DNA from: Lutibacter sp. HS1-25
GTDB taxonomy: Bacteria; Bacteroidota; Bacteroidia; Flavobacteriales; Flavobacteriaceae
Direction of reading: 5' to 3'
Length of the DNA: 64,000 nucleotides
Assembly (NCBI RefSeq): GCF_004121075.1
Contig: NZ_RHLN01000002.1
Location: 62,001 to 126,000, forward strand
Position 1 is the first letter of the stretch, and each line of letters starts with the position of its first letter. Position numbers and translations under genes: made by a program. The notes under the pieces are model-generated. The model was not told the DNA's origin and searched no databases. It saw only the letters and a program-made list of their open reading frames with translations. Shown one piece after another: positions 1-64,000 of this stretch.

Positions 1-1
1 T

Positions 2-1603
2 AAAGCTGGTGACATGGGCTTTTTGGGCGTTTCTATTCCTGAACAATATGGCGGCATTGGTATGGGATTTGTTTCAACAATTTTGGTTACAGATTATATT
101 TCATCAGCAACAGGCTCTGTTGGTACAGCTTATGGCGCACATACAGGTATTGGAACTATGCCAATATTTTTATACGGTACTGAAGATCAAAAACAAAAAT
201 ATTTGCCAATATTAACTGCTGGCCAAAAATTTGGTGCTTATTGTTTAACCGAACCTGGTGCTGGTAGCGATGCCAATTCTGGAAAAACCACTGCAACTTT
301 AAGTGACGATGGGAAATCTTACAAAATTAACGGTCAAAAAATGTGGATTTCAAATGCTGGTTTTGCTGAAATTTTTATTGTTTTTGCACGTATTGAAAAT
401 GATAAAAATATTACTGCTTTTATTATGGAATTCGACAAAAACAATCCAAATGGTGTTACACTTGGCGAAGAAGAAAAAAAACTTGGTATTCACGCATCAT
501 CAACACGACAAGTATTTTTTAATGATACAGTAATTCCGGTTGAGAATATGTTATCAACACGTGGTCAAGGTTTTAAAATTGCCATGAACTCATTAAATGT
601 TGGTCGTATAAAATTGGGAGCCGCTTGTTTAGATGCCAGCAGAAGAATTGTTACGCAATCGGTTAAATATGCCAATGAACGTAAACAATTTAACACTGCT
701 ATTGCTAGTTTTGGTGCTATTCAAAAAAAATTAGGCGAAATGAGTACAAAATCATTTACCATTGATGCAGGTGTTTACAGAGCAGCAAAAGACATACAAA
801 ATATGATTGATGCTTTATTAGCCGAAGGAAAACCACATCAAGAAGCTGAATTGGCCGCATTTCAAGAATATGCAATTGAGTGTGCCATTTTAAAAGTTTA
901 TGGTTCTGAAGTTTCTCAATTTGTTTCAGATGAAGGTATACAAATATTTGGAGGTATGGGATTTTCAAAAGATACTCCTATGGAAAGTGCCTGGAGAGAT
1001 GCCCGTATCACAAGAATTTACGAAGGAACCAATGAAATAAACAGATTATTAACTGTTGGAATGTTACTTAAAAAAGCCATGAAAGGAGAAATGGATTTAA
1101 TTACTCCTGCTATGGAAGTTGGTAAAAGTTTAATGGGAATACCATCATTTGATATACCTGATTTTTCAGAAGTACTTTCGGAAGAAAAGGCAATGATTGA
1201 CAAATTGAAAAAGTTATTTTTAATGATTACTGGTAAAGCTGTTGAAAATTACGGAATGGATTTAGAAAATCATCAACAATTGGTATTGGCTTCCGCTGAA
1301 ATTTTAATTGAGATTTACATGGCTGAATCTGCCATCTTAAAAGCTGAAAAATTAGCGAAATTAACTTCAGAAAAAGAAGCTGAATATCAAATTGCAATGG
1401 CTAAATTAAACTTATACAATGCTGTAGAAAAATCTGCAAATATGGGTAAAGAAGCTATTTTATACTTCTCAGAAGGAGATGAACAACGTATGTTACTTAT
1501 GGGATTAAAACGTTTTACAAAATATGTAAACAATCCAAATCCAATAATTTTAAGAAATTTTATTGCACAAAAAGTTATTAGCGAAAACAAATATTGTTTT
1601 TAA
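2..1603 (+). CDS. Acyl-CoA dehydrogenase, 5'-truncated by window edge
   Basis: This is the FAD-dependent enzyme that oxidises acyl-CoA to enoyl-CoA in fatty-acid beta-oxidation. The frame is open from base 2, and the residues before the first Met (KAGD) fit the family, so the true start lies outside the window. Visible family blocks are LTEPGAGSDA and WISNAGFA (FAD and substrate binding), RIKLGAACLDASRR, and IFGGMGFSKDTPMESAWRDARITRIYEGTNE near the middle, where the Glu of YEGT is the usual catalytic base position. About 170 further residues follow the core, as in the long, very-long-chain-type bacterial enzymes. A strong terminator follows directly. The chain-length preference cannot be read from the sequence. 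Confidence 0.93.
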   Translation, partial: KAGDMGFLGVSIPEQYGGIGMGFVSTILVTDYISSATGSVGTAYGAHTGIGTMPIFLYGTEDQKQKYLPILTAGQKFGAYCLTEPGAGSDANSGKTTATLSDDGKSYKINGQKMWISNAGFAEIFIVFARIENDKNITAFIMEFDKNNPNGVTLGEEEKKLGIHASSTRQVFFNDTVIPVENMLSTRGQGFKIAMNSLNVGRIKLGAACLDASRRIVTQSVKYANERKQFNTAIASFGAIQKKLGEMSTKSFTIDAGVYRAAKDIQNMIDALLAEGKPHQEAELAAFQEYAIECAILKVYGSEVSQFVSDEGIQIFGGMGFSKDTPMESAWRDARITRIYEGTNEINRLLTVGMLLKKAMKGEMDLITPAMEVGKSLMGIPSFDIPDFSEVLSEEKAMIDKLKKLFLMITGKAVENYGMDLENHQQLVLASAEILIEIYMAESAILKAEKLAKLTSEKEAEYQIAMAKLNLYNAVEKSANMGKEAILYFSEGDEQRMLLMGLKRFTKYVNNPNPIILRNFIAQKVISENKYCF

Positions 1604-1624
1604 AAAACAATTTAAAAATTCTTT

Positions 1625-1662
1625 AAAAAAAGGTTGTAACAAAATTGTTACAACCTTTTTTT
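1625..1662 (+). terminator. Rho-independent terminator after acyl-CoA dehydrogenase
   Basis: A perfect 16-bp inverted repeat (arms 1625-1640 and 1647-1662, core GGTTGTAAC/GTTACAACC, loop AAAATT) has an A-run on the left and a T-run on the right. It can therefore end transcription from the left gene. Confidence 0.9.
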
Positions 1663-1758
1663 AATTAACTAAAAATCAGTCGTTTTTTTTTGTAACTTTA
1701 ATAAGCAGTTCAAGACCAAACTTTTACCTCAATTGTAAAATCATTAAAATCTTCAATT

Positions 1759-2166
1759 ATGAAAAAAAATATTGGAATTTGGATAGACTCAAATCAAGCG
1801 ATAATCGTAAAACTTTCATCAAAAGAACCTTCAATAAAAAAAATTGAATCTAACATTGATTTTAGAGAAAGAATTCCTGGCGAAAGCAAAAAATACGGAA
1901 GGTTTGGCGGGCAATACATTACTTATGAAAAAAACAAAGAGAATCGGCAAAAAGAGCAAACCAATTTGTATTTTAAAAATTTATTAAAAGAAATTTCCAA
2001 TTGCAACTCGGTAGTACTTTTTGGACCTTCAACTATGAAAATTCAATTTCAAACAGAGATTCAAAACAACAAACAAATAGCCGATAAATTGTTAGGTGTT
2101 TTTAATTCAGACAGCATTTCTGAAAATCAAATAGTTGCTTGGGTAAAAGATTTTTATAATAACTAA
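1759..2166 (+). CDS. Small protein related to bacterial eRF1-like (baeRF) proteins
   Basis: A 135-residue cytosolic protein without signal peptide or membrane segment. The start (IGIWIDSNQAIIVKL) and the later strand FGPSTMKIQFQTEI resemble small Bacteroidota proteins of the eRF1 domain-1-like or host-attachment type. In those, a short beta-alpha fold begins with a W-I/V-D segment and ends with a helix like QIVAWVKDFY. No GGQ or other catalytic motif is present. It stands alone between two terminated genes, behind a possible -7 box TAACTTTA at 1693-1700. The relation to the baeRF group is by recalled sequence style only, and the function is unknown. A larger baeRF protein is encoded at 38205-39374. 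Confidence 0.75.
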   Translation: MKKNIGIWIDSNQAIIVKLSSKEPSIKKIESNIDFRERIPGESKKYGRFGGQYITYEKNKENRQKEQTNLYFKNLLKEISNCNSVVLFGPSTMKIQFQTEIQNNKQIADKLLGVFNSDSISENQIVAWVKDFYNN

Positions 2167-2228
2167 TTTTAATTTCAAACTTAAGTTTTTAAAAAAAAAT
2201 CTATTTTAGTGAAAAATTACATCTTTTT

Positions 2229-2984
2229 ATGAAAGCAATTTTCACTTTATTATTTTTATTTTCATTCAAATTTTTAATGCTTTCTCAAAATGTTAGTGTT
2301 TTAAATACAAAAAATGGAAGTGTTCAAATTCAACCAATTTTACATGGAAGTTTGGTTTTAACATACCAAAATACGACTATTTATATAGACCCATACGGAG
2401 GTGAAAAAAATTATGAAAACATCAAATCACCAGATATTATTTTAATAACAGACATTCACCGTGATCATTTAGATGAAACTACCTTAGATTCTATAGACAC
2501 TTCAAAAACTATTTTTATTACACCACAGGCTGTTTATGATCAAATTTCTGAAAAATACAAATCGAAAATTACAGTTTTAAATAACGGTCAGGGTGTGCAT
2601 AGATTTGATATTTTTATAGAAGCGCTGCCAATGTATAATTTACCCGAAAACCCACCAAGTAAAAAGCATCCGAAAGGACGAGGAAATGGATACATTTTAA
2701 CCATAGACAATGCCAAAATTTACATTTCGGGCGATACAGAAGATATTATAGAAATGCGAAATTTACAAAATATTGATGTTGCTTTTGTTTGTATGAATTT
2801 ACCTTATACAATGACAATTGAACAAGCTGCAAGTGCTGTTTTAGCATTTCAACCAAAAATTGTTTATCCATACCATTACCGAGGAAGCGATGGATTTAGC
2901 AATATTGAAGCATTTAAAAAAATGGTAAACGATCAAAACAAAAATATTGAAGTTAGATTAAGCGATTGGTATCCAAAAGGTTAG
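2229..2984 (+). CDS. Secreted MBL-fold (UlaG-like) metallo-hydrolase
   Basis: A 251-residue protein with an N-terminal signal peptide (about residues 1-19, hydrophobic LLFLFSFKFLML then SQN), so it is exported. The rest is a metallo-beta-lactamase fold of the UlaG or L-ascorbate-lactonase type: a YIDPYGG strand, the metal loop ITDIHRDHLDE, then YISGDTED, and a late His in YPYHYRG. The usual H-x-H-x-D-H loop reads D-I-H-R-D-H, so the first ligand is Asp. That variant is seen in exported members of this group. Substrate unknown. A cytosolic relative of the same superfamily lies at 61873-62553. Confidence 0.85.
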   Translation: MKAIFTLLFLFSFKFLMLSQNVSVLNTKNGSVQIQPILHGSLVLTYQNTTIYIDPYGGEKNYENIKSPDIILITDIHRDHLDETTLDSIDTSKTIFITPQAVYDQISEKYKSKITVLNNGQGVHRFDIFIEALPMYNLPENPPSKKHPKGRGNGYILTIDNAKIYISGDTEDIIEMRNLQNIDVAFVCMNLPYTMTIEQAASAVLAFQPKIVYPYHYRGSDGFSNIEAFKKMVNDQNKNIEVRLSDWYPKG

Positions 2985-3075
2985 TTTTGGTTTTCACTTC
3001 AACAATGCTCAATTCAGCTCTTAAGATTGGACTTTTGTTAGCTATACTGAAAATTGATTTAGAACACTAAGGAAC

Positions 3076-3102
3076 AGATCTCGCATCAAGTGCGAGATGA
3101 CG
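3076..3102. repeat. Palindromic dispersed repeat, copy 1
   Basis: The core CTCGCATCAAGTGCGAG forms a hairpin (CTCGCA / TGCGAG) and is followed by ATGACG. The same 27 bp recur at 3197-3223, and the following ~35 bp (a ttctcttttaat...cattttt stretch) are also similar, so the duplicated unit is about 65 bp. Confidence 0.85.
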
Positions 3103-3196
3103 TAGTTTTTGTTATTCTCTTTTAATTATTCATTTTTCATTAGTGATAGAGCCAAATGACACGTGGGTTAAAATTAGCACAAAACTTCAATTAAAA

Positions 3197-3223
3197 AGAT
3201 CTCGCATCAAGTGCGAGATGACG
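3197..3223. repeat. Palindromic dispersed repeat, copy 2
   Basis: Identical over 27 bp to 3076-3102, including the hairpin core and the trailing ATGACG. Its arrangement (TCTCG, short loop, CGAGATGACG) resembles the element inside menE at 58506-58529. Confidence 0.85.
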
Positions 3224-3263
3224 GTGCTTTTCTTACTCTCTTTTAATCATTAATCATTAATTT

Positions 3264-3289
3264 TTCATTATTCATTATTCATTATTCAC
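3264..3289. repeat. Short tandem repeat (TTCATTA)3
   Basis: Three perfect TTCATTA copies plus a partial fourth, preceded by looser TAATCAT copies from 3245. Too short to be more than slippage-prone intergenic DNA. Confidence 0.8.
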
Positions 3290-3346
3290 TATTGATAAGT
3301 ATCACTTCAACTTAAGTCAACAGACTTCCTACTTCAAAAGTAAACC

Positions 3347-4618
3347 CTATCTTTCTAGCAACTCCTTACCTATTTCACATTCTAAACAAAGTTGATTGTT
3401 ACAATATTCATTTTTTAATTGCAATAAAGCCTGCGTTTCAAAAGCACTTTTTGATTTAATTTTTAACTCATTAAAATTAGAAATAATCGTATTTTTTTCG
3501 GGTTTAATATGTTCTAAAACGGTTAGTAAATCGCTAAAATCTGTTTCACCCATTTTTTTTAAATACATAAATTTTATTGGAAGTATGGTATTTATCAATA
3601 GCAAATCAACAAAAGATTTAGATAATTTTTTGATACTTTTTTTAGATTCCTTCCCAAAAGTGTAATGCGTTTCCCAAAATGTAGAAGTTGAAACATTGAA
3701 CAAACTGTAAAAATCGTCAATAGCTTTAACTTCAATTATTTTCGAAAATAAATTTTGTTGTAAATGGTATAATAACGCCAATTGAGACAACCTAATTGTT
3801 GGGAAATTTGGCGGTCGCAGTCTAAAAAATTGTATTTGTCCCTTTGCAATTGGTTTTAATTGAAATTTTACTTGTAAATATTCGTAATTGTATTTCAACT
3901 TTTTAAAATACTCCGATTCCACATTTTCTTGCAACAAACTTGCTTGTCCAAATAACAAAGCCTCTAACTGTGCTGGATCATTAGCCAGTTTTCTAACAAT
4001 TGAAAAATCAAAAGAAGATGCAATATCATTAAAAGCTTCACCATTAATTTTTAATCCAAAATTTTTAGCCAACAATATAAACAATACAGCCTCCCAATTA
4101 TTTTTTGTAATTTCTAAAAGTTGATTAATTCGTTCCGATTTTTGTTCTAAACGTTCAAAATACAAACGCTCATACCAATGAGAAAGCTTAAAATTATCAA
4201 TACTAGAAATGGACGATTCACAAAACAACCATTTTTTATTTTTATTAAACAAATCGTTGTAATTTTCTAAAACCTTTTTTGAAATAATATTTTTTAACTC
4301 TAAAGTAGGCAAAGCCATATTTGATTTATTAAAAACAGCTACATCATGCTCCCAAACAACGTGTAAAATTACAGAATCATAATTTTCATCCATTTCGTGA
4401 TTGTGCGCATACCAATCGGAAGAATTTATATGAATTTCTACATTTCCTGCCCAAAGTTGTCCATCAATTTCAATTTTGGCATTTAAAAAATCTGGACCAG
4501 AATTTAAATTGTGTAAACCCGCAGCAATTATATAAATACTTTTATTTTTTGTACATTGTAATTTGTTAGATGAAAACAATTGAAGTTTCCATATAAAATG
4601 AAGTAAATTTTCTTTCAT
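3347..4618 (-). CDS. DUF2851 family protein
   Basis: A 423-residue cytosolic protein that I recognise as the DUF2851 family, found almost only in Bacteroidota. The N-terminal block carries the family hallmarks: LHFIWKLQLF, LNSGPDFLNAKIEIDGQLWAGNVEIH and WYAHNHEMDENYDSVILHVVW. The C-terminus has two Cys pairs (YCNNQLCLECEIG). The G-D-F-x-N-A-x-I and E-I-H elements look like a nuclease-type beta core, but no function has been shown as far as I know. It is a single gene on the minus strand, divergent from the nitroreductase at 4738, and its end is convergent with the hydrolase at 2229. Confidence 0.85.
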   Translation of the reverse strand: MKENLLHFIWKLQLFSSNKLQCTKNKSIYIIAAGLHNLNSGPDFLNAKIEIDGQLWAGNVEIHINSSDWYAHNHEMDENYDSVILHVVWEHDVAVFNKSNMALPTLELKNIISKKVLENYNDLFNKNKKWLFCESSISSIDNFKLSHWYERLYFERLEQKSERINQLLEITKNNWEAVLFILLAKNFGLKINGEAFNDIASSFDFSIVRKLANDPAQLEALLFGQASLLQENVESEYFKKLKYNYEYLQVKFQLKPIAKGQIQFFRLRPPNFPTIRLSQLALLYHLQQNLFSKIIEVKAIDDFYSLFNVSTSTFWETHYTFGKESKKSIKKLSKSFVDLLLINTILPIKFMYLKKMGETDFSDLLTVLEHIKPEKNTIISNFNELKIKSKSAFETQALLQLKNEYCNNQLCLECEIGKELLER

Positions 4619-4707
4619 AGCATTTAAATAACAAAATAAAGGTAGAAAATTACTTTAACTTACGAAAATAGTACCATAATTTTACTCAAATTTTATCATA
4701 TTTAGCC

Positions 4708-4715
4708 TAAATTTG
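4708..4715 (+). promoter_or_regulatory. -7 box of the nitroreductase promoter
   Basis: TAAATTTG is a perfect match to the Bacteroidota -7 element TAnnTTTG, 22 bp before the start codon at 4738. Confidence 0.6.
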
Positions 4716-4737
4716 TAGGCTTAAATTATCAAAATAA

Positions 4738-5370
4738 ATGAACATAATTAATTGCTTAGAATGGAGATATGCTACAAAAAAGTTTGACCCGTCTAAAACA
4801 TTATCAAATCTACAAATTGAAACTTTAAAAAAAGCTTTTAATTTAACCGCAACCTCATTTGGTTTACAGCCCATAAAAATGATTGTAATTCAAAATAAAG
4901 AATTACAAGAAAAATTTGTTGAACATTGCTATTTTCAAGGTCAGGTTGCTAGTGCTTCTCATCTTTTGGTTTTATGTATTGAAAACGACACCACTTCCAA
5001 AGACATTAACAACTATTTTGATTTTGAAAAAGAAGTTAGAGGTGTAGATGAATCTACAATTGCAAATTTTAGAGCGCAATTGTTAGCTATGTATAACAAC
5101 AAAACCATTGAAGATAAACAATTATCTGCCAAACACCAAGCGTATATTGCATTGGGAAATTTAATGACCGTTTGTGCTTTAGAAAAAATAGACTGTTGCC
5201 CACTAGAAGGCTTTGTGCCTGCTAAAATTGATGAATTATTAAATTTAACTGCCCAAAACTTAACTTCTGTTTTGTTACTACCTGTTGGGTTTAGAGCAAG
5301 CGATGATTTAATGAGCACCATGAAGAAAGTTAGAAAACCCCTTAATGAAACTGTGATAGAAATATCATAA
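4738..5370 (+). CDS. NAD(P)H-dependent nitroreductase-family oxidoreductase
   Basis: A 210-residue flavoenzyme of the NfsB/FRase I type that uses FMN and NAD(P)H to reduce quinones, nitro compounds or related acceptors in the cytosol. Visible features are the N-terminal CLEWRYATKKFDP (R-x-x-x-K-F, FMN phosphate contact), ATSFGLQPIKMIVIQ, HLLVLCIEN, the helix HQAYIALGNLMTVCALEKIDCCPLEGF and the end block LLPVGFRASDD. Full length for the family. The start follows a perfect -7 box. The next gene, pepD, begins 20 bp downstream in the same direction, so the two may be cotranscribed. The physiological acceptor is unknown. Confidence 0.9.
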   Translation: MNIINCLEWRYATKKFDPSKTLSNLQIETLKKAFNLTATSFGLQPIKMIVIQNKELQEKFVEHCYFQGQVASASHLLVLCIENDTTSKDINNYFDFEKEVRGVDESTIANFRAQLLAMYNNKTIEDKQLSAKHQAYIALGNLMTVCALEKIDCCPLEGFVPAKIDELLNLTAQNLTSVLLLPVGFRASDDLMSTMKKVRKPLNETVIEIS

Positions 5371-5390
5371 TAATTTTAAAGAATTAAAAT

Positions 5391-6848
5391 ATGAATAAAG
5401 AAATTCGTGCACTTGAACCAACAGCTCTTTGGAATAATTTTGCTGATTTAAATGCTGTTCCAAGAGGCTCAAAAAAGGAAGAAAAAGTAATACAGTTTAT
5501 GGTTGACTTTGGAAAAAAGTTAAACCTTGAAACCATTGTTGACTCCGTTGGAAATGTTATTATAAAAAAACCTGCCTTTAAAGGTATGGAAAACCGAAAA
5601 ACCATTGTATTGCAATCGCATTTAGACATGGTTCATCAAAAAAATTCAGATACTGTTTTTGATTTTGATACGCAAGGTATTGAAATGAAAATTGATGGTG
5701 AATGGGTAAAAGCTAAAGGAACTACACTTGGTGCAGACAACGGTTTGGGAGTTGCTGCAATTATGAGTATTTTAGAAGCTAAAGACATTAAACACCCTGC
5801 TATTGAAGCGCTATTTACCATTGATGAAGAAACTGGTATGACAGGTGCTATGGGACTACAAGCTGGTTATTTAAACGGCGAAATTTTATTAAATTTAGAT
5901 ACTGAAGATGATGATGAGATTGACATAGGTTGTGCCGGAGGTATTGATATTACTGCTAAAAACTCATTTAATGAAGTAAATACACCAACAAACAGCACTG
6001 GTTATACAATTGCTGTAACTGGTTTAAATGGCGGGCATTCTGGTATGGACATTCATAAAGGCTTAGGAAATGCCAACAAAATTATGAATCGTTTTTTATA
6101 TGAAAATCAGGCATTTTTGCGCATTTCAGAAATAAATGGTGGCAGCCTTAGAAATGCTATTCCACGAGAAAGTTTCGCAATTATATCAGTGTACAATTCA
6201 ACCAAATCTGCATTTTTAAAGAAAGCTAAAAATATTATTAAAGATATTAAAGCCGAATTAAAAACTGTAGATCCTAATGTAGAAATTACGATTACTGAGT
6301 GTAAAAACCCAGAAAAAGTAATGACAACTATTAGTCAAACAAATTTATTAAAAGTTATTTACTCGACTCATAATGGTGTTTATAGAATGAGTAATGACAT
6401 GAAAGGATTGGTTGAAACTTCTAATAATTTAGCCAGAGTAATTGTAAATAATGAATTGATTGAGATTAAGTGTTTAACACGCTCATCCGTAGAATCGGGT
6501 AAAATGGATTTGGCAAATTCATTAACCGCCACTTTTGAATTAGCAGGTTATAGCGTAACAAAGGGAGGTTCATATCCTGGATGGAAACCAAATATAGACT
6601 CTCCTATTTTAAAAGTTTTAAGTAACTCTTACGAAAAACTTTTTGAAAACAAAGCAAATATTGTAGCTTGTCACGCTGGTTTAGAATGTGGAATTTTAGG
6701 AACTAATTATCCTGAAATGGACATGATTTCATTTGGACCAACCATAAAAGGAGCTCATTCTCCAGATGAAAGAGCAAATATTAAATCATCGCAAAAGTTT
6801 TGGAAATTTTTATTAGAAATTTTAGAAAATATTCCAGTAAAAAAATAA
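5391..6848 (+). CDS. pepD: Aminoacyl-histidine dipeptidase (PepD, peptidase M20)
   Basis: A 485-residue zinc dipeptidase that hydrolyses Xaa-His and other dipeptides in the cytosol. All M20 metal motifs are visible: LQSHLDMVHQK (His and Asp ligands), GTTLGADNGLG (bridging Asp), DEETGMTGA (catalytic Glu pair), LNLDTEDDDEIDIG and, near the end, CHAGLECGIL plus GAHSPDE. The middle part (GLNGGHSGMDIHKGLGNANK) is the lid or dimerisation domain. The length matches the family. It lies 20 bp after the nitroreductase and ends at a strong terminator. Confidence 0.95.
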   Translation: MNKEIRALEPTALWNNFADLNAVPRGSKKEEKVIQFMVDFGKKLNLETIVDSVGNVIIKKPAFKGMENRKTIVLQSHLDMVHQKNSDTVFDFDTQGIEMKIDGEWVKAKGTTLGADNGLGVAAIMSILEAKDIKHPAIEALFTIDEETGMTGAMGLQAGYLNGEILLNLDTEDDDEIDIGCAGGIDITAKNSFNEVNTPTNSTGYTIAVTGLNGGHSGMDIHKGLGNANKIMNRFLYENQAFLRISEINGGSLRNAIPRESFAIISVYNSTKSAFLKKAKNIIKDIKAELKTVDPNVEITITECKNPEKVMTTISQTNLLKVIYSTHNGVYRMSNDMKGLVETSNNLARVIVNNELIEIKCLTRSSVESGKMDLANSLTATFELAGYSVTKGGSYPGWKPNIDSPILKVLSNSYEKLFENKANIVACHAGLECGILGTNYPEMDMISFGPTIKGAHSPDERANIKSSQKFWKFLLEILENIPVKK

Positions 6849-6859
6849 AAAAATCACTA

Positions 6860-6900
6860 AAAAGCTGCCTAAAACACTCAAAATTAAGGCAGCTTTTCTT
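6860..6900 (+). terminator. Rho-independent terminator after pepD
   Basis: Perfect 11-bp arms AAAAGCTGCCT (6860-6870) and AGGCAGCTTTT (6887-6897), followed by a T-rich tail. They separate pepD from the parA operon. Confidence 0.9.
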
Positions 6901-6903
6901 TTA

Positions 6904-6911
6904 TATCTTTG
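6904..6911 (+). promoter_or_regulatory. Possible -7 box of the parA operon
   Basis: TATCTTTG matches TAnnTTTG, directly after the pepD terminator and 72 bp before the parA start. It would imply a 60-nt leader. Confidence 0.4.
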
Positions 6912-6982
6912 TTAACATAATTCCCTTTTAAAAACCATAAATAATTGTATTTTTACAGCTTAAAATAATTCGATAGAATTTT

Positions 6983-7762
6983 ATGGGAAAAATTATTGCA
7001 ATCGCCAATCAAAAAGGAGGAGTTGGTAAAACTACAACCACAGTAAATCTAGCTGCAGCCTTAGGTGTTTTGGAAAAAAAAGTATTATTAATTGATGCCG
7101 ATCCACAAGCAAATGCAAGTTCTGGGTTGGGTATAATTGTTGATGAAGTTGAAATTGGAACCTATCAATTATTAGAACATGCTGCAACAGCAAAAGAAGC
7201 TATTGTTGCAACTACGTCTCCAAATGTAGATATTATTCCTGCGCATATTGATTTGGTAGCCATTGAAATTGAATTGGTTGACAAAAACAATAGAGAATTT
7301 ATGCTTAAAGAAATATTGCAAGAAATTAAAGATGATTACGATTATATTTTAATTGATTGCGCCCCTTCTTTAGGCTTAATAACTTTAAATGCACTAGTTG
7401 CTGCAGACTCAGTTATTATTCCTATTCAATGCGAATATTTTGCTTTGGAAGGTTTGGGTAAATTGTTAAATACTATTAAAAGTATTCAAAAAATTCACAA
7501 TCCAGATTTAGATATTGAAGGTTTGTTACTAACCATGTACGACTCTCGTTTACGTCTTTCAAACCAAGTTGTTGAAGAGGTATCTAAACATTTTCAAGAT
7601 ATGGTATTTAAAACCATTATTCAACGAAATGTACGTTTAAGCGAGGCTCCAAGTTATGGCGAAAGCATTATTGCCTACGATGCAACTAGTAAAGGTGCTG
7701 TTAATTATATTAATTTAGCAAACGAAATATTAAAACAAAATAGTAATGGCAAAGGCAATTAA
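6983..7762 (+). CDS. parA: Chromosome-partitioning ATPase ParA (Soj)
   Basis: A 259-residue deviant-Walker ATPase that moves the origin region together with ParB on the nucleoid. The P-loop NQKGGVGKTTTTVNLAAAL (signature Lys plus GKT) starts at residue 9. The Walker A' segment is LLIDADPQANASSGLG, and the Walker B-like segment is YDYILIDCAPSLGLITLNAL. The family block RLRLSNQVVEEV and the C-terminal SEAPSYGESIIAYD are present. Its stop overlaps the parB start by 17 bp, so the two are translationally coupled. It heads the run parA-parB-DUF5683-dapB-lepB-wbqC, a common flavobacterial order. Confidence 0.97.
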   Translation: MGKIIAIANQKGGVGKTTTTVNLAAALGVLEKKVLLIDADPQANASSGLGIIVDEVEIGTYQLLEHAATAKEAIVATTSPNVDIIPAHIDLVAIEIELVDKNNREFMLKEILQEIKDDYDYILIDCAPSLGLITLNALVAADSVIIPIQCEYFALEGLGKLLNTIKSIQKIHNPDLDIEGLLLTMYDSRLRLSNQVVEEVSKHFQDMVFKTIIQRNVRLSEAPSYGESIIAYDATSKGAVNYINLANEILKQNSNGKGN

Positions 7763-8645
7763 AAAACAAGCTTTAGGAAGAGGATTATCTGCCTTATTAA
7801 GTGAAACTAAATCTGACATAACTTCAGCAAGCGATAAAAACGCCGATAAAGTTGTTGGAAATATTCTTGAAATTGAACTGGATTTTATTGAGGTAAACCC
7901 CTATCAACCAAGAACTTACTTTAACGAAGAAGCACTTAGAGAATTGGCTAGTTCTATTCAAGAGTTAGGTGTAATTCAACCAATTACCGTACGTAAATTA
8001 GAAGGAAATAGATTTCAGTTGGTTTCTGGAGAACGAAGATTTAGAGCTTCAAAATTAATTGGAAACACTACAATTCCTGCATATATTAGAATTGCCAACG
8101 ACCAAGAAATGCTTGAAATGGCATTGGTTGAAAACATTCAACGTAAAGATTTAGACCCTATTGAAGTAGCGCTAACTTACCAACGTTTGATTGATGAAAT
8201 TGATTTAACGCAAGAAGAAATGAGTAAGCGTGTTGGTAAAAAACGCTCAACAATAACCAACTATTTGCGTTTATTAAAATTAGATCCAATTGTACAAACT
8301 GGTATGAGAGATGGATTTTTGTCTATGGGACACGGTAGAGCAATTATTAATGTTGAAAATCCTGAAGACCAGTTAGCTGTTTACGAACAAATAATTGAAC
8401 AAAAATTATCTGTTCGTCAAACCGAAGAATTGGTTAAAAACTTAAAAGAAGGAACCGTTGTTAAAGAGAAAAAAACTATTAAAGAAGTAAAAGTACCTGA
8501 ATTTGTAAATACTGGTATCAAATCGTTTAGTGAGTATTTTGGACATAAAATTGACGTAAAATTATCGGGTAACGACAAGGGAAAAATTATCATTCCTTTT
8601 CATTCTGAAGAAGATTTTAACCGTCTAAAAAAATTATTGAAATAG
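7746..8645 (+). CDS. parB: Chromosome-partitioning CTPase/DNA-binding protein ParB
   Basis: A 299-residue ParB/Spo0J. The lead ALGRGLSALLSE is the ParA-stimulating N-terminus. The CTP-binding ParB/Srx domain carries EVNPYQPRTYFNEEALRELASSI and VSGERRFRASKLIG. A central helix-turn-helix domain (KDLDPIEVALTYQRLIDE, LTQEEMSKRVGKKRSTITNYLRLLKL) reads parS, and a C-terminal dimerisation region follows. No parS-like 16-mer (TGTTTCACGTGAAACA type) caught my eye in the window. It overlaps parA by 17 bp, and the next gene starts at its stop codon. Confidence 0.97.
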   Translation: MAKAIKKQALGRGLSALLSETKSDITSASDKNADKVVGNILEIELDFIEVNPYQPRTYFNEEALRELASSIQELGVIQPITVRKLEGNRFQLVSGERRFRASKLIGNTTIPAYIRIANDQEMLEMALVENIQRKDLDPIEVALTYQRLIDEIDLTQEEMSKRVGKKRSTITNYLRLLKLDPIVQTGMRDGFLSMGHGRAIINVENPEDQLAVYEQIIEQKLSVRQTEELVKNLKEGTVVKEKKTIKEVKVPEFVNTGIKSFSEYFGHKIDVKLSGNDKGKIIIPFHSEEDFNRLKKLLK

Positions 8646-9229
8646 TGTTAAAAAAACAACTATATCTATTTTTTATTGCAACTACTTTAGCTATTTTCAA
8701 TTGCTTTTCTCAAGACAATTTAAAAATAAAAGTAAAAGACACCATTGCAAAAGTAAAAATAGCTCGAGAGTTTAATCCACTTTCACCAGCTAAAGCATCC
8801 TTTTATTCTGCTGTTTTACCTGGATTAGGACAAGCATATAACAGAAAATATTGGAAAATTCCAATTGTATATGCTGCCTTAGGAACTGGTGTTTATTTTG
8901 TTGTTTGGAACAACCAAAATTACGACAAGTACTACACTGCATACAAATTAAGACTTAATGGAAAACCTGATGATTATGATGGATTGAATGGAAATCCATT
9001 TTTATCGTCGTCTACACTAGAAAACGCACAAGAATCCTATAAAAGTGACCGAGATTTGTCAATTTTAATTACCATAGGTATGTACGTTTTACAAATTATT
9101 GAGGCAAGTGTAAACGCACATTTATTAATGCACAATATAGACGATAACTTATCATTTAGACCCGAATTAATAAAAAACGAGGTTACCAACAAAACAGTTG
9201 CAGGAGCCTCATTTAAATTTAAATTTTAA
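8645..9229 (+). CDS. DUF5683 domain membrane protein
   Basis: A 194-residue protein with an N-terminal signal peptide (about residues 1-22, ending CFSQ) and the DUF5683 core SPAKASFYSAVLPGLGQAYNRKYWKIP. That core is a hydrophobic hairpin, followed by YAALGTGVYFVVWNN and a second helix near ITIGMYVLQIIEASVNAHL. This suggests an envelope protein anchored by two or three segments. The GTG start overlaps the last base of the parB stop. Its place between parB and dapB is conserved in flavobacteria, but the role is not known. Confidence 0.85.
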   Translation: MLKKQLYLFFIATTLAIFNCFSQDNLKIKVKDTIAKVKIAREFNPLSPAKASFYSAVLPGLGQAYNRKYWKIPIVYAALGTGVYFVVWNNQNYDKYYTAYKLRLNGKPDDYDGLNGNPFLSSSTLENAQESYKSDRDLSILITIGMYVLQIIEASVNAHLLMHNIDDNLSFRPELIKNEVTNKTVAGASFKFKF

Positions 9230-9231
9230 AC

Positions 9232-9936
9232 ATGAAAATAGCGTTATTAGGATACGGTAAAATGGGTAAAACAATTGAACAAATTGCTTTACAAAAAGGG
9301 CATGAAATTGTATTAAGAGTTGATGAAAACACAGAGAGTTACGACATTACTTTAGCCGATGTTGCCATAGATTTTAGTATCCCTTCAGTAGCTTTTAACA
9401 ATATTTCAAATTGCTTAAAAAACAATGTACCCGTAGTAAGTGGAACAACAGGTTGGTTAGATAAATTTTCAGAAGCTACAGATTTGTGTAAACAAAATAA
9501 TGGTGGTTTTATTTATGCTTCAAACTTTAGTTTGGGTGTAAATATCTTTTTTGAATTGAATGAATATTTGGCAAAAATGATGCGTAATTTAAGTCAGTAT
9601 GAAATTTCAATGGAAGAAATTCATCATACACAAAAATTAGACGCACCAAGTGGTACTGCCATTACTTTAGCCGAAGGAATTATTGAAAACAGCAATAAAA
9701 AAGGTTGGGCTTTAGATGTAACAAATAACAATTCAGAGATACCAATAATTGCTAAACGTATTCCTGATGTTCCTGGAACACATACTGTTGAATACATTTC
9801 AGAAGTTGACACCATTGAAATTAAACATACCGCACACAACAGAAGTGGATTTGCCTTAGGTGCTGTAACAGCGGCCGAATGGTTGGTTGGAAAACACGGT
9901 ATTTTTACAATGAGAGACGTTTTAGGCTTAAAATAA
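9232..9936 (+). CDS. dapB: 4-hydroxy-tetrahydrodipicolinate reductase
   Basis: A 234-residue NAD(P)H-dependent reductase of the lysine/diaminopimelate pathway, making tetrahydrodipicolinate. It shows the Rossmann motif GYGKMGK at residues 7-13, the SGTTGW loop, ASNFSLGVNIFFELN, the catalytic block EIHHTQKLDAPSGTA (His pair and Lys) and the C-terminal RSGFALGAVTAAEWLVGKHG. The family length is 230-270, so it is complete. It starts 2 bp after the DUF5683 gene and is followed 15 bp later by lepB. Confidence 0.97.
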   Translation: MKIALLGYGKMGKTIEQIALQKGHEIVLRVDENTESYDITLADVAIDFSIPSVAFNNISNCLKNNVPVVSGTTGWLDKFSEATDLCKQNNGGFIYASNFSLGVNIFFELNEYLAKMMRNLSQYEISMEEIHHTQKLDAPSGTAITLAEGIIENSNKKGWALDVTNNNSEIPIIAKRIPDVPGTHTVEYISEVDTIEIKHTAHNRSGFALGAVTAAEWLVGKHGIFTMRDVLGLK

Positions 9937-9951
9937 TATTAAAAAAAAATT

Positions 9952-11493
9952 ATGTCAGTAGTAGAATTATTTATCTTTTTTCTTGTTGTACAGCTAGTTC
10001 ATTTTGCTGGAACGTGGAAATTATACCTAAAAGCAGGTAGAAAACCTTGGGAAGCAATTGTACCAATTTACAATGCAATTGTATTGATGAAAATAATTAA
10101 CAGACCAACTTGGTGGGTTATTTTATTATTTATCCCTGTAATAAACCTACTGATGTTTCCTGTAATTTGGATAGAAACAGCCAGAAGTTTTGGAAAAAAC
10201 TCTAGACTTGATACTGTTTTAGCTGTGGTAACTTTAGGATTTTACAATTACTATTTAAACTATGTAGCCAACGTTACTTATATTGAAGATCGAAGTTTAA
10301 AACCAAGAACTGAGTTGGGTGAATGGGTTAGCTCCATTGCATTTGCCATTATTGCAGCTACAATTGTGCACACTTATGTAATGCAACCATATACCATTCC
10401 TACTTCTTCTTTAGAAAAATCGTTGTTAATTGGTGATTTCTTATTTGTAAGTAAATTTCATTACGGAGCCAGAGCACCTATGACAACTATTGCTGCACCT
10501 ATGGTTCATGATTCTTTGCCTTTTGTTGGTACAAAATCATATTTAAGCAAACCTCAACTTCCTTATTTTAGAATCCCTGGATTTCAAGATATTAAACGCA
10601 ATGAAATAGTTGTATTTAACTGGCCTGTTGATACGGTTCGCTTTTTTAGAGACCGTTCTAAAATTCATATAGACAAGCCAATAGACAAAAAATCTAATTA
10701 CGTAAAACGTTGTGTTGGAATTGCAGGTGATTCTTTAGAAATTAAAGATGGCTATATTTTTATCAACGGAAAACAAACCGTTTTACCAGATAGAACAAAA
10801 ACGCAATACATTCATAAAGTTGTTACTGCAGAAGGACAACAATTAAGCCCTACTTTATTAAAAAGACTTGAAATTACTGAGGGCAGTTACCAAGCAGATT
10901 ATTACATACTTAATTTAACCGATGAAAGTGCAGCAAAATTAAGAAACAATCCTGTTGTAAAAAGTGTTACAAAACAATTAACACCTGGAGGCGATTATGA
11001 TGCTTCAATTTTCCCTCACGACCCACAATATCCGTGGTCTGTAGATAATTTTGGTCCAATTTATATTCCTGAAGCAGGTAAAACTGTTGCTTTAAATTCA
11101 AAATCATTGCCTTTTTATAAAAGAATTATTGAAGAATATGAAAAAAACGATTTAACTGTTAATGGCGATGAAATTTATATCAACGGAAAATTAGCAGATT
11201 CTTATACTTTTCAACAAAATTACTATTGGATGATGGGTGACAATCGTCACAACTCTGAAGATGCTCGTTATTGGGGATATGTACCTTTTGACCATGTTGT
11301 TGGAAAACCTGTATTTATTTGGTTTAGCTGGGATACAAATGGTGAAGGCATTGCAAATAAAATTAGATGGGATCGTATTTTTACAACTGTTCACGGCAGT
11401 GGAAAACCAGTATCGTATTTGTACTACTTTCTTGGTGCAATGATACTTTGGTACGGATTTAGCATTTACCGAAAACGTAAAAAAGGCGAATAA
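9952..11493 (+). CDS. lepB: Signal peptidase I with N-terminal DUF5684-like membrane domain
   Basis: A 513-residue leader peptidase that cleaves signal peptides at the outer face of the inner membrane. Residues 1-115 form a three-helix membrane domain (GRKPWEAIVPIYNAIVLMKI, then WWVILLFIPVINLL) of DUF5684 type. A further helix follows at about 125-142, then the peptidase. The catalytic Ser is S153 in IPTSSLEKSL and the Lys is K252 in YVKRCVGIAGDSLE. The last box is MGDNRHNSEDARYWGYVP. A long insertion (about 290-390) separates the two catalytic strands, as in other Bacteroidota. The C-terminus has one more hydrophobic segment and a basic tail. It lies in the parA-to-wbqC run. Confidence 0.95.
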   Translation: MSVVELFIFFLVVQLVHFAGTWKLYLKAGRKPWEAIVPIYNAIVLMKIINRPTWWVILLFIPVINLLMFPVIWIETARSFGKNSRLDTVLAVVTLGFYNYYLNYVANVTYIEDRSLKPRTELGEWVSSIAFAIIAATIVHTYVMQPYTIPTSSLEKSLLIGDFLFVSKFHYGARAPMTTIAAPMVHDSLPFVGTKSYLSKPQLPYFRIPGFQDIKRNEIVVFNWPVDTVRFFRDRSKIHIDKPIDKKSNYVKRCVGIAGDSLEIKDGYIFINGKQTVLPDRTKTQYIHKVVTAEGQQLSPTLLKRLEITEGSYQADYYILNLTDESAAKLRNNPVVKSVTKQLTPGGDYDASIFPHDPQYPWSVDNFGPIYIPEAGKTVALNSKSLPFYKRIIEEYEKNDLTVNGDEIYINGKLADSYTFQQNYYWMMGDNRHNSEDARYWGYVPFDHVVGKPVFIWFSWDTNGEGIANKIRWDRIFTTVHGSGKPVSYLYYFLGAMILWYGFSIYRKRKKGE

Positions 11494-11502
11494 AACTATT
11501 TA

Positions 11503-11550
11503 TTAAAACAGTTTCATTTTGAAAATACTTTCATTTTGAAACTGTTTTAA
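11503..11550 (+). terminator. Hairpin between lepB and wbqC
   Basis: Perfect 14-bp arms TTAAAACAGTTTCA and TGAAACTGTTTTAA enclose a loop that repeats the TTTCATTTTGAAA motif. The 3' side is only weakly T-rich, so it may be a partial terminator or an mRNA-stabilising hairpin. Confidence 0.5.
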
Positions 11551-11559
11551 ATTTTAATT

Positions 11560-12174
11560 ATGACATTATTTCAACCAACTTATTTCCCTCCAATTATTCA
11601 GTATGTTGGCATTGCTAAATCTTCAGAAATAATTTTTGAAGTCGAAGACAATTTTCAAAAACAAACTTATAGAAATCGCTGTTATATTTATACTTCTTTT
11701 GGAAAACACACATTAATTGTGCCTGTTCAACACAACAAAAAAGAAAAACAAAAAACAAAAGATATTAAGATTGATTATAAAGATGGTTGGCAACAACTTC
11801 ACCTACGCACACTAATTACAGCTTATAATTCTTCACCTTTTTTTGAATTTTATATAGATGATTTATTACCCATTTTTGAAAAACAAACTACCTTTTTGTT
11901 AGATTTAAATTTAAAGTGTCACGCGTTTTTAATGGATGCTTTGCAACTTGAAATTCCTTCGACAAAAACTATTGAATACCATACAGAACCAACAATTTTA
12001 GATCTACGCAAATTAGCCATTGCCAAAGGTGAAAATATTTTTCAACTAGACAAATACTATCAGATTTTTGAAGAAAACCATGGATTTATCCCTAACCTTA
12101 GTATGTTAGATTTGCTATTTATGGAAGGTCCAAATGCATTGAATTACTTAGAAAGTCAAAAAATACAATTTTAA
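11560..12174 (+). CDS. WbqC family protein
   Basis: A 204-residue cytosolic protein of the WbqC family. The family start QPTYFPPIIQYVGIAKSSEIIFEVEDNFQKQTYRNRCYIYT is present, followed by IVPVQHNKKEKQKTKDIKID and WQQLHLRTLITAYNSSPFFEFY. Members are linked to polysaccharide and glycopeptide biosynthesis loci, but in flavobacteria the gene usually sits beside lepB, as here. No enzymatic motif is known to me. It begins after the lepB-wbqC hairpin and is followed 2 bp later by the next gene. Confidence 0.9.
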   Translation: MTLFQPTYFPPIIQYVGIAKSSEIIFEVEDNFQKQTYRNRCYIYTSFGKHTLIVPVQHNKKEKQKTKDIKIDYKDGWQQLHLRTLITAYNSSPFFEFYIDDLLPIFEKQTTFLLDLNLKCHAFLMDALQLEIPSTKTIEYHTEPTILDLRKLAIAKGENIFQLDKYYQIFEENHGFIPNLSMLDLLFMEGPNALNYLESQKIQF

Positions 12175-12176
12175 AA

Positions 12177-12494
12177 ATGGAAACTGTACGATTTATAGTT
12201 CATTACGGAATGCATTTTTTGGTTCCTGGAGCTATAGCGTATTTGTTTTTTAAAGAAAATTGGAAAAAAGTTTGGCTTATTTTTATCTTAACAATGTTAA
12301 TTGATGTTGATCATATTTTGGCAACTCCTTTATTTGATGCAAATCGTTGCAGTATTAACTTTCACCCATTACATACTTATTATGCCATCGCAATTTATGT
12401 AGCATTATTGCTTCCAAAAAAAACACGAATTGTAGCAATTGCACTACTCTATCATATACTTACCGATTATATTGACTGTTTTTGGATAAAATAA
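12177..12494 (+). CDS. DUF6122-like small membrane protein
   Basis: A 105-residue integral membrane protein with three or four helices: HYGMHFLVPGAIAYLFF, KVWLIFILTMLIDVDHILAT, YYAIAIYVALLL and IVAIALLYHILTDYIDCFW. The DVDH and HILTDYID motifs resemble the metal-site style of the YdjM/LexA-regulated membrane hydrolases. I place it in DUF6122 from memory of flavobacterial neighbours. It is coupled to wbqC (2-bp gap) and ends in a terminator. Function unknown. Confidence 0.8.
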   Translation: METVRFIVHYGMHFLVPGAIAYLFFKENWKKVWLIFILTMLIDVDHILATPLFDANRCSINFHPLHTYYAIAIYVALLLPKKTRIVAIALLYHILTDYIDCFWIK

Positions 12495-12528
12495 TAAAAG
12501 ACAAAGTTATCTTTTATTATTTTTTTTT
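12488..12528 (+). terminator. Terminator after the DUF6122-like gene
   Basis: AATAATAAAAGA and TCTTTTATTATT form perfect 12-bp arms around an 8-nt loop, followed by a run of T. It begins in the stop codon region and separates this operon from ric. Confidence 0.8.
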
Positions 12529-12529
12529 A

Positions 12530-12537
12530 TATCTTTG
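12530..12537 (+). promoter_or_regulatory. -7 box of ric
   Basis: TATCTTTG fits TAnnTTTG, 19 bp before the ric start. No Fnr-type palindrome lies 33 bp upstream, so ric is not a member of the island regulon described below. Confidence 0.6.
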
Positions 12538-12556
12538 TATTCTAAAATAATACAAA

Positions 12557-13234
12557 ATGTTAGAAATTAAAGATAAAACAATTGCTGAAATTGTAAGCGA
12601 CGATATTAGCAATGCAGCCATTTTTAAAAAATACAATTTAGATTTTTGTTGTGGTGGTGGAACAACTGTAGCAAAAGCTTGTGAAAAAGCTGGCATTGAT
12701 GCTGCTGAAGTAATCAAAGATTTACAAAATAACACAACACAAAGTTCAGTACCAAATTTAAATTTTAAAGATTGGAGCGCCGATTTTTTAGTTGATTACA
12801 TTGTAAATGTACATCATACTTATGTAAAAGAACATTTAACTATTATCAATGAATTTTCGAGTAAAGTAGCAAGAGTTCATGGAGAACACGCACCCGAAAA
12901 TATTGAAATCGACAATCTGTTTACAGAACTTTCTAATGAATTGATAAGTCATTTAGACAAAGAAGAAAATATTTTATTTCCAGCAATAAAAGCAAAAATT
13001 GCAGATCCAAGTTTTGTTTATGATGAAGAGGTTATAAAAATATTAGAAGATGAACACGACCATGCAGGTACAATTGTAAAACGCATACAATTAATAAGTA
13101 ACAATTTTACACCTCCAGAATGGGCTTGTAATACTTACAAGGCATTGTACCATATGTTAGATGAATTTATAAACGATTTATACCAACACATTCATTTAGA
13201 AAACAATATTTTATTTCAAAAAATAAAAGCATAA
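12557..13234 (+). CDS. ric: Iron-sulfur cluster repair di-iron protein (Ric/ScdA/YtfE)
   Basis: A 225-residue cytosolic protein that repairs Fe-S clusters damaged by NO or oxidants. Residues 4-55 are the ScdA_N domain with the hallmark DFCCGGG (residues 29-35). The rest is a hemerythrin-like di-iron bundle with ligands in NVHHTYVKEH, SHLDKEENILFP, EDEHDHAGTIVKR and HIHLENNILF. Length and ligand pattern are complete. It is a single gene with its own promoter and terminator. Confidence 0.95.
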   Translation: MLEIKDKTIAEIVSDDISNAAIFKKYNLDFCCGGGTTVAKACEKAGIDAAEVIKDLQNNTTQSSVPNLNFKDWSADFLVDYIVNVHHTYVKEHLTIINEFSSKVARVHGEHAPENIEIDNLFTELSNELISHLDKEENILFPAIKAKIADPSFVYDEEVIKILEDEHDHAGTIVKRIQLISNNFTPPEWACNTYKALYHMLDEFINDLYQHIHLENNILFQKIKA

Positions 13235-13257
13235 CATTTATGCAATACCTAATTAAT

Positions 13258-13293
13258 AAACCCAAAATCATCATAAATGGTTTTGGGTTTTTA
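13258..13293 (+). terminator. Terminator after ric
   Basis: Arms AAACCCAAAA (13258-13267) and TTTTGGGTTT (13281-13290) followed by T's. Confidence 0.85.
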
Positions 13294-13405
13294 CTTTTAA
13301 ACTAGGTTAAAATAATAATTGTAATAAAAAATTGCCATAAAATCTAACTAACATATTTTTAAGTATCTTGAAACAAATTTAAAATAGATACATACAAATA
13401 AAACT

Positions 13406-14701
13406 ATGCTAGAAAAAAACAATAAAAAACTTATAAATGCCTGGGCTTCTTTTGATTGGGCTAACTCTGTTTACAACCTTATAGTAACTACTGCAATTTT
13501 TCCTATTTACTATTTATCCACAACAAAAGCCGCTTACGGAGGTGAGATGATTCCTTTCTTTAATTTCACTATTAAAAATTCGGTGCTTTACTCTTATGCA
13601 ATCTCATTTTCATTTTTAATTATTGTTTTTATATCACCTGTTTTATCTGGAATTGCAGATTATAGCGGATTGAAAAAACGGTTTATGCAATTTTTTACCT
13701 ATTTGGGATCTTTATCATGTATAGGTCTATATTTTTTTACTGGTGAAAATGTTGAATATGGCATTGCTTGTTCTGTAATGGCAAGTATTGGTTATGCAGG
13801 ATCTTTGGTTTTTTACAATAGTTTTTTACCCGAAGTTGCTTCCAATGATTTTATGGATAAAGTGAGTGCTAAAGGATTTTCAATGGGTTATATTGGAAGT
13901 GTAATTTTATTAATTTTTAACCTGGTTTTATACGAAAAATATGACTTATTTGGTTTTGAAAGCGGAGGTTCTGCAACAAGATTTGGATTTATTTTAGTCG
14001 GAATTTGGTGGGTAGGATTTGCGCAAATTTCATTTTATTATTTAAAAGATCGCGGAGAACGCAAAAAAATAACCAAAGATATTTTAGGAAACGGTATTAA
14101 AGAACTGAAAAAAGTTTTTAAAACCGTAAAAGACAAGTTGGTTATGAACCGTTTTTTAACTTCGTTTTTTCTTTTTAGCATGGGTGTTCAAACAGTTTTA
14201 TTATTGGCACCACTATTTGCTGATAAGGAAATTGGAATGGAGGCTGATGAAATGATTATTGTTGTTCTAATTATTCAAATAATCGCAATTTTGGGTGCTT
14301 ATTTCTTTGCTTTTTTATCCAATTTAAAAGGCAATGGATTTGCAATTAGCACTACCCTACTTATTTGGATACTTATTTGTATTACTGGCTATTTTTTAAA
14401 AGACAAAGTAACTTTTTATGCCTTGGCTGCATTTTTAGGATTTGTAATGGGCGGTATTCAATCTATTTCTAGATCTACGTATTCAAAATTAATACCTGTA
14501 AAAACCATTGATACTGCATCTTATTTTAGCTTTTATGATATTACTGAAAAACTGGCTATTGTTATTGGCTCTTTATCATACGGATTAATAGATCAAATTA
14601 CGGGCAGTATGCGAAATAGTATGTTGTTTATGTCATTATTTTTTATTGGTGGTTTTGTACTACTTCAAATGGCAAATCTTAAAAAAAATATGAATAGTTA
14701 A
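13406..14701 (+). CDS. MFS transporter of the UMF1 / Atg22-like type
   Basis: A 431-residue inner-membrane protein with about 12 hydrophobic segments. The opening NAWASFDWANSVYNLIVTTAIFPIYY is characteristic of the UMF1 group, named after yeast vacuolar Atg22. Later blocks such as SGIADYSGLKKRFMQFFTYLGS, YNSFLPEVAS, FLGFVMGGIQSISRSTYSKLIP and FYDITEKLAIVIGSLSYGLID are also typical. The substrate is unknown; amino-acid export is suspected for the yeast relative. It is a single gene, convergent with folE across a shared terminator. Confidence 0.88.
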   Translation: MLEKNNKKLINAWASFDWANSVYNLIVTTAIFPIYYLSTTKAAYGGEMIPFFNFTIKNSVLYSYAISFSFLIIVFISPVLSGIADYSGLKKRFMQFFTYLGSLSCIGLYFFTGENVEYGIACSVMASIGYAGSLVFYNSFLPEVASNDFMDKVSAKGFSMGYIGSVILLIFNLVLYEKYDLFGFESGGSATRFGFILVGIWWVGFAQISFYYLKDRGERKKITKDILGNGIKELKKVFKTVKDKLVMNRFLTSFFLFSMGVQTVLLLAPLFADKEIGMEADEMIIVVLIIQIIAILGAYFFAFLSNLKGNGFAISTTLLIWILICITGYFLKDKVTFYALAAFLGFVMGGIQSISRSTYSKLIPVKTIDTASYFSFYDITEKLAIVIGSLSYGLIDQITGSMRNSMLFMSLFFIGGFVLLQMANLKKNMNS

Positions 14702-14763
14702 GTGTTTAAATTTAAGATTTCAAAAGTTGAAATACCAAACTAAGACAACTATGGTTTTAAACT

Positions 14764-14806
14764 AAAAAAGTTCAGCCAATTTTAATTAAAACTGGCTGAA
14801 CTTTTT
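14764..14806. terminator. Bidirectional terminator between the MFS gene and folE
   Basis: Arms AGTTCAGCCA (14769-14778) and TGGCTGAACT (14793-14802), with an A-run before and a T-run after. It can serve both convergent genes. Confidence 0.9.
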
Positions 14807-14829
14807 ACTTTATAATACTTTTAGGATGA

Positions 14830-15522
14830 TTACAATTTCTCGAAATCTGTTTCCATTTTAATATAATCTAAAAATTCTTGTTTTGTAGCAGCATCTTTAA
14901 ATATACCTCCAAATTCTGAAGTAACTGTACTACTTTCAATATCTCTAACTCCACGAGAATTTACACATAAATGTTTGGCATCTATAACACAAGCTACATC
15001 TTGCGTACCTAAAGCTTCCTGTAAAGCCTGCACAACCTGCATTGTTAAACGCTCTTGTACTTGTGGACGCTTGGCGTAATAATCTACAATACGATTCATT
15101 TTTGATAAGCCAATTACATTACCATTTGAAACATACGCAACATGAGCGCGCCCAACAATTGGCAATAAATGATGTTCGCAAGTAGAATATACCGTAATAT
15201 TTTTTTCTACCAACATTTCACCATACTTATAATTGTTATCAAAAGTTGATAATTTTGGTTTATGCGCTGGGTTTAAACCTGCAAATAATTCGTTTACAAA
15301 AGATTTTGCCACTCTTTTTGGCGTACCTTTTAAACTATCATCATCTAAATCCATTCCCAAAGTATTCAAAATATCTTTTACACTTTCTTGAATACGTGCT
15401 ATTTTTTCTTGATCAGAAATATCAAATGCATCAGCTCTTAATGGCGTTTTTGCCGAAGAACCAATATGATCATCTCCCAATTCGTCTATTTTATCTATCA
15501 TGTTATCTTTTACTTCAAACAT
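14830..15522 (-). CDS. folE: GTP cyclohydrolase I
   Basis: A 230-residue enzyme that makes dihydroneopterin triphosphate for tetrahydrofolate. The zinc and catalytic motifs are visible: VYSTCEHHLLPIVGRAHVAY (Cys and His), GLSKMNRIVDYYAKRPQVQERLT and CVIDAKHLCVNSRGV (second Cys). The N-terminal 40 residues are variable and acidic, as usual. I keep the upstream ATG, although Met8 (MIDKIDELGD) is a possible start. It is the last gene of a minus-strand set that includes hisS, 34 bp away. Confidence 0.97.
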   Translation of the reverse strand: MFEVKDNMIDKIDELGDDHIGSSAKTPLRADAFDISDQEKIARIQESVKDILNTLGMDLDDDSLKGTPKRVAKSFVNELFAGLNPAHKPKLSTFDNNYKYGEMLVEKNITVYSTCEHHLLPIVGRAHVAYVSNGNVIGLSKMNRIVDYYAKRPQVQERLTMQVVQALQEALGTQDVACVIDAKHLCVNSRGVRDIESSTVTSEFGGIFKDAATKQEFLDYIKMETDFEKL

Positions 15523-15556
15523 TTTACTAATTAGCCTGCAAATTTACACTTTTGTT

Positions 15557-16933
15557 TTAAAGTTTCGCCGTGATTTTAAGTAATTCTTTTAAACTACATT
15601 CTTGCTGATCACCCGATTGCATATTTTTTAGTGTAAACTTGTTATTTTCTATTTCAGATGAACCTACCAAAACAACAAAAGGAATTTCTCTTTTATTGGC
15701 ATAATTCATTTGTTTTTTCATTTTAGCAGCTTCAGGATACAGCTCAGATTTTATATTTAATTTACGCAATTCAGACAAAGCTTTCATACAATATGAAGCC
15801 TCAGCTTCGCCAAAATTTATAAATAATACTGTAGGCCTTGGCAATGCAACTTCATTAAATAAATTTAATTCTTCCAACACCAAATAAATACGATCCAAAC
15901 CAAATGAGATACCAACACCACTTACATCTTTTAACCCAAAAATCCCAGTTAAATCGTCGTATCTACCACCTCCACCAATAGATCCCATGCTAACACCTTT
16001 TGGCGCTGAAACCTCGTAAATAGCACCCGTGTAATAATTTAAACCACGAGCCAAAGTAACATCTATATCTAAATTAGCAGACATTAAGCCAATTTTTTCA
16101 ATAGCATTAATTACAAATCTTAGATCGTTAACACCTTTGGTTCCTTCTTCAGAATTTGCCAATAAACCTTGTAATTGATTTAATTTCTCCTGGTTAGTTC
16201 CATTAAAACTAAACAAAGGTTGTACTTTTTCAATTGCTGCTTCAGAAATACCTTTTGACAACATTTCATTGGTAACTCCTTCAGCACCAATTTTATCTAA
16301 TTTATCCAAAGCAACTGTAAAATCTATCAATTTATCAGCTTCGCCAATAATTTCAGCAATACCAGCCAAAATTTTACGATTGTTTAGTTTAATTGTTGTA
16401 CCCGTAAGTTTTAACTTACTAAAAACGGCATCATACAATTGCACAAATTCAACTTCTTGCCACAAACCTTTGCTTCCAACTACATCAGCATCGCATTGAA
16501 AAAATTCTCTAAAACGCCCCTTTTGAGGTCTGTCTGCACGCCAAACTGGTTGCATTTGATATCTTTTAAATGGAAACTCAATTTCATTTTGATGTTGCAC
16601 TACATAACGTGCAAAAGGCACTGTTAAGTCATAACGCAAAGCTTTTTCTGAAATTGAAGGCGTAATTTTTAAGCTGTCTTTTGAATTTAACAAAGTCTCA
16701 TCAACTTTTGAAAGATAGTCGCCGGAATTTAATATTTTAAAAATCAAGCGATCACCTTCTTCACCATATTTCCCCATTAAGGTATCCGAATTTTCAAAAC
16801 TTGGTGTTTCAATAGGCTGAAAACCATAGGTTTCAAAAACTTGTTTTATGGTCGAAAAGATATAGTTTCTTTTAGCTATTTCGCTAGGTGAAAAATCACG
16901 TGTTCCTTTTGGTATGCTTGGTTTTTGTGCCAT
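15557..16933 (-). CDS. hisS: Histidyl-tRNA synthetase
   Basis: A 458-residue class II synthetase that charges tRNA-His. Class II and His-specific motifs are present: PKGTRDFSPSE at the start, RYDLTVPFARYV, motif 2 KRYQMQPVWRADRPQKGRFREFFQCDADV, the histidine loop ARGLNYYTGAIYEV, motif 3 with GGGGRYDDL and FGLDRI, then an anticodon-binding domain (PTVLFINFGEAEA ... VVLVGSSEI). Length and domain order are complete. It lies between the small membrane protein at 16977 and folE on the minus strand. Confidence 0.97.
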   Translation of the reverse strand: MAQKPSIPKGTRDFSPSEIAKRNYIFSTIKQVFETYGFQPIETPSFENSDTLMGKYGEEGDRLIFKILNSGDYLSKVDETLLNSKDSLKITPSISEKALRYDLTVPFARYVVQHQNEIEFPFKRYQMQPVWRADRPQKGRFREFFQCDADVVGSKGLWQEVEFVQLYDAVFSKLKLTGTTIKLNNRKILAGIAEIIGEADKLIDFTVALDKLDKIGAEGVTNEMLSKGISEAAIEKVQPLFSFNGTNQEKLNQLQGLLANSEEGTKGVNDLRFVINAIEKIGLMSANLDIDVTLARGLNYYTGAIYEVSAPKGVSMGSIGGGGRYDDLTGIFGLKDVSGVGISFGLDRIYLVLEELNLFNEVALPRPTVLFINFGEAEASYCMKALSELRKLNIKSELYPEAAKMKKQMNYANKREIPFVVLVGSSEIENNKFTLKNMQSGDQQECSLKELLKITAKL

Positions 16934-16976
16934 TTTTTAAAATTAGTTTGCAAATATCCGAAATTTTAAAAACTAA

Positions 16977-17450
16977 TTAAAGCTTTTCTAGCATTGATTT
17001 TTCTTTATCTGTAAGCTCCAATTCTTTGCTTAATTTATATTTTATTGGAAAAAGTACCAACATTATAACTGACAAAATACCAACTAAAATAAAATAGAAA
17101 CTGTTATTAGAGTATAAAACAAAAATACAACACATTAATGCAGGAAACTCTAACATTGCAATTCTAAAAATATGAGCCGTACTGTATTTAACCAATTTTT
17201 CATTCAAATTAACATCAACAGGAATTTGCTTTAACAATTTACCAAACAAAGTCTTACTTGACAAATTACCAATAAATGAGATTAAAATTGCCAAATATAA
17301 AAATGCTTTATCTTGTGAATACGAAAAAAACACTTGTTCTTTTACACTAAAAGCAACATACGATGCAAATATTAAAACGCCTAACAATAATACAAGGTGA
17401 ATAATTTGTAAAGTTTTGATGAAATTTTTTGGAGGATTTGATGAATTCAT
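16977..17450 (-). CDS. Four-helix membrane protein of unknown function
   Basis: A 157-residue inner-membrane protein with four helices: HLVLLLGVLIFASYVAFSV, KAFLYLAILISFIGNL, MLEFPALMCCIFVLYS and YFILVGILSVIMLVLFPI. A cytosolic tail ends LTDKEKSMLEKL. The region after helix 2 (SSKTLFGKLLKQIP) and the Lys/Glu-rich tail are typical of a family common in flavobacteria without an assigned role. It lies 43 bp upstream of hisS in the same direction, so cotranscription is possible. Confidence 0.8.
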   Translation of the reverse strand: MNSSNPPKNFIKTLQIIHLVLLLGVLIFASYVAFSVKEQVFFSYSQDKAFLYLAILISFIGNLSSKTLFGKLLKQIPVDVNLNEKLVKYSTAHIFRIAMLEFPALMCCIFVLYSNNSFYFILVGILSVIMLVLFPIKYKLSKELELTDKEKSMLEKL

Positions 17451-17883
17451 TTTTTTAAATTTTATAAAGAGTTTTTATTGAAATAAACTATTTTTATTTT
17501 AATGCTTAGCTTAAACTAACTAATTGGTAAAATTATACATTTTTAATAAACAGCTTACAAAAGTAAGATGCATATTCATTTAATTTCATTTTAAATTTTT
17601 AACAAAACTATTGAATAAACTTTTATATAATTTTTCAATATAATAACACAATTAATTTTAAGCCTACACTTTAAATGCAAAAAGAAAACAAACGTAAGGT
17701 TAAAGCTATTTCTCAATTAATTAACAAACATTCATAGAAAAAAAATAATGATAATTGTCATTGTATTTTTAAGCGTTTATGCCTACTTTGGATTAACTTA
17801 AAACCCCTAATAAAAAATCAAATATAATTTCCAATATTCTTTTTTGTTGAATAACTTTAAGTTTAAATAAAAAGCTACGCTTA
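17451..17883. other. Gene-poor spacer before the hybrid kinase operon
   Basis: These 433 AT-rich bases separate divergent genes. I see only two tiny ORFs on the plus strand, 20 codons at 17675 and 17 codons at 17748-17801 (peptide MIIVIVFLSVYAYFGLT, one hydrophobic helix), and a possible -7 box TAACTTTA at 17852-17859 for the kinase gene. No palindrome, terminator or RNA motif is recognised. Confidence 0.6.
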
Positions 17884-20211
17884 GTGAAAAATAAAGATCT
17901 AGAAAAATTAAAATTTTCAGAGTTGCTATTAAATGAAATCAATCTAATTGTAATTTCTTGTGATACAACAGGTGATGTAAATTACGTTTCAAGTGCAACT
18001 GAGAAAATTTCAGGATATAGCATTGATAACTTAATTGGTAATCTTTGGTGGGAAAACGCATTTTTCTCAAAGGAAGAAGGTCAACTTTACAAAAAAAATG
18101 TTATTGATATACTTAAAGGAAACGCAACCATAAGCACTAAACCTTACGAACGAAAATTAAAATGTAAAGATGGAAGCTACAGGTGGATTGAATGGCGAGA
18201 TTCTATAACTGACAACAATAAATTTATTTCTATTGGTGTTGATATTTCTGATTGGAAAAAAACAGAAATCATAAAAATCCAATCTGAAACCATTATTAAA
18301 AGTGTAGATTTAATGATTATTGTAAGTAATAAAGAAGGAAATGTTCTTTTTGCTTCGCCTGCTGTTGAAAAAATGCTGGGATATACTGTTGAAGAAATTT
18401 TAGGAGATAAATGGTGGAAAGTTATTTATGATAATCCTTTCCAAGCGCTTAAAATTAAAAATGCGATAATTGATTATGTATTTTTATATACTAAAGAATT
18501 TACAGACATTTCAAAAAGTAAAATCAAAACAAAAAATGGAGATTTTAAATGGATTGAGTGGCAATATTCTAAAGGTTTAGATGATACTTATATTTCAATT
18601 GGTACAGATATTACAAATAGAATTAACGAACAAATAGAGTTAAAAAAAGCTAAAGAAACTGCTGAGAAATCTTTAAAAGTTAAAGATGAGTTTATAGCAA
18701 ATATGAGCCATGAAATTAGAACTCCATTAAACGCGGTTATTGGCTTTACCGACTTACTTTTAGAAACGGGTCTAAGTACTGAACAAAGAGAGTATTTAGA
18801 AATCATGAAAAATTCTGGAGAAATCTTAAATTCACTAATAAGCAATGTGCTTGATCTTGCAAAATTAGATTCAAATAAGCTCGAAATCGAAAATATTTCA
18901 TTTAATCTTCATAAAAACATTTATGATATTATTAAATTAATGAAAATAAGAGCTGATGAAAAAAGTATTGAATTAAATTTAATTATTGACCCAAATACAC
19001 CCACACAAGTTTTTGGAGATCCAACCAGACTAAATCAAATTTTACTAAATTTAATTGGGAACGCAATCAAATTTACAAACGAAGGGTCTGTTACCGTTAC
19101 CATAAAATACATTGAAGAAACCAAAGATAATACACTAATTAGTTTTGAAATATTAGATACAGGTATAGGTATAATGTCTAATAAAATAAATACTGTATTT
19201 GGCGCATTTACCCAGGCAAAAAGCGATACTTCAAGAATATATGGAGGTACTGGATTAGGCTTAACAATTGTAAAAAAATTAATAAAACTTTTAAATGGTG
19301 ATATTACTGTTAAAAGTAAGTTTGGCGAAGGAAGTGTTTTTACTTTAAATCTACCATTTAAAAAAGACCATAAAACTATTTCCTTATCTGAAATTGAAAA
19401 CGGAATATCTACAGACAATAAACTTGGATTGAAAATTTTATTGGTTGAAGACAATAAAACAAATCAAATATTAGCCAAAACAAGATTAGAAAGATGGAAC
19501 TGTAAGGTTGATATTGCAAACAATGGTATTGAAGGCGTTAAAAAAGTACAAAAAAATATGTACAATATTATTTTAATGGACATTCAAATGCCCGTAATGG
19601 ACGGATATGAAGCCACAGAAATTATTAAAAATGATCTTTCTAAAAATAAATCTAAAATTCCAATAATCGCAATGACAGCTTACACATCAAAAAAAGACAT
19701 TCAAAGAGCATTTGATGTTGGTATGAGCGATTATATTTTTAAACCATTTAAAACTAGTGACTTATTCTCAATATTGGTAAAATACGGCGGATCTAAAAGC
19801 AACTTAATTGAAAACGAGCCGCAAATAGTTGAAGAAAAAAATGAACAACCTAACAAAGAAAAATATACAGACCTTAAATATTTAAAAGAAGAATCTTTTA
19901 ATGAAAATGCCATATTAAAATTGTTAATAGAACAGTTTTTAAAAGATTTAAATGATTTTTTAATTGTTTTAGATTTAGGATTGGAAGAAAAAAATTGGGA
20001 CTTATTACATGGGGCAACTCATAAAATAAAACCAAGTATAAGTATGTTTGGAATTTCAAAATTAGAGCCTATCATACACGATTTAACCAATAGATTTCGC
20101 CATAAAGTAAATTTAGATGACATTCACAAATTAACAAGTTCGTGTGTCGAAATTATAGGTTACGTAAAAATTGAACTAGAAAATGAACTTAAATTAATAA
20201 TAAATGAGTAA
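17884..20211 (+). CDS. Hybrid histidine kinase: PAS-PAS-HisKA-HATPase-REC-HPt
   Basis: A 775-residue soluble phosphorelay kinase with no membrane segment. It has two PAS/PAC units (about 12-130 and 135-250, each ending with a G-x-Y-RWIEW/KWIEWQ strand and an ISIGxDI segment). HisKA carries the phospho-acceptor H276 in MSHEIRTPLNAVIGF, and the ATPase has NLIGNAIKF, DTGIGI and GGTGLGL. The receiver has D566 in LMDIQMPVMDGYEA, and a C-terminal HPt has H713 in ATHKIKPS. GTG start. The next gene, a lone receiver, overlaps by 8 bp, so the HPt probably passes phosphate to it. It heads the polymer-synthesis run up to 26860. Confidence 0.92.
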   Translation: MKNKDLEKLKFSELLLNEINLIVISCDTTGDVNYVSSATEKISGYSIDNLIGNLWWENAFFSKEEGQLYKKNVIDILKGNATISTKPYERKLKCKDGSYRWIEWRDSITDNNKFISIGVDISDWKKTEIIKIQSETIIKSVDLMIIVSNKEGNVLFASPAVEKMLGYTVEEILGDKWWKVIYDNPFQALKIKNAIIDYVFLYTKEFTDISKSKIKTKNGDFKWIEWQYSKGLDDTYISIGTDITNRINEQIELKKAKETAEKSLKVKDEFIANMSHEIRTPLNAVIGFTDLLLETGLSTEQREYLEIMKNSGEILNSLISNVLDLAKLDSNKLEIENISFNLHKNIYDIIKLMKIRADEKSIELNLIIDPNTPTQVFGDPTRLNQILLNLIGNAIKFTNEGSVTVTIKYIEETKDNTLISFEILDTGIGIMSNKINTVFGAFTQAKSDTSRIYGGTGLGLTIVKKLIKLLNGDITVKSKFGEGSVFTLNLPFKKDHKTISLSEIENGISTDNKLGLKILLVEDNKTNQILAKTRLERWNCKVDIANNGIEGVKKVQKNMYNIILMDIQMPVMDGYEATEIIKNDLSKNKSKIPIIAMTAYTSKKDIQRAFDVGMSDYIFKPFKTSDLFSILVKYGGSKSNLIENEPQIVEEKNEQPNKEKYTDLKYLKEESFNENAILKLLIEQFLKDLNDFLIVLDLGLEEKNWDLLHGATHKIKPSISMFGISKLEPIIHDLTNRFRHKVNLDDIHKLTSSCVEIIGYVKIELENELKLIINE

Positions 20212-20572
20212 CAAGAAAAAAATAGTATTGGCTGAAGATAACTCAACACTTTCATTATTGTTGAAGTTTAGACTACAGAAAGAAGGATACGACTTATTTA
20301 TTGCTGCAAATGGTAAAGAAGCAATTGAATTAATTGAAGAGCATCAACCCGAATTAATTTTATCAGATATTATGATGCCTTACATAAGCGGTTTAGAAGT
20401 AATTAGCCATGTTAGAAACAAGCTGGAAATGAAAGTGCCTATTATTGTTTTTTCAGCAGCAGGGCAAGAAGAAATGGTTTTAAAAGCCTTTAGTTTAGGC
20501 GCTAACGATTTTATGGGCAAACCATTTAGCCCTAATGAGTTGGTAATTAGAGTTAAAAGGTTACTTAGTTAA
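20204..20572 (+). CDS. Stand-alone response regulator receiver
   Basis: A 122-residue CheY-like receiver without output domain. It has the acidic pair in VLAEDNSTL, the phospho-acceptor Asp in ILSDIMMPYISGLE, the switch Ser in IIVFSAAG and the Lys in DFMGKPFSPNELV. It overlaps the hybrid kinase by 8 bp, so it is the likely terminal receiver of that relay. It precedes the HEAT-repeat and glycosyltransferase genes. A single-domain receiver here suggests protein-level control of the membrane synthase complex rather than transcription, which is inference. Confidence 0.9.
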   Translation: MSNKKKIVLAEDNSTLSLLLKFRLQKEGYDLFIAANGKEAIELIEEHQPELILSDIMMPYISGLEVISHVRNKLEMKVPIIVFSAAGQEEMVLKAFSLGANDFMGKPFSPNELVIRVKRLLS

Positions 20573-20607
20573 CAACTAATATTTAAATAAATGATTTAAC
20601 TTATTAT

Positions 20608-21711
20608 ATGAATAATTCCCAAAGTGTTTTAGAATATTTTATGCAATTACCAACACTTGTTAAGGCTGTTTGGCTTATTAGTATTGTTTTATTCATACTT
20701 ATTTTGGGACTTATTTTGTATTTAAAAATATTGCGAATTTACTTGCGTAAGAATGAAAAAGAACAAATAAAATATCAAAAAATATATGAAGAAAATTTGA
20801 TAAATTATTTGTATGCTGGCGACGATGTAAATGAAATTAGTGAAGAACAACAACTTTTTATAAACAAAACAAAAATAGAAATATTAAATACGTTTAATAG
20901 AAAAGTCCTAATTTCTGTTATGTCAAAATTAGTTAATGATATCTCTGGAGAAATAGCCGTATCTATTCATAAATTTTATTATGAAACTGGATTGATCAAC
21001 TATTCATTAAAAAAAATAAAAGCAAGAAAATGGGAAATTATAGCCTCAGGAATTGATGAATTAACTCAATTTGAAGTTAAACAAGCACATAATAAAATTG
21101 AAAAACTAATAAAACATCCACACAAAGAAGTAAGAAATCAAGCTCAACTGTATTTGGTTAATTTATTTCAATTTCAAGGTTTAAATTTCTTAAATAATTT
21201 AGAATATCAATTGTCTGAATGGAATCAAATACAATTGCTGGAAATTCTTCAAAAGTTTGACAATCAAGAAATAACAAACATTTCTAATTGGTTAAAATCA
21301 AATAACATTTCAGTGGTTATGTTTGCGCTAAAACTCGCAAAAGTATACAATCAGTTCGAGTCTAAAGATGCACTTTTAGACTTATTAAAACATCCTAATG
21401 AAGAAATTAGAGTTCAAACCATAGATGTATTGAGTTATTTTTTTGATACTGAATGCAAAGAATATTTAAAATCTAACTTTAATAATAGTAGTAAAAGCGA
21501 ACAAATAGCTTTTTTAAAACTTTTAGAAAATACTGGAGACGCATCGGATGAAAATTTTATTTTAGAAAACATCAATCATCCTAATTTTAAAATAAAATTA
21601 GCTTCATTAAAAATATTAAAAGAGATCAATCCAACAAAATTTAATAATTTAGAAATATCAGAAAGTGATACAGCATCTAAACGTATTGTTGAATTTATTA
21701 ATAACAACTAA
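20608..21711 (+). CDS. Membrane-anchored HEAT-repeat protein
   Basis: A 367-residue protein with one N-terminal transmembrane helix (about 17-39, AVWLISIVLFILILGLILYLKIL) and a cytosolic helical-repeat body. HEAT-like units are seen as IEKLIKHPHKEVRNQAQLYL, LLDLLKHPNEEIRVQTIDVL and ENINHPNFKIKLASLKIL. This makes it a scaffold or binding platform at the inner membrane. It sits between the receiver and the GT2 synthase, with a 3-bp gap to the latter. It may link the receiver to the synthase, but no direct evidence is available. Confidence 0.82.
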   Translation: MNNSQSVLEYFMQLPTLVKAVWLISIVLFILILGLILYLKILRIYLRKNEKEQIKYQKIYEENLINYLYAGDDVNEISEEQQLFINKTKIEILNTFNRKVLISVMSKLVNDISGEIAVSIHKFYYETGLINYSLKKIKARKWEIIASGIDELTQFEVKQAHNKIEKLIKHPHKEVRNQAQLYLVNLFQFQGLNFLNNLEYQLSEWNQIQLLEILQKFDNQEITNISNWLKSNNISVVMFALKLAKVYNQFESKDALLDLLKHPNEEIRVQTIDVLSYFFDTECKEYLKSNFNNSSKSEQIAFLKLLENTGDASDENFILENINHPNFKIKLASLKILKEINPTKFNNLEISESDTASKRIVEFINNN

Positions 21712-21714
21712 TTT

Positions 21715-23151
21715 ATGGATAGTAGCACCGTAAGACTAATTTTACTTATAATTCATATATTGTTTTTTATATATGCATTTTCTGTAATTTTCTCCTATGT
21801 ATTTTTATCTTTTATTTCGGCTCTGGAATCCAGTCAATATATTAAAAGAAATAGTTTTGTAAATTACAACGAAATACTTTCTTCAACAGTCTCTCCTTCA
21901 ATTTCAATTATAGCTCCGGCTTATAATGAAAGCTTAAACATTATTGAAAATGTACGATCGTTACTTTCTAGCCATTACGTAAATTACGATGTAATTATTG
22001 TTAATGATGGTAGTAAAGACGATAGCTTAGAAAAATTAATAAAAGCTTACGATTTGGTTAAAGTAAATTATTTAATTAATTATCAGGTACCAACAAAACC
22101 ACTAAGGCAAGGCGTATTTAAATCTACAAATCCGGCTTTTGAAAAATTAATTGTTGTAGATAAAGAAAACGGCGGAAAAGCAGATGCGCTAAATTGTGGC
22201 TTAAATATTAGTCAAAGTAAATATGTGGCTTGTATAGATGTAGATTGCTTATTACTTGAAGACTCTCTGCAAAAAATGATCAAGCCTTTTTTAGAATTAA
22301 CAGATGTAAAAGTAATTGCATCGGGCGGAGTTATAAGAATTGCCAATGCTTGTGAAATAAAAGAAGGTAAATTAATAAACATTAACTTACCTAGTAAATT
22401 TATTGAAATTGCTCAAATTTTAGAATATTTAAGATCGTTTTTATTAGGTCGAATGGCTTGGAGTCGTTTAAATGGCTTGTTAGTAATTTCAGGAGCTTTT
22501 GGAATGTTCGATAAAAAAATAGCTATTGAAGTTGGTGGCTATAACACCAAAACAGTTGGTGAAGATATGGAAATTATTGTGCGAATGAGAAGGCGAATGG
22601 AAGAAGAAAACATAAAATACAAAGTTGCTTATATCCCAGATCCTCTTTGTTGGACCGAAGCTCCAGACAACTATAAAATTTTAATCTCTCAAAGAAACAG
22701 ATGGACAAGAGGTACTATTGAAGTTCTTAAAATACATCGTAAAATTGGTTTTAACCCTAAGTACAGACTATTAGGTATGTTAAGTTATCCATACTGGTTT
22801 TTTTACGAAAGATTAGCCCCAATTATTGAAGTAATTGGCATACTTTACTTTATAGTTTTAATAGCCCTTGACAATGTAAGATGGGATTATGCACTTGCTT
22901 TTTTTCTTTCAGCCTATCTATTTACAATCATGTTTACAATTATTGCCATATTTTCTGAAGAACTTACTTACCATCAGTACACCAAAAAAGGCACAGGATT
23001 TAAACTATTACTAGTAACATTGTTAGAACCCTTTGTATTGCATCCATTTATTTTATACGCCGCAATTAAAGGAAATATCGATTATTACTTTAATAAAAAA
23101 ATAAAATGGGGCGAAATGACAAGGAAAGGATTGTCTAAAACAGAATCGTAA
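21715..23151 (+). CDS. Processive family 2 glycosyltransferase (PgaC/BcsA-like synthase)
   Basis: A 478-residue inner-membrane polysaccharide synthase with N-terminal membrane segments (residues 5-35), a GT-A domain and C-terminal helices (about 350-450). All processive GT2 motifs are visible: D98 (VNDGSKDD), D175-x-D177 (IDVDC), the E283-D284 catalytic pair (VGEDMEI) and Q326-x-x-R-W330 (QRNRW). It has no PilZ domain, so cyclic-di-GMP control of the BcsA type is not seen. It lies 3 bp after the HEAT gene and 15 bp before the LtaS-like gene. The sugar donor cannot be told. Confidence 0.9.
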   Translation: MDSSTVRLILLIIHILFFIYAFSVIFSYVFLSFISALESSQYIKRNSFVNYNEILSSTVSPSISIIAPAYNESLNIIENVRSLLSSHYVNYDVIIVNDGSKDDSLEKLIKAYDLVKVNYLINYQVPTKPLRQGVFKSTNPAFEKLIVVDKENGGKADALNCGLNISQSKYVACIDVDCLLLEDSLQKMIKPFLELTDVKVIASGGVIRIANACEIKEGKLININLPSKFIEIAQILEYLRSFLLGRMAWSRLNGLLVISGAFGMFDKKIAIEVGGYNTKTVGEDMEIIVRMRRRMEEENIKYKVAYIPDPLCWTEAPDNYKILISQRNRWTRGTIEVLKIHRKIGFNPKYRLLGMLSYPYWFFYERLAPIIEVIGILYFIVLIALDNVRWDYALAFFLSAYLFTIMFTIIAIFSEELTYHQYTKKGTGFKLLLVTLLEPFVLHPFILYAAIKGNIDYYFNKKIKWGEMTRKGLSKTES

Positions 23152-23166
23152 TGAAGAACTAAACTT

Positions 23167-25593
23167 ATGAAAATACAATATTCAACAAAAGAATTAATAA
23201 ATTACGTTTACCTAATTGTTGCCTTAATTTTAACATTTTGGCTTACTAGTTTATTTGAAATTTTTACAACAATTTCAAGAGGCATTAAAGTACCTAATAT
23301 TGGAGTTGTTGTTTTATACAAAATGCTAAACGACTTTTGGACAAGTTTATTAATAGGAACTTTACTTTTTCCTATCCATTGGATTTTAACTGTATTTACA
23401 AAAAAATACAACCAAATAATTGTTCAAATTTTATTGGCAATTTTGGTATTAATACAATTTTCATTGGCAAAATACAGTGCTACAACATTGCTAAATTTAG
23501 GTGCAGATTTGTTAGGGTATTCATTTAATGATATCACTGTGACCGTTTCCTCATCAGAATCTTTGTCTGTTCTATATTTTATTCCTTTTATTGTTGCCGT
23601 CTCAATGTTTTTTGTAATTAATGTAATTTTTACAAAATACATTTCTAGCAGATCTTTAATTGCTAGTTTATTTATTTTTGTTTTAATTTTTGGAGGACTT
23701 AAATTGGTCATGTCCCAATCTTCTGAAAACGATTATCAAAACAAATTAAATTATTTAGTTTCAGATATTTTAAAGTATAAGTACGAACAATACCAACTAA
23801 ATTCATACGATTTATCTAACAAAAATAGTTATCCTCTTTTAAAATCTTTTTCTGAAACAAAAGATGTCTTGTCTCCTTTTTTCAATATTAATGAAGAAAA
23901 ACCCAATATGGTTTTTATTATTGTTGAAGGCTTAGGAGCCGAATTTGTGGGTAAAAATGCATATAGCGGATTTACTCCATTTATAGATTCTTTAGCAACA
24001 CAATCATTGTATTGGGAAAATTTTGCAAGTACAGCAGGTAGAACTTTTGGCGTTTTACCAGCCTTATTTGGATCGCTTCCTTATGGTGATAAAGGATTTA
24101 TGGAAATACAAAAAATACCTTCACACATATCGTTAATAAGTGTTTTAAAAGCAAATGGATATACCACATCATTTTACACAGGCGACCCATCAAGTTTTGA
24201 TAGAAAAATAAATTTTTTAGAATATAACAATATCGATAATATTATAGATGAAGATAAATTTGGACCCGATTTTGAAAAAACACAAGCCAACGCTGGTGGT
24301 TTTTCATGGGGATATCCTGATGCTGAAATTTTCAAAAAAGTAGCTTCTGTATTAAACCCTGAAAAACAACCTAGGTTAGATATTATAATGACCTTAACAA
24401 ACCATGAACCTTTTGATTTTCCTTCAAAAGAAATTTACAAAACAAAAGTAGATAGCATTTTAAACGCAAAAAATAGCTCAAGTGATTTTATAGAAGAAGT
24501 GAAATCTTACGAGGATATTTTTGCAAGTATTCTATACTCTGACACAGCTATAAAAAACTTTATAAATAGTTATAAAACACGACCAGAATTTGCCAATACT
24601 ATTTTTGTAATAACAGGAGATCACAGGTTAATACCAATCAATCAAAAAGACAAATTATGTAGGTTTCATGTACCTTTTTTAATTTACAGTCCTTTATTAA
24701 ATAAAACAAAATCTATAAAATCAATATCTTCTCATTTAGATGTAACACCAAGTTTACTGTCATTTTTAATAAACAACTATACTTTTAATAAATTAGAAAA
24801 AACGGCTTGGATGAGCGAAGGTTTAGACACTGCTCAACAGTTTAGAAATATTCATAAAATACCACTAATGCGATACAAAGGAAGTATTAACGACTATATT
24901 TTTAACGATTATTTATTGTCTGATGGTGCTCTGTATAAAATAAATGAAAACTTCGGAATTAATAAAGTAATTGAAAAAGAACTTATTAAAAGCATTTCAG
25001 ATTCATTAATGGAATTTAAAAAATTAAACCGCTATACCATTCAAAAAAACAGAATTTTCCCTGATTCACTAAATATTTATAGAAATTCGATTGTTGAATT
25101 TTCTGATGAAGAACTGGTATTATTAAAAGACCTAACACGTAATTTAACTTTTGACGAATGTTTTAATTTGGCAAGAGAAACTGCCTTTAAAAAAGATTAT
25201 AAAAAAGCGCGATTGCTGTGTGATTATATTATAAATGAACTACCCAATCATGCCGATGCCCGAACACTTAAAGGAAGAACTTTAGCTTGGGAAGGCAGGT
25301 ATAAAGAAGCTGAAGTAGAATTATTAAGCGTAGTTAAAAGAGCTCCTTTTTATTATGACAGTTATTTGGCTTTGCTAGATTTATATTGGTGGTCTAAACA
25401 AGATGAAAAATCAATTGAGATTACACAAAAAGCTTTCAACAACGAATTAGAAAATAGTGACATTAGCTTTAAGCTCGCAAAAGCTTATTTTAGAATGAAC
25501 AACAAATTAAAATCTGAACAAATAATGGATAGCTTGGTAAAAATATATCCAGAAAATCAAGAATATTTAACCTTTAAACAATCTTTAAAATAA
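23167..25593 (+). CDS. LtaS-like alkaline-phosphatase-superfamily phosphotransferase with TPR tail
   Basis: An 808-residue protein with five N-terminal transmembrane helices (residues 1-190) and a periplasmic sulfatase/LtaS-type domain (about 245-560). The metal and nucleophile residues of LtaS or EptA enzymes are visible: E254 (FIIVEGLG), T293 (AGRTFGVLP), H413 (TNHEPFDF), and D485-H486 (TGDHR). A C-terminal TPR region (about 675-805; NHADARTLKGRTLAWEGRYKEAE) is unusual for these enzymes. In the lipid-linked families the Thr carries a phosphoglycerol or phosphoethanolamine that is moved to a glycan or lipid. The neighbouring synthase suggests polymer decoration. Confidence 0.87.
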   Translation: MKIQYSTKELINYVYLIVALILTFWLTSLFEIFTTISRGIKVPNIGVVVLYKMLNDFWTSLLIGTLLFPIHWILTVFTKKYNQIIVQILLAILVLIQFSLAKYSATTLLNLGADLLGYSFNDITVTVSSSESLSVLYFIPFIVAVSMFFVINVIFTKYISSRSLIASLFIFVLIFGGLKLVMSQSSENDYQNKLNYLVSDILKYKYEQYQLNSYDLSNKNSYPLLKSFSETKDVLSPFFNINEEKPNMVFIIVEGLGAEFVGKNAYSGFTPFIDSLATQSLYWENFASTAGRTFGVLPALFGSLPYGDKGFMEIQKIPSHISLISVLKANGYTTSFYTGDPSSFDRKINFLEYNNIDNIIDEDKFGPDFEKTQANAGGFSWGYPDAEIFKKVASVLNPEKQPRLDIIMTLTNHEPFDFPSKEIYKTKVDSILNAKNSSSDFIEEVKSYEDIFASILYSDTAIKNFINSYKTRPEFANTIFVITGDHRLIPINQKDKLCRFHVPFLIYSPLLNKTKSIKSISSHLDVTPSLLSFLINNYTFNKLEKTAWMSEGLDTAQQFRNIHKIPLMRYKGSINDYIFNDYLLSDGALYKINENFGINKVIEKELIKSISDSLMEFKKLNRYTIQKNRIFPDSLNIYRNSIVEFSDEELVLLKDLTRNLTFDECFNLARETAFKKDYKKARLLCDYIINELPNHADARTLKGRTLAWEGRYKEAEVELLSVVKRAPFYYDSYLALLDLYWWSKQDEKSIEITQKAFNNELENSDISFKLAKAYFRMNNKLKSEQIMDSLVKIYPENQEYLTFKQSLK

Positions 25594-25594
25594 T

Positions 25595-26860
25595 ATGTTA
25601 AAGTTTATATTTAAATTCACTTCAATAGCATTTATGCTAATAAGTAGCGTCCTTTATTCTCAGCAAAAAAGTTTTAATGGTGATCCAGATGCTGCTTTTG
25701 AAACTGCACGAAAAATGGCCTTTGATGGACAACGAAAACAAGCTCAAGACACTTTACTATTGCTTTTAACAAAGTACCCAGATTATCTTGATATTCGCGA
25801 CTTTTTAGCAAGCACCTATGCTTGGGATGGAAATTATGAAAGTGCTAGAAAAGAGTTTAAGTACGTTTTGCAAAAAGATTCAGATAGGCAAACAACTTGG
25901 GTGGCTGCAATTAACAATGAATTATGGGCTGAAGTTCCGTTTTCTGCTTTAAAAATGACCAAGGAAGCATTGACTTATTTTCCAAATGATGAAGAACTTT
26001 TACTTTTAAAAGCCAGAGCTGAAGCAAATTCACTAAATCCAAAAGAAGCATTAATAACAGTAGATGCGCTTTTAAAAAGCAATCCAAACAACCAAAAAGC
26101 CATTGAATATAAAGAGAGTTTATCGCAAGAATTAAGATTTAATGCTATTGGATTTACATATAATATTGATTTGTATTCTGAAGTTTTTGACCCAATGCAA
26201 TATTATACCTTGGATTACAGCAGACAAACTAAATATGGAAGTATTATTGCCAGGGTAAATTTTAACAGAAGATTTCAAAACAACGGTTTACAGTTTGAAG
26301 TTGATTTGTACCCAAGAATAATGGAAGGCTTATATGCTTATTTAAACTTTGGATTTTCAGATTCATATTTATTTCCAAAGTTTAGATTTGGAGCCGAATT
26401 ATACAAATCTTTACCGCGTAGTTTTGAAGTTTCTTTAGGTCTTAGGACTTTAAAATACAGTTCAACTACAAATATCTACACTGGCTCGGTAGGTTGGTAT
26501 ACAGGTAACAGCTATCTTTCATTAAGACCTTATATTACACCTGGTGATACTGGCACTAGTATTTCTGGTACACTTACATATAGATTGTACCGAAGCGATG
26601 CCAATAATTATTTTGGAGTAGCAGGTTCTATGGGTTACTCTCCTGACGACTATGAGCAATTTAATGATGGTAATACTGGAAATAAAAAAGCAAATTTTGA
26701 TTCTCAACGAATTAGGTTTGGTTATTATTTCACATCAAATAACCGTAAAAATGCTTGGGGAGCTCAGGCTGGTGTTACACATCAAGAAATTTCTTTTGAT
26801 CAAGGTAATTTCTTCTGGATTTATTCATTGGGTGTTTCTTGGGAACTAAAATTTAAATAA
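25595..26860 (+). CDS. TPR plus YaiO-type outer-membrane beta-barrel
   Basis: A 421-residue exported protein with a signal peptide at about 1-22 (ending VLYSQQ). TPR units follow (about 30-170: PDYLDIRDFLASTYAWDGNYESARKEF, PNNQKAIEYKESL). The C-terminal barrel starts at FNAIGFTYNIDLYSE, with alternating strands and an aromatic end (FFWIYSLGVSWELKFK). This is the YaiO family. The TPR-plus-barrel layout parallels PgaA or BcsC-type exporters but has a smaller barrel. It is the last gene of the run, 1 bp after the LtaS-like gene. Confidence 0.88.
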   Translation: MLKFIFKFTSIAFMLISSVLYSQQKSFNGDPDAAFETARKMAFDGQRKQAQDTLLLLLTKYPDYLDIRDFLASTYAWDGNYESARKEFKYVLQKDSDRQTTWVAAINNELWAEVPFSALKMTKEALTYFPNDEELLLLKARAEANSLNPKEALITVDALLKSNPNNQKAIEYKESLSQELRFNAIGFTYNIDLYSEVFDPMQYYTLDYSRQTKYGSIIARVNFNRRFQNNGLQFEVDLYPRIMEGLYAYLNFGFSDSYLFPKFRFGAELYKSLPRSFEVSLGLRTLKYSSTTNIYTGSVGWYTGNSYLSLRPYITPGDTGTSISGTLTYRLYRSDANNYFGVAGSMGYSPDDYEQFNDGNTGNKKANFDSQRIRFGYYFTSNNRKNAWGAQAGVTHQEISFDQGNFFWIYSLGVSWELKFK

Positions 26861-26938
26861 CTAATAGCAACAGTTTTGTAATCTTCACCAAAAATGAGCA
26901 TTAAAAAAATGTTGCTAAAAAAATTTACAGCTAAATAT

Positions 26939-27703
26939 TTAATATGTCATCACATTGTTTTTAATAAAATCTTTCTTTAAAAACGAAGGTGTAAATATCA
27001 CAATCCCTAATTCAAACCCAGCTCCTTTATTACCGTTTAAAGCTGCTCCATAAGTACCTGCTAGAACAATCCATGAGTTTGGTTCCCAACGCAAACCAAC
27101 TTTATATTCTGGTTGTGAATATGCTTTACCTTCAGTTCCAAAAATTTCACCTACTATCGCAGTCTCAGGAATCACTTTATAAATCGCAAGTCTTGTGCTA
27201 TACGTAAAACCCCAAGCTGTAGTTCTTACATTTTCATCATTATAATCAAAATTAACCATAGCTCCGGGCATAATATCCCAAAAAACAGTATTTAAAAATG
27301 GTATAGATACAGGAACTGCAGTCCAGTAATTTTTTTGCATATCCGAATATTTATCTATGGTGAAATAACCTGGAGATTTACCTATTCCTAAAAAAACTGC
27401 AGCACCACCATTCTTTTGTTTATTTTCCCAAAACATATATTTACCAAAAACATTTGTAGTATAACGATTTGGTATGTTATTGGCTCTATCTTCCCAATAC
27501 AAATTGGCTTGAATATTAAATTCAAAGTTTTTAAGCAAGGTAAAAACTGTTGAAATCATAGCATCTCTTTCACCAGTTGTGATTACAAAAGTACCTGTAC
27601 CATGTGGCATTGTAACATAATTATCAGAATTAAATTGCTGAGCCTTTATAAAATTGCTTGTAATTATAAATAGAATAACAACAGTGATTTTTTTAAGTTT
27701 CAT
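26939..27703 (-). CDS. Exported outer-membrane-type protein, unknown
   Basis: A 254-residue protein with a signal peptide (about 1-21, ending IKAQQ). The mature part is rich in alternating aromatic and polar strands (FNIQANLYWEDRAN, GAAVFLGIGKSPGYF, YKVGLRWEPNSWIVLAGTYG, GFELGIVIFTP), which suggests a small beta-barrel. I do not recognise a named family. It is a single gene with a perfect -7 box upstream, convergent with the YaiO gene. Confidence 0.78.
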   Translation of the reverse strand: MKLKKITVVILFIITSNFIKAQQFNSDNYVTMPHGTGTFVITTGERDAMISTVFTLLKNFEFNIQANLYWEDRANNIPNRYTTNVFGKYMFWENKQKNGGAAVFLGIGKSPGYFTIDKYSDMQKNYWTAVPVSIPFLNTVFWDIMPGAMVNFDYNDENVRTTAWGFTYSTRLAIYKVIPETAIVGEIFGTEGKAYSQPEYKVGLRWEPNSWIVLAGTYGAALNGNKGAGFELGIVIFTPSFLKKDFIKNNVMTY

Positions 27704-27755
27704 AGATTTGAGTTTAATATCAATTATTATAGTTCAATAAAGTTGCATTTTTATA

Positions 27756-27763
27756 CAAATATA
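27756..27763 (-). promoter_or_regulatory. -7 box of the exported protein gene
   Basis: On the minus strand TATATTTG matches TAnnTTTG, 52 bp before the start at 27703. Confidence 0.5.
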
Positions 27764-27830
27764 TTATTTACAACAAATCAAAAGTAATTAATTTAAAGGT
27801 CTTAAAAGGTAATTTTTAACCAGACATTTA

Positions 27831-27874
27831 CGAATAAAAAAAGGACTTTATCGCTAAAGTCCTTTTTTTATTCG
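27831..27874 (-). terminator. Terminator after ettA
   Basis: A 20-bp perfect inverted repeat around loop TCGC (core AAAGGACTTTA / TAAAGTCCTTT, outer CGAATAAA), 49 bp past the ettA stop. U-tract on either strand. Confidence 0.92.
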
Positions 27875-27922
27875 TAAAATATATCTTACAATCCTTAACT
27901 AAGGATTTATTTCCAACAATAT

Positions 27923-29614
27923 TTATCGCACTAATTTTTTATATTTCAAACGTTTAGGCGTTAAATCACCACCCAAACGCTTCTTCTTATTTTCTTCATA
28001 ATCAGAAAAAGAACCTTCAAAGAAATACAATTGAGAATCACCTTCAAAAGCCAAAATATGTGTACAAATTCTATCTAAAAACCAACGGTCGTGACTAATT
28101 ACAACGGCACAGCCTGCAAAGTTTTCCAAACCTTCTTCCAAAGCACGTAAAGTATTCACATCCAAATCATTGGTTGGCTCATCTAACAACAACACGTTAC
28201 CTTCTTCACGCAAAGTCATAGCCAAATGCAAACGGTTACGCTCACCACCAGACAAAGTACTTACCTTTTTATTTTGATCGCTTCCTGCAAAATTAAATCG
28301 GCTTAAATAAGCCCTAGAATTTACTTGTTTTCCACCCATCATAATCAACTCTTGCTCATCACAAAAGTTTTGCCAAATGGTTTTTTCAGGATCTATGTTT
28401 GAATGGCTTTGGTCTACATAAGATACTTTTGCAGTATCACCCACTTTAAATTCGCCTTTATCAGGAGCCAATTCGTTCATAATCATTTTAAAAATAGTGG
28501 TTTTACCAGCACCATTTGGACCAATAATACCTACAATTCCAGCTTGAGGTAAACTAAAGTTTAAATCTTCATACAATAATTTATCACCAAAAGCCTTAGA
28601 AACACCTATAGCATCAATAACATTGGTTCCCAAGCGAGGACCATTAGGAATGTAAATTTCTAATTTTTCATCCAATTGATTTTGATCCTGACTCATTAAT
28701 TTGTCGTAGTTTTTCAAACGCGCTTTTTGCTTAGTTTGACGACCTTTTGCTCCTTGTCGCACCCATTCTAACTCGCGCTCTAATGTTTTTTGACGTTTTG
28801 ATGCAGTTTTAGATTCTTGTGCCAAACGTTTTGATTTTTGATCTAACCAAGATGAATAATTTCCTTTCCAAGGAATACCTTCACCTCTATCCAATTCTAA
28901 AATCCAACCAGCCACATTGTCTAAGAAATACCTATCGTGCGTTACCGCAATAACAGTTCCTTTATATTGTTGTAAATGATGCTCTAACCAATGTACAGAT
29001 TCTGCATCTAAATGGTTGGTTGGCTCATCCAATAATAAAACATCTGGTTCTTGCAACAACAAACGGCACAAAGCAACTCTTCTACGTTCTCCACCCGACA
29101 AATGTTTGATAGGTGTATCGCCTTCAGGTGTGCGCAAAGCATCCATTGCAATTTCTAATTTGGTATCTAATTCCCAAGCGTTTGCAGCATCAATTTTATC
29201 TTGTAAAACAGCTTGTTGCGCCATTAACTTATCCATTTTATCAGCATCAGAATACACTTCTTCCAAACCAAACATATCATTTATTTTGTTGTATTCATCT
29301 AAAATTGCCACAGTTTCTGCAACACCTTCTTTTACAATTTCTAATACCGTTTTTGTTTCATCCAATTCTGGTTCTTGTGATAAAAAACCAACTGAATATC
29401 CAGGAGCAAAAACAATGTCTCCCTGATAGTTTTTTTCTAGACCTGCAATAATCTTCAATAAAGTTGACTTACCCGATCCGTTTAAACCTAAAATTCCAAT
29501 TTTAGCTCCATAAAAAAAGCTTAAATAAATATCTTTTAAAACAGGTTTATTGGCGCCTTGATAGGTTTTTGTTAAACCTGACATTGAAAAAATTACTTTC
29601 TTATCGTCTGACAT
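27923..29614 (-). CDS. ettA: Energy-dependent translational throttle protein EttA (ABC-F)
   Basis: A 563-residue cytosolic ABC-F ATPase that binds the ribosomal E-site and gates the first elongation steps according to ADP/ATP. Two nucleotide-binding domains are visible: Walker A GLNGSGKST and GPNGAGKTT, signatures LSGGERRRVAL and LSGGERNRLHL, and Walker B LLDEPTNHLD and LLDEPTNDLD. Between them is the basic linker LERELEWVRQGAKGRQTKQKARLKNYD. The tail ends GGDLTPKRLKYKKL as in EttA. Full length, with its own terminator. Confidence 0.96.
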   Translation of the reverse strand: MSDDKKVIFSMSGLTKTYQGANKPVLKDIYLSFFYGAKIGILGLNGSGKSTLLKIIAGLEKNYQGDIVFAPGYSVGFLSQEPELDETKTVLEIVKEGVAETVAILDEYNKINDMFGLEEVYSDADKMDKLMAQQAVLQDKIDAANAWELDTKLEIAMDALRTPEGDTPIKHLSGGERRRVALCRLLLQEPDVLLLDEPTNHLDAESVHWLEHHLQQYKGTVIAVTHDRYFLDNVAGWILELDRGEGIPWKGNYSSWLDQKSKRLAQESKTASKRQKTLERELEWVRQGAKGRQTKQKARLKNYDKLMSQDQNQLDEKLEIYIPNGPRLGTNVIDAIGVSKAFGDKLLYEDLNFSLPQAGIVGIIGPNGAGKTTIFKMIMNELAPDKGEFKVGDTAKVSYVDQSHSNIDPEKTIWQNFCDEQELIMMGGKQVNSRAYLSRFNFAGSDQNKKVSTLSGGERNRLHLAMTLREEGNVLLLDEPTNDLDVNTLRALEEGLENFAGCAVVISHDRWFLDRICTHILAFEGDSQLYFFEGSFSDYEENKKKRLGGDLTPKRLKYKKLVR

Positions 29615-29693
29615 ATATATGTTTTATTATTTGTGTGTTATAATTGTTGAATGGTTAAGAAAACTTTGCACTTTTAACTTTCTACTGAAAAAA

Positions 29694-29870
29694 TTACATT
29701 CTTCCTTTTAATGCGTTAAAAACCCAAGCAATGGCAAAAAAACCAATTCCAACCGAGGCAAATCCCCAACCAGCAACTTCATTATATCTAAATGCTCCAA
29801 GCCCTATCAATGCCAATCCAACTAAAATCATAATTCCTGTTGCCCAAGCTAATACTGTATTTTTATTCAT
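29694..29870 (-). CDS. 58-residue membrane protein (CAL67264-like)
   Basis: A short ORF (58 codons plus stop) with two transmembrane helices: AWATGIMILVGLALIGLGAF and GWGFASVGIGFFAIAWVFNAL, ending KGRM. The good codon use, start MNKNTVL and conserved-looking GWGF motif make it a real gene. I recall a flavobacterial family named CAL67264 with this pattern. It sits 79 bp upstream of ettA on the same strand, with a possible joint transcript. Role unknown. Confidence 0.8.
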   Translation of the reverse strand: MNKNTVLAWATGIMILVGLALIGLGAFRYNEVAGWGFASVGIGFFAIAWVFNALKGRM

Positions 29871-30068
29871 TTTATTAATTATTAATTATGGTTAATCATA
29901 AATTAAGCGGTGCGCAAATATCGTAAAATTAATTGTTTTTATAAAACAACTTTTATTGTCTAACATATTTAAGCAAAAAACAATATAATAAAAGCATTAT
30001 TCGCTAATTATAAAGCAATTAATTATTAAATTAGCACTTATAAAATATTTTAACAAAAAATATTCGCA

Positions 30069-32081
30069 ATGAAAAAGCGTAATAAAATCTCCAAAAAAAA
30101 ACTATTACCATTTATTTATGCTTTTGCCACTTTTATAATTTTATTTATTTTAACAATAAGTTATACTCGTTATGCTAAAGGTCAATGGGAAAAAGACGAA
30201 AGAGCAAACCTATATGATTTGATGACTAGCAAAAAATCTAATTTAGAAAAAGCTTTATATTCTAGAATCTATTATACACGAGGAGTTGCTGCGTATGTTG
30301 GACTAAATCCTGATATTTCAAATACCGAATTTAATGAATTGGCAAAAGAATACATTAAAAATGACTCTGTTATTAGTTCAATGGCATTATCAAAAAATTG
30401 TGTTTTAAATGCCATTTTTCCGCTTAAAAATCATGAATCTGCTATAGGTTTAGATTTACTTAAACACCCTGAAAGAAAAGAAATTGTTGAAAAAACCATA
30501 GAAACCCGACTTACCTTTGTTGCTGGCCCTGTTGAACTGGTTGAAGGCGGTAGTGCTTTTGTTAGCTACACTCCTATTTTTAATAAGAAATACAACGAAT
30601 TAAATGATTTTTGGGGAGTTACTGATATTGTAATTAAAAAAGATAAATTATTAGAAGAAGCCGGTTTAAATAACAAGGAAGCTGGCTTTATATTCTCACT
30701 AAGAGGTTATAATGGTACTGGAAAAAATGGAAGTGTTTTTTGGGGAGATGCATCTATTTTTAATAAAAATCCTGTAATTACAGCTATAAATTTACCTATT
30801 GGAAATTGGGAACTAGCAGCTATACCTATAGTTGGCTGGGATAATTATTTGGACCAAGATAAAGCACTTTTAACCATTTTAATAATCAGCATCTTCATTA
30901 TCAGCTTGTTAATTTTAATAATTTCAAAAGCACTATTAAAAATTAGGTATAATGAAAGAGAAATGAAAGCCATTTTAAATTCTATAGACAGCGTTATTGT
31001 TGAATTTAGTTTTGAAGGTGAGTATTTAAACATCAGTTATACAAATAAAGATTTATTATATCTTCCTGAAGAAGAAATTATAGGTAAAAATATATTTGAA
31101 ATATTTAACAAAAAACAAGCTACCCAATTTAAAAATGCAATTGAAAAATGCGTAAATGAACAGCGCTTAGTAAATATAGAGTATCAACTTGAAATTAAAA
31201 ATAAACAATATTGGTTTTCGGCTCGAATAACTCCAAAATCAAAAAACACTGTAATTTTAAATGCGTATGATATTACTGAAAAAAAACAGCAAGAAAAATT
31301 ACTAATTGAATCTGAACAAAAATTAAAAAAACTGAACGAAATGAAAGATCAGTTTTTTTCTATAATTGCACACGATTTAAAAAATCCACTTGGGTCGCAA
31401 AAAGCACTTTTAGACTTAATTATTGAAGAATATGACTTAATGGACGATGAAAAAAGAATAAATCTTTTAAAAGCCACTCAAAAATCTTCAGAACAATTAA
31501 ATCATTTATTGACCGATTTACTAAAATGGGCGATGTCGCAATCTGGAAAAATCATTCTGCACAAAAACACCTTAAATGTTGGTAAAACTTTTGATGAACT
31601 GTTTGAACAATTGGGTAATATGGCTAAATTAAAAGACATAAACTTTGTAAATGCTATCGCCAAAAATTCAATTATTATTGGAGACCCAGATCTAACTGCT
31701 ATTGTACTTAGAAATTTAGTTTCAAATGCTATAAAATTTACAGAAAGAAAAGGTCAAGTTAAAATTTATTCGGAATCCATTTTTTATAATGGAAAATGTT
31801 TTCAAAAAATAACTATTGCAGATAATGGAATAGGCATACATCCAGATAAACTAAACAATCTTTTTAGAATTGATAAAACGGAATCAGTTCCAGGAACTGA
31901 AAATGAAAAAGGTACAGGCTTGGGTTTATTACTTTGTCAAGAATTTATAGAAAAACAAGGTGGCAAAATATTTGTAGAAAGCACTTTTGGAAAAGGAAGT
32001 GAATTTTCATTTATTTTACCCACTTCCCAATCTTTTTGTTTCTCTAACGAAAATGATGGCTCGAATTTTAGTTCAAATTAA
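30069..32081 (+). CDS. CHASE-PAS sensor histidine kinase
   Basis: A 670-residue inner-membrane sensor. Helix 1 is at about 10-32. The extracytoplasmic CHASE domain (about 55-250) carries the LYSRIYYTRGVAAYVGLNPDI and FVAGPVELVEGGSAFVSYTPIF signatures. Helix 2 is at about 265-285 and a PAS domain at about 295-405. HisKA has H435 in IIAHDLKNPLGSQ, and the ATPase has LVSNAIKF, DNGIGI and GTGLGL. It has no receiver, and no response regulator lies next to it, so it is an orphan. The ligand of the CHASE domain is unknown. Confidence 0.92.
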   Translation: MKKRNKISKKKLLPFIYAFATFIILFILTISYTRYAKGQWEKDERANLYDLMTSKKSNLEKALYSRIYYTRGVAAYVGLNPDISNTEFNELAKEYIKNDSVISSMALSKNCVLNAIFPLKNHESAIGLDLLKHPERKEIVEKTIETRLTFVAGPVELVEGGSAFVSYTPIFNKKYNELNDFWGVTDIVIKKDKLLEEAGLNNKEAGFIFSLRGYNGTGKNGSVFWGDASIFNKNPVITAINLPIGNWELAAIPIVGWDNYLDQDKALLTILIISIFIISLLILIISKALLKIRYNEREMKAILNSIDSVIVEFSFEGEYLNISYTNKDLLYLPEEEIIGKNIFEIFNKKQATQFKNAIEKCVNEQRLVNIEYQLEIKNKQYWFSARITPKSKNTVILNAYDITEKKQQEKLLIESEQKLKKLNEMKDQFFSIIAHDLKNPLGSQKALLDLIIEEYDLMDDEKRINLLKATQKSSEQLNHLLTDLLKWAMSQSGKIILHKNTLNVGKTFDELFEQLGNMAKLKDINFVNAIAKNSIIIGDPDLTAIVLRNLVSNAIKFTERKGQVKIYSESIFYNGKCFQKITIADNGIGIHPDKLNNLFRIDKTESVPGTENEKGTGLGLLLCQEFIEKQGGKIFVESTFGKGSEFSFILPTSQSFCFSNENDGSNFSSN

Positions 32082-32126
32082 AATTTACTAAAATATTTAA
32101 ACCAAACTATATTTAAAATTGTGATA

Positions 32127-32876
32127 TTATTTTAAAAATTCCTTTAAAAGATCTTGAAGTATTTCAATATCTTTTTCTTTGTTGCGAACAATGTTAGACT
32201 CACTATTATATTCAAAAGCATAGAAATTAACCTCAACCAAATTGATATCTTTTCTTTCTAAAACATCTCTTTTACGTTGATTGTATAATTTATATTGTTG
32301 CTCTCGTGAAACGCCACTAACTGTTTTTGCTTCAGATTTATCAACATTAGAAACTTCTTCAACAGGTTGTTTTTCTCTATATTCTATTACTAAGTTTAAA
32401 TTTTCATAGTAACCATCTACAGGAAGTTTGGTTCTACTTTTTTTATCTTTATGAAAATCACCTAATAAAAATGAAAACCTATGCTGACGAGATGCTGTTT
32501 CCTTCAATAGTTCATCGCATAAATTTAAAATATAGTGTTCGTCACTATTTATTCTTTTGTTAATTCCAAGTTGCTTTTTTGATACCGTAGCCACTTCTTG
32601 AGTAGGCTTGTATTTTTTACCTGTTCTGACCAAATACCAATAAATATTTTTTTCTACTCGTTCTGCGTGTACAAAAGGTATTTTATCTAGTGCATTTTCT
32701 TCGTCTAATTGCCTTAAAACTTTTCTAAATGGCAAACCTTTTTTAATGTCTTTTGTAAAAACACCGGCACTAATTAATGCTGGCATGATATCTTTAATTG
32801 CAATGTAATCTTCCTTATGTGTATTAAAATATTCAGCAATTACTTCATTTATTTGAGCTAAGTTTATGTTACTCAT
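32127..32876 (-). CDS. Putative PD-(D/E)XK-type nuclease-like protein
   Basis: A 249-residue cytosolic protein that I do not recognise as a named family. The N-terminal 75 residues look like a winged-helix unit (NTHKEDYIAIKDIMPALISAG ... PFRKVLRQLDEE). After a Lys-rich link, the C-terminal part has LPVDGYYENLNLVIEYREKQ (D...E-x-x-E/K) followed by REQQYKLYNQRKRDVLERKDINLVEV. That order of acidic strand, E-Y-R-E-K and a basic helix is typical of the PD-(D/E)XK nuclease fold seen in Vsr and homing-type enzymes. A catalytic role is inference. Single gene, no partner methylase. Confidence 0.7.
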   Translation of the reverse strand: MSNINLAQINEVIAEYFNTHKEDYIAIKDIMPALISAGVFTKDIKKGLPFRKVLRQLDEENALDKIPFVHAERVEKNIYWYLVRTGKKYKPTQEVATVSKKQLGINKRINSDEHYILNLCDELLKETASRQHRFSFLLGDFHKDKKSRTKLPVDGYYENLNLVIEYREKQPVEEVSNVDKSEAKTVSGVSREQQYKLYNQRKRDVLERKDINLVEVNFYAFEYNSESNIVRNKEKDIEILQDLLKEFLK

Positions 32877-33285
32877 ATGTGTGTTTTTTACTTGTTTATA
32901 ATATGTAGATTTTTAGCTATTGGTTTAAAAACCTAAAATAATCCTCTTTTGTTTTAACTTATAATGTCTTTAAAAATAAGTTTAACTCTTTTAATTTTTT
33001 CAGTTTCGGGACTTTGGAATGAGAAATAAACATACTTAACAATTGCTTAAATCACCTATAGCTGCTTCTATTTTTGGAAATGGAGTATTTTTATTACTGA
33101 TAAATTGCATTTAAGTAACACAATTATTTCGGCCTGCAAATGTATGAAATTTAGCTATACTAAAAATAAAAAAAGCGATTTAGTAAATTCCAAATCGCTT
33201 GGTATTAAATACTTGTTTTTAAGGCTAAACCGATTGTTATTTTATTTTCAAGTATTAAAAAAATATAGAAACATTATTTATAGTT
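32877..33285. other. Spacer with the CBS gene terminator
   Basis: The 409 bases between the two minus-strand genes hold only the terminator at 33162-33200. No ORF with coding character and no Fnr-type site is visible. Confidence 0.7.
33162..33200 (-). terminator. Terminator of the CBS-domain gene
   Basis: Arms AAGCGATTT (33173-33181) and AAATCGCTT (33192-33200); read on the minus strand the hairpin is followed by seven T. It is 86 bp past the CBS stop. Confidence 0.82.
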
Positions 33286-33711
33286 CTAAATTATTTTTGA
33301 AGTACTATGCGCTGTTAATAAAAATTTTATCACATCAGCAGTTGACACAATACCTACTATTTTTTTATCTTCTTCTACAATAGGAACTGCATGATAATTG
33401 CCTTTTGCTAACACTTCAGAAACATCTTTAATTGTGGCATTGGTCGTTAAATAAAACGGATGTTTGGTCATTATATCTTTCACTTTTAATTTACTGTAAA
33501 CAATATTATCATCGCTAAGTCCAGCACCTGCAATGTTATACATAAAATCTATCAAACTAACTATACCCACCAATTTTTCGTTTTCTGTTACAGGAATATG
33601 ATGATGAAATTCTTTTTTTTCATAAATATGCTTAACATCCAAAAGGCTTTGTTCCGGCGAAACACAAACAACATTTTTGGTCATAATTTTTGTTACCAGA
33701 TTTGATTTCAT
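33286..33711 (-). CDS. Tandem CBS-domain protein
   Basis: A 141-residue protein made of just two CBS domains: residues 8-60 (IMTKNVVCVSPEQSLLDVKHIYEKKEFHHHIPV ... GIVSLIDFM) and 78-135 (KDIMTKHPFYLTTNATIKDVSEVL ... GIVSTADVIKFLL). Such pairs bind adenine nucleotides and act as energy sensors. Its promoter is one side of a perfect bidirectional Fnr-type site (33764-33783) with -7 box TAATTTTA at 33737-33744. It therefore belongs to the island regulon. Confidence 0.92.
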   Translation of the reverse strand: MKSNLVTKIMTKNVVCVSPEQSLLDVKHIYEKKEFHHHIPVTENEKLVGIVSLIDFMYNIAGAGLSDDNIVYSKLKVKDIMTKHPFYLTTNATIKDVSEVLAKGNYHAVPIVEEDKKIVGIVSTADVIKFLLTAHSTSKII

Positions 33712-33736
33712 GACTTTAATTTTTAGCGTTATTCAT

Positions 33737-33810
33737 TAAAATTATAACAACAATCTAAAGCTCAAAATGATATTAATCATTTTACACAACATTATTTCGT
33801 CATAAATTTA
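33737..33810. promoter_or_regulatory. Bidirectional Fnr-type promoter (CBS gene / phasin-like-aarF operon)
   Basis: The perfect palindrome AAAATGAT-ATTA-ATCATTTT (33764-33783, centre 33773.5) lies exactly 33 bp from the centre of two -7 boxes. TAAATTTA at 33803-33810 points right and TAATTTTA at 33737-33744 points left. One regulator dimer could activate both genes from the class II position (about -41.5). Confidence 0.78.
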
Positions 33811-33834
33811 ATAGAGGTATTTAAATTTTTAATT

Positions 33835-34206
33835 ATGAAAGCCAAGTCAATATTAGAATTACTTACACTAAGCTCTAGTTTATACGTTTTAGCTAGAGAC
33901 ACCGAACTTTTAGAAAAAATTAAAGAATTATCTGAAAAAGGAAAAGATGAAATTGATAAAATAATTTCAGAATCTAAATTAGATGAAAATGGCAATGAAT
34001 TGGAATTTGTAGATAAAATAATTCTTAAAACTCAAGAACTTAAAGACGAATTAGACAAAAAAGTTGAAGAACTGGTTATTAAATTTTATAAAAAAATACA
34101 TGTAGCGCATGTTGATGAAATTAAAGCATTGAATGAAAAGATTGAAAAAGCCGACATGGCTATTGCACTATTAGAAGCTAGATTAAACAAGTTAGACCTC
34201 AAATAA
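33835..34206 (+). CDS. Helical phasin-like protein
   Basis: A 123-residue, wholly helical, charged protein. A short hydrophobic start (ILELLTLSSSLYVLA) is followed by coiled-coil-like segments. The end HVDEIKALNEKIEKADMAIALLEARLNKLD resembles the leucine-zipper-like tail of PhaF or PhaI-type phasins (pattern D-E-I-x-A-L-x-x-K-I). I see no PHA synthase in the window, so granule binding is only one idea. It is first in an operon with the AarF kinase, 1 bp apart, behind the bidirectional Fnr-type promoter. Confidence 0.8.
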   Translation: MKAKSILELLTLSSSLYVLARDTELLEKIKELSEKGKDEIDKIISESKLDENGNELEFVDKIILKTQELKDELDKKVEELVIKFYKKIHVAHVDEIKALNEKIEKADMAIALLEARLNKLDLK

Positions 34207-34207
34207 A

Positions 34208-35911
34208 ATGGGACTTTTAACGGGCATTAGAAATAATTTTAGATCTATCTCTAGATACAATCAAATTTTAAAGGTTTTATTAAAATATGGCTTTGAAGAT
34301 TTGGTTTACTATTTGGATGAAAGCAAGCGTTATAAATTTATTCAAAAGCTAATTCCTAAAACTTCAAAAAAACATGCATTGTTGTATACCAAATGGGCTA
34401 AAATGAGATTGGTTTGCGAAGAATTGGGTCCTACTTTTGTAAAATTCGGACAAATATTAAGCAATAGAGCCGACTTAATACCTTTAGAACTAACGTTTGA
34501 GTTGGAAAAACTTCAGGACAATGTGCCTCCTATGCCTCAAAATGTTGCAAAAGAAATTGTTGAATTAGAACTAAAAGATACTGTTGAAAATTTATTTGCC
34601 TGGTTTGACCCACGCCCTTTTGCCTCTGCTTCTATGGCTCAGGTACATAAAGCAACCTTACATTCGGGCAAACGAATTGTTTTAAAAATACAACGCGCTG
34701 GCATATATGATGTTATTGTTGAAGACATAAAGGTAATGTACAAAATTGCCGAAGTTTTAGAAAATAGAATCCCTTCATTAAAAAGTTTTGACCCTGTTGG
34801 ACTGGTTAAAAATTTTGAATATTCTATTTTAAAAGAACTCGATTTTATTAATGAGTCTATCAATGTAGAACGTTTTTACAACAATTTAAAAAAAGATGAT
34901 ATTACAAACCATTACGCCTACTCACCTAAAGTTTATCACGAATTTACCACCTCAAAAGTGTTGGCTTTAGAGTTTATTTCAGGTATTAAAATTGATAAAT
35001 TAGACAAACTAATTGAAAAAGGTTTTGACACTAAAATAATTGCCCGACGGTTGGCTATATGCTATTACAAACAAATTTTTGAATATGGATTTTTCCATGC
35101 CGATCCTCATCCCGGAAATTTATTGGTACTTCCAAATGGACATATTGCTTATTTAGATTTTGGTATGATGGGCAGTATGTTACCAAGAGATATTTCGGTA
35201 TTTGGAAAATTATTTATTGCCGTTACAAACAAAAATGTGAATGAAATTATAAAAGCACTTCAAAAATTATCGAACAATGTTGTTGTGCCAAATATAAGAG
35301 ATTTAGAATTTGATATTAATGAGTTTGTTGAAAAATATTATGTGAGAACCATTCATAAAAATGAAATGAGCACCATTTTACTTGAACTTAAAGACATTAT
35401 TGTTATTCATGGTTTACAAGTGCCTACCTACTTCTTCCTTTTTGCAAGATCACTTGTAACGCTTGAAGGTGTAATTGAAAAACTAGACCCTGATTTTGAA
35501 CATCTTGAAATCGTTAGTCCGTATTTAACCAAAAGTGTTACAAAAAAATTCAACCCTATAATTATGGGAAAAAAGGTGATAAATTCTATGGTTGAAATAA
35601 CCGATTATATGGAAGATTTTCCTGCTGATTTAAAAAATGCCATCAGAAAAATAAATGCAGGTAAAGTAAAAGTTGACTTAACGCACAAAGGCATAGACCC
35701 TATGGTGCATACGCTTATACGCTTAACTAAACAACTAATTACTGCTTTTATAATGGTAGCTTTAATTATAAGTGCGGCGCTATTTATTATTTATGAAATA
35801 CATCCGCTTTGGCGAAATATTTCTTTAATAGGAATTGTCAGTTTTTTATTAGCCGCAATTTTAGGCTTTAGAATTGTAATTAATATTAGTAAAGGTGATT
35901 ACGATTATTAA
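34208..35911 (+). CDS. AarF/UbiB/ABC1-family atypical kinase
   Basis: A 567-residue member of the UbiB family with C-terminal membrane helices (about 512-533 and 538-558). Family motifs: KxGQ as FVKFGQILSNRADLIP, Ala-rich loop ASASMAQVHKATL, KIQRAG, ExD as ELDFINESINVERF, and the catalytic plus metal loops FHADPHPGNLLVLPNG and YLDFGMMG. UbiB supports quinone biosynthesis. In this menaquinone-type organism the role is more likely quinone or lipid handling under stress, which is inference. It is coupled to the phasin-like gene and probably induced with it. Confidence 0.93.
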   Translation: MGLLTGIRNNFRSISRYNQILKVLLKYGFEDLVYYLDESKRYKFIQKLIPKTSKKHALLYTKWAKMRLVCEELGPTFVKFGQILSNRADLIPLELTFELEKLQDNVPPMPQNVAKEIVELELKDTVENLFAWFDPRPFASASMAQVHKATLHSGKRIVLKIQRAGIYDVIVEDIKVMYKIAEVLENRIPSLKSFDPVGLVKNFEYSILKELDFINESINVERFYNNLKKDDITNHYAYSPKVYHEFTTSKVLALEFISGIKIDKLDKLIEKGFDTKIIARRLAICYYKQIFEYGFFHADPHPGNLLVLPNGHIAYLDFGMMGSMLPRDISVFGKLFIAVTNKNVNEIIKALQKLSNNVVVPNIRDLEFDINEFVEKYYVRTIHKNEMSTILLELKDIIVIHGLQVPTYFFLFARSLVTLEGVIEKLDPDFEHLEIVSPYLTKSVTKKFNPIIMGKKVINSMVEITDYMEDFPADLKNAIRKINAGKVKVDLTHKGIDPMVHTLIRLTKQLITAFIMVALIISAALFIIYEIHPLWRNISLIGIVSFLLAAILGFRIVINISKGDYDY

Positions 35912-35979
35912 TTACAAATGAGGTTGTATAAATAAATGCTGAATGACGTATTTTAAACAACCTCATTATAGTAATTTAC

Positions 35980-36582
35980 CTAGGAATTTGAAAAAGCTTT
36001 TTTGAAATGAGTAAATGCTTCTGAAATTTCGTTTTGAAAATGTTCCAATTTTGTTTCTTCTTTCTTCTTGCTGTATTTCTTTTTCAACTTTTCAATAAAG
36101 GAGTTAAATTCTGAATTCCCTTTTTCAAAAGATTCTTTGGTTTCCTTTTTATCAGTCTTGTATTTTTTTTCTAATATTTCGAGCTGAATTTTAAACTGTT
36201 CAATTTCAATAAGTGTTAGGGCATACATTCTACATAAAGTTTCATTGGTTTTAATTTTAACTTCAATTTCATGTAAGGTTAGCAATAATTGTTTTTTTTG
36301 ATTTTTATACACCTCAATTGTTTCCGCTTTACCCAAGGCCAATTGCACACGAAGTTCATCAAACTTAGCTTTCAATTCCTCAATATTTTCTTTAACCTGA
36401 TTTATTTTAAATTCACTATCGTGAATAAACAAGTTAAATTCTTTTTTAACATCTTCATATTTATCTTTAGCATCAGCTTTACCTAAAGCAACTTTTACTT
36501 GAAATTCTTCTAAGTTAACAGCCGTTTTTCTAAGTGCTTCAATAACTTTATCAATAAATGGAAGGTCGTGTTTAGTTTTCAT
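35980..36582 (-). CDS. Long coiled-coil protein, unknown
   Basis: A 200-residue protein, Lys/Glu-rich, nearly all helical coiled coil. The units EEFQVKVALGKADAKDKYEDVKKEF and DELRVQLALGKAETIEVYKNQKKQL are near repeats, so a 40-60 residue module (KVALGKA-x-x-K/E-x-Y) occurs at least twice. I chose the ATG at 36582 (MKTKHDLPF) because the regulon -7 box lies at 36606-36613 and would fall inside a longer ORF. No signal peptide. The function is unknown; a cytosolic scaffold is likely. Confidence 0.8.
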   Translation of the reverse strand: MKTKHDLPFIDKVIEALRKTAVNLEEFQVKVALGKADAKDKYEDVKKEFNLFIHDSEFKINQVKENIEELKAKFDELRVQLALGKAETIEVYKNQKKQLLLTLHEIEVKIKTNETLCRMYALTLIEIEQFKIQLEILEKKYKTDKKETKESFEKGNSEFNSFIEKLKKKYSKKKEETKLEHFQNEISEAFTHFKKAFSNS

Positions 36583-36605
36583 GATATTTTGATTTTTGGT
36601 TAAAC

Positions 36606-36649
36606 TAAAGTTCAATACAATTGTTTAAAAACACAATGAGGAATATCAA
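36606..36649 (-). promoter_or_regulatory. Fnr-type promoter of the coiled-coil gene
   Basis: On the minus strand TTGAT-ATTC-CTCAT (36636-36649, centre 36642.5) is 33 bp from a degenerate -7 box GAACTTTA (36606-36613). The site is good and the box is weak. Confidence 0.6.
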
Positions 36650-36779
36650 TTACACACAAGAATTATATCATTTAAAAAGTTATTTTTCAATAGATTTTAC
36701 TTTTATATAAATAAAAATATCGAGGTAAAAACCTCGATATCTTTATTATTTCATACAAAATTTCCCCATTTTAAATTCC

Positions 36780-37220
36780 TTAAGAAATTTCAATAACTTT
36801 AGGTTTCATTTTTTTGGATTCTTCTTTTTTAGCAAGGCTAAATTTTAAAATTCCATTGTCGTATTTTGCTTTGATTTTTTCGTCAGCAACATTTTCAGGC
36901 AATTGCAAAGATCTTTCAAAAGCATTGTAGCTAAACTCTTTTCGAGTATAATCTTCTTCTTTTTCTTCTTTAGATATTTCCTTTTTTGCTGAAATATTTA
37001 AACAACCGTTATCAATGGTAACTTCAAAATCTTTTTTACTAAATCCAGGAGCTGCCAATTCAATTTCAAATTCATCCTTTTTTTCTTTGATATTCAAAGC
37101 TGGTTCATTCATTTTTTTTAACCAAACCCTATCGTTAAGTAGGCTATTTGCGTTAAAATCTAAAAAATCTGGTGCTAACAAATTTTCTAACGGACTTTTT
37201 CTAAATTTTACGAGTGACAT
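36780..37220 (-). CDS. Small heat-shock protein (Hsp20/alpha-crystallin)
   Basis: A 146-residue holdase chaperone. The alpha-crystallin domain spans about residues 40-135: PALNIKEKKDEFEIELAAPGFSKKDFEVTIDNGCLNISAKKE, then YTRKEFSYNAFERSLQLPENV, and the NGILKFSLAKK strand, with the I-x-I-like tail PKVIEIS. The N-terminus is short, with no signal. It has its own Fnr-type promoter with a perfect TAAATTTG box, which ties the chaperone to the island regulon rather than to heat shock alone. Confidence 0.95.
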   Translation of the reverse strand: MSLVKFRKSPLENLLAPDFLDFNANSLLNDRVWLKKMNEPALNIKEKKDEFEIELAAPGFSKKDFEVTIDNGCLNISAKKEISKEEKEEDYTRKEFSYNAFERSLQLPENVADEKIKAKYDNGILKFSLAKKEESKKMKPKVIEIS

Positions 37221-37259
37221 AATTTTATGGTTTTAAATTAAACAATCTAATTAATTACT

Positions 37260-37303
37260 CAAATTTATCTCTAATAACAATCCCACAAAATGATTTCCCT
37301 CAA
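37260..37303 (-). promoter_or_regulatory. Fnr-type promoter of hsp20
   Basis: On the minus strand TTGAG-GGAA-ATCAT (37290-37303, centre 37296.5) lies exactly 33 bp from TAAATTTG (37260-37267), a perfect TAnnTTTG box. The start codon at 37220 is 40 bp from the box. Confidence 0.78.
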
Positions 37304-37342
37304 TTTCAGACAATTAACTAACATTTTTAACATAATATTCAT

Positions 37343-37373
37343 AAAAAAAAGGAAGTAAATACTTCCTTTTTTT
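37343..37373. terminator. Bidirectional terminator upstream of hsp20
   Basis: Arms GGAAGT / ACTTCC around AAAT with A7/T7 flanks. It ends the candidate RNA on the minus strand and insulates the hsp20 promoter. Confidence 0.88.
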
Positions 37374-37519
37374 AGAGAGTTTAAGCTATTATTTAAAAAC
37401 TAAACAACTTCTTATGTTATTTTTAAATTAATAAAACTGAAATTAGTTTGTGTTTATAAAACATTTAAACCCTTCTTTTTTAACCTTCATGTTTTTTAAC
37501 AACAAAGACCTATTTTTTA

Positions 37520-37547
37520 GAAACAGGAAGCCTAAACTTCCTGTTTC
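37520..37547. repeat. Hairpin shared by both candidate RNAs, copy 1
   Basis: Perfect 11-bp arms GAAACAGGAAG / CTTCCTGTTTC around a 6-nt loop (TTTAGG on the minus strand). The copy at 51698-51725 has the same arms and loop TCTAGG on the plus strand, so the two agree in the orientation of their proposed transcripts. Confidence 0.9.
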
Positions 37548-37704
37548 ATCCTGAAAAGACTTTGGTAACTTATTGATATTGAAACAATCTTTCAAAAAAC
37601 TTTTATTTCTAAAAATTAGAATAATAAACCATAACTTCCATCAAAAAGTATCTAAACCCTTTCAGTATAATTTAACTTGTTTATAAGAACTTTAATTAAT
37701 ACAA

Positions 37705-37770
37705 CAAATTTATGCTCTAAATATTTTTTACTATATGATTACCATCATTTTAAGATATGATTGTTATCAC
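37705..37770 (-). promoter_or_regulatory. Orphan promoter with two tandem Fnr-type sites
   Basis: Minus-strand box TAAATTTG at 37705-37712 is 33 bp from site ATGAT-GGTA-ATCAT (37735-37748, centre 37741.5). A second site GTGAT-AACA-ATCAT (37757-37770) lies 22 bp further, two helical turns. There is no ORF downstream before the terminator at 37343. Confidence 0.7.
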
Positions 37771-37791
37771 AAAAGGCTTTTCTTTTTCATA

Positions 37792-37842
37792 AAATAAAAT
37801 AGGCTATGTAAAAAGTTCACTTTTCAGACAGCCTATTTTTAA
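37792..37842 (-). terminator. Terminator of dodecin
   Basis: Arms AAAATAGGCT (37796-37805) and AGCCTATTTT (37830-37839), 48 bp past the dodecin stop. T-rich on the minus-strand exit. Confidence 0.75.
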
Positions 37843-37887
37843 ATTATATTTTAAAATTCGCCACCAAAATAAAGTATATACACCTAT

Positions 37888-38094
37888 TTATCCATCTAAA
37901 ATTCCAAAACAAACTTTGGTATTAACTCTGTATTCTGTAATCATATTATCATTCACTTTTACCTGCATATTTTCTATATAAACAGATTTGATGTTTTTAA
38001 CTGATTTTGATGCTTCATTTACTACATTTTGTACTGCATCCTCAAAACTAACGGTAGAATTTCCTAAAACTTCTATAACTTTTAAAACTGACAT
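37888..38094 (-). CDS. Dodecin family flavin-binding protein
   Basis: A 68-residue dodecin, forming a 12-mer shell that stores flavin (or CoA in some species). The family pattern is clear: VLKVIEVLGNSTVSFEDAVQNVVNEASKSVKNIKSVYIENMQVKVNDNMITEYRVNTKVCFGI. In archaeal and many bacterial dodecins a Trp stacks the flavin. No Trp is present here, so ligand binding may differ. Its Fnr-type promoter makes it part of the island regulon, and it has its own terminator. Confidence 0.95.
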   Translation of the reverse strand: MSVLKVIEVLGNSTVSFEDAVQNVVNEASKSVKNIKSVYIENMQVKVNDNMITEYRVNTKVCFGILDG

Positions 38095-38123
38095 AATTTG
38101 TTGTTTTTATGATTAATATAATG

Positions 38124-38167
38124 TGAAATTAGGAACGAATCTTGAGTTTCCAAATGATTTTCATCAA
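38124..38167 (-). promoter_or_regulatory. Fnr-type promoter of dodecin
   Basis: Minus-strand site TTGAT-GAAA-ATCAT (38154-38167, centre 38160.5) is 33 bp from TAATTTCA (38124-38131). The start codon is 30 bp from the box. Confidence 0.75.
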
Positions 38168-38204
38168 TTTAAAAACCTCTTAAAAATCACTAACAAACTG
38201 AATT

Positions 38205-39374
38205 TCAATACCTAAAAACCGCATTTAACAACCTTCCTTTTACAGGCATTTCGTCATGGTTTAGCACATAAACTTTACCTTGGTTTAAAAAAGTTTGTAC
38301 AGCAGCTAAGTTAATAAGCGAACTATTTTGAATTTCTTTTTCACTTCCTAAGGTTAGCTTACCATTTTCTTTATTAAACACTCCAAATTCATCCAGGTCT
38401 TTTTCAACAAATAAAGTTTCAATTTTTCCTGAAATAGCAGCAGGGATAATTTCATTTAACTGGTATGAAATTTTAGGAGTGTGGTATAGTTCCTGAAATT
38501 TAGTTAGTTGTTGTTTTTTTGTTGCTGAAAAATACGGTTTTATCAACTTAAAAGAAACTTCGTGCAGCTTGGTTTTATTAATAAATTCAGGGTCTCCTTT
38601 ACAATTTTCTCCATAAAGATTTGGATAGGTATTTATTTGTTTATAGGTGTTAAATACATTATTTGTGCTTGCAATAACCAAAGGTGCTTTGTTGTTTTTA
38701 ATAGATTTATTCACCGCTTTGTCTATAGCCCTAAAAAAAGTAATGATTTCTTTTTGTTCGTCATCAATACCTTCACCATGTCCGTGAAAAGATCCAGCAT
38801 TAAATGCCGCCTTACCACTTCTAAATTGTAACATTTTTTGTTTAAAATCAAATCCAACAGCTTTTTCTAAGGTATCGGGTGCTAAATCTTTAATATGAAG
38901 ATTGGTTAATCCGTATTTTGAAGCTTCGTATAATTTAACATAATCCTGACTTAGTTCTAATAAAAAATACATTTCATCATCTTGAAATAAAGGAAATAAA
39001 GGTGTTAAATAAAAGGAACTTGCAACATGTGTTTTGGCTTCAAATTTAATAGGTAGTGCGTAATATTGCAATCCATTTTTGTCTAAAAAAATAGCCAAAC
39101 CATCAGCCGAATTTCTCCACAACTCAGCATTAAAAATTAGTTTTTCAATGGGTTTTAAATAAGTGATTATTTCAGCATCACTTAGTTGGTATTCTTGCAA
39201 TGTTTTGTGCACATTTTTAATACAGTTTTTCAATGTTTCTTGTGCCAAATGCTCGTTTTGTTCTTTACCCGATTTGTACAAAGGAAGATAAATTGAAACA
39301 CAATGCATATCGTGATTTGCTGCCAGCACTTCAAAAGTTTTTAAAGGTAGCGGATAAAATTTAGAAGTATACAT
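38205..39374 (-). CDS. Bacterial archaeo-eukaryotic release factor (baeRF, family 3-like)
   Basis: A 389-residue protein with the three-part layout of the baeRF proteins, which resemble eRF1, Pelota and the ribosome hibernation factor Balon. It begins PLPLKTFEVLAANHDMHCVSIYLPLYKSGKEQNE and has FLDKNGLQYYALP, then DYVKLYEASKYGLTNL (the domain 2 strand) and SFHGHGEGIDDEQKEIITFFRAIDKAV, where eRF-like proteins carry GGQ-type loops. The last domain holds PAAISGKIETLFVE. I chose ATG 39374 because the 34 residues before it are a translated leader. It follows the usp gene by 98 bp, probably as one transcript. Confidence 0.87.
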   Translation of the reverse strand: MYTSKFYPLPLKTFEVLAANHDMHCVSIYLPLYKSGKEQNEHLAQETLKNCIKNVHKTLQEYQLSDAEIITYLKPIEKLIFNAELWRNSADGLAIFLDKNGLQYYALPIKFEAKTHVASSFYLTPLFPLFQDDEMYFLLELSQDYVKLYEASKYGLTNLHIKDLAPDTLEKAVGFDFKQKMLQFRSGKAAFNAGSFHGHGEGIDDEQKEIITFFRAIDKAVNKSIKNNKAPLVIASTNNVFNTYKQINTYPNLYGENCKGDPEFINKTKLHEVSFKLIKPYFSATKKQQLTKFQELYHTPKISYQLNEIIPAAISGKIETLFVEKDLDEFGVFNKENGKLTLGSEKEIQNSSLINLAAVQTFLNQGKVYVLNHDEMPVKGRLLNAVFRY

Positions 39375-39472
39375 AATTAGTTTTTTTAAGTTAATAATAG
39401 AAATTAACATACAAGTTTTCCCTTTTAAAAATTCATAATTCCACCAAAAAAAACCAATCAAAATATTAAATA

Positions 39473-40327
39473 TCAATTACTTAACATATTTATTTGATTG
39501 TAACTTAGTAAAGGTATAGCACTTGTATATTCCATTTTTTTAACCAAATCTTGATGAAATATTTTTTTGATAAAATCTTTTTTTGATCTTTCAAGCATTG
39601 CCAATAAATCGGCATTTATTTTTGTTAAATAGATTTTTAAAATATCATAAATATCTTCAGAAAATATCAAATCAAAATCTAATTTATCATAGGTAATTTT
39701 TTCGTTTATCAATTCTTTAAACCATTCCATTTCTTGTTGTCCGTAACTTTCGTTTTTAGATGAAACATGTACAATTTTAATAGTAGCATCAAAAATTTTA
39801 GCTATTTGACTTAGTTTAAAAATTGCATTGATATCTTCTTCTTCAAAATCTGTTGCATAAACAAGTGTTTCCAATTGATTTAATGTTATATCTTTTGGAA
39901 TTGTAAGTACCGGAAACGGTGCTTTTTCAATTAGTTGTTTAACGGTATTATTTCCCGTTAAAAGTTCTTCAAAAGTGCTTTCTCCCTTTGCTCCAGTTAC
40001 TATTAATGAAGGATTGATTTCTAAAGCTTTTGATATAATTCCGGTTGCACTATTTTTGTTTTCAACAGCAATCATTTTTAATTGTTTTGTTAAATCCTGA
40101 TTTTCTAAATGAGTTTTACAAAACTGCTTTAATTTTTCTCTTTTCTGCTCAAAAGTAGCTTTGGGAGGTAACAAAAAATCACTGTTTAAATCTGAACTTA
40201 ACGATGACATATCAAAAACATGAATCACATATAAACTAGCATTGGTTTTTAAACTTAATGCATGTGCATATTTTAATGCAGCAATTGCATTTTCTGAAAA
40301 ATCGGTGGCATGCAAAATAGTGTTCAT
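39473..40327 (-). CDS. Tandem universal stress protein (UspA family)
   Basis: A 284-residue protein of two Usp domains, residues 1-140 and 150-284. Domain 1 starts TILHATDFSENAIAALKYA and ends with the ATP-binding pattern GAKGESTFEELLTGN (G-2x-G-9x-G-N) and PFPVLTIP. Domain 2 (LETLVYATDFEEEDINAIFKLSQI) lacks the full glycine motif. The ATG at 40327 gives the canonical MNTILHATDF start. Its Fnr-type promoter lies at 40363-40406. It is cotranscribed with the baeRF gene. Confidence 0.93.
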   Translation of the reverse strand: MNTILHATDFSENAIAALKYAHALSLKTNASLYVIHVFDMSSLSSDLNSDFLLPPKATFEQKREKLKQFCKTHLENQDLTKQLKMIAVENKNSATGIISKALEINPSLIVTGAKGESTFEELLTGNNTVKQLIEKAPFPVLTIPKDITLNQLETLVYATDFEEEDINAIFKLSQIAKIFDATIKIVHVSSKNESYGQQEMEWFKELINEKITYDKLDFDLIFSEDIYDILKIYLTKINADLLAMLERSKKDFIKKIFHQDLVKKMEYTSAIPLLSYNQINMLSN

Positions 40328-40362
40328 ATTTATTTTATTTAAAATCAACTAAATAAGCAACT

Positions 40363-40406
40363 TAAAAGTAGTGACCTATGTTAAATAAATAAATGACATC
40401 TCTCAA
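40363..40406 (-). promoter_or_regulatory. Fnr-type promoter of the usp-baeRF operon
   Basis: Minus-strand site TTGAG-AGAT-GTCAT (40393-40406, centre 40399.5) is 33 bp from TACTTTTA (40363-40370). It is separate from the macA site, whose centre is 31 bp away. Confidence 0.7.
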
Positions 40407-40423
40407 TTTACAGCTATTTAGAG

Positions 40424-40467
40424 ATGAGTATCATCATTTCATTTTTTAAGGTTCCTTTCTAATTTTA
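40424..40467 (+). promoter_or_regulatory. Fnr-type promoter of the macA-like operon
   Basis: Site ATGAG-TATC-ATCAT (40424-40437, centre 40430.5) is 33 bp from TAATTTTA (40460-40467). The start codon is 32 bp past the box. Confidence 0.7.
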
Positions 40468-40498
40468 ACCATCAAAAAAGTTTTAAAATCTTTTAATT

Positions 40499-41716
40499 AT
40501 GAAAAAGTGGAGATGGATTGTTTTTGGAGTTTTATGTATTTCTGCAATTGTATATTTTAAATTTAAACCAGCTTTAAAAGCAAAGAATTTAGAATTTACC
40601 TATACTTTTTTAGAAAAAGGAAATATAGAAACTATCGTCTCTAGCACAGGTACTTTAGAGGCCATAAATACTGTTGAAGTTGGTACACAAATTTCTGGAA
40701 CCATTAAAAAAATATATGTAGACTATAATGACAAAGTTACTGCCGGTCAACTTTTAGCTGAAATGGATTTAAAATTATTGAAAACCAATTTAAGCAGTGC
40801 GCAAGCAAATTTAGCGGTAAGTTTAGCACAACTAAATCACGCTAGAGACGAACTTGAACGTGATAAAAAGCAATTTGATTTTGGGGTTATTTCAGACAAA
40901 GAATTTCAAAATTCAAAATACAATTTTGAACAGGCTGAAAGTGCCCATAAAGCAGCATTGGCTGCTGTAAAAAATATTGAAGTTTCTATAGGCTACGCAC
41001 ATATTACTTCGCCTATAAGTGGCACCATAACCGAAAGAAGTGTTGAAGAAGGTCAAACCGTAGCTGCCTCTTTTGCCACACCAACTATGTTTATTATTGC
41101 TGAAGATCTGTCTAAAATGCAAATATTAGCCGATGTTGATGAAAGTGACATCGGTTATATTAAAAATGGCTTAAAAGCACGATTTACAGTACAAACTTAT
41201 CCTAAAAAAATATTTTACGGACAAGTAAGTCAAATTAGAATGCAACCCATAAAAATAAACAATATAGTTAATTATCAGGTAGTTATTGATGTTAACAATG
41301 AAGAAAAATTGCTACTTCCAGGAATGACAGCAAGTATAGAATTTATTATTAAAGTTGCAAATAACGTTTTACTTGTTAACAACTCTACATTGCGTTTTAG
41401 ACCTAATGAAGTTATGTTAGCTGAAATAAAACCGCTGCTTCTAACTAAAGGAAAAGCTTATTTACCAGATTCTATTCAACCAAGTTTTATACATGCAATT
41501 AATACCGAAGAATTATATACTTCAGAAAATTTCAAAAAAAAATTACCCCCAGAAATTGATGGTTTTTTTATAAAAAATGAAAAAGGAAAACTAGAATTTA
41601 AATTTATAGCAATTGGTATAAAAACCGGATTGCAGTCTGAAATAAAAAGTTTTTTAGACAGCATTCCTTTAAAAGAAGGCACAAAAATAATTAACGGTAT
41701 AAAATCAAAAAAATGA
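40499..41716 (+). CDS. MacA-like periplasmic adaptor (HlyD/RND-type fusion protein)
   Basis: A 405-residue adaptor anchored by one N-terminal helix (about 5-22). The lipoyl halves are IVSSTGTLEAINTVEVGTQISGTIKKIYVDYNDKVTAGQLLAEMD and HITSPISGTITERSVEEGQTVAA. Between them is a short helical hairpin (about 90-145), then the barrel domain (MQILADVDESDIGYIKNGLKARFTV) and a membrane-proximal end. Its stop overlaps the ATPase start by 4 bp. It links an ABC transporter to an outer-membrane channel not encoded here. Induced by the Fnr-type promoter. Confidence 0.92.
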   Translation: MKKWRWIVFGVLCISAIVYFKFKPALKAKNLEFTYTFLEKGNIETIVSSTGTLEAINTVEVGTQISGTIKKIYVDYNDKVTAGQLLAEMDLKLLKTNLSSAQANLAVSLAQLNHARDELERDKKQFDFGVISDKEFQNSKYNFEQAESAHKAALAAVKNIEVSIGYAHITSPISGTITERSVEEGQTVAASFATPTMFIIAEDLSKMQILADVDESDIGYIKNGLKARFTVQTYPKKIFYGQVSQIRMQPIKINNIVNYQVVIDVNNEEKLLLPGMTASIEFIIKVANNVLLVNNSTLRFRPNEVMLAEIKPLLLTKGKAYLPDSIQPSFIHAINTEELYTSENFKKKLPPEIDGFFIKNEKGKLEFKFIAIGIKTGLQSEIKSFLDSIPLKEGTKIINGIKSKK

Positions 41717-42456
41717 CTTCAAAAAAAGTGATAGAAACCATTAATTTATGCCGCATTTTTAAAAATGGAGACATTGAAGTTCACGCTGTTTCAAATGTAA
41801 ATATTACCATAAAAGAGGGCGAATTTGTAGCCATAATGGGCGCTTCTGGATCTGGAAAATCTACATTGTTAAATATTTTAGGCTGTTTAGATAAACCAAC
41901 TTCAGGAGATTATTTTTTGGATGAAATTCATGTTAATAAGCTAAATAAAAATGAATTGGCCGATATAAGAAATCAGAAAATCGGATTTATATTTCAAAAT
42001 TACAATTTATTATCTCGCACTTCTGCAATTGAAAATGTTGAATTACCACTAATTTACAGCAAATCAGGTAAATTTTCCAATCCTAAAGAGCTTGCAAAAA
42101 AAGCTTTGGAACAAGTTGGTTTAAAAGATCGCATTTACCATAAAACAAATCAACTTTCGGGTGGAGAACAACAACGTGTAGCCATTGCAAGAGCCTTGGT
42201 AAACGATCCTGCTTTAATTCTATCAGACGAAGCTACCGGAAATTTGGACAGCAAAACAAGTATTGATGTAGCCGATTTGTTTGTAAAATTAAACAATGAA
42301 GGCAAAACTATTTTAATGATTACGCATGAACCAGATATTGCTCAGTTTGCAAAACGCATCATTTATTTAAGAGATGGTGCTGTTTTAACAGATGAACTTA
42401 TAAAAAATAGAAGCACCAAAGAAAGTGCTTTAAAAGAGCTGGCTTTAACCACTTAA
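41713..42456 (+). CDS. MacB/LolD-type ABC transporter ATPase
   Basis: A 247-residue ATPase with Walker A GASGSGKST at residue 44, the Q-loop IFQNYNLLSRTSA, signature LSGGEQQRVAIARAL, Walker B ALILSDEATGNLD (Asp-Glu with Ala in place of Pro), and the switch His in MITHEPD. The order and the LSRTSAIENVELPLIY segment mark the MacB/LolD class. ATPase and permease are separate genes, unlike E. coli MacB, where they are fused. It is translationally coupled to the adaptor gene by a 4-bp ATGA overlap. Confidence 0.95.
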   Translation: MTSKKVIETINLCRIFKNGDIEVHAVSNVNITIKEGEFVAIMGASGSGKSTLLNILGCLDKPTSGDYFLDEIHVNKLNKNELADIRNQKIGFIFQNYNLLSRTSAIENVELPLIYSKSGKFSNPKELAKKALEQVGLKDRIYHKTNQLSGGEQQRVAIARALVNDPALILSDEATGNLDSKTSIDVADLFVKLNNEGKTILMITHEPDIAQFAKRIIYLRDGAVLTDELIKNRSTKESALKELALTT

Positions 42457-42467
42457 TTAACAATAAA

Positions 42468-43685
42468 ATGCGACAATTTTTTAAAACATTTAAGGTCGCC
42501 TTTCAGGCAATTAATAAAAACAGATCGCGTAGTTTACTAACGGTATTAGGCATTATTATTGGCGTTGCTGCTGTAATTATGACCATTTCTGCAGGTGAAG
42601 GTGCAACACTTGAAGTTCAAAAACAAATATCTGGTTTGGGTACAAATTTATTAATGATTTATACAAAAACCGAACACAGGGCTGGCGCTCATGTGAGAAT
42701 GGGAAAACCCATCAACAAAAAAGATTTTGACCTGCTGCAAAACAACGCTGTTTGGATTTCAAAATTATCGCCTTTAATTGTAGAAGTCGCACAGGCTATT
42801 GGTCCTAATGGCTATAAATCAATTGCTATTTACGGTGTTAATGATCAGTATTTTGACATTTTAAGTAGAGATTTATCTACAGGTGATTTTTTTAAAGATG
42901 AAGATGTAAAAACAGCCGGTAAAGTATGTGTTATAGGTAAAACCTTAAAAGACGAATTGTTTTCAGATTTAGATCCTAATGGCCGACAAATTAGGATAGA
43001 TAAAATTCCGTTTACTGTTGTTGGTTTGCTTAAAGAAGAAGGAAAAGGTGCAATGGGACAAGATCAGGACGATATTATTTTGGCACCCTACACAACCATT
43101 CAAAACCGATTACACGGACATAGAAGTGGTTATGATATTATTATGGCAAGCGCCATTAATGAAGATCATATTGTTGATGCTGAAATTGAAGCGACTGAGT
43201 TAATGCGAGAATCTCACAAAATTTTAGAAGGTGAAGAAGATGATTTTGAAATTACAACACAAATAGAATTGCAGGAAATTACAGGAAATGTTACTGGTAT
43301 TTTAACCATTTTATTGGGTGCTGTTGCAAGCATTTCATTAATAGTTGGTGGTATTGGTATTATGAATATTATGTTGGTTTCAGTAACCGAAAGAACACGT
43401 GAAATTGGAACCAGGCTAGCCATTGGCGCCCGAGAAAGCGATATTTTAACCCAGTTTTTAATTGAAGCAATTGTTTTGAGTTTGTCGGGTGGTGTTTTGG
43501 GAGTTGCTTTAGGTGTGGTTGGAAATCTGTTGATTTACAAATTCACCAACTTTTTTATTCCAACAGCGCCCTACTCTATTGTAATTGGTTTTGGTTTTGC
43601 AGCTTTGGTTGGTATTGCATTTGGATATTTTCCTGCAAAAAAAGCCGCAAAATTAAACCCAATAGATGCTTTGCGATACGAATAA
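42468..43685 (+). CDS. MacB-type ABC transporter permease
   Basis: A 405-residue permease. N-terminal helix at about 20-42 (SLLTVLGIIIGVAAVIMTISAGEGA), a large periplasmic MacB_PCD domain (about 45-270), then three FtsX helices (about 283-305, 335-360 and 370-392). It contains the coupling motif SVTERTREIGTRLAIGAR and ends PAKKAAKLNPIDALRYE, the family signature. It is the third gene of the exporter operon. Substrate unknown; MacB relatives export macrolides, peptides or heme precursors. Confidence 0.95.
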   Translation: MRQFFKTFKVAFQAINKNRSRSLLTVLGIIIGVAAVIMTISAGEGATLEVQKQISGLGTNLLMIYTKTEHRAGAHVRMGKPINKKDFDLLQNNAVWISKLSPLIVEVAQAIGPNGYKSIAIYGVNDQYFDILSRDLSTGDFFKDEDVKTAGKVCVIGKTLKDELFSDLDPNGRQIRIDKIPFTVVGLLKEEGKGAMGQDQDDIILAPYTTIQNRLHGHRSGYDIIMASAINEDHIVDAEIEATELMRESHKILEGEEDDFEITTQIELQEITGNVTGILTILLGAVASISLIVGGIGIMNIMLVSVTERTREIGTRLAIGARESDILTQFLIEAIVLSLSGGVLGVALGVVGNLLIYKFTNFFIPTAPYSIVIGFGFAALVGIAFGYFPAKKAAKLNPIDALRYE

Positions 43686-43744
43686 CTATTTCAATTGCGC
43701 TATAAACAAAAATACTACAAACCAAATACATCTCATAAAACAAA

Positions 43745-43788
43745 CTGACCAATCTCATTGTCAACAAATTAGCAACCAACTAATTTAG
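43745..43788 (+). promoter_or_regulatory. Degenerate Fnr-type promoter of the PepSY-like gene
   Basis: CTGAC-CAAT-CTCAT (43745-43758, centre 43751.5) is 33 bp from TAATTTAG (43781-43788). The site is degenerate, but the spacing fits the others exactly. Confidence 0.5.
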
Positions 43789-43841
43789 GTACAATAAAGA
43801 TAAAGTGTTATCTATAAACGTATTAATTTAAATTTACTATC

Positions 43842-44351
43842 ATGAAAAAATTAATCTTTGGTTTAATAATTCTTGGATTAACCATCCATACTTACGCTCA
43901 GGAAATTAAAACAATCGAATTATCTGAAGTCGTAATTTCTGCCACAAATTATAAATATTTAAACAAAACAGGTCTTGAAAATGCGTCTATACCAGTTGCT
44001 TTATTAGAACAAAAAGTGGCAAGCTATGATATTGCAAGTTCCGAATTTTATGATGATGAGTATGATTCTTATATTATCTCATTTTATATTCCTGAAGGAA
44101 GTATACTTGCTACTTATGATAAAGAAGGTACTATTTTACGAACTGCTGAAAGATTTAAAGATGTAACGCTTCCAATTGAAGTTCGCAACAGCATAGCAAA
44201 ACAATATCCTAATTGGAGTTTTGAAAAAGATTTATATTTGGTTAACTACTACGACAAGTCTGGAAATATCACCAAAAAATATAAAATTACTTTGATTAAT
44301 GGTGACAAACGTATTAAAGTTAAATGTGATGCTGAAGGAAACATACTTTAG
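43842..44351 (+). CDS. Exported PepSY-like protein
   Basis: A 169-residue exported protein with signal peptide 1-19 (ending HTYAQ). The mature part has two PepSY-like repeats: a segment ending SILATYDKEGTILRTAERFKDVTLP (about 70-105) and VRNSIAKQYPNWSFEKDLYLVNYYDKSGNITKKYKITLINGDKRIKVKCDAEGNIL (about 112-169). The beginning ELSEVVISAT resembles the start of TonB-dependent receptors. Role unknown; PepSY-like proteins inhibit or modulate envelope enzymes in some systems. Its own promoter and terminator make it a monocistronic member of the regulon. Confidence 0.83.
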   Translation: MKKLIFGLIILGLTIHTYAQEIKTIELSEVVISATNYKYLNKTGLENASIPVALLEQKVASYDIASSEFYDDEYDSYIISFYIPEGSILATYDKEGTILRTAERFKDVTLPIEVRNSIAKQYPNWSFEKDLYLVNYYDKSGNITKKYKITLINGDKRIKVKCDAEGNIL

Positions 44352-44371
44352 TTTTTTCACAAAAACATAAT

Positions 44372-44403
44372 AAAAAGGCTGTCGAAACTGACAGCTTTTT
44401 TTA
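44372..44403 (+). terminator. Terminator after the PepSY-like gene
   Basis: Arms AAAAAGGCTGTC / GACAGCTTTTT around GAAACT, then T's. Confidence 0.9.
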
Positions 44404-44428
44404 TGTTTAACTGCTTTATACATTTAAA

Positions 44429-44472
44429 TTGATGGATATCATTTTTATACCAAATTAACATTTCTAAATTAG
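44429..44472 (+). promoter_or_regulatory. Fnr-type promoter of the mla operon
   Basis: TTGAT-GGAT-ATCAT (44429-44442, centre 44435.5) lies 33 bp from TAAATTAG (44465-44472). The box is 29 bp before ATG 44501 and only 5 bp before the GTG at 44477. That decides the mlaE start in favour of the ATG. Confidence 0.78.
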
Positions 44473-44500
44473 ATAAGTGAATCTTGACAAAAACTACTTT

Positions 44501-45283
44501 ATGGCAATTTCACTTAAAATATCAAAAAACATTCAATCATTTTTACTTGAAATAGGTGAACTAACTTATTTTGCAAAACGCTTTTTTAAAGAAGCTTTTA
44601 CAAGACCTTTTGAATTTAAGGAATTGCTTCGTCAATGTTTCAATATGGGAAATCGGTCTTTGCTATTGGTTGGTGTAACAGGATTTATTTTAGGACTTGT
44701 TTTTACACTACAATCTAGACCTACTTTAATGGAATTTGGTGCAGCATCCTGGATGCCATCAATGGTTAGTATTTCAATAGTACGCGAAATTGGCCCAGTA
44801 ATTATAGCGCTAATTTGTGCTGGTAAAATAAGTTCTGGCATAGGTGCCGAGTTGGGTTCTATGCGTGTAACAGAGCAAATTGATGCTATGGAAGTTTCTG
44901 GTACAAATCCGTTTAAATATTTAGTTGTAACACGTATTATGGCTGCAACTTTAATGTTGCCATTGCTTATTATTTTTGGTGATGCAATTGCTTTGGTTGG
45001 CTCAGCTCTTATTGAAAATTTAAAAGGAGATGTTTCGTTTTTACTGTATTTCAACAAAGTAATTGAAGCTTTAAAATTTTCAGACGTAATACCTGCAACT
45101 ACAAAATCTTTCCTTTTCGGATTTGCAATTGGACTGGTAGGTTGTTTTAAGGGATATAATTGTAAAAAAGGAACAGTTGGCGTTGGTGAAGCTTCAAACT
45201 CTGCAGTAGTATATGCTTCTATGTTGTTGTTTATTATCGATTTTATAGCGGTATTTATTTCTGATATTTTCTTTGAAATTTAG
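44501..45283 (+). CDS. mlaE: MlaE-type lipid transporter permease
   Basis: A 260-residue integral membrane permease of the MCE phospholipid transporter. Family blocks: FVLGLVFTLQSRPTLMEFGA-like helix, VREIGPVIIALICAGKISSGIGAELGSMRVTEQIDAMEVSG, and CFKGYNCKKGTVGVGEASNSAVVYASM. Five to six helices. I chose ATG 44501, because the upstream GTG lies too close to the -7 box. It is followed 1 bp later by mlaF. It works with mlaF and mlaD to move phospholipid between membranes. The regulon link suggests lipid remodelling under low oxygen or stress. Confidence 0.94.
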   Translation: MAISLKISKNIQSFLLEIGELTYFAKRFFKEAFTRPFEFKELLRQCFNMGNRSLLLVGVTGFILGLVFTLQSRPTLMEFGAASWMPSMVSISIVREIGPVIIALICAGKISSGIGAELGSMRVTEQIDAMEVSGTNPFKYLVVTRIMAATLMLPLLIIFGDAIALVGSALIENLKGDVSFLLYFNKVIEALKFSDVIPATTKSFLFGFAIGLVGCFKGYNCKKGTVGVGEASNSAVVYASMLLFIIDFIAVFISDIFFEI

Positions 45284-45284
45284 T

Positions 45285-46025
45285 ATGAAAACAACTAAAA
45301 ACATAAAGCCCGTTTTAAAAATTAAAGACCTTAAAAAAAGCTTTGGAGACAATCATGTGCTTAATGGTTTTTCAATGGAATTGTTTGAAGGTGAAAATTT
45401 AGTAATCATGGGAAAATCAGGATCCGGAAAATCGGTCATGATAAAATGCTTGGTTGGACTTATGCAGCCCGACAGCGGTTTTATTGAAATTGAAGGACGA
45501 AATTTAACAGATTTAAAACAACAAGAACTCAACATTTTAAGAACCGAAATTGGCTTTCTTTTTCAGGGAAGTGCATTGTACGACTCTATGACTGTGCGCG
45601 AAAATTTAGAATTTCCTTTGAGAAAACAAAAGATCAATGCAATAGATTTAGAAAACTTGGTTGTTGAAACATTAGACAGTGTAGGACTTAAATCGGCAAT
45701 AGATTTAATGCCCGAAGAACTTTCTGGAGGAATGAAAAGAAGAGTTGCCCTAGCAAGAGCATTAATTTTAAAACCAAAAATTATTATTTATGATGAACCC
45801 ACAACAGGTTTAGATCCAATAACTGCCAAAGAAATTATTGAATTGATGAAAGATATTCAACTAAAATACAGAACCTCATCACTTATAATAACCCATGATA
45901 TAGATTGTGCCAGGGTAATTTCAAACAGAATGATTTTATTAATTGATGGTATTAATTATGCTGAAGGCACTTTTAACGAACTCTTGGCAAATAAGGATAA
46001 AAAAATTCAGGCATTTTTTAAATAG
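45285..46025 (+). CDS. mlaF: MlaF-type ATPase
   Basis: A 246-residue ATPase with Walker A GKSGSGKS, the Q-loop FLFQGSALYDSMTVRENLEF, signature LSGGMKRRVALARAL, Walker B IIIYDEPTTGLDP, and the switch His in ITHDIDCA. The G-S-A-L-Y/F-D-S-M/L-T-V segment is diagnostic for MlaF. I chose ATG 45285, just after the mlaE stop. A TTG 12 bp earlier would overlap it. It drives the MlaE permease. Confidence 0.95.
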   Translation: MKTTKNIKPVLKIKDLKKSFGDNHVLNGFSMELFEGENLVIMGKSGSGKSVMIKCLVGLMQPDSGFIEIEGRNLTDLKQQELNILRTEIGFLFQGSALYDSMTVRENLEFPLRKQKINAIDLENLVVETLDSVGLKSAIDLMPEELSGGMKRRVALARALILKPKIIIYDEPTTGLDPITAKEIIELMKDIQLKYRTSSLIITHDIDCARVISNRMILLIDGINYAEGTFNELLANKDKKIQAFFK

Positions 46026-46033
46026 ATATTCTC

Positions 46034-47020
46034 ATGGAAAAGTCAAACTCACAAAAAATAAGATTGGGCATATTTGTTATTATTAGCACATTGCTATTAA
46101 TTTCTTTGCTTTATTTTATAGGAAACAAACAAAATCTTTTTGGAAAAACCTTTAGAATAAGTGCCGTTTTTAACAATGTTAATGGTTTAATATTGGGCAA
46201 TAACGTTCGCTATTCTGGTATTAATGTTGGAACCGTTAAAAAAATAAACATGATTAACGACACAACTATTTGTGTTGATATGGTTATTGAAGATAAATTT
46301 TTGAAACACCTTAAAAAGAATGCCATTGCAGCTATTGGATCAGATGGTTTGGTAGGAAGTATGGTTATTAATATTGTGCCAAGTAAAGACAGTTCTTTCA
46401 CTTTAATTCCGGGAGATACCATCAAATCTTTTTCTAAAATTAGTACAAATGATATGCTTTCAACTTTAAATACAACCAATGAAAATGCCGCAATCCTTAC
46501 TTCCGACTTGCTAAAAATAACCACAGCAATCAACCAAGGAAAAGGCACGTTGGGCTTGTTAATAAATGATACAGAAATGGCTTCAAATTTAAAAAACACC
46601 ACCTTAAATTTAAAAAATGCTAGTGCAAATGCGTCCATTGCAATAAACGATATAAAAAATATGATTGCAGCCATTAATTACGATGAAAGCTTTGCGGCAG
46701 TATTGCTAAGCGATTCCATTTCAGCAAATCAACTTAAAGAAATTATAACAAATTTAGAAAAAGCAAGTAGTAAAATCGATTCATTAGTTTCAAATATTAA
46801 TGATGTTGTAGCATTGGTAAAAAACGGTAATGGTACTATAAATTATATGTTAAATGATACAACCTTGGTTGAAAATATTGATACCACTATGAAAAATATT
46901 AAAGAAGGAAGTGTATTGCTAAACGAAAATTTAGAGGCGCTTAAACATAATTTTTTAACCAAAGGATATTTTAAAAAATTGGAAAAACAAAAAGCTAAAG
47001 AAGAAAAACAAAAAGAATAG
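46034..47020 (+). CDS. mlaD: MlaD-type MCE substrate-binding protein
   Basis: A 328-residue protein anchored by one N-terminal helix (about 11-31), then the MCE domain (about 38-115: FRISAVFNNVNGLILGNNVRYSGINVGTVKKINM). A long helical and beta C-terminal region repeats NxxLxN-type units (STNDMLSTLNTTNENAAILTSDL, GKGTLGLLINDTEMASNL, GNGTINYMLNDTTLVENI), as in MCE proteins with tail helices. The tail is Lys-rich (EKQKAKEEKQKE). It lacks partners of the MlaC or MlaB type in the window. Confidence 0.92.
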   Translation: MEKSNSQKIRLGIFVIISTLLLISLLYFIGNKQNLFGKTFRISAVFNNVNGLILGNNVRYSGINVGTVKKINMINDTTICVDMVIEDKFLKHLKKNAIAAIGSDGLVGSMVINIVPSKDSSFTLIPGDTIKSFSKISTNDMLSTLNTTNENAAILTSDLLKITTAINQGKGTLGLLINDTEMASNLKNTTLNLKNASANASIAINDIKNMIAAINYDESFAAVLLSDSISANQLKEIITNLEKASSKIDSLVSNINDVVALVKNGNGTINYMLNDTTLVENIDTTMKNIKEGSVLLNENLEALKHNFLTKGYFKKLEKQKAKEEKQKE

Positions 47021-47071
47021 TTTAAAATTTTAATATCCAGCATAATTTTTCAATTAATCCAAAAACATTGA

Positions 47072-47575
47072 ATGATGAAAACAGAACATTTAGAGGAGCG
47101 AATTAACGACTATAAAGCATCTATTAAAACAGTTGTTGAAAAAAAGATTTATTGGAAAACTCATACCCGAGACTTATTACTTAAAGTTTTAAATGCCACT
47201 GTTGAACAGTACAATATTGGTTGGCGGGTACAAGAATTGAGCTGGATAAATACCAATGAAGCAGTAAACATTACATTCGATTCTTTTCCACCAGATTTAA
47301 TTGAAAAAACCAATCAAATTCCAACCTATCAATTTTTACAGGGTGGCGCATTGGTTTTTTCACAAACTTATAATGGCGATGTAAATGTATTTGTATTATA
47401 TCCGGTTTCGGGTTTAAATGATGATGCCAATACAAGTACAGACAGTGATTTGACAATTTACACACCTCAAGAAATTACTGAAAAGGTTATTGTTGAAGAA
47501 GTAGATGCGTTTTTAAAAAAAATGATTGAATGGGAAGTTCCATCATTAAAAAATAAGGTTGGCTTTCAAAAGTGA
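47072..47575 (+). CDS. Hypothetical protein of the mla operon
   Basis: A 167-residue cytosolic protein that I do not recognise. The sequence is mixed alpha/beta (WRVQELSWINTNEAVNITFDSFPPDLIEK, YQFLQGGALVFSQTYNGDVNVFVLYPV, ITEKVIVEEVDAFLKKMIEWEVPSL). It has no signal peptide, cysteine motif or catalytic motif. It lies 51 bp after mlaD in the same direction without a terminator, so it is likely the fourth gene of the mla transcript. A Met directly after the first (47075) is an alternative start. Confidence 0.75.
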   Translation: MMKTEHLEERINDYKASIKTVVEKKIYWKTHTRDLLLKVLNATVEQYNIGWRVQELSWINTNEAVNITFDSFPPDLIEKTNQIPTYQFLQGGALVFSQTYNGDVNVFVLYPVSGLNDDANTSTDSDLTIYTPQEITEKVIVEEVDAFLKKMIEWEVPSLKNKVGFQK

Positions 47576-47834
47576 TTTAAAAAAGTTTAAAATTGATTAC
47601 AGATATTTTAATTATTACCAATAAAAAACTTCAAAAGCATTTTTTTATTTTATAAAATAATACATACAATAAACCCTGTAAAGTATTGTATTTAAAATAA
47701 TTATTCCCTAAATTTATAAGAAATTAATATTCATAAATACTTGATTAAGTAAGAACTATTAATTCTAACTTCCTGTTTTAAGCCCTTTGAAATTAATTTT
47801 ATTTTTATAGTTAAACATTGGTAAATAATTATTT

Positions 47835-49076
47835 ATGTTTCATCAAAATAAAAATATTTTCGACATTTTATTTAAGGCTATGCCTGAAGGTGTAATTGTG
47901 GTTAATAATACCCAAATTATTGTTGCTGCAAACCCTTCTGCCGAAAAAATGTTTGGATATAACACCAATGAACTTAACAACTTACATCTTTCAGTTTTAA
48001 TTCCTAAAAGATATGCCGTAAATCATAACCGTTATTTTAATACTTTCATTAAAAATAACAATGTTCGAAAAGTTGATCACTCTTCCAATTTATATGGGAT
48101 AACAAAAAACAACAAAGAATTCCCTTTAGAAATTGGTTTAAATCCATTTACGGTGAATAATGAAATTTATGTAATTGCTTTAATTATTGATATTACAACA
48201 CGAAAGGAAGCCGAAAAAAAAATTGAAAATTTAAATAGAGATTTAGATAAAAAAATTTCAGAAAGAACTGCTCAACTAAACAATACAATTAAGCAGTTAA
48301 AAGAATTAAATATTAATTATAAAAAAGAAATTTCCCAAAGACTGGAAGCTGAGCATAAAATTAAAATTGCACTAAAAAAAGAAATGGAATTGAACGAGTT
48401 AAAAACAAAATTTTTATCGCTTGTTTCCCATGAATTTAAAACTCCTTTAAGTGGTATTTTAACATCTGCAATATTACTTGGCAAGTATCATTCAAACCAA
48501 CATCAAGAAAAAAGGCAAAAACACATCGAAACAATAATTGGTAAGGTAAACTATCTTAACAATATTTTAAACGATTTTTTATCAATTGAACGTTTGGACT
48601 CTAACAATGTAAACTATAAGTTTAACACTTTTAATTTAAGCAAAATTGTTAATGAAGTAGTTTACAATGCCAATATGCTTTTAAAAAATGGCCAAAAAAT
48701 AAACACACCAAATAACACTGATGAATTTGTACTTTACCAAGATGAAAAATTTTTAGAACTGGCATTGTCTAATGTAATTTACAATGCCATAAAATATTCT
48801 CCACAAGATGCTACCATTGATTTAGAGATCTATAAAAAACAACAAAACATTGTATTTAAAGTTACAGATCAAGGGATTGGTATACCTGAAAAAGAACAGA
48901 AATTTATATTTAAACGTTATTTTAGAGCTGAAAATGTTTTAAATGAACAAGGTACTGGAATAGGATTAAATATTGTAAAATCACATTTAGAGAATTTAGG
49001 CGGAAACATTTATTTTACCAGTGAAGAAAATAAAGGTTCTGTTTTTACATTTGAATTACCCATAAATCACAAATAA
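47835..49076 (+). CDS. PAS sensor histidine kinase (FixL-like PAS)
   Basis: A 413-residue soluble kinase. PAS domain at about 8-125, coiled coil at about 130-185, HisKA with H199 in SLVSHEFKTPLSG, and ATPase with LSNVIYNAIKYSP, DQGIGIP and GTGIGLNIVKSHLENLGG. In the PAS domain, LIPKRYAVNHNRYFNTF aligns with FixL's LMPEPDRSRHDSYI, so H64 takes the place of the heme-ligating His. The distal Arg of FixL is Ser or Asn here, and many heme-free PAS share an H-R-x-Y motif. Its stop overlaps the REC-Crp gene by 1 bp, so the two form a pair. Confidence 0.93.
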   Translation: MFHQNKNIFDILFKAMPEGVIVVNNTQIIVAANPSAEKMFGYNTNELNNLHLSVLIPKRYAVNHNRYFNTFIKNNNVRKVDHSSNLYGITKNNKEFPLEIGLNPFTVNNEIYVIALIIDITTRKEAEKKIENLNRDLDKKISERTAQLNNTIKQLKELNINYKKEISQRLEAEHKIKIALKKEMELNELKTKFLSLVSHEFKTPLSGILTSAILLGKYHSNQHQEKRQKHIETIIGKVNYLNNILNDFLSIERLDSNNVNYKFNTFNLSKIVNEVVYNANMLLKNGQKINTPNNTDEFVLYQDEKFLELALSNVIYNAIKYSPQDATIDLEIYKKQQNIVFKVTDQGIGIPEKEQKFIFKRYFRAENVLNEQGTGIGLNIVKSHLENLGGNIYFTSEENKGSVFTFELPINHK

Positions 49077-50134
49077 TGAAAAAAATATTATTAATCGAAG
49101 ATGACAAAGTGGTTCGTGAAAATACTGCTGAACTTTTAGAATTGGCAAACTATCATGTTGTAACAGCAAACAATGGCAAAACCGGATTGATTGAAGCAAA
49201 AAAACACATGCCTGATCTTATTATTTGTGATATTATGATGCCTGAGTTAAACGGTTTTGGAGTACTACAAATACTTTCTAAAGATATTATTACCAAACAC
49301 ATTCCTTTTATTTTTTTATCAGCAAAAACAGAACATAAAGATGTTAGAAAAGGCATGAATTTAGGTGCCGATGATTATATTACAAAACCTTTTGATGAGT
49401 CTGAATTGTTTAGCGCTATTGAAAGTCGATTGGCCAAGGTTGCCATACTTAAAGAAAATTTAGAAATACAATCCGCAGGAGAAATTAAAAAAGATTTTGA
49501 TGAACCCATTAAAAATTTAGAAAACCTTAAAACCTATTTTAATCAAAATGTTGAAGGATTTTCATACCAAACAAATGAAACTATATACCAACAAGGCGAC
49601 AACTCCAATTATGTATTTTTAATCAAACAAGGCGTTGTAAAAACATATAAAATTGATGAGCAGGGAAAAGAGCTAATTACTGCTCTGCACAAAGAAAATG
49701 ATTTTTTTGGCTTTACCTCCTTTTCGCAAAATATTCCTTATCAAGAATTTGCAACAGCCATAGAAAACACGCAGGTTTTTAGGTTATCTAAACGAGATTT
49801 AAAACAAATCTTAGCCGAAAACCCAAATGTAACCCTTGAATTGATCGATTTTCTTACAGACAATGTTTCTGATTTTAAAAATCAATTATTACAAATGGCT
49901 TACAGCTCTGTTCGTAAAAAAACAGCCAATACAATTCTTCAGTTTACTGAAAAAATGAAAAAACGCCCCAATGAAAATATTAAAATTTCGAGAAGCGATT
50001 TAGCCAGTATTGCAGGTATTGCTACTGAAACTTTTATAAGAACTTTATCTGATTTTAAAAAAGATGGAATTATAGATTTTAAAGGAAGTAATATTGAAAT
50101 TATTGACCTAAACAAGCTAAAAAAAATGAATTAA
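49076..50134 (+). CDS. Response regulator fused to Crp/Fnr-type transcription factor
   Basis: A 352-residue regulator. The receiver (residues 1-122) has the phospho-acceptor D52 (IICDIMMPELNG), the switch Ser in FIFLSAKTEH and Lys in DYITKPFDES. A cNMP-binding-fold domain follows (about 150-260: GDNSNYVFLIKQGVVKTY, FFGFTSFSQNIPYQEFATAIENTQVFRLS). A winged helix-turn-helix follows (about 285-345). The recognition helix ATETFIRTL places E318 and R322 where Fnr has E209 and R213, fitting a TTGAT-type site. It has no cysteine, so no iron-sulfur sensing. It is the likely regulator of the surrounding promoters. Confidence 0.93.
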   Translation: MKKILLIEDDKVVRENTAELLELANYHVVTANNGKTGLIEAKKHMPDLIICDIMMPELNGFGVLQILSKDIITKHIPFIFLSAKTEHKDVRKGMNLGADDYITKPFDESELFSAIESRLAKVAILKENLEIQSAGEIKKDFDEPIKNLENLKTYFNQNVEGFSYQTNETIYQQGDNSNYVFLIKQGVVKTYKIDEQGKELITALHKENDFFGFTSFSQNIPYQEFATAIENTQVFRLSKRDLKQILAENPNVTLELIDFLTDNVSDFKNQLLQMAYSSVRKKTANTILQFTEKMKKRPNENIKISRSDLASIAGIATETFIRTLSDFKKDGIIDFKGSNIEIIDLNKLKKMN

Positions 50135-50153
50135 TACTAGCTAATTTCTTAAA

Positions 50154-50197
50154 TTGATTTATATCATTTTGCCTTTGAACATCACATATTAAATTAG
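50154..50197 (+). promoter_or_regulatory. Fnr-type promoter of the second usp operon
   Basis: TTGAT-TTAT-ATCAT (50154-50167, centre 50160.5) is 33 bp from TAAATTAG (50190-50197). The start codon is 27 bp past the box. Confidence 0.78.
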
Positions 50198-50223
50198 TTA
50201 ATAATTTTAATCCAAATGTTCAA

Positions 50224-51072
50224 ATGAAGAATATTTTACTTCCTACCGACTTTTCAGAAAATTCTTGGAACGCAATAAAATATGCTTTGGCATTTTTTAA
50301 AGATACTCCTTGTGATTTTTATTTACTGCACGTTACATTAATAAGTAATTATACAAGCGGCGAATTTACAATATATCCTACAACTGAAGTTTTGGATAAA
50401 ACTTTACTAAAAAAAGCTAAAACAGATTTGAAAAAATTTTTAGATAAAGTAAAAAAGCACCCGCTTAGTGCTACTCATAAATTCTTTGATATAAATAGTT
50501 ATAATTATTTTGTTGATGCCATAAGAGAACAAATCAAAGAAAATTTTATTGACTTAATTGTTATGGGTACAAAGGGCGCTTCAGGTTTAAACGAAATTAT
50601 ACTTGGCAGCAACACAGGAGATTTAATTACACAAGTAAAATGCCCTGTACTTGTGGTTCCTGAAAAAGCTGTTTTTAGTACACCTAAAGAAATAGCTTTT
50701 CCTACAGATTATAATATTTTTTATCCAACTGCTATTTTAAACAGTATTGCCGAAATTGCTAAAATGTTTAGATCGGCTATCCGTATTTTACACGTAGTAA
50801 GAAAAGATGAAGAACTAACCAGTTTTCAACAAGATAATAAAAACTATTTACACGATTTTTTTATAAACAGAAAACATAGTTTTCATAGAATTACAAATAA
50901 AAAAATTGAAAACGGCATACAATGTTTTGTCGAAAGCAGAAACATCAATATGATTGTAATGGTTGCAAAAAACATCAACCTTTTTCAACGTATTTTATTT
51001 AGACCAACCGTTGAAGAAATTAGCTATCATATTGAAATACCTTTTTTAGTAGTACATGAACAAAACAATTAA
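50224..51072 (+). CDS. Tandem universal stress protein (UspA family), second copy
   Basis: A 282-residue protein with two Usp domains. Domain 1 starts NILLPTDFSENSWNAIKYALAF and has the ATP-binding motif GTKGASGLNEIILGSN and CPVLVVP. Domain 2 (EIAFPTDYNIFYPTAILNSIAEI) has lost the glycine motif, like the paralogue at 39473. It lies directly behind the regulator gene, with its own Fnr-type promoter. The small membrane protein at 51076 follows 4 bp later. Confidence 0.93.
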   Translation: MKNILLPTDFSENSWNAIKYALAFFKDTPCDFYLLHVTLISNYTSGEFTIYPTTEVLDKTLLKKAKTDLKKFLDKVKKHPLSATHKFFDINSYNYFVDAIREQIKENFIDLIVMGTKGASGLNEIILGSNTGDLITQVKCPVLVVPEKAVFSTPKEIAFPTDYNIFYPTAILNSIAEIAKMFRSAIRILHVVRKDEELTSFQQDNKNYLHDFFINRKHSFHRITNKKIENGIQCFVESRNINMIVMVAKNINLFQRILFRPTVEEISYHIEIPFLVVHEQNN

Positions 51073-51075
51073 ATT

Positions 51076-51465
51076 ATGGAAAACATTTCAATCTTTTTAT
51101 CGAAATTTTGGGGCTGGTATTTAATCATATTTTTTACAATATTAACTTTTAACCCCAAAAGAATATTACAACTTTTAAAAGACCTTAAAGATCAAAAATT
51201 TGTAATCTTAATCTCGTTTATTGCTATAATTGTAGGACTTTTAAATATTTTATCACACAATGTTTGGGAAAATGATTGGCGTTTGATAATTACACTTATT
51301 GGCTGGAGCGCTCTTTTTATTGGCTTATCTTTATTTATTTTTCCAATTAAAACTTCAAAATTTTTAGAATACATCAACATAAAATTTGTACAACTTATTT
51401 ATATGCTGCTTTTTATAATAGGTGTATTTTTATTAAGTAAAGCCTATGGCTTTATATACAATTAA
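51076..51465 (+). CDS. Four-helix membrane protein in the usp operon
   Basis: A 129-residue inner-membrane protein with four helices: FWGWYLIIFFTILTF, KFVILISFIAIIVGLLNIL, WRLIITLIGWSALFIGLSLFIFPI and FVQLIYMLLFIIGVFLLSKAYGF. The WRLIITLIGW motif and helix layout recall a widespread unnamed family of small integral membrane proteins. It is coupled to usp by a 4-bp gap. Role unknown. Confidence 0.82.
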   Translation: MENISIFLSKFWGWYLIIFFTILTFNPKRILQLLKDLKDQKFVILISFIAIIVGLLNILSHNVWENDWRLIITLIGWSALFIGLSLFIFPIKTSKFLEYINIKFVQLIYMLLFIIGVFLLSKAYGFIYN

Positions 51466-51501
51466 AACAGGTCAAAATTATGACATCAATCATTAGCTCA
51501 A

Positions 51502-51545
51502 TTGACTCAAGTCATTTAAATACTAAAATTTAGCAACTACATTTA
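51502..51545 (+). promoter_or_regulatory. Fnr-type promoter of candidate RNA 2
   Basis: TTGAC-TCAA-GTCAT (51502-51515, centre 51508.5; a perfect TGAC/GTCA palindrome) is 33 bp from TACATTTA (51538-51545). No annotated gene follows on this strand before the hairpin at 51698. Confidence 0.68.
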
Positions 51546-51604
51546 CACTATCAATTTAAAGTTCTTTAATTTAAATAAGATAAAACCAGCATAAAGAGGG
51601 TGAT

Positions 51605-51643
51605 ATGTCTAAGTTTAAGAAATTATTTTTAGGTTTATTTTAG
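51605..51643 (+). CDS. 12-codon ORF inside candidate RNA 2
   Basis: ATG to TAG encodes MSKFKKLFLGLF, a short basic-hydrophobic peptide. It is preceded by AAGAGGG (51594-51600), a Shine-Dalgarno-like element 4 nt before the ATG, which is rare in this window. CCCTCTT at 51688-51694 is a perfect 7-base complement and could mask the site. It may be a leader peptide, a toxin-like peptide or chance. Confidence 0.35.
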   Translation: MSKFKKLFLGLF

Positions 51644-51697
51644 CAGTAAAATATATTTAAAAACAAAATTAAACTAAAACAAAAACCCCTCTTAACG

Positions 51698-51725
51698 AAA
51701 CAGGAAGTCTAGGCTTCCTGTTTCT
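51698..51725. repeat. Hairpin shared by both candidate RNAs, copy 2
   Basis: The arms GAAACAGGAAG / CTTCCTGTTTC are identical to 37520-37547, loop TCTAGG. It lies 15 bp past the DUF2267 stop, so it could also end that gene on the other strand. Confidence 0.9.
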
Positions 51726-51739
51726 ATTTTAAACATAGT

Positions 51740-52183
51740 TTAAATTAAATATTCTTCAAAAATTAATGATTTCAATTCTTTTGGAAGCTCAGTTCTTATA
51801 TCATTTAACTCTCCAAACGACACGTATTTTCGCAATGCTAAAAAAGTTATTTTAATATACTTTGTTGTAATTTCATCCGATTCAAAATCATGTACTGCTG
51901 TATTGCCATCATACCTGTTTATCAAATCAATAAACTCAATCAAGGTTTTAATTTTTTGTTTTTTATGTCCAGACCACCCGTTTACATAAACTGCTTTTAA
52001 AAACATTGGTAATTGAGCTATTAATTGTAAAGATTCTTCGGTTGAAATTACCTCTCTTAATCCGTGTAAAACGGACGATAAAATACGACCTGCTTTGTCT
52101 TTATCTGTAATATTTAATTTTTCAGCATACACTTTCATAAAAGAGTTTGCCTCTACTGCAAATTGATTAAAATTTAGTGCCAT
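51740..52183 (-). CDS. DUF2267 family protein
   Basis: A 147-residue, all-helical cytosolic protein of the DUF2267 family: FAVEANSFMKVYAEKLNITDKDKAGRILSSVLHGLREVISTEESLQLIAQLPMFLKAVYVNGW, where the A-x-R-x-L-x-x-V-L-x-x-L-R and LPxxLKxxYxxGW segments are diagnostic. DUF2267 genes often sit with Usp, Hsp20 and CBS genes in stress clusters, as here. No biochemical role is known to me. The promoter at 52275-52318 places it in the regulon. Confidence 0.9.
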   Translation of the reverse strand: MALNFNQFAVEANSFMKVYAEKLNITDKDKAGRILSSVLHGLREVISTEESLQLIAQLPMFLKAVYVNGWSGHKKQKIKTLIEFIDLINRYDGNTAVHDFESDEITTKYIKITFLALRKYVSFGELNDIRTELPKELKSLIFEEYLI

Positions 52184-52274
52184 GATATTATATTTTTAAA
52201 TTAAAATTGATAAATATCCCATTTCTAAAAACTTGAAATCACTTGATTATTTAAACCATTTTTATTTGATTTTA

Positions 52275-52318
52275 TAAAGCTATTGATTGATGGTTATTTG
52301 CAAAATGATTTTGCTCAT
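52275..52318 (-). promoter_or_regulatory. Fnr-type promoter of the DUF2267 gene
   Basis: Minus-strand site ATGAG-CAAA-ATCAT (52305-52318, centre 52311.5) is 33 bp from TAGCTTTA (52275-52282). The leader would be about 85 nt. Confidence 0.68.
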
Positions 52319-52388
52319 TATTCCGTAATTCATCATTATAAAAAACAATAAAAAAATAAATTTTCATTAAAAATAAACACCTAATCAA

Positions 52389-52402
52389 TTGATATTAATC
52401 AT
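52389..52402 (+). promoter_or_regulatory. Fnr-type site of the helical paralogue genes
   Basis: TTGAT-ATTA-ATCAT (centre 52395.5), the best consensus match in the set after 33764. Near +33 only a weak box (CTTAATTG, 52424-52431) is seen, so the -7 element is unclear here. Confidence 0.65.
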
Positions 52403-52454
52403 TTTACAATCTTGAAAATAACACTTAATTGCAGGTAATAAAATAAGATGAGAT

Positions 52455-52868
52455 ATGAATCCAACAATTTCTTATATGGCATTTAGTACCAATAAAAGTT
52501 GCAAAGAAGTGCTTTACAATACTAATCTTTGGATTTCAGATTTTGATTGTTTTGAAATTGAATTGCTTTTTTTAAAATCACTTACCCTATTAAATGTGTT
52601 CAAATCAAATATTCCTAATTTATTTGAAAGACTTCAATTGATTATAAAAGAAATTGAACAACTTAGAGCCGAAAATGCAGTTTTAAATAAAAAAGTAAAA
52701 CAGTACAACAATTATGTAGATAGTATCTTAAAAAAAGATGTTTTTAAGTTAAGTGATGATTATTTAGAAAAGTACCACAATTTAGCAAAAGACGTTTTTT
52801 TGTTCACTCAAAAATATAAAAATTTTAAACTGGAATTGTATGAGTTTCTTACAGGAATAATTTTGTAA
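52455..52868 (+). CDS. Small helical protein A of a paralogous pair
   Basis: A 137-residue cytosolic helical protein without a recognised family. The opening NTNLWISDFDCFEIELLFLKSLTLL and the end YHNLAKDVFLFTQKYKNFKLELYEFL match in spacing the next gene's NDSIEWISEINFINDEIRFLEHLL and NKKLEFEMDNYIKKYRRLKKQIFKI. The two therefore look like diverged duplicates. It has a coiled-coil middle (EIEQLRAENAVLNKKVKQY). An Fnr-type site lies 52 bp upstream. Confidence 0.75.
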   Translation: MNPTISYMAFSTNKSCKEVLYNTNLWISDFDCFEIELLFLKSLTLLNVFKSNIPNLFERLQLIIKEIEQLRAENAVLNKKVKQYNNYVDSILKKDVFKLSDDYLEKYHNLAKDVFLFTQKYKNFKLELYEFLTGIIL

Positions 52869-52962
52869 TCAAAATACGAACTGTTACAGGTTATTTGTGT
52901 AAAGTAAAAAATTGGAATTCTAAATAAAACATATTTAAAATAACCTTTTAAATTTCTTAAAA

Positions 52963-53400
52963 ATGAAAAACAAGATTATTAAAGATTGGCAAAATAGAGA
53001 AAAAAGTGTGCAAGAGCTACACAACGATTCTATAGAATGGATTTCGGAAATAAATTTTATTAATGATGAAATACGTTTTTTAGAACATTTATTAAGTGCT
53101 AAATATATTGATTGTTTGGCTGCTGGTTTGTACAAAAAAATAGATGAATTTGTAGACAAATTAAAAGAACAAAAAACAATTGGTAAAACACTTAAAGTCA
53201 TTATCCGTGAACAAGAAGCTATCTTATTAAATTTGATAAATAATGATAGTGTGTCTAGTAATAAAAACTACTTAGAAAACAATAAAAAATTAGAATTTGA
53301 GATGGATAATTATATAAAAAAATACAGGCGTCTTAAAAAACAAATTTTTAAGATTGTTGAAAATATTATGAAACAAAAAGATCAAAAAAAATTAGTTTAA
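52963..53400 (+). CDS. Small helical protein B of a paralogous pair
   Basis: A 145-residue, Lys-rich helical protein sharing the W-I-S-(D/E)...E-I/L-x-F-L-x-x-L start and the K-Y-x-x-(F/L)-K-x-x-(L/I)-(Y/F) end with its upstream neighbour. No signal peptide or catalytic motif is present. It follows the neighbour by 94 bp with no terminator in between, and ends before a bidirectional terminator. Function unknown. A helical bundle binding protein or membrane surface is one idea. Confidence 0.75.
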   Translation: MKNKIIKDWQNREKSVQELHNDSIEWISEINFINDEIRFLEHLLSAKYIDCLAAGLYKKIDEFVDKLKEQKTIGKTLKVIIREQEAILLNLINNDSVSSNKNYLENNKKLEFEMDNYIKKYRRLKKQIFKIVENIMKQKDQKKLV

Positions 53401-53420
53401 CAATCCAATTTTACACTATA

Positions 53421-53472
53421 AAAAAACAGATGTTTTTAAAATAAACTCTTTTTAAAATCATCTGTTTTTTTT
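53421..53472. terminator. Bidirectional terminator between helical pair and pirin operon
   Basis: Outer arms AAAAACAGATG / CATCTGTTTTT plus an inner TTTTAAAA / TTTTAAAA pairing, with A/T tails on both sides. It ends both convergent units and marks the right border of the island. Confidence 0.82.
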
Positions 53473-54193
53473 AAAATTTCATTGGCACTTCAATAAATAA
53501 AATTTCAGCGGTTTGTAAGGCCTTTATTTCAAAAGAGGCGGTTTGCTCAATGCCAATGGCATCTCTTTTTTTCAAAATTTCATTATTAACATCAATTTCT
53601 CCATCAATTAACATTGTATAAACACCGTTAAATTCAGACGATAGTTGACACTTAAATGTCTCATTTTCAGCCAAAATAATTCTTGAAATTTGTGCATTTT
53701 GATGAATTTTTAAACTACCTTCAATTGGGTTGTCTATTGATGAAACCAATATTTGTAAGTTGTTTTTTCTTTCAGAAGCTTCAAACTTTTTTTGCTCGTA
53801 ACGTGGCGTTACATTTTCTTTATTTGGTAAAATCCAAATTTGAAACAGGTTAATTTCTTCTGTTGGATGATTGTTCATTTCTGAATGCTGCACACCACTC
53901 CCAGCCGACATCACTTGCACCTCACCAGCGTGAATAGGAATCCATTTATTGGTCATAGAATCTTTGTGCTTTAAGCTTCCTTTTAACGGAATGGTAATAA
54001 TTTCCATATTGTTGTGTGGATGGGTTCCAAAACCCATTCCGCCATCAATAATATCATCATTTAAAACACGTAAAGCACCAAAATTAATGGCTTCCGGATT
54101 GAAATAATTTGCAAAACTAAACGAATAATTGGCTTTTAACCATCCGTAATTTGCAGTTCCCCTATCTTGTGATTTATATATTTTTGTTTTCAT
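53471..54193 (-). CDS. Pirin family protein (YhhW-like bicupin)
   Basis: A 240-residue bicupin. The pirin metal motif GMGFGTHPHNNMEIITIPLKGSLKHKDSMTN holds the His-His-His set, followed by GEVQVMSAGSGVQHSEMN and EEINLFQIWILP. The C-terminal cupin is degenerate. YhhW-type members open quercetin; others are redox-sensing cofactors. It is the last gene of a three-gene operon with MarR and an FMN reductase, a common flavobacterial set, which suggests response to quinone-like or electrophilic compounds. Confidence 0.92.
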   Translation of the reverse strand: MKTKIYKSQDRGTANYGWLKANYSFSFANYFNPEAINFGALRVLNDDIIDGGMGFGTHPHNNMEIITIPLKGSLKHKDSMTNKWIPIHAGEVQVMSAGSGVQHSEMNNHPTEEINLFQIWILPNKENVTPRYEQKKFEASERKNNLQILVSSIDNPIEGSLKIHQNAQISRIILAENETFKCQLSSEFNGVYTMLIDGEIDVNNEILKKRDAIGIEQTASFEIKALQTAEILFIEVPMKF

Positions 54194-54195
54194 TT

Positions 54196-54633
54196 TTACC
54201 TTAATTTATCTAAAATTTCATTTAACTTTTTAGCTTCATTTTCCGAAATTTTTTCCAAACAACTGTTAAATTCATCCATCTTAATTTCATTTAACAAAGC
54301 CAAACCTTGCTCATTAATTTTTACATACACCACACGTCTGTCATTTTCGCACCTAAAACGATCAATCAAACCTTTGTCGCATAATTTATCCATTAAACGA
54401 GTCGCATTTGGTGATTTTTGCACCATTCTATCCTTAACCGTATTTACGGTAATATGCTCTTTTGCACCTCTTAAAATTCTTAAAATATTGTATTGCTGTT
54501 CAGAAATATTAAAAGGTTTTAAAAAAGTATTTCCCAAAGTATCCAAATAATTAGCTGTATATTTTATATTTAGCAAAGCCTTTACGCGCTCATTTGGAAA
54601 AGTTGAATTTATTTCTTTTGAAAAATCACCCAT
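54196..54633 (-). CDS. MarR family transcriptional regulator
   Basis: A 145-residue winged-helix repressor. It has the MarR core NISEQQYNILRILRGAKEHITVNTVKDRMVQKSPNATRLMDKLCDKGLIDRFRCENDRRVVYVKINEQGLALL, including the wing D-R-R. It lacks a conserved N-terminal Cys, so it is not an obvious OhrR-type peroxide sensor. It lies between the FMN reductase and pirin genes (2-bp gaps) and probably represses this operon by binding the palindrome at 55212-55221. Confidence 0.93.
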   Translation of the reverse strand: MGDFSKEINSTFPNERVKALLNIKYTANYLDTLGNTFLKPFNISEQQYNILRILRGAKEHITVNTVKDRMVQKSPNATRLMDKLCDKGLIDRFRCENDRRVVYVKINEQGLALLNEIKMDEFNSCLEKISENEAKKLNEILDKLR

Positions 54634-54635
54634 TG

Positions 54636-55166
54636 CTACAATGCTTTTTCTAAATCTGAAATCATTTTTTTAACTTCAGAAGCAAGTTCTTTATTTGAAA
54701 TCTCTTCATTTTTAAAATTTTCAAAAAATGAAGGAAAAGAAAGATTCCCAACAATATTTCCACCATTAAAAGGAAACCTTCCCAAAGCAATCTCCAAAAC
54801 CGATTTTCCTCCTCGTGGACCTGGTGAAGTTGCCATTAACAACATTGGTTTTTTTCGCCACACTTCGCCATTAATTCTAGACAACCAATCGAAAGCATTT
54901 TTAAAAGCTACCGAATAAGCGCCATTGTGTTCTGCCAAAGAAATTACAAAACCATCTGCCTTATCAATCACTTCATTCAATGCCAAAACCCCTTCTGAAA
55001 AACCCTTTTCAGCTTCAACATCAACAGAAAATAATGGCATTTCATAATTGTTTAAATCAACTTTAACAAGATTTACATTTTGTACCAAACCTCCAACATA
55101 TTCAGCCAATATTTTATTGATAGAATTTTTACTATTACTCCCTCCAATTGTTACAATATTTTTCAT
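54636..55166 (-). CDS. NAD(P)H-dependent FMN reductase
   Basis: A 176-residue flavodoxin-fold reductase: IVTIGGSNSKNSINKILAEYV (phosphate loop GGSNSKNS), a middle strand DGFVISLAEHNGAYSVAFKNAFDWLSRI (isoalloxazine loop), and LLMATSPGPRGGKSVLEIALGRF. It reduces FMN or quinones with NAD(P)H in the cytosol. First gene of the operon with MarR and pirin. The -7 box TATATTTG is at 55187-55194. Confidence 0.93.
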   Translation of the reverse strand: MKNIVTIGGSNSKNSINKILAEYVGGLVQNVNLVKVDLNNYEMPLFSVDVEAEKGFSEGVLALNEVIDKADGFVISLAEHNGAYSVAFKNAFDWLSRINGEVWRKKPMLLMATSPGPRGGKSVLEIALGRFPFNGGNIVGNLSFPSFFENFKNEEISNKELASEVKKMISDLEKAL

Positions 55167-55186
55167 AAGTATAAATTTTTATGTAA

Positions 55187-55221
55187 CAAATATAGTAAAA
55201 TATATTTTATTTACCTAGGTA
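55187..55221 (-). promoter_or_regulatory. Promoter and likely MarR operator of the FMN reductase operon
   Basis: Minus-strand TATATTTG (55187-55194) is a perfect -7 box. The palindrome TACCTAGGTA (55212-55221) covers the -33 region, where a MarR repressor would block the polymerase. Confidence 0.5.
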
Positions 55222-55265
55222 TTTATTTTCAGGGTATATTATTAACATTATTTAACATTCATTTT

Positions 55266-55273
55266 GTACTTTA
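55266..55273 (+). promoter_or_regulatory. -7 box of the acyl-CoA carboxylase gene
   Basis: TACTTTAG, one mismatch from TAnnTTTG, 24 bp before ATG 55297. This supports that start over the in-frame TTG at 55288. Confidence 0.5.
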
Positions 55274-55296
55274 GCCTTTAGAAAATTTTGAACAAA

Positions 55297-56925
55297 ATGG
55301 ATATTAACTTCAATAAAAACGAAGATTTTAACAAACTTCAACTTTCAGCACTCAAAAAAAAATTATTGAAAGTTTACAAAGGCGGTGGCGATGCCAAAAT
55401 TGAAAACCACAAATCAAAAGGCAAACTAACTGCTAGAGAACGTATTGATTATTTATTTGACAATAATAGTGATACTATTGAAATTGGTGCTTTGGCTGGA
55501 GACGAAATGTACCCAGAACACGGCGGTTGCCCTTCGGCAGGTGTTGTTGTTAAAATTGGATATATTGAAGGAAAACAGTGTATTGTAGTTGCAAATGATG
55601 CAACTGTAAAAGCTGGTGCCTGGTTTCCTATTACCGCAAAAAAGAATTTACGCGCTCAGGAAATTTCAATTGAAAATAAGATTCCTATCATATATTTGGT
55701 AGATAGTGCTGGCGTTTATTTGCCAATGCAAGACGAAATTTTTCCAGACAAAGAACATTTTGGTCGTATTTTTAGAAACAATGCCATTATGAGCAGTATG
55801 GGTATTACACAAATTTCGGCCATTATGGGAAGTTGTGTTGCGGGTGGTGCTTATTTACCAATTATGAGCGATGAAGCAATGATTGTTGATAAAACCGGTA
55901 GTATTTTTTTAGCAGGAAGTTATTTGGTTAAAGCGGCTATTGGCGAAAATATTGACAATGAGACTTTAGGCGGTGCAACTACACATTGCGAAATTAGTGG
56001 TGTTACAGATTATAAAGCTTTAGATGATAAAGATGCGTTAGATAAAATACGCAATATTGTTGGTAAAATAGGTGACTATGACAAAGCTGGTTTTAATAGA
56101 ATTGAAGCCAAAAAACCACTACAAAATCCTGATGATATTTTTGGAATTTTACCAAAAACCCGTACCGATCAATATGAAATGCGAAGTATTATTGAACGCA
56201 TTGTAGATAATTCTGAATTTGAAGAATACAAAAAGGATTATGGAAAAACCATTATTTGTGCCTATGCACGTATTGATGGTTGGGCAGTTGGTATTGTTGC
56301 AAATCAAAGAAAAGTGGTAAAAAATGCACAAAAAGAAATGCAATTTGGTGGTGTTATTTATTCTGATAGCGCAGATAAAGCTACTCGTTTTATAGCAAAC
56401 TGCAATCAAAAGAAAATTCCGTTGGTGTTTTTACAAGATGTAACCGGATTTATGGTGGGTAGTAAAAGTGAACACGGTGGTATTATAAAAGATGGTGCTA
56501 AAATGGTAAATGCAGTGAGCAATTCTGTAGTTCCAAAATTTACGGTTATTATTGGAAATTCTTATGGAGCAGGAAATTACGCTATGTGCGGAAAAGCATA
56601 CGATCCGCGATTAATAGTTGCTTGGCCATCGGCACGTTTGGCTGTTATGGGTGGTTCGCAAGCGGCCAAAGTATTATTACAAATTGAAACAGCATCATTA
56701 AAAAAACAAGGTCAAAAAATTACACCCGAATTAGAACAAGAAATTTTGGCATCTATTGAAGCCAAATACGATGCTCAAACTTCGCCATATTATGCAGCCG
56801 CAAGATTGTGGACAGACGCTGTTATCAATCCGTTAAATACCCGAAAATGGATTAGCATGGGAATTGAAGCGGCAAACCACGCACCTATTGAGAAACAATT
56901 TAATTTAGGTATAATTCAAGTATAA
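55297..56925 (+). CDS. Acyl-CoA carboxylase beta subunit (carboxyltransferase)
   Basis: A 542-residue biotin-dependent carboxyltransferase that moves CO2 from carboxybiotin to propionyl-, methylcrotonyl- or a similar acyl-CoA. Hallmarks: GKLTARERIDYLFD, the oxyanion and CoA sites (SAGVYLPMQDEIFPDKEHFGRIFRNNAIMSSMGI, MGSCVAGGAYLPIMSDE), the second oxyanion site FLQDVTGFMVGSKSEHGGIIKDGAKMV and SYGAGNYAMCGKAYDPR. The F-P-D-x-x-H-F-G-R-I-F-x-N pattern fits methylcrotonyl-type subunits. The biotin subunit is not in the window. Confidence 0.95.
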   Translation: MDINFNKNEDFNKLQLSALKKKLLKVYKGGGDAKIENHKSKGKLTARERIDYLFDNNSDTIEIGALAGDEMYPEHGGCPSAGVVVKIGYIEGKQCIVVANDATVKAGAWFPITAKKNLRAQEISIENKIPIIYLVDSAGVYLPMQDEIFPDKEHFGRIFRNNAIMSSMGITQISAIMGSCVAGGAYLPIMSDEAMIVDKTGSIFLAGSYLVKAAIGENIDNETLGGATTHCEISGVTDYKALDDKDALDKIRNIVGKIGDYDKAGFNRIEAKKPLQNPDDIFGILPKTRTDQYEMRSIIERIVDNSEFEEYKKDYGKTIICAYARIDGWAVGIVANQRKVVKNAQKEMQFGGVIYSDSADKATRFIANCNQKKIPLVFLQDVTGFMVGSKSEHGGIIKDGAKMVNAVSNSVVPKFTVIIGNSYGAGNYAMCGKAYDPRLIVAWPSARLAVMGGSQAAKVLLQIETASLKKQGQKITPELEQEILASIEAKYDAQTSPYYAAARLWTDAVINPLNTRKWISMGIEAANHAPIEKQFNLGIIQV

Positions 56926-56952
56926 ATTATTGTAAAAACACATTGTTATTTT

Positions 56953-56960
56953 TACATTTG
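56953..56960 (+). promoter_or_regulatory. -7 box of yebC
   Basis: TACATTTG is a perfect TAnnTTTG, with TTG 20 bp upstream (56930-56932), 22 bp before the start. Confidence 0.65.
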
Positions 56961-56982
56961 CAACACAAAAATAAAACAATTT

Positions 56983-57699
56983 ATGGGAAGAGCGTTTGAG
57001 TTCCGAAAAGGAAGAAAAATGAAACGTTGGTCGGCAATGGCCAAAGCATTTACACGTATTGGTAAAGACATCGTAATGGCGGTAAAAGAGGGTGGTCCAA
57101 ATCCTGAAGCCAACTCTCGTTTAAGAGCTGTTATTCAAAATGCGAAAGCAGCCAATATGCCAAAAGACAATGTTGAGCGTGCCATAAAAAAAGCAACAGA
57201 AAAAGACACTGCAGATTATAAAGAAATTTTATTTGAAGGTTATGCACCTCATGGTGTTGCCTTGGTAATTGAAACTGCTACAGACAATAACAATAGAACT
57301 GTTGCCAATGTAAGAGCTGCTTTTAACAAATGTAACGGTAATATGGGTACTTCTGGTTCCGTTGTTTTTATGTTTGACCATGCTTGTAATTTTAGAATTA
57401 AAGCTGAAGACTTAAAAATGGACTTAGAAGAGTTTGAATTGGAATTGATAGATTTTGAAGTTGAAGAAGTTTTTGAAGATGAAGATGGGATTTTAATCTA
57501 CGCACCTTTCGAAAAATTTGGTGCCATTCAAAAATATTTAGAAGAAAATAATTTAGAAATTCTTTCTTCTGGATTTGAACGTATACCAACAACAACTGTA
57601 AAATTAACTGAAGAACAACAAGCAGATGTTGAAAAATTATTGGAACGTTTAGAAGAAGATGATGATGTACAAAACGTATATCACTCAATGGAAATGTAA
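56983..57699 (+). CDS. yebC: YebC/PmpR family protein
   Basis: A 238-residue YebC protein. It has MGRAFEFRKGRKMKRWSAMAKAFTRIGKDIVMAVKEGG, then NMPKDNVERAIKKATEKD, YEGYAPHGVALVIE-type strand (residues 85-100), NRTVANVRAAFNKCNGNMGTSGSVVFMFD, and the C-terminal domain with DDVQNVYHSMEM. The family was called a transcription regulator (PmpR) and more recently a translation factor that eases ribosome stalling at prolines. Complete length. The next gene follows after 3 bp. Confidence 0.96.
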   Translation: MGRAFEFRKGRKMKRWSAMAKAFTRIGKDIVMAVKEGGPNPEANSRLRAVIQNAKAANMPKDNVERAIKKATEKDTADYKEILFEGYAPHGVALVIETATDNNNRTVANVRAAFNKCNGNMGTSGSVVFMFDHACNFRIKAEDLKMDLEEFELELIDFEVEEVFEDEDGILIYAPFEKFGAIQKYLEENNLEILSSGFERIPTTTVKLTEEQQADVEKLLERLEEDDDVQNVYHSMEM

Positions 57700-57702
57700 A
57701 TT

Positions 57703-58035
57703 ATGATTTTAGCGGGCAAAAAAAATTCAGAATTATCGTGCAAAATTGCACCAGAGGTTGTTTGCCCAAAATGCAATACACTTAACTCAACAAAGGTTTC
57801 GATAATAGGTACATACAAACACCTATTATCGATTCCTTTTTTTGCAGGAAAAAAATTCGGTAAATCAGATTGTGAACATTGCAATCAAACCTACAATTTA
57901 GCCGAAATGCCTGACCCAATTAAATTGGCATATTACGAACTTAAAGAGATTACAAAAACGCCTCTTTGGTTTTATGTTGGTTCTTTTTCTATTAAAATAT
58001 TGGTCTTGATAAAAATATTTAGTCGATATTTTTAA
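57703..58035 (+). CDS. Small zinc-ribbon membrane protein
   Basis: A 110-residue protein with two Cys pairs, VCPKCNTL (C-x-x-C) and DCEHCNQTY (C-x-x-C), spaced about 36 residues, which can bind one zinc. A C-terminal hydrophobic helix (PLWFYVGSFSIKILVLIKIF) follows. No named family comes to mind, but small zinc-ribbon membrane proteins of this shape are common. Its start is 3 bp after yebC, and its last 17 bp overlap the 3' end of menE on the other strand. Confidence 0.78.
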   Translation: MILAGKKNSELSCKIAPEVVCPKCNTLNSTKVSIIGTYKHLLSIPFFAGKKFGKSDCEHCNQTYNLAEMPDPIKLAYYELKEITKTPLWFYVGSFSIKILVLIKIFSRYF

Positions 58036-59134
58036 TCAATTTTAACGATTCTTTTCTGTTGATTTTTTTTGTTGAAGTTTCCACAAAATTTGGAATCACA
58101 TAAACTGCTTTTGGTTTTTCGTATTTTTCGAGCTTTTGAAGTTGCTGAATTTGTTTTAAAATTTTAGCACTTAAATGATTATGATATTTTGAAACGTTTG
58201 TACTTCCATCCTCAATTATCAATACCAATTTTTCACCTAAAACTGCGTCTGGAATTCCTGCCACAAAAAAACGTTGTGAAATAATTTTCGAAAGTTTTTC
58301 TTCAATTTGTTCCGGAATTAACTTAATTCCACCCGAATTTACAACACCATCAATTCTACCCAACCAGTTAAATTCATTGTCTGAAATAATTTCAACCAAA
58401 TCATTTGTAATTATTTCTTCGCTTGAAACTTTTGGCGCATTAATTACCAAACAACCTCTTTGATCTGTAGCTATGGTAATATTTGGTAAGATCTGGTAAT
58501 ATGAATTCTCGACTGCGCTCGAAATAACATTTGAATTATCAATACCATCACCAAATTTATTCAATTTTTTTACTGCAATATGGGTTATGGTTTCGGTCAT
58601 ACCATACGTTGCATAAATGGCTGTTTTTACAGATTGTATTTCGTTCAACAATTCTTTTGAAACAACACCTCCTCCAACAATTAATTGCTTTATTTTATAA
58701 ATAGCTGTCAAAGAATTTTTTAATTGAATAGGCACCATTGCAGTAAAATCGTATTGTTTTTCACTATCTTTTAAAGGATTGGAAACTGCTTCCACCACAT
58801 CTAAATGCCAACCTAAAATTAGAGCTCTAACCAACATCATTTTACCAGCAATAAAACTTGGAGACATACACAATAAGGCAGTAGTTTTTTCAGGTAAATT
58901 AAAAAAGTTTCCTGTAGCCAATGCGCTATTTATCATGTGTGTTTTTTGAAGCTGAATCACTTTTGGTATTCCTGTAGAACCTGAAGTTTTAACTTTAACA
59001 AAGTCCTTTTCATTAAACCAATCTTTAAAAAACAAATAGACATCCATAGAAATTTCTTGAGAAAAATCTATAATTTCTGTTACCGTTTTAAACGATTTCC
59101 CCTGTAATTTAAAATCTTTATGAAATGGTTTCAT
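58019..59134 (-). CDS. menE: O-succinylbenzoate--CoA ligase with an inserted repeat
   Basis: A 371-residue AMP-binding ligase of menaquinone biosynthesis. The P-loop VKTSGSTGIPKVIQL (S-G-S-T-G-x-P-K) is at about residue 48, then LLCMSPSFIAGKMMLVRAL, YATYGMTETITHIAV, LGRIDGVVNSGGIKLIPEQIE and the catalytic Lys in KINRKESLK near the end. Between VKKLNKFG and NSYYQILP lies an extra segment DGIDNSNVISSAVE, encoded by a palindromic dispersed repeat (58506-58529). It is the last gene of the menC-CPBP-menE set. Confidence 0.9.
   Translation of the reverse strand: MKPFHKDFKLQGKSFKTVTEIIDFSQEISMDVYLFFKDWFNEKDFVKVKTSGSTGIPKVIQLQKTHMINSALATGNFFNLPEKTTALLCMSPSFIAGKMMLVRALILGWHLDVVEAVSNPLKDSEKQYDFTAMVPIQLKNSLTAIYKIKQLIVGGGVVSKELLNEIQSVKTAIYATYGMTETITHIAVKKLNKFGDGIDNSNVISSAVENSYYQILPNITIATDQRGCLVINAPKVSSEEIITNDLVEIISDNEFNWLGRIDGVVNSGGIKLIPEQIEEKLSKIISQRFFVAGIPDAVLGEKLVLIIEDGSTNVSKYHNHLSAKILKQIQQLQKLEKYEKPKAVYVIPNFVETSTKKINRKESLKLIKNID
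58506..58529. repeat. Palindromic dispersed repeat inside menE
   Basis: TTCTCGACTGCGCTCGAAATAACA (positions 58506-58529) contains the inverted repeat CTCGA/CGCTCGA. It has the style of the short palindromic repeats found between genes in many Flavobacteriia and in arrangement resembles the copies at 3076 and 3197. It is in frame within menE. Confidence 0.6.
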
Positions 59135-59198
59135 TGTTGGTTGTTGACTTTTAGCTATTGGCTATTAACTGTCGACTTGAGACTTTCGACTAAAAACC

Positions 59199-60158
59199 TT
59201 AGGCTATAAATTTATCTTCGTCTAATTCAATTGGTTTATATATGGTTCCAAACATTTTTTCTTTCCAATTATTCCAACCGTATTTTTTAGAGAATAGGAA
59301 CAAAACAATTGGGTACAAAACAAGTACTGGTAAAAATAATTCAACATTTAGTTCAGGTTCAGAAATATCTATAAAAAGTGCATCTGTTTGAAAAGCGCCC
59401 CACTCTACAGTTGCTAAAACTGCTGCTACAATATTATTTGCTGCATGAAAACCCATAGACAATTCAATTCCTTCATCCATAATTGCAAAAACACCTAGCA
59501 AGAGACCTGTTCCAATATAAAAAATCATAACAATCCACCCTAATTTTTCAACTTCAGGATTGGCACCGTGTAGCAATCCAAAAATAACACCTGTTAAAAT
59601 TAAAGCTACTATCCCCTTTTTAAACCAGGTTCCAAAACCTTGCATTAAATAACCTCTAAAAAGCACCTCTTCCATAGTGGTTTGCAATGGCAGCAACAAA
59701 AAAGAAATAACTACTAAAATAGCAAATGGCACCAATTTAAAATTCCATACAAAATCTTCGGGAGAAAAAACATAACTAATTCCAAACGAAACAATTCCTA
59801 TAAGCATCCAAACCATAAAAGCAAAGAAAACCCGACTCCAATCAAATTTTTCTCTACTAGTAAGAACAGTTAATATTTTACGTTTATGAATAAATTTTAC
59901 ACCTAAAAGCAAAAAAACCAGTCCGCTAAAAAATGTAAAAATCATTAAAATTAAATACAAATTTGAGTCGATACCCAAAGTTGTAAAATTGTCAAGTGCA
60001 GCCCTTGAAAATTCACCCATATCTTCTGAATAAAAAAAAGCAGTTGCCACTAAAGGAATTATGCCAACCAATTGCCATCCAAAAAAAAGTAAAAAAATTG
60101 TTAGTGCATAAGCCCACCAGCTGTTTTCGCCTTTATATGCTTGTTGTATAAATTTCAT
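59199..60158 (-). CDS. CPBP family intramembrane metalloprotease
   Basis: A 319-residue membrane protein with about eight helices. It carries the CPBP/Abi motifs EEVLFRGYLMQGFG (E-E-x-x-x-R), then FGLLHGANPEVEKLG (His-containing motif 2) and FHAANNIVAAVLA (His motif 3). These place the glutamate and two His residues in the membrane for prenyl-protease-like cleavage. I chose ATG 60158; a GTG 18 bp upstream is possible. It lies between menC and menE in the same direction. The substrate is unknown. Confidence 0.92.
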   Translation of the reverse strand: MKFIQQAYKGENSWWAYALTIFLLFFGWQLVGIIPLVATAFFYSEDMGEFSRAALDNFTTLGIDSNLYLILMIFTFFSGLVFLLLGVKFIHKRKILTVLTSREKFDWSRVFFAFMVWMLIGIVSFGISYVFSPEDFVWNFKLVPFAILVVISFLLLPLQTTMEEVLFRGYLMQGFGTWFKKGIVALILTGVIFGLLHGANPEVEKLGWIVMIFYIGTGLLLGVFAIMDEGIELSMGFHAANNIVAAVLATVEWGAFQTDALFIDISEPELNVELFLPVLVLYPIVLFLFSKKYGWNNWKEKMFGTIYKPIELDEDKFIA

Positions 60159-60181
60159 ATGCTTATTTAAAATCACTTATT

Positions 60182-61219
60182 TTATAAATTAAATTTCCAC
60201 TTTATATTTTTGTTATAATGCAAATGTCCGTTTTTTACTTCTAACGGACTTTCAAAATTATTGGTAAATAAACTTCCTGTTCCCAAACCTTGAGGCATCT
60301 TATTGTTTAAAGTGTAGGTGTACTGTGCAATGGCATTTAACCCAATATTACTTTCCAATGCCGAAGTAATCCACCAACCTATTTTTTGTTTTTCGGCCAA
60401 CTGAATCCACTCGTTGCTTCCACCAATACCACCAACCAAACTTGGTTTTAAGATAATGTACTGCGGATTGATTATTTGCAGTAACTCTTGCTTTCCTGCA
60501 CGTATATCAAAAACACCTATCAATTCTTCATCTAAAGCAATTGGCAAAGGCGTTTTTAAACATAAATCTGCCATTTCTTCAATCTGACCTTGTTTTATAG
60601 GTTGTTCAATAGAATGAATTTCAAAAGCAGACAATTGTTTTAATTTTTCCAATGCTTCAGAAGGCTTAAAAGCGCCATTGGCATCAACTCGTAATTCAAT
60701 TTCTTCAGAAGAAAAATTTTGACGTATACTTTTTAACAATTTCAATTCAGTTTCAAAATCTATAGCGCCAATTTTCATTTTTATGGTTGAAAACCCAGCT
60801 GCTATTTTTTCTTCAATTTGCTGCTTCATAAAAGCTTCACTCCCCATCCAAATTAATCCATTTATATTTATTGCATCTGTTGAATTTGTAAATTTTGAAG
60901 GAAATAAAGTAAATTCATCTTCACTTTTTAAAGACAATAATGCTTGTTCTAAGCCAAATTGAATAGAAGGAAATTCAATCAATTCATCTAATAAAAATGA
61001 AACACTTTGGTTAATATTATGACACAACCAGGTTAATTTATTTTCATAATCTGGTCTATCATCAATACTTAAACCTCTAAAAATTGCACATTCTCCAATG
61101 CCAATTTTAGAATTATTATTTAATAATAAAAAATAAGTTTCTTTGGTTTTTAAAATTCCACGAGAAGTGCCACTCGCCTGCTTAAAATTTAAAATGTATT
61201 TTTGAAAAGTTGCTATCAT
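60182..61219 (-). CDS. menC: O-succinylbenzoate synthase (enolase superfamily)
   Basis: A 345-residue enzyme that dehydrates SHCHC to o-succinylbenzoate in menaquinone synthesis. Motifs: the K-x-K lysines in STIKMKIGAIDFETE, metal ligands LRVDANGAF, EQPIKQG and ALDEELIG, and the general-acid lysine in YIILKPSLVGGIGG. The enolase N-terminal cap is residues 1-110. First gene of the menC-CPBP-menE set. The intact pathway member at 58019 confirms the assignment, since relatives can be dipeptide epimerases. Confidence 0.9.
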   Translation of the reverse strand: MIATFQKYILNFKQASGTSRGILKTKETYFLLLNNNSKIGIGECAIFRGLSIDDRPDYENKLTWLCHNINQSVSFLLDELIEFPSIQFGLEQALLSLKSEDEFTLFPSKFTNSTDAININGLIWMGSEAFMKQQIEEKIAAGFSTIKMKIGAIDFETELKLLKSIRQNFSSEEIELRVDANGAFKPSEALEKLKQLSAFEIHSIEQPIKQGQIEEMADLCLKTPLPIALDEELIGVFDIRAGKQELLQIINPQYIILKPSLVGGIGGSNEWIQLAEKQKIGWWITSALESNIGLNAIAQYTYTLNNKMPQGLGTGSLFTNNFESPLEVKNGHLHYNKNIKWKFNL

Positions 61220-61305
61220 TATATAAAAAAGACGAAAGGTACAATTTTAATGGCATTGCACAACTTTAGTAATTTCTGTATATTTTAATTTCTATTGAAT
61301 TTTAT

Positions 61306-61830
61306 TTAATCCTCTAATATTTTTTGAAGTTTATTTAATCCATACTCAAAATCTTTTCCAATGGTTTTATCCATATTCATAAACAACATTAAAATACTAA
61401 CCGGAAATTTATTTATACCCGAAAAACCCCAGGTTACTTTTGTGCCTCCGTCTACATTTTCAACTTTTAAATAAGCATCTGATTTAGATTTAAATGGCTT
61501 TAAAAATCGAAGTTGAGAAAAAATTGCTTCATTATTTATAATATCTGTAATTTCTTGCGCTCCTTCTCCTACTTCTTTATTTCCAACCCAGGATGAAACA
61601 AAACCGATTTCTCCGTCTACACCAGAAAATGTTTTTTTCATATTTGGATCTTTTTCTGCCCAAGGCGACCAATTGTCCTGATTTTTTAACAATTTTAAAT
61701 ATGAAAACACTTCAGGAAGCGGTTTTTTGATTAAAATACTTCGGGAAACATCGTACTTTCCTGGAGCAATATTGGCTAAAATAATTATCAAAAATATAAC
61801 TATTAGAATGATGTAAAGCAACGTGTCCAT
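61306..61830 (-). CDS. SRPBCC (START/polyketide cyclase-like) membrane-anchored protein
   Basis: A 174-residue protein with an N-terminal transmembrane helix (LLYIILIVIFLIIILANI, residues 4-21). An SRPBCC hydrophobic-pocket domain follows (about 30-172; SRSILIKKPLPEVFSYLKLLKNQDNWSPWAEKDPNMKKTFSG, GGTKVTWGFSGINKFPVSILMLFMNMDKTIGKDFEYGLNKL). This fold binds small lipids or aromatic ligands. Single minus-strand gene between menC and the UPF0173 hydrolase. Ligand unknown. Confidence 0.85.
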   Translation of the reverse strand: MDTLLYIILIVIFLIIILANIAPGKYDVSRSILIKKPLPEVFSYLKLLKNQDNWSPWAEKDPNMKKTFSGVDGEIGFVSSWVGNKEVGEGAQEITDIINNEAIFSQLRFLKPFKSKSDAYLKVENVDGGTKVTWGFSGINKFPVSILMLFMNMDKTIGKDFEYGLNKLQKILED

Positions 61831-61872
61831 AATTTCATCTTATTTAGTTAATAATAGCCATTTTGGGCGCAA

Positions 61873-62553
61873 TTAGATTTTTAAATGCCCACCAATTGGT
61901 AATAAAAAAAGTTCTTTTTTAGCCTTTGCAAACTTTTCAAAAGCTTCTTTATGATTGATTTTTATATATCCAAAAGTATCAAAATGATACCCCAATACTT
62001 TGTTACAACTTAAAAATTTACTTGCTTTTATGGCTTCATCAACACCCATTGTAAAATTATCACCAATTGGTAAAACTACCAAATCAAGATCTCCAATTAC
62101 ATCTGGAATCAACTTCATATCATACGTTAAAGCCGTATCACCTGCAATATACAACCTATGATGACTGGTTTCAATTACAAAACCACCTGGCTGACCACCA
62201 TAAGTTCCGTCTGGAAAAGAGCTAGAGTGTACCGCATTTGTATAATGAACTGTTCCGAAATCAAAAACCCATTTTCCACCATGATTCATTGGGTGACCTT
62301 CAATTCCCTTAGCTTCAAAATAAGTTACAATTTCATAATTAGAAATTACTTTGGCGCCTGTACGCTTTGCAATTGCTTCAACGTCTAAAATATGATCTTG
62401 ATGCGCATGAGTTACCAAAATATAATCGGCTTGAATAGCATCTATATCAATTTCAGAAGCCAATTCGTTGCCCGAAATAAATGGATCAATTAGTAAAGTT
62501 TTGTCTTTGGTTTCGATACTTAAGGTTGAATGACCTAAATAAGTTAATTTCAT
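61873..62553 (-). CDS. UPF0173 metal-dependent hydrolase
   Basis: A 226-residue cytosolic MBL-fold protein. The start MKLTYLGHSTLSIETKDKTLLIDPFISGNELA is canonical for UPF0173. The metal loop YILVTHAHQDHILD is intact (H-x-H-x-D-H), then YIAGDTALTYDMKLIPD and the late His in LGYHFDTFGYI. I chose ATG 62553 because the family starts there; the 9 residues before it need a TTG start. Related to UlaG-type lactonases. The substrate is unknown. Confidence 0.9.
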   Translation of the reverse strand: MKLTYLGHSTLSIETKDKTLLIDPFISGNELASEIDIDAIQADYILVTHAHQDHILDVEAIAKRTGAKVISNYEIVTYFEAKGIEGHPMNHGGKWVFDFGTVHYTNAVHSSSFPDGTYGGQPGGFVIETSHHRLYIAGDTALTYDMKLIPDVIGDLDLVVLPIGDNFTMGVDEAIKASKFLSCNKVLGYHFDTFGYIKINHKEAFEKFAKAKKELFLLPIGGHLKI

Positions 62554-62692
62554 AGTGATTAAGTGTAGATTATACTGCAATTTAATGAATTTATTTTACC
62601 TGCTAAAATTAAAATTTCCAACATTCATTCTATTGAAAAAACAACTGTATTCAACTGAATTTCAACAAGAAAAATAAATTCATTTTAAACTT

Positions 62693-64000
62693 TTAAAAAT
62701 TGTACTGAACAAAAACTGCAAAATTACGACCTGGTTCATAAATAGATCCAGAAAGCGAATTTGAATTGTTATAAGCAAAATTTAAATGCTCATAATATGC
62801 TGTATCTAAAATATTTAAAACCGATGCACCAATAGACAAACCATAAACAGGTTCGTAACCCACTTTAAAATCTAAGGTTGCAAAAGAAGGACTTTCAACT
62901 TCCATAAATGATTGTGACACCCTTGTTTGTGCCGCTACAATTCTAGATTTTAAAGCCAAAAAATACTTATTTTGATTGAACTCTAAACCTAAAACAGCCA
63001 TAAATGGAGGTATTTGAGCTAATGGTTCGTCAAAATCATAATTTTGAGCCCAGGTATAAGCATAATCTGATGTAAATTTTAAATTTTCAGTAGCCTTTAT
63101 GTTAAACGTAAATTCGAAACCTGTTTGCATTGCCTTGTCAACATTTACATATTGTTTAGCAAAAACAGGAGGCGTTGTTGGCATAAATTTTCTAGGTATA
63201 TCTGGATTAACAACTGCTGCAATGTAATTTTGCATATAAGAATAGAAAACAGAAGCGCCAAGTTCAAACACACCCATATTTTTGGCAACTGAAAGTTCAA
63301 TTTGGTTGTTAACTTCTGGCTTTAAAAAAGGATTACCAACATATTCATAGGCGTCAACATTTACATTGAAATGATTGATATAACGTTCTATCATTGAAGC
63401 AGTTCTTGTTCCTCTACCCAATGCTAACTGTGCTTGCAATCCGTTTTTTTGATATTTTAACGATGTGTTTGCACTGATGTTTACCTCATTTTGATCTTCT
63501 ATTTCACCACCATATAAGGCTTCAAAATCAGCCGCAGGATCATCAATTCCTGATGTAATAAAATCTGCTCTAACACCAGCAGTTAAGGTTAAATTACTAG
63601 CCACTTTAAATTTTCCTTCACCAAAAACACCAATATCATTTAAATTGGCATCTTGCCAAATCTTATCTACAAAAGTTTTAGGAGTAGGAAAAACCATGCC
63701 ATTCATCATTTTTACAACACGAGTTCTATCTCCTTTTCTATCAATAAAATTAGCATCAACACCTGTATAAATTCTTATATTTTGTGATGGTCTAAGTACC
63801 AATTCTGTTTTACCCCCATAAGTCCATGATTGCACTGGAGAACTGGCTTCAACCATTTTAAAATTAGGACGACCTTCATTGGTCATTAAATGATCAACAT
63901 AAGCGTAAAACGCTTTTACCATGAAGCTTTCGACTTTGGTTGCAATATTTTCAATTTTATAATCAATTCCACCTAAAAGACTATTGTCGTAAGGTGAATC
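62693..64000 (-). CDS. TonB-dependent receptor, C-terminal part (cut by window edge)
   Basis: At least 435 residues of an outer-membrane TonB-dependent receptor. The frame is open to the window's last base, without a start, so the N-terminal signal, TonB box and plug lie outside. The visible part is the barrel: YGGKTELVLRPSQNIRIYTGVDANFIDRKGDRTR, NLTLTAGVRADFITSGIDDP, YQKNGLQAQLALGRGTRTASMIERYINHF, NPFLKPEVNNQIELSVAK and LNILDTAYYEHLNFAYNN, ending PGRNFAVFVQYNF with the C-terminal Phe needed for barrel assembly. R-G-T-R-T-A-S and NPFLKPE are typical of metal or heme receptors. Substrate unknown. Confidence 0.9.
   Translation of the reverse strand, partial: DSPYDNSLLGGIDYKIENIATKVESFMVKAFYAYVDHLMTNEGRPNFKMVEASSPVQSWTYGGKTELVLRPSQNIRIYTGVDANFIDRKGDRTRVVKMMNGMVFPTPKTFVDKIWQDANLNDIGVFGEGKFKVASNLTLTAGVRADFITSGIDDPAADFEALYGGEIEDQNEVNISANTSLKYQKNGLQAQLALGRGTRTASMIERYINHFNVNVDAYEYVGNPFLKPEVNNQIELSVAKNMGVFELGASVFYSYMQNYIAAVVNPDIPRKFMPTTPPVFAKQYVNVDKAMQTGFEFTFNIKATENLKFTSDYAYTWAQNYDFDEPLAQIPPFMAVLGLEFNQNKYFLALKSRIVAAQTRVSQSFMEVESPSFATLDFKVGYEPVYGLSIGASVLNILDTAYYEHLNFAYNNSNSLSGSIYEPGRNFAVFVQYNF

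Follow-up and report, generated by a model that had tools for sequence, protein, structure and literature searches.

In a stretch of 64,000 nucleotides from Lutibacter sp. HS1-25, called the window here, a run of stress genes carries similar palindromes in front of one transcription unit after another, which raises the question of which protein reads these sites and which signal it would answer. The host belongs to the Flavobacteriaceae, which are important marine and freshwater degraders.

A repeated promoter design

The original prediction listed 13 TTGAT-N4-ATCAT-like palindromes, and every one of them was found in the window at its centre (Table 1). It also placed a box exactly 33 bp from all of them but the last; a strict TAnnTT box lies at this distance in 11 of the 13, whereas 36642.5 and 52395.5 have weak boxes. 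A palindrome scan blind to the box, based on a TGA-N6-TCA core and at least 9 of the 10 letters of AA.TGA......TCA.TT (a pattern derived from the listed sites themselves), returned 16 palindromes in the window, namely the 13 and three others (3298.5, 12307.5 and 52630.5) that lack a box at this distance. Over both directions, 12 TA..TT boxes lie at +33 on 11 palindromes, because 33773.5 carries one box per side, and any other offset in the range of 15-70 gives at most 3 in the window. The shuffled-null check came out in favour of the prediction: 200 dinucleotide shuffles gave a mean of 2.65 palindromes (maximum 8) versus 16 observed, and a mean of 0.1 palindrome-plus-box pairs (maximum 2) versus 11. 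Shuffles, reversed sequences and other genera together rule out chance or base composition as the source of the sites.

In Flavobacterium psychrophilum the TAnnTTTG box is located at -12 to -5 (PMC9723704), and adding 33 bp puts the palindrome centre at -41.5, the position of a class II activator. Spacing and box position therefore agree with the single Fnr/Crp-type class II design that had been proposed, with start positions taken from F. psychrophilum and not from the host. Nearly every gene of the island is under this one repeated design, as judged from the predicted sites. For the coiled-coil gene behind 36642.5, the ATG at offset 19 is the better-fitting start, because the listed TTG falls upstream of the predicted transcription start. 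The 169-aa product of the gene at 43842 has no Pfam match, “PepSY-like” being the label of the original prediction.

The design is not limited to the island, although the original prediction saw no such pairs at the promoters it checked outside. Site 17754.5 equals the island sites in strength and heads genes for a hybrid kinase, a REC protein, a PgaC-like glycosyltransferase and a YaiO-type barrel (17884-26860), an exopolysaccharide-type run. Moreover, the exact pattern TGAYNNNNRTCANTTN{20}TANNTT has 11 matches in the whole genome, six in the island and five elsewhere, with 0 in the backwards control. These matches and 17754.5 rule out confinement of the motif.

Table 1. Predicted sites, RNAs and controller genes (window positions)
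Feature	Position	Strand	Remarks
Site 17754.5 (TAATGATAATTGTCATTG), box TACTTTGG	17746..17791	+	Outside island
Divergent site 33773.5, box each side	33737..33810	.	CBS pair leftward, phasin-like plus AarF rightward; predicted starts 33732 (-) and 33815 (+)
Site 36642.5, weak box GAACTTTA	36606..36651	-	Precedes coiled-coil gene
Site 37296.5, box TAAATTTG	37260..37305	-	Precedes Hsp20
Weaker second RNA unit	37342..37516	-	Follows copy 1 directly; 51.5 bits over model positions 46-225, filters off
Structured RNA copy 1, ~185 nt	37517..37701	-	3' end is a GAAACAGGAAG-loop-CTTCCTGTTTC hairpin
Palindromes 37763.5 and 37741.5 in tandem (22-bp spacing), box TAAATTTG	37705..37772	-	Precede RNA copy 1
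Site 38160.5	38124..38169	-	Precedes dodecin gene 37888-38094
Divergent sites 40399.5 (-) and 40430.5 (+)	40363..40467	.	Usp1 plus baeRF; MacAB-like genes
Site 43751.5	43743..43788	+	Precedes 169-aa gene at 43842
Site 44435.5	44427..44472	+	Precedes MlaE-MlaF-MlaD-type genes 44477-47020; MlaD by Pfam, the others presumably MlaE and MlaF
PAS histidine kinase (PAS, HisKA, HATPase_c)	47835..49076	+	
Response regulator (REC, cNMP-binding-type domain, HTH_Crp)	49076..50134	+	
Site 50160.5	50152..50197	+	Immediately past regulator; precedes Usp2 plus 129-aa membrane protein
Palindromes 51486.5 and 51508.5 in tandem (22-bp spacing), box TACATTTA	51478..51545	+	Precede RNA copy 2
Structured RNA copy 2, ~180 nt	51549..51727	+	Terminal hairpin as in copy 1
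Site 52311.5, box TAGCTTTA	52275..52320	-	Precedes DUF2267 gene
Site 52395.5, weak box TTAATTGC	52387..52432	+	Precedes helical pair 52455-53400

Sites across the genome and in other genera

A model of 15 window sites, run over 4.18 Mb, gave 18 matches with E ≤ 0.036, and 15 of these lie in the window (best 150 of 12,116 candidates scored). Because these 15 are the training sites of the model, and thus most of the own-genome matches, the tests in other genomes carry the weight. A scan of 69 regulator-bearing loci from other genera, again blind to the box, gave 208 palindromes, of which 153 carry TA..TT at +33 (156 boxes if both directions are counted), and each other offset from 15 to 74 has 1-15 boxes. 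At score 16 the window's matrix finds 189 sites in these loci, with at least one in 59 of them, and 0 in the reversed sequences. A site follows within 300 bp of the regulator stop in 56 of the 69 loci at score 12, and in 41 at score 16.

Whole-genome searches agree. Among the matches listed for 51 regulator-bearing genomes of other genera (Lutibacter left out), 51 of 103 R1 site matches are no more than 20 kb from a regulator gene, where 1.5 would be expected if they were uniform. Of the family genomes, 59 of the 71 that have the regulator contain R1 matches, versus 33 of the 77 that do not (p=5.6e-7; G000 left out), the latter group being impure because G161, scored as lacking the regulator, holds a 41%-identical one in a site-rich island. 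Within Lutibacter the median is 27 matches with an orthologue (n=22) versus 13 without (n=14; p=2.9e-5), six of these 14 genomes being under 90% complete. All genome site counts are lower bounds, from the best first-look candidates scored (41 per genome in the multi-genome search), and the E-values are rough, because genomes outside the family give 0 to 24 weak matches at E ≤ 0.5. Judged from these distributions, the combination of sites and switch looks like a survival programme common to related genera, one that probably serves under low oxygen or in slow growth.

The regulator and its kinase

The clustering of sites at its gene in other genera points to the protein encoded at 49076 as the likely binder, in line with the original prediction. 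The first base of its gene overlaps the stop of the kinase gene, a kinase homologue adjoins the regulator in 80 of 80 loci (selected for holding the regulator), and the pair is probably the controller of the island.

The matches to PF00027 (7.5e-20) and PF13545 (5.2e-14) place the regulator in the Crp/Fnr superfamily, and its best PDB matches are FNR-type regulators. The residues D9, D10, D52, S82 and K104, which mark the N-terminal part as a receiver, are invariant in 13 orthologues, and so are E318 and R322 of the recognition helix. The cysteines of the FNR Fe-S cluster were not found: the sole conserved Cys in the 13 orthologues is Cys51, in the receiver, and the one other column with at least three Cys, residue 30, is likewise in the receiver. 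With the four cluster cysteines missing, Fe-S oxygen sensing by the regulator is ruled out. The designation Fnr thus applies to the DNA-binding half of a protein that has a receiver domain and lacks the Fe-S cysteines. The regulator aligns best with FNR-type proteins, and the residues of the CRP cAMP pocket were judged by eye only. Its predicted structure is of low confidence (mean pLDDT 64.1, pTM 0.40) and no conclusion is based on it.

The kinase was compared with FixL, whose heme PAS domain has a proximal His and a distal Arg. The heme-like His64 is kept in 74 of 78 rows and an Arg at the distal position in 63 of 79. The window kinase has His64 but Ser84 in alignment with the distal Arg of FixL, and is therefore not of the FixL-type heme PAS class. 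Because of this Ser84, and of Tyr at 64 in L. flavus, heme oxygen sensing in Lutibacter is disfavoured. Sites precede the kinase gene at L217 (score 15.3) and L211 (20.9), whereas no site lies upstream of it in the window, where autoregulation of the kinase operon was accordingly rejected.

A structured RNA family

Both RNAs that had been predicted as targets were borne out, but the prediction missed that they are copies of one structured family of ~180 nt. The units contain a GNRA-loop helix and a terminal hairpin, and relatives carry arrays of up to six tandem units. Neither window 33000-53500 nor the L082 array contains a match to any Rfam 15 family above the gathering score of that family, which rules out an Rfam identity. 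Short frames are present in some units, but covariation and the tetraloop families favour structured RNA over peptide coding. The hairpin conservation is partly selected, because the A5 units were picked by the hairpin, and model R2, itself derived from A5, was used to pick the A6 units; likewise the shuffle control overstates the covariation, because the pairing was derived from A6 itself and the rows are related repeats.

In Lutibacter, RNA promoters have two palindromes exactly 22 bp apart in 16 of 16 tested, and such a partner occurs in 6 of the 97 other promoters; the 16 were chosen by the terminal-hairpin pattern, promoters without the hairpin fell among the 97, and each locus was counted once where named records repeat it. 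L041:12833.5 and five RNA copies of other genera, which are not among the 16, are without the partner. Seven of 14 regulator-bearing genomes had supplied rows to R2; the RNA is present in all of the remaining seven, versus 1 of 10 (p=4e-4). The R2 counts are lower bounds, since known members in the window, L085, L098 and L210 escaped the search under default filters; those of the first three are recovered with the filters off. With a chance that we put slightly below even, this new family in tandem arrays, driven by the regulator, might serve a flavobacterial dormancy programme as its RNA arm and act in bulk, for instance through titration of an RNA-binding protein or the silencing of many mRNAs when respiration stops.

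A probable two-component regulon and its alternatives

We consider it likely, with a probability of roughly three in four, that Flavobacteriaceae have a two-component FNR-type regulon, of which this locus is an island and which runs from the PAS kinase through the REC-Crp regulator to the sites at -41.5. The kinase at 47835 would phosphorylate Asp52 in the receiver of the 49076 protein, whose FNR-type half would bind AAnTGA-N6-TCAnTT centred at -41.5 and, as a class II activator, stimulate RNA polymerase. A quiescence and low-respiration gene set would be the output, together with one structured RNA family. The sites, their spacing and conservation, their clustering round the regulator, its domain make-up and the RNA covariation are direct observations; from them we infer binding by the 49076 protein, activation rather than repression, and phosphorylation as the switch.

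Could another protein own the sites? A standalone FNR-type protein, 80-88% identical to that of the host, is present in 9 of 9 Lutibacter genomes asked, six of which are without an orthologue of the regulator, and at L161 it lies ~3 kb from ccoN. Its recognition helix resembles that of the REC-Crp protein (TATESAIR vs IATETFIR for the REC-Crp and standalone FNR-type comparison), and ccoS promoters carry similar palindromes, so the regulons may overlap. That the REC-Crp protein is a mere passenger of the island is nevertheless improbable: although the standalone protein occurs in all nine genomes, R1 matches at E ≤ 0.1 number 2 in G007 and 4 in G036 versus 23 in G032 and 17 in G013, and 51 of the 103 other-genus matches listed gather at the REC-Crp gene. 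A joint regulon, in which the standalone FNR, the REC-Crp regulator and its paralogue at C5:48759 share the sites with overlapping input, would fit the like helices and the genome's six Crp-type HTH proteins that pass the cut-off. We regard it as unlikely, though less so than the passenger reading, since 20 kb at the paralogue locus hold no site that scores above 16 and the box of the ccoS promoters lies at +32 in four of the five Lutibacter genomes. In the fifth, as in 3 of 4 other genera, this box is at +33; for the host's own ccoS/ccoN, the box at +32 rules out the +33 design.

Under the two-component reading, the signal is a separate matter. The window targets (Usp, Hsp20, CBS, phasin-like, dodecin, Mla, MacAB, DUF2267) include many general stress genes, and the heme signature of the kinase is eroded in Lutibacter; a general slow-down, stationary phase, or envelope or osmotic stress instead of oxygen is therefore a possible signal, if the less probable one. 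Against it, site-headed operons of relatives encode cbb3 oxidase, HemN and FixG-like CcoG, along with Hsp20, Usp and a hibernation factor, and in the host genome 2-oxoacid:ferredoxin oxidoreductase and a run of NrfD/MtrC-like cytochrome genes lie behind weaker sites. The relatives' operons strengthen the predicted low-oxygen or quiescence regulon, which stays an inference, and taken alone we somewhat favour low oxygen or respiratory slow-down as the signal.

Comparison with known systems

In a literature search, no report of a receiver-Crp fusion, of this regulon or of an FNR/FixK-type low-oxygen regulon in Flavobacteriaceae came up; the nearest paper assigns a MalR-like carbon role to a Crp/Fnr homologue of Flavobacteriales (PMC8510549). 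The lxa stress locus of Burkholderia cenocepacia, from a different phylum, is activated by low oxygen and contains six Usp genes (PMC9104464); it is not reported there to encode a REC-Crp fusion. Two-component control of cbb3 oxidase and HemN genes is reported for NmpRSTU of Myxococcus xanthus (PMC11841059), although by an NtrC-like regulator and a protoglobin sensor. Multicopy paralogous RNAs of Bacteroidota are exemplified by FopS of Bacteroides, ~65-70 nt long and at multiple loci (PMC11697453), whereas the Lutibacter-type RNAs are ~180-nt tandem units. As a family outside Rfam 15, the latter offer a defined entry to RNA control in Flavobacteriaceae.

The predicted likeness to the DosR set of M. 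tuberculosis (DosRST) held, with Usp, Hsp20 and CBS in the window and with PfkB, a cation ATPase, a pyridoxamine-oxidase-like protein, a phosphoribosyltransferase, a hydrolase and a hibernation factor in the islands of relatives; gene by gene, this match is for the most part presumptive. DosR is a LuxR/NarL-type regulator, whereas the Lutibacter protein has HTH_Crp and thus falls outside the DosR type. The DosR regulon comprises about 50 genes in blocks, PfkB included (PMC5309233).

A close parallel in the control circuit is FixL-FixJ-FixK of rhizobia, which likewise combines a PAS kinase and a receiver with an FNR-class protein that acts at TTGAT-type sites. Presumably, cbb3 oxidase and HemN are among the targets in both. 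Lutibacter differs in its phylum and in that a PAS heme is only putative here, and in that receiver and FNR half form one protein. In a system whose sites, spacing, likely controller and target set can all be read from sequence, the proposed controller would thus unite the roles of FixJ and FixK in a single protein.

Conservation of the site and box arrangement

The original prediction described an island (33737..52402) with 13 palindromes near TTGAT-N4-ATCAT, and reading the sequence confirmed all of them at their centres. A scan blind to the TAnnTTTG-like box recovered 16 palindromes in the 64 kb window, these 13 among them. For 11 of the 16, a TA..TT lies exactly 33 bp away centre to centre (12 boxes in all, because the site at 33773.5 is divergent), and other offsets from 15 to 70 carry at most three boxes each. 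The proposed shuffle check agreed: 200 dinucleotide shuffles gave on average 0.1 palindrome-box pairs and at most 2, compared with 11 observed. A box at 33 bp had been claimed for every palindrome but the last; this stands for 11, and those at 36642.5 and 52395.5 have weak boxes. Such pairs had not been seen at the promoters checked outside the island, but the site matrix found an equally strong site at 17754.5 (+), which heads a hybrid kinase followed by PgaC/YaiO-type genes.

The regulon is real and conserved. Box-blind scanning of 69 loci of other genera gave 208 palindromes, 153 of them with a box at +33; other offsets from 15 to 74 had 1-15 boxes each. The figure for 11 Lutibacter-group loci was 45/70. 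Across all 80 loci, which were picked for carrying the regulator (the REC-Crp protein encoded at 49076) and thus show co-occurrence of sites with it, not genome-wide spread, the window matrix at score 16 found 240 sites and none in reversed sequences (189 vs 0 in the 69 other-genus loci). Genome-wide, a sequence model of the sites (R1) gave 103 listed matches in 51 genomes of other genera that carry the regulator; 51 of these matches fall no more than 20 kb from a regulator gene, against 1.5 expected. R1 matches are present in 59/71 genomes with the regulator vs 33/77 scored without it, the latter still including diverged regulators such as that of G161. This genome has a 41%-identical regulator in an island with eight sites of score at least 16. 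In Lutibacter, the median is 27 matches for the 22 genomes that have the orthologue and 13 for the 14 that lack it, of which six are <90% complete. Outside the family, matches are weak and number 0 to 24 per genome.

Regulator and related proteins

According to a domain search, the regulator combines a receiver, a cNMP-type domain and HTH_Crp, and the structures nearest to its DNA-binding half are FNR-type. Invariant positions among 13 orthologues are receiver and recognition-helix residues. Among the best 80 of the 532 confirmed stretches, Lutibacter records and Flavobacteriaceae bins supply the orthologues with 70-74% identity; more are found in Kordia, Aureibaculum, Aquimarina, Polaribacter, Algibacter and others. 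The only conserved cysteine is Cys51, located in the receiver, and an Fe-S cluster is therefore ruled out. The regulon is most likely run by this fused two-component FNR-type controller, which phosphorylation of Asp52 would activate.

In the own genome (G000; 4.18 Mb, 164 contigs), six proteins pass the cut-off for a Crp-type HTH, among them a standalone FNR-type protein about 3 kb from ccoN. Homologues of the latter occur in 9/9 Lutibacter genomes asked, six of which have no REC-Crp orthologue. Two of these six, G007 and G036, have 2 and 4 R1 matches at E<=0.1; two genomes with the orthologue have 23 and 17. A similar palindrome is found at the ccoS promoters: 4/5 Lutibacter genomes have the box at +32, G007 and 3/4 other genera examined at +33. 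In L226, L227, L228 and L230 the region upstream of ccoS has near-perfect TATGATAATTATCATAT-type palindromes whose boxes sit at +32 instead of +33, which suggests a sister regulon under a standalone FNR-type protein.

A structured RNA family

Two RNAs had been predicted among the targets, and indeed the sites at 51508.5 and 37741.5 each head an RNA of ~180 nt; the two share a 5' motif and an identical terminal hairpin. A model of the family (R2) matched 15/24 Lutibacter genomes searched: 14/14 with the regulator orthologue vs 1/10 without (p=7.6e-6; seven of the 14 gave rows to the model, and the remaining seven alone give p=4e-4). The exception is G006, whose contig ends 385 bases from the start of the RNA. 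Outside the build set, R2 matched Psychroflexus (E 4e-10), Algibacter (6e-7) and, weakly, two Aquimarina loci (0.01-0.02), each with a palindrome upstream of the first unit. In several Lutibacter-group records, units of ~180 nt stand in tandem arrays that follow the Usp2 operon.

In 23 units taken from six loci, the bases at 42 pairs can pair in 95.9% of cases. Both-side changes occur in 37 cells, compared with 12.6 in shuffles (none of 500 reached 37) and 0-13 when the pairing was slid; further pair types are less striking (13/500 shuffles as high). One loop is GNRA in 23/23 units and another in 16/23; 13/23 have a UNCG terminal loop. A search of Rfam 15 returned no family at threshold; the regulon includes a structured RNA family outside Rfam. 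A second palindrome lies exactly 22 bp upstream at 16/16 Lutibacter RNA promoters vs 6/97 other sites, with none at the five other-genus RNA promoters examined.

Coordinates of features in the window and in loci cut from genomes (L)
Feature	Location	Observation
Hybrid kinase and exopolysaccharide-type genes	17754-26860	behind site 17754.5 +
Weaker RNA unit	37342-37516	behind RNA of site 37741.5 (copy at 37517)
22-bp palindrome pair	37763.5/37741.5	
22-bp palindrome pair	51486.5/51508.5	
RNA array	L082:12579-13727	six units
RNA array	L083:4142-5108	five units
RNA array	L086:3891-4844	five units
RNA array	L097:12656-13619	five units
REC-Crp paralogue (L049)	G000:C5:48759-49778	49% identical; no site above score 16 in the 20 kb around it
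Diverged regulator (41%) and 1076-aa kinase	L207:7657-11987	in site-rich island; genome first scored without regulator
Weaker sites, own contig	L200:1704-6788	before cytochrome/Fe-S/NrfD or 2-oxoacid:ferredoxin oxidoreductase genes
Weaker sites, own contig	L201:4943-7608	before cytochrome/Fe-S/NrfD or 2-oxoacid:ferredoxin oxidoreductase genes

Target genes

Sites in the window head a CBS pair, phasin-like plus AarF, a coiled coil, Hsp20, dodecin, Usp plus baeRF, MacAB, a 169-aa protein, Mla, Usp, DUF2267 and a helical pair. Among 95 loci of relatives scanned, some being pieces of one island, site-headed operons contain Usp in 65, CcoS with CcoN/O in 13, HemN in 13 (first gene in 3), a pyridoxamine-oxidase-like protein in 9, Hsp20 in 9, a phosphoribosyltransferase in 7, CcoG in 7, a hydrolase in 6 and a hibernation factor in 3. 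In G151 one such operon combines PEP synthase and PfkB with a membrane protein of the 129-aa type; that island also contains a cation ATPase gene. Behind the weaker sites on the own contig are a multiheme-type cytochrome/Fe-S/NrfD run and a 2-oxoacid:ferredoxin oxidoreductase.

Signal and promoter geometry

A homologue of the window's PAS histidine kinase precedes the regulator in 80/80 loci, and the PAS domain of the window's kinase matches FixL and DosP. At the position of the heme His, 74/78 kinase rows have His, and at that of the distal Arg 63/79 have Arg. With Ser at the latter place in the window and Tyr in place of the heme-aligned His in L. flavus, heme sensing by the kinase is doubtful in Lutibacter; it may occur in other genera. 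Low oxygen as the signal is the least secure part of the regulon reading.

A study of F. psychrophilum places the TAnnTTTG box at -12 to -5 (PMC9723704). At 33 bp from a box so placed, the palindrome centre falls at -41.5, and transcription starts are predicted 18-88 nt upstream of the start codons. The position -41.5 is that of class II promoters for Crp/Fnr.
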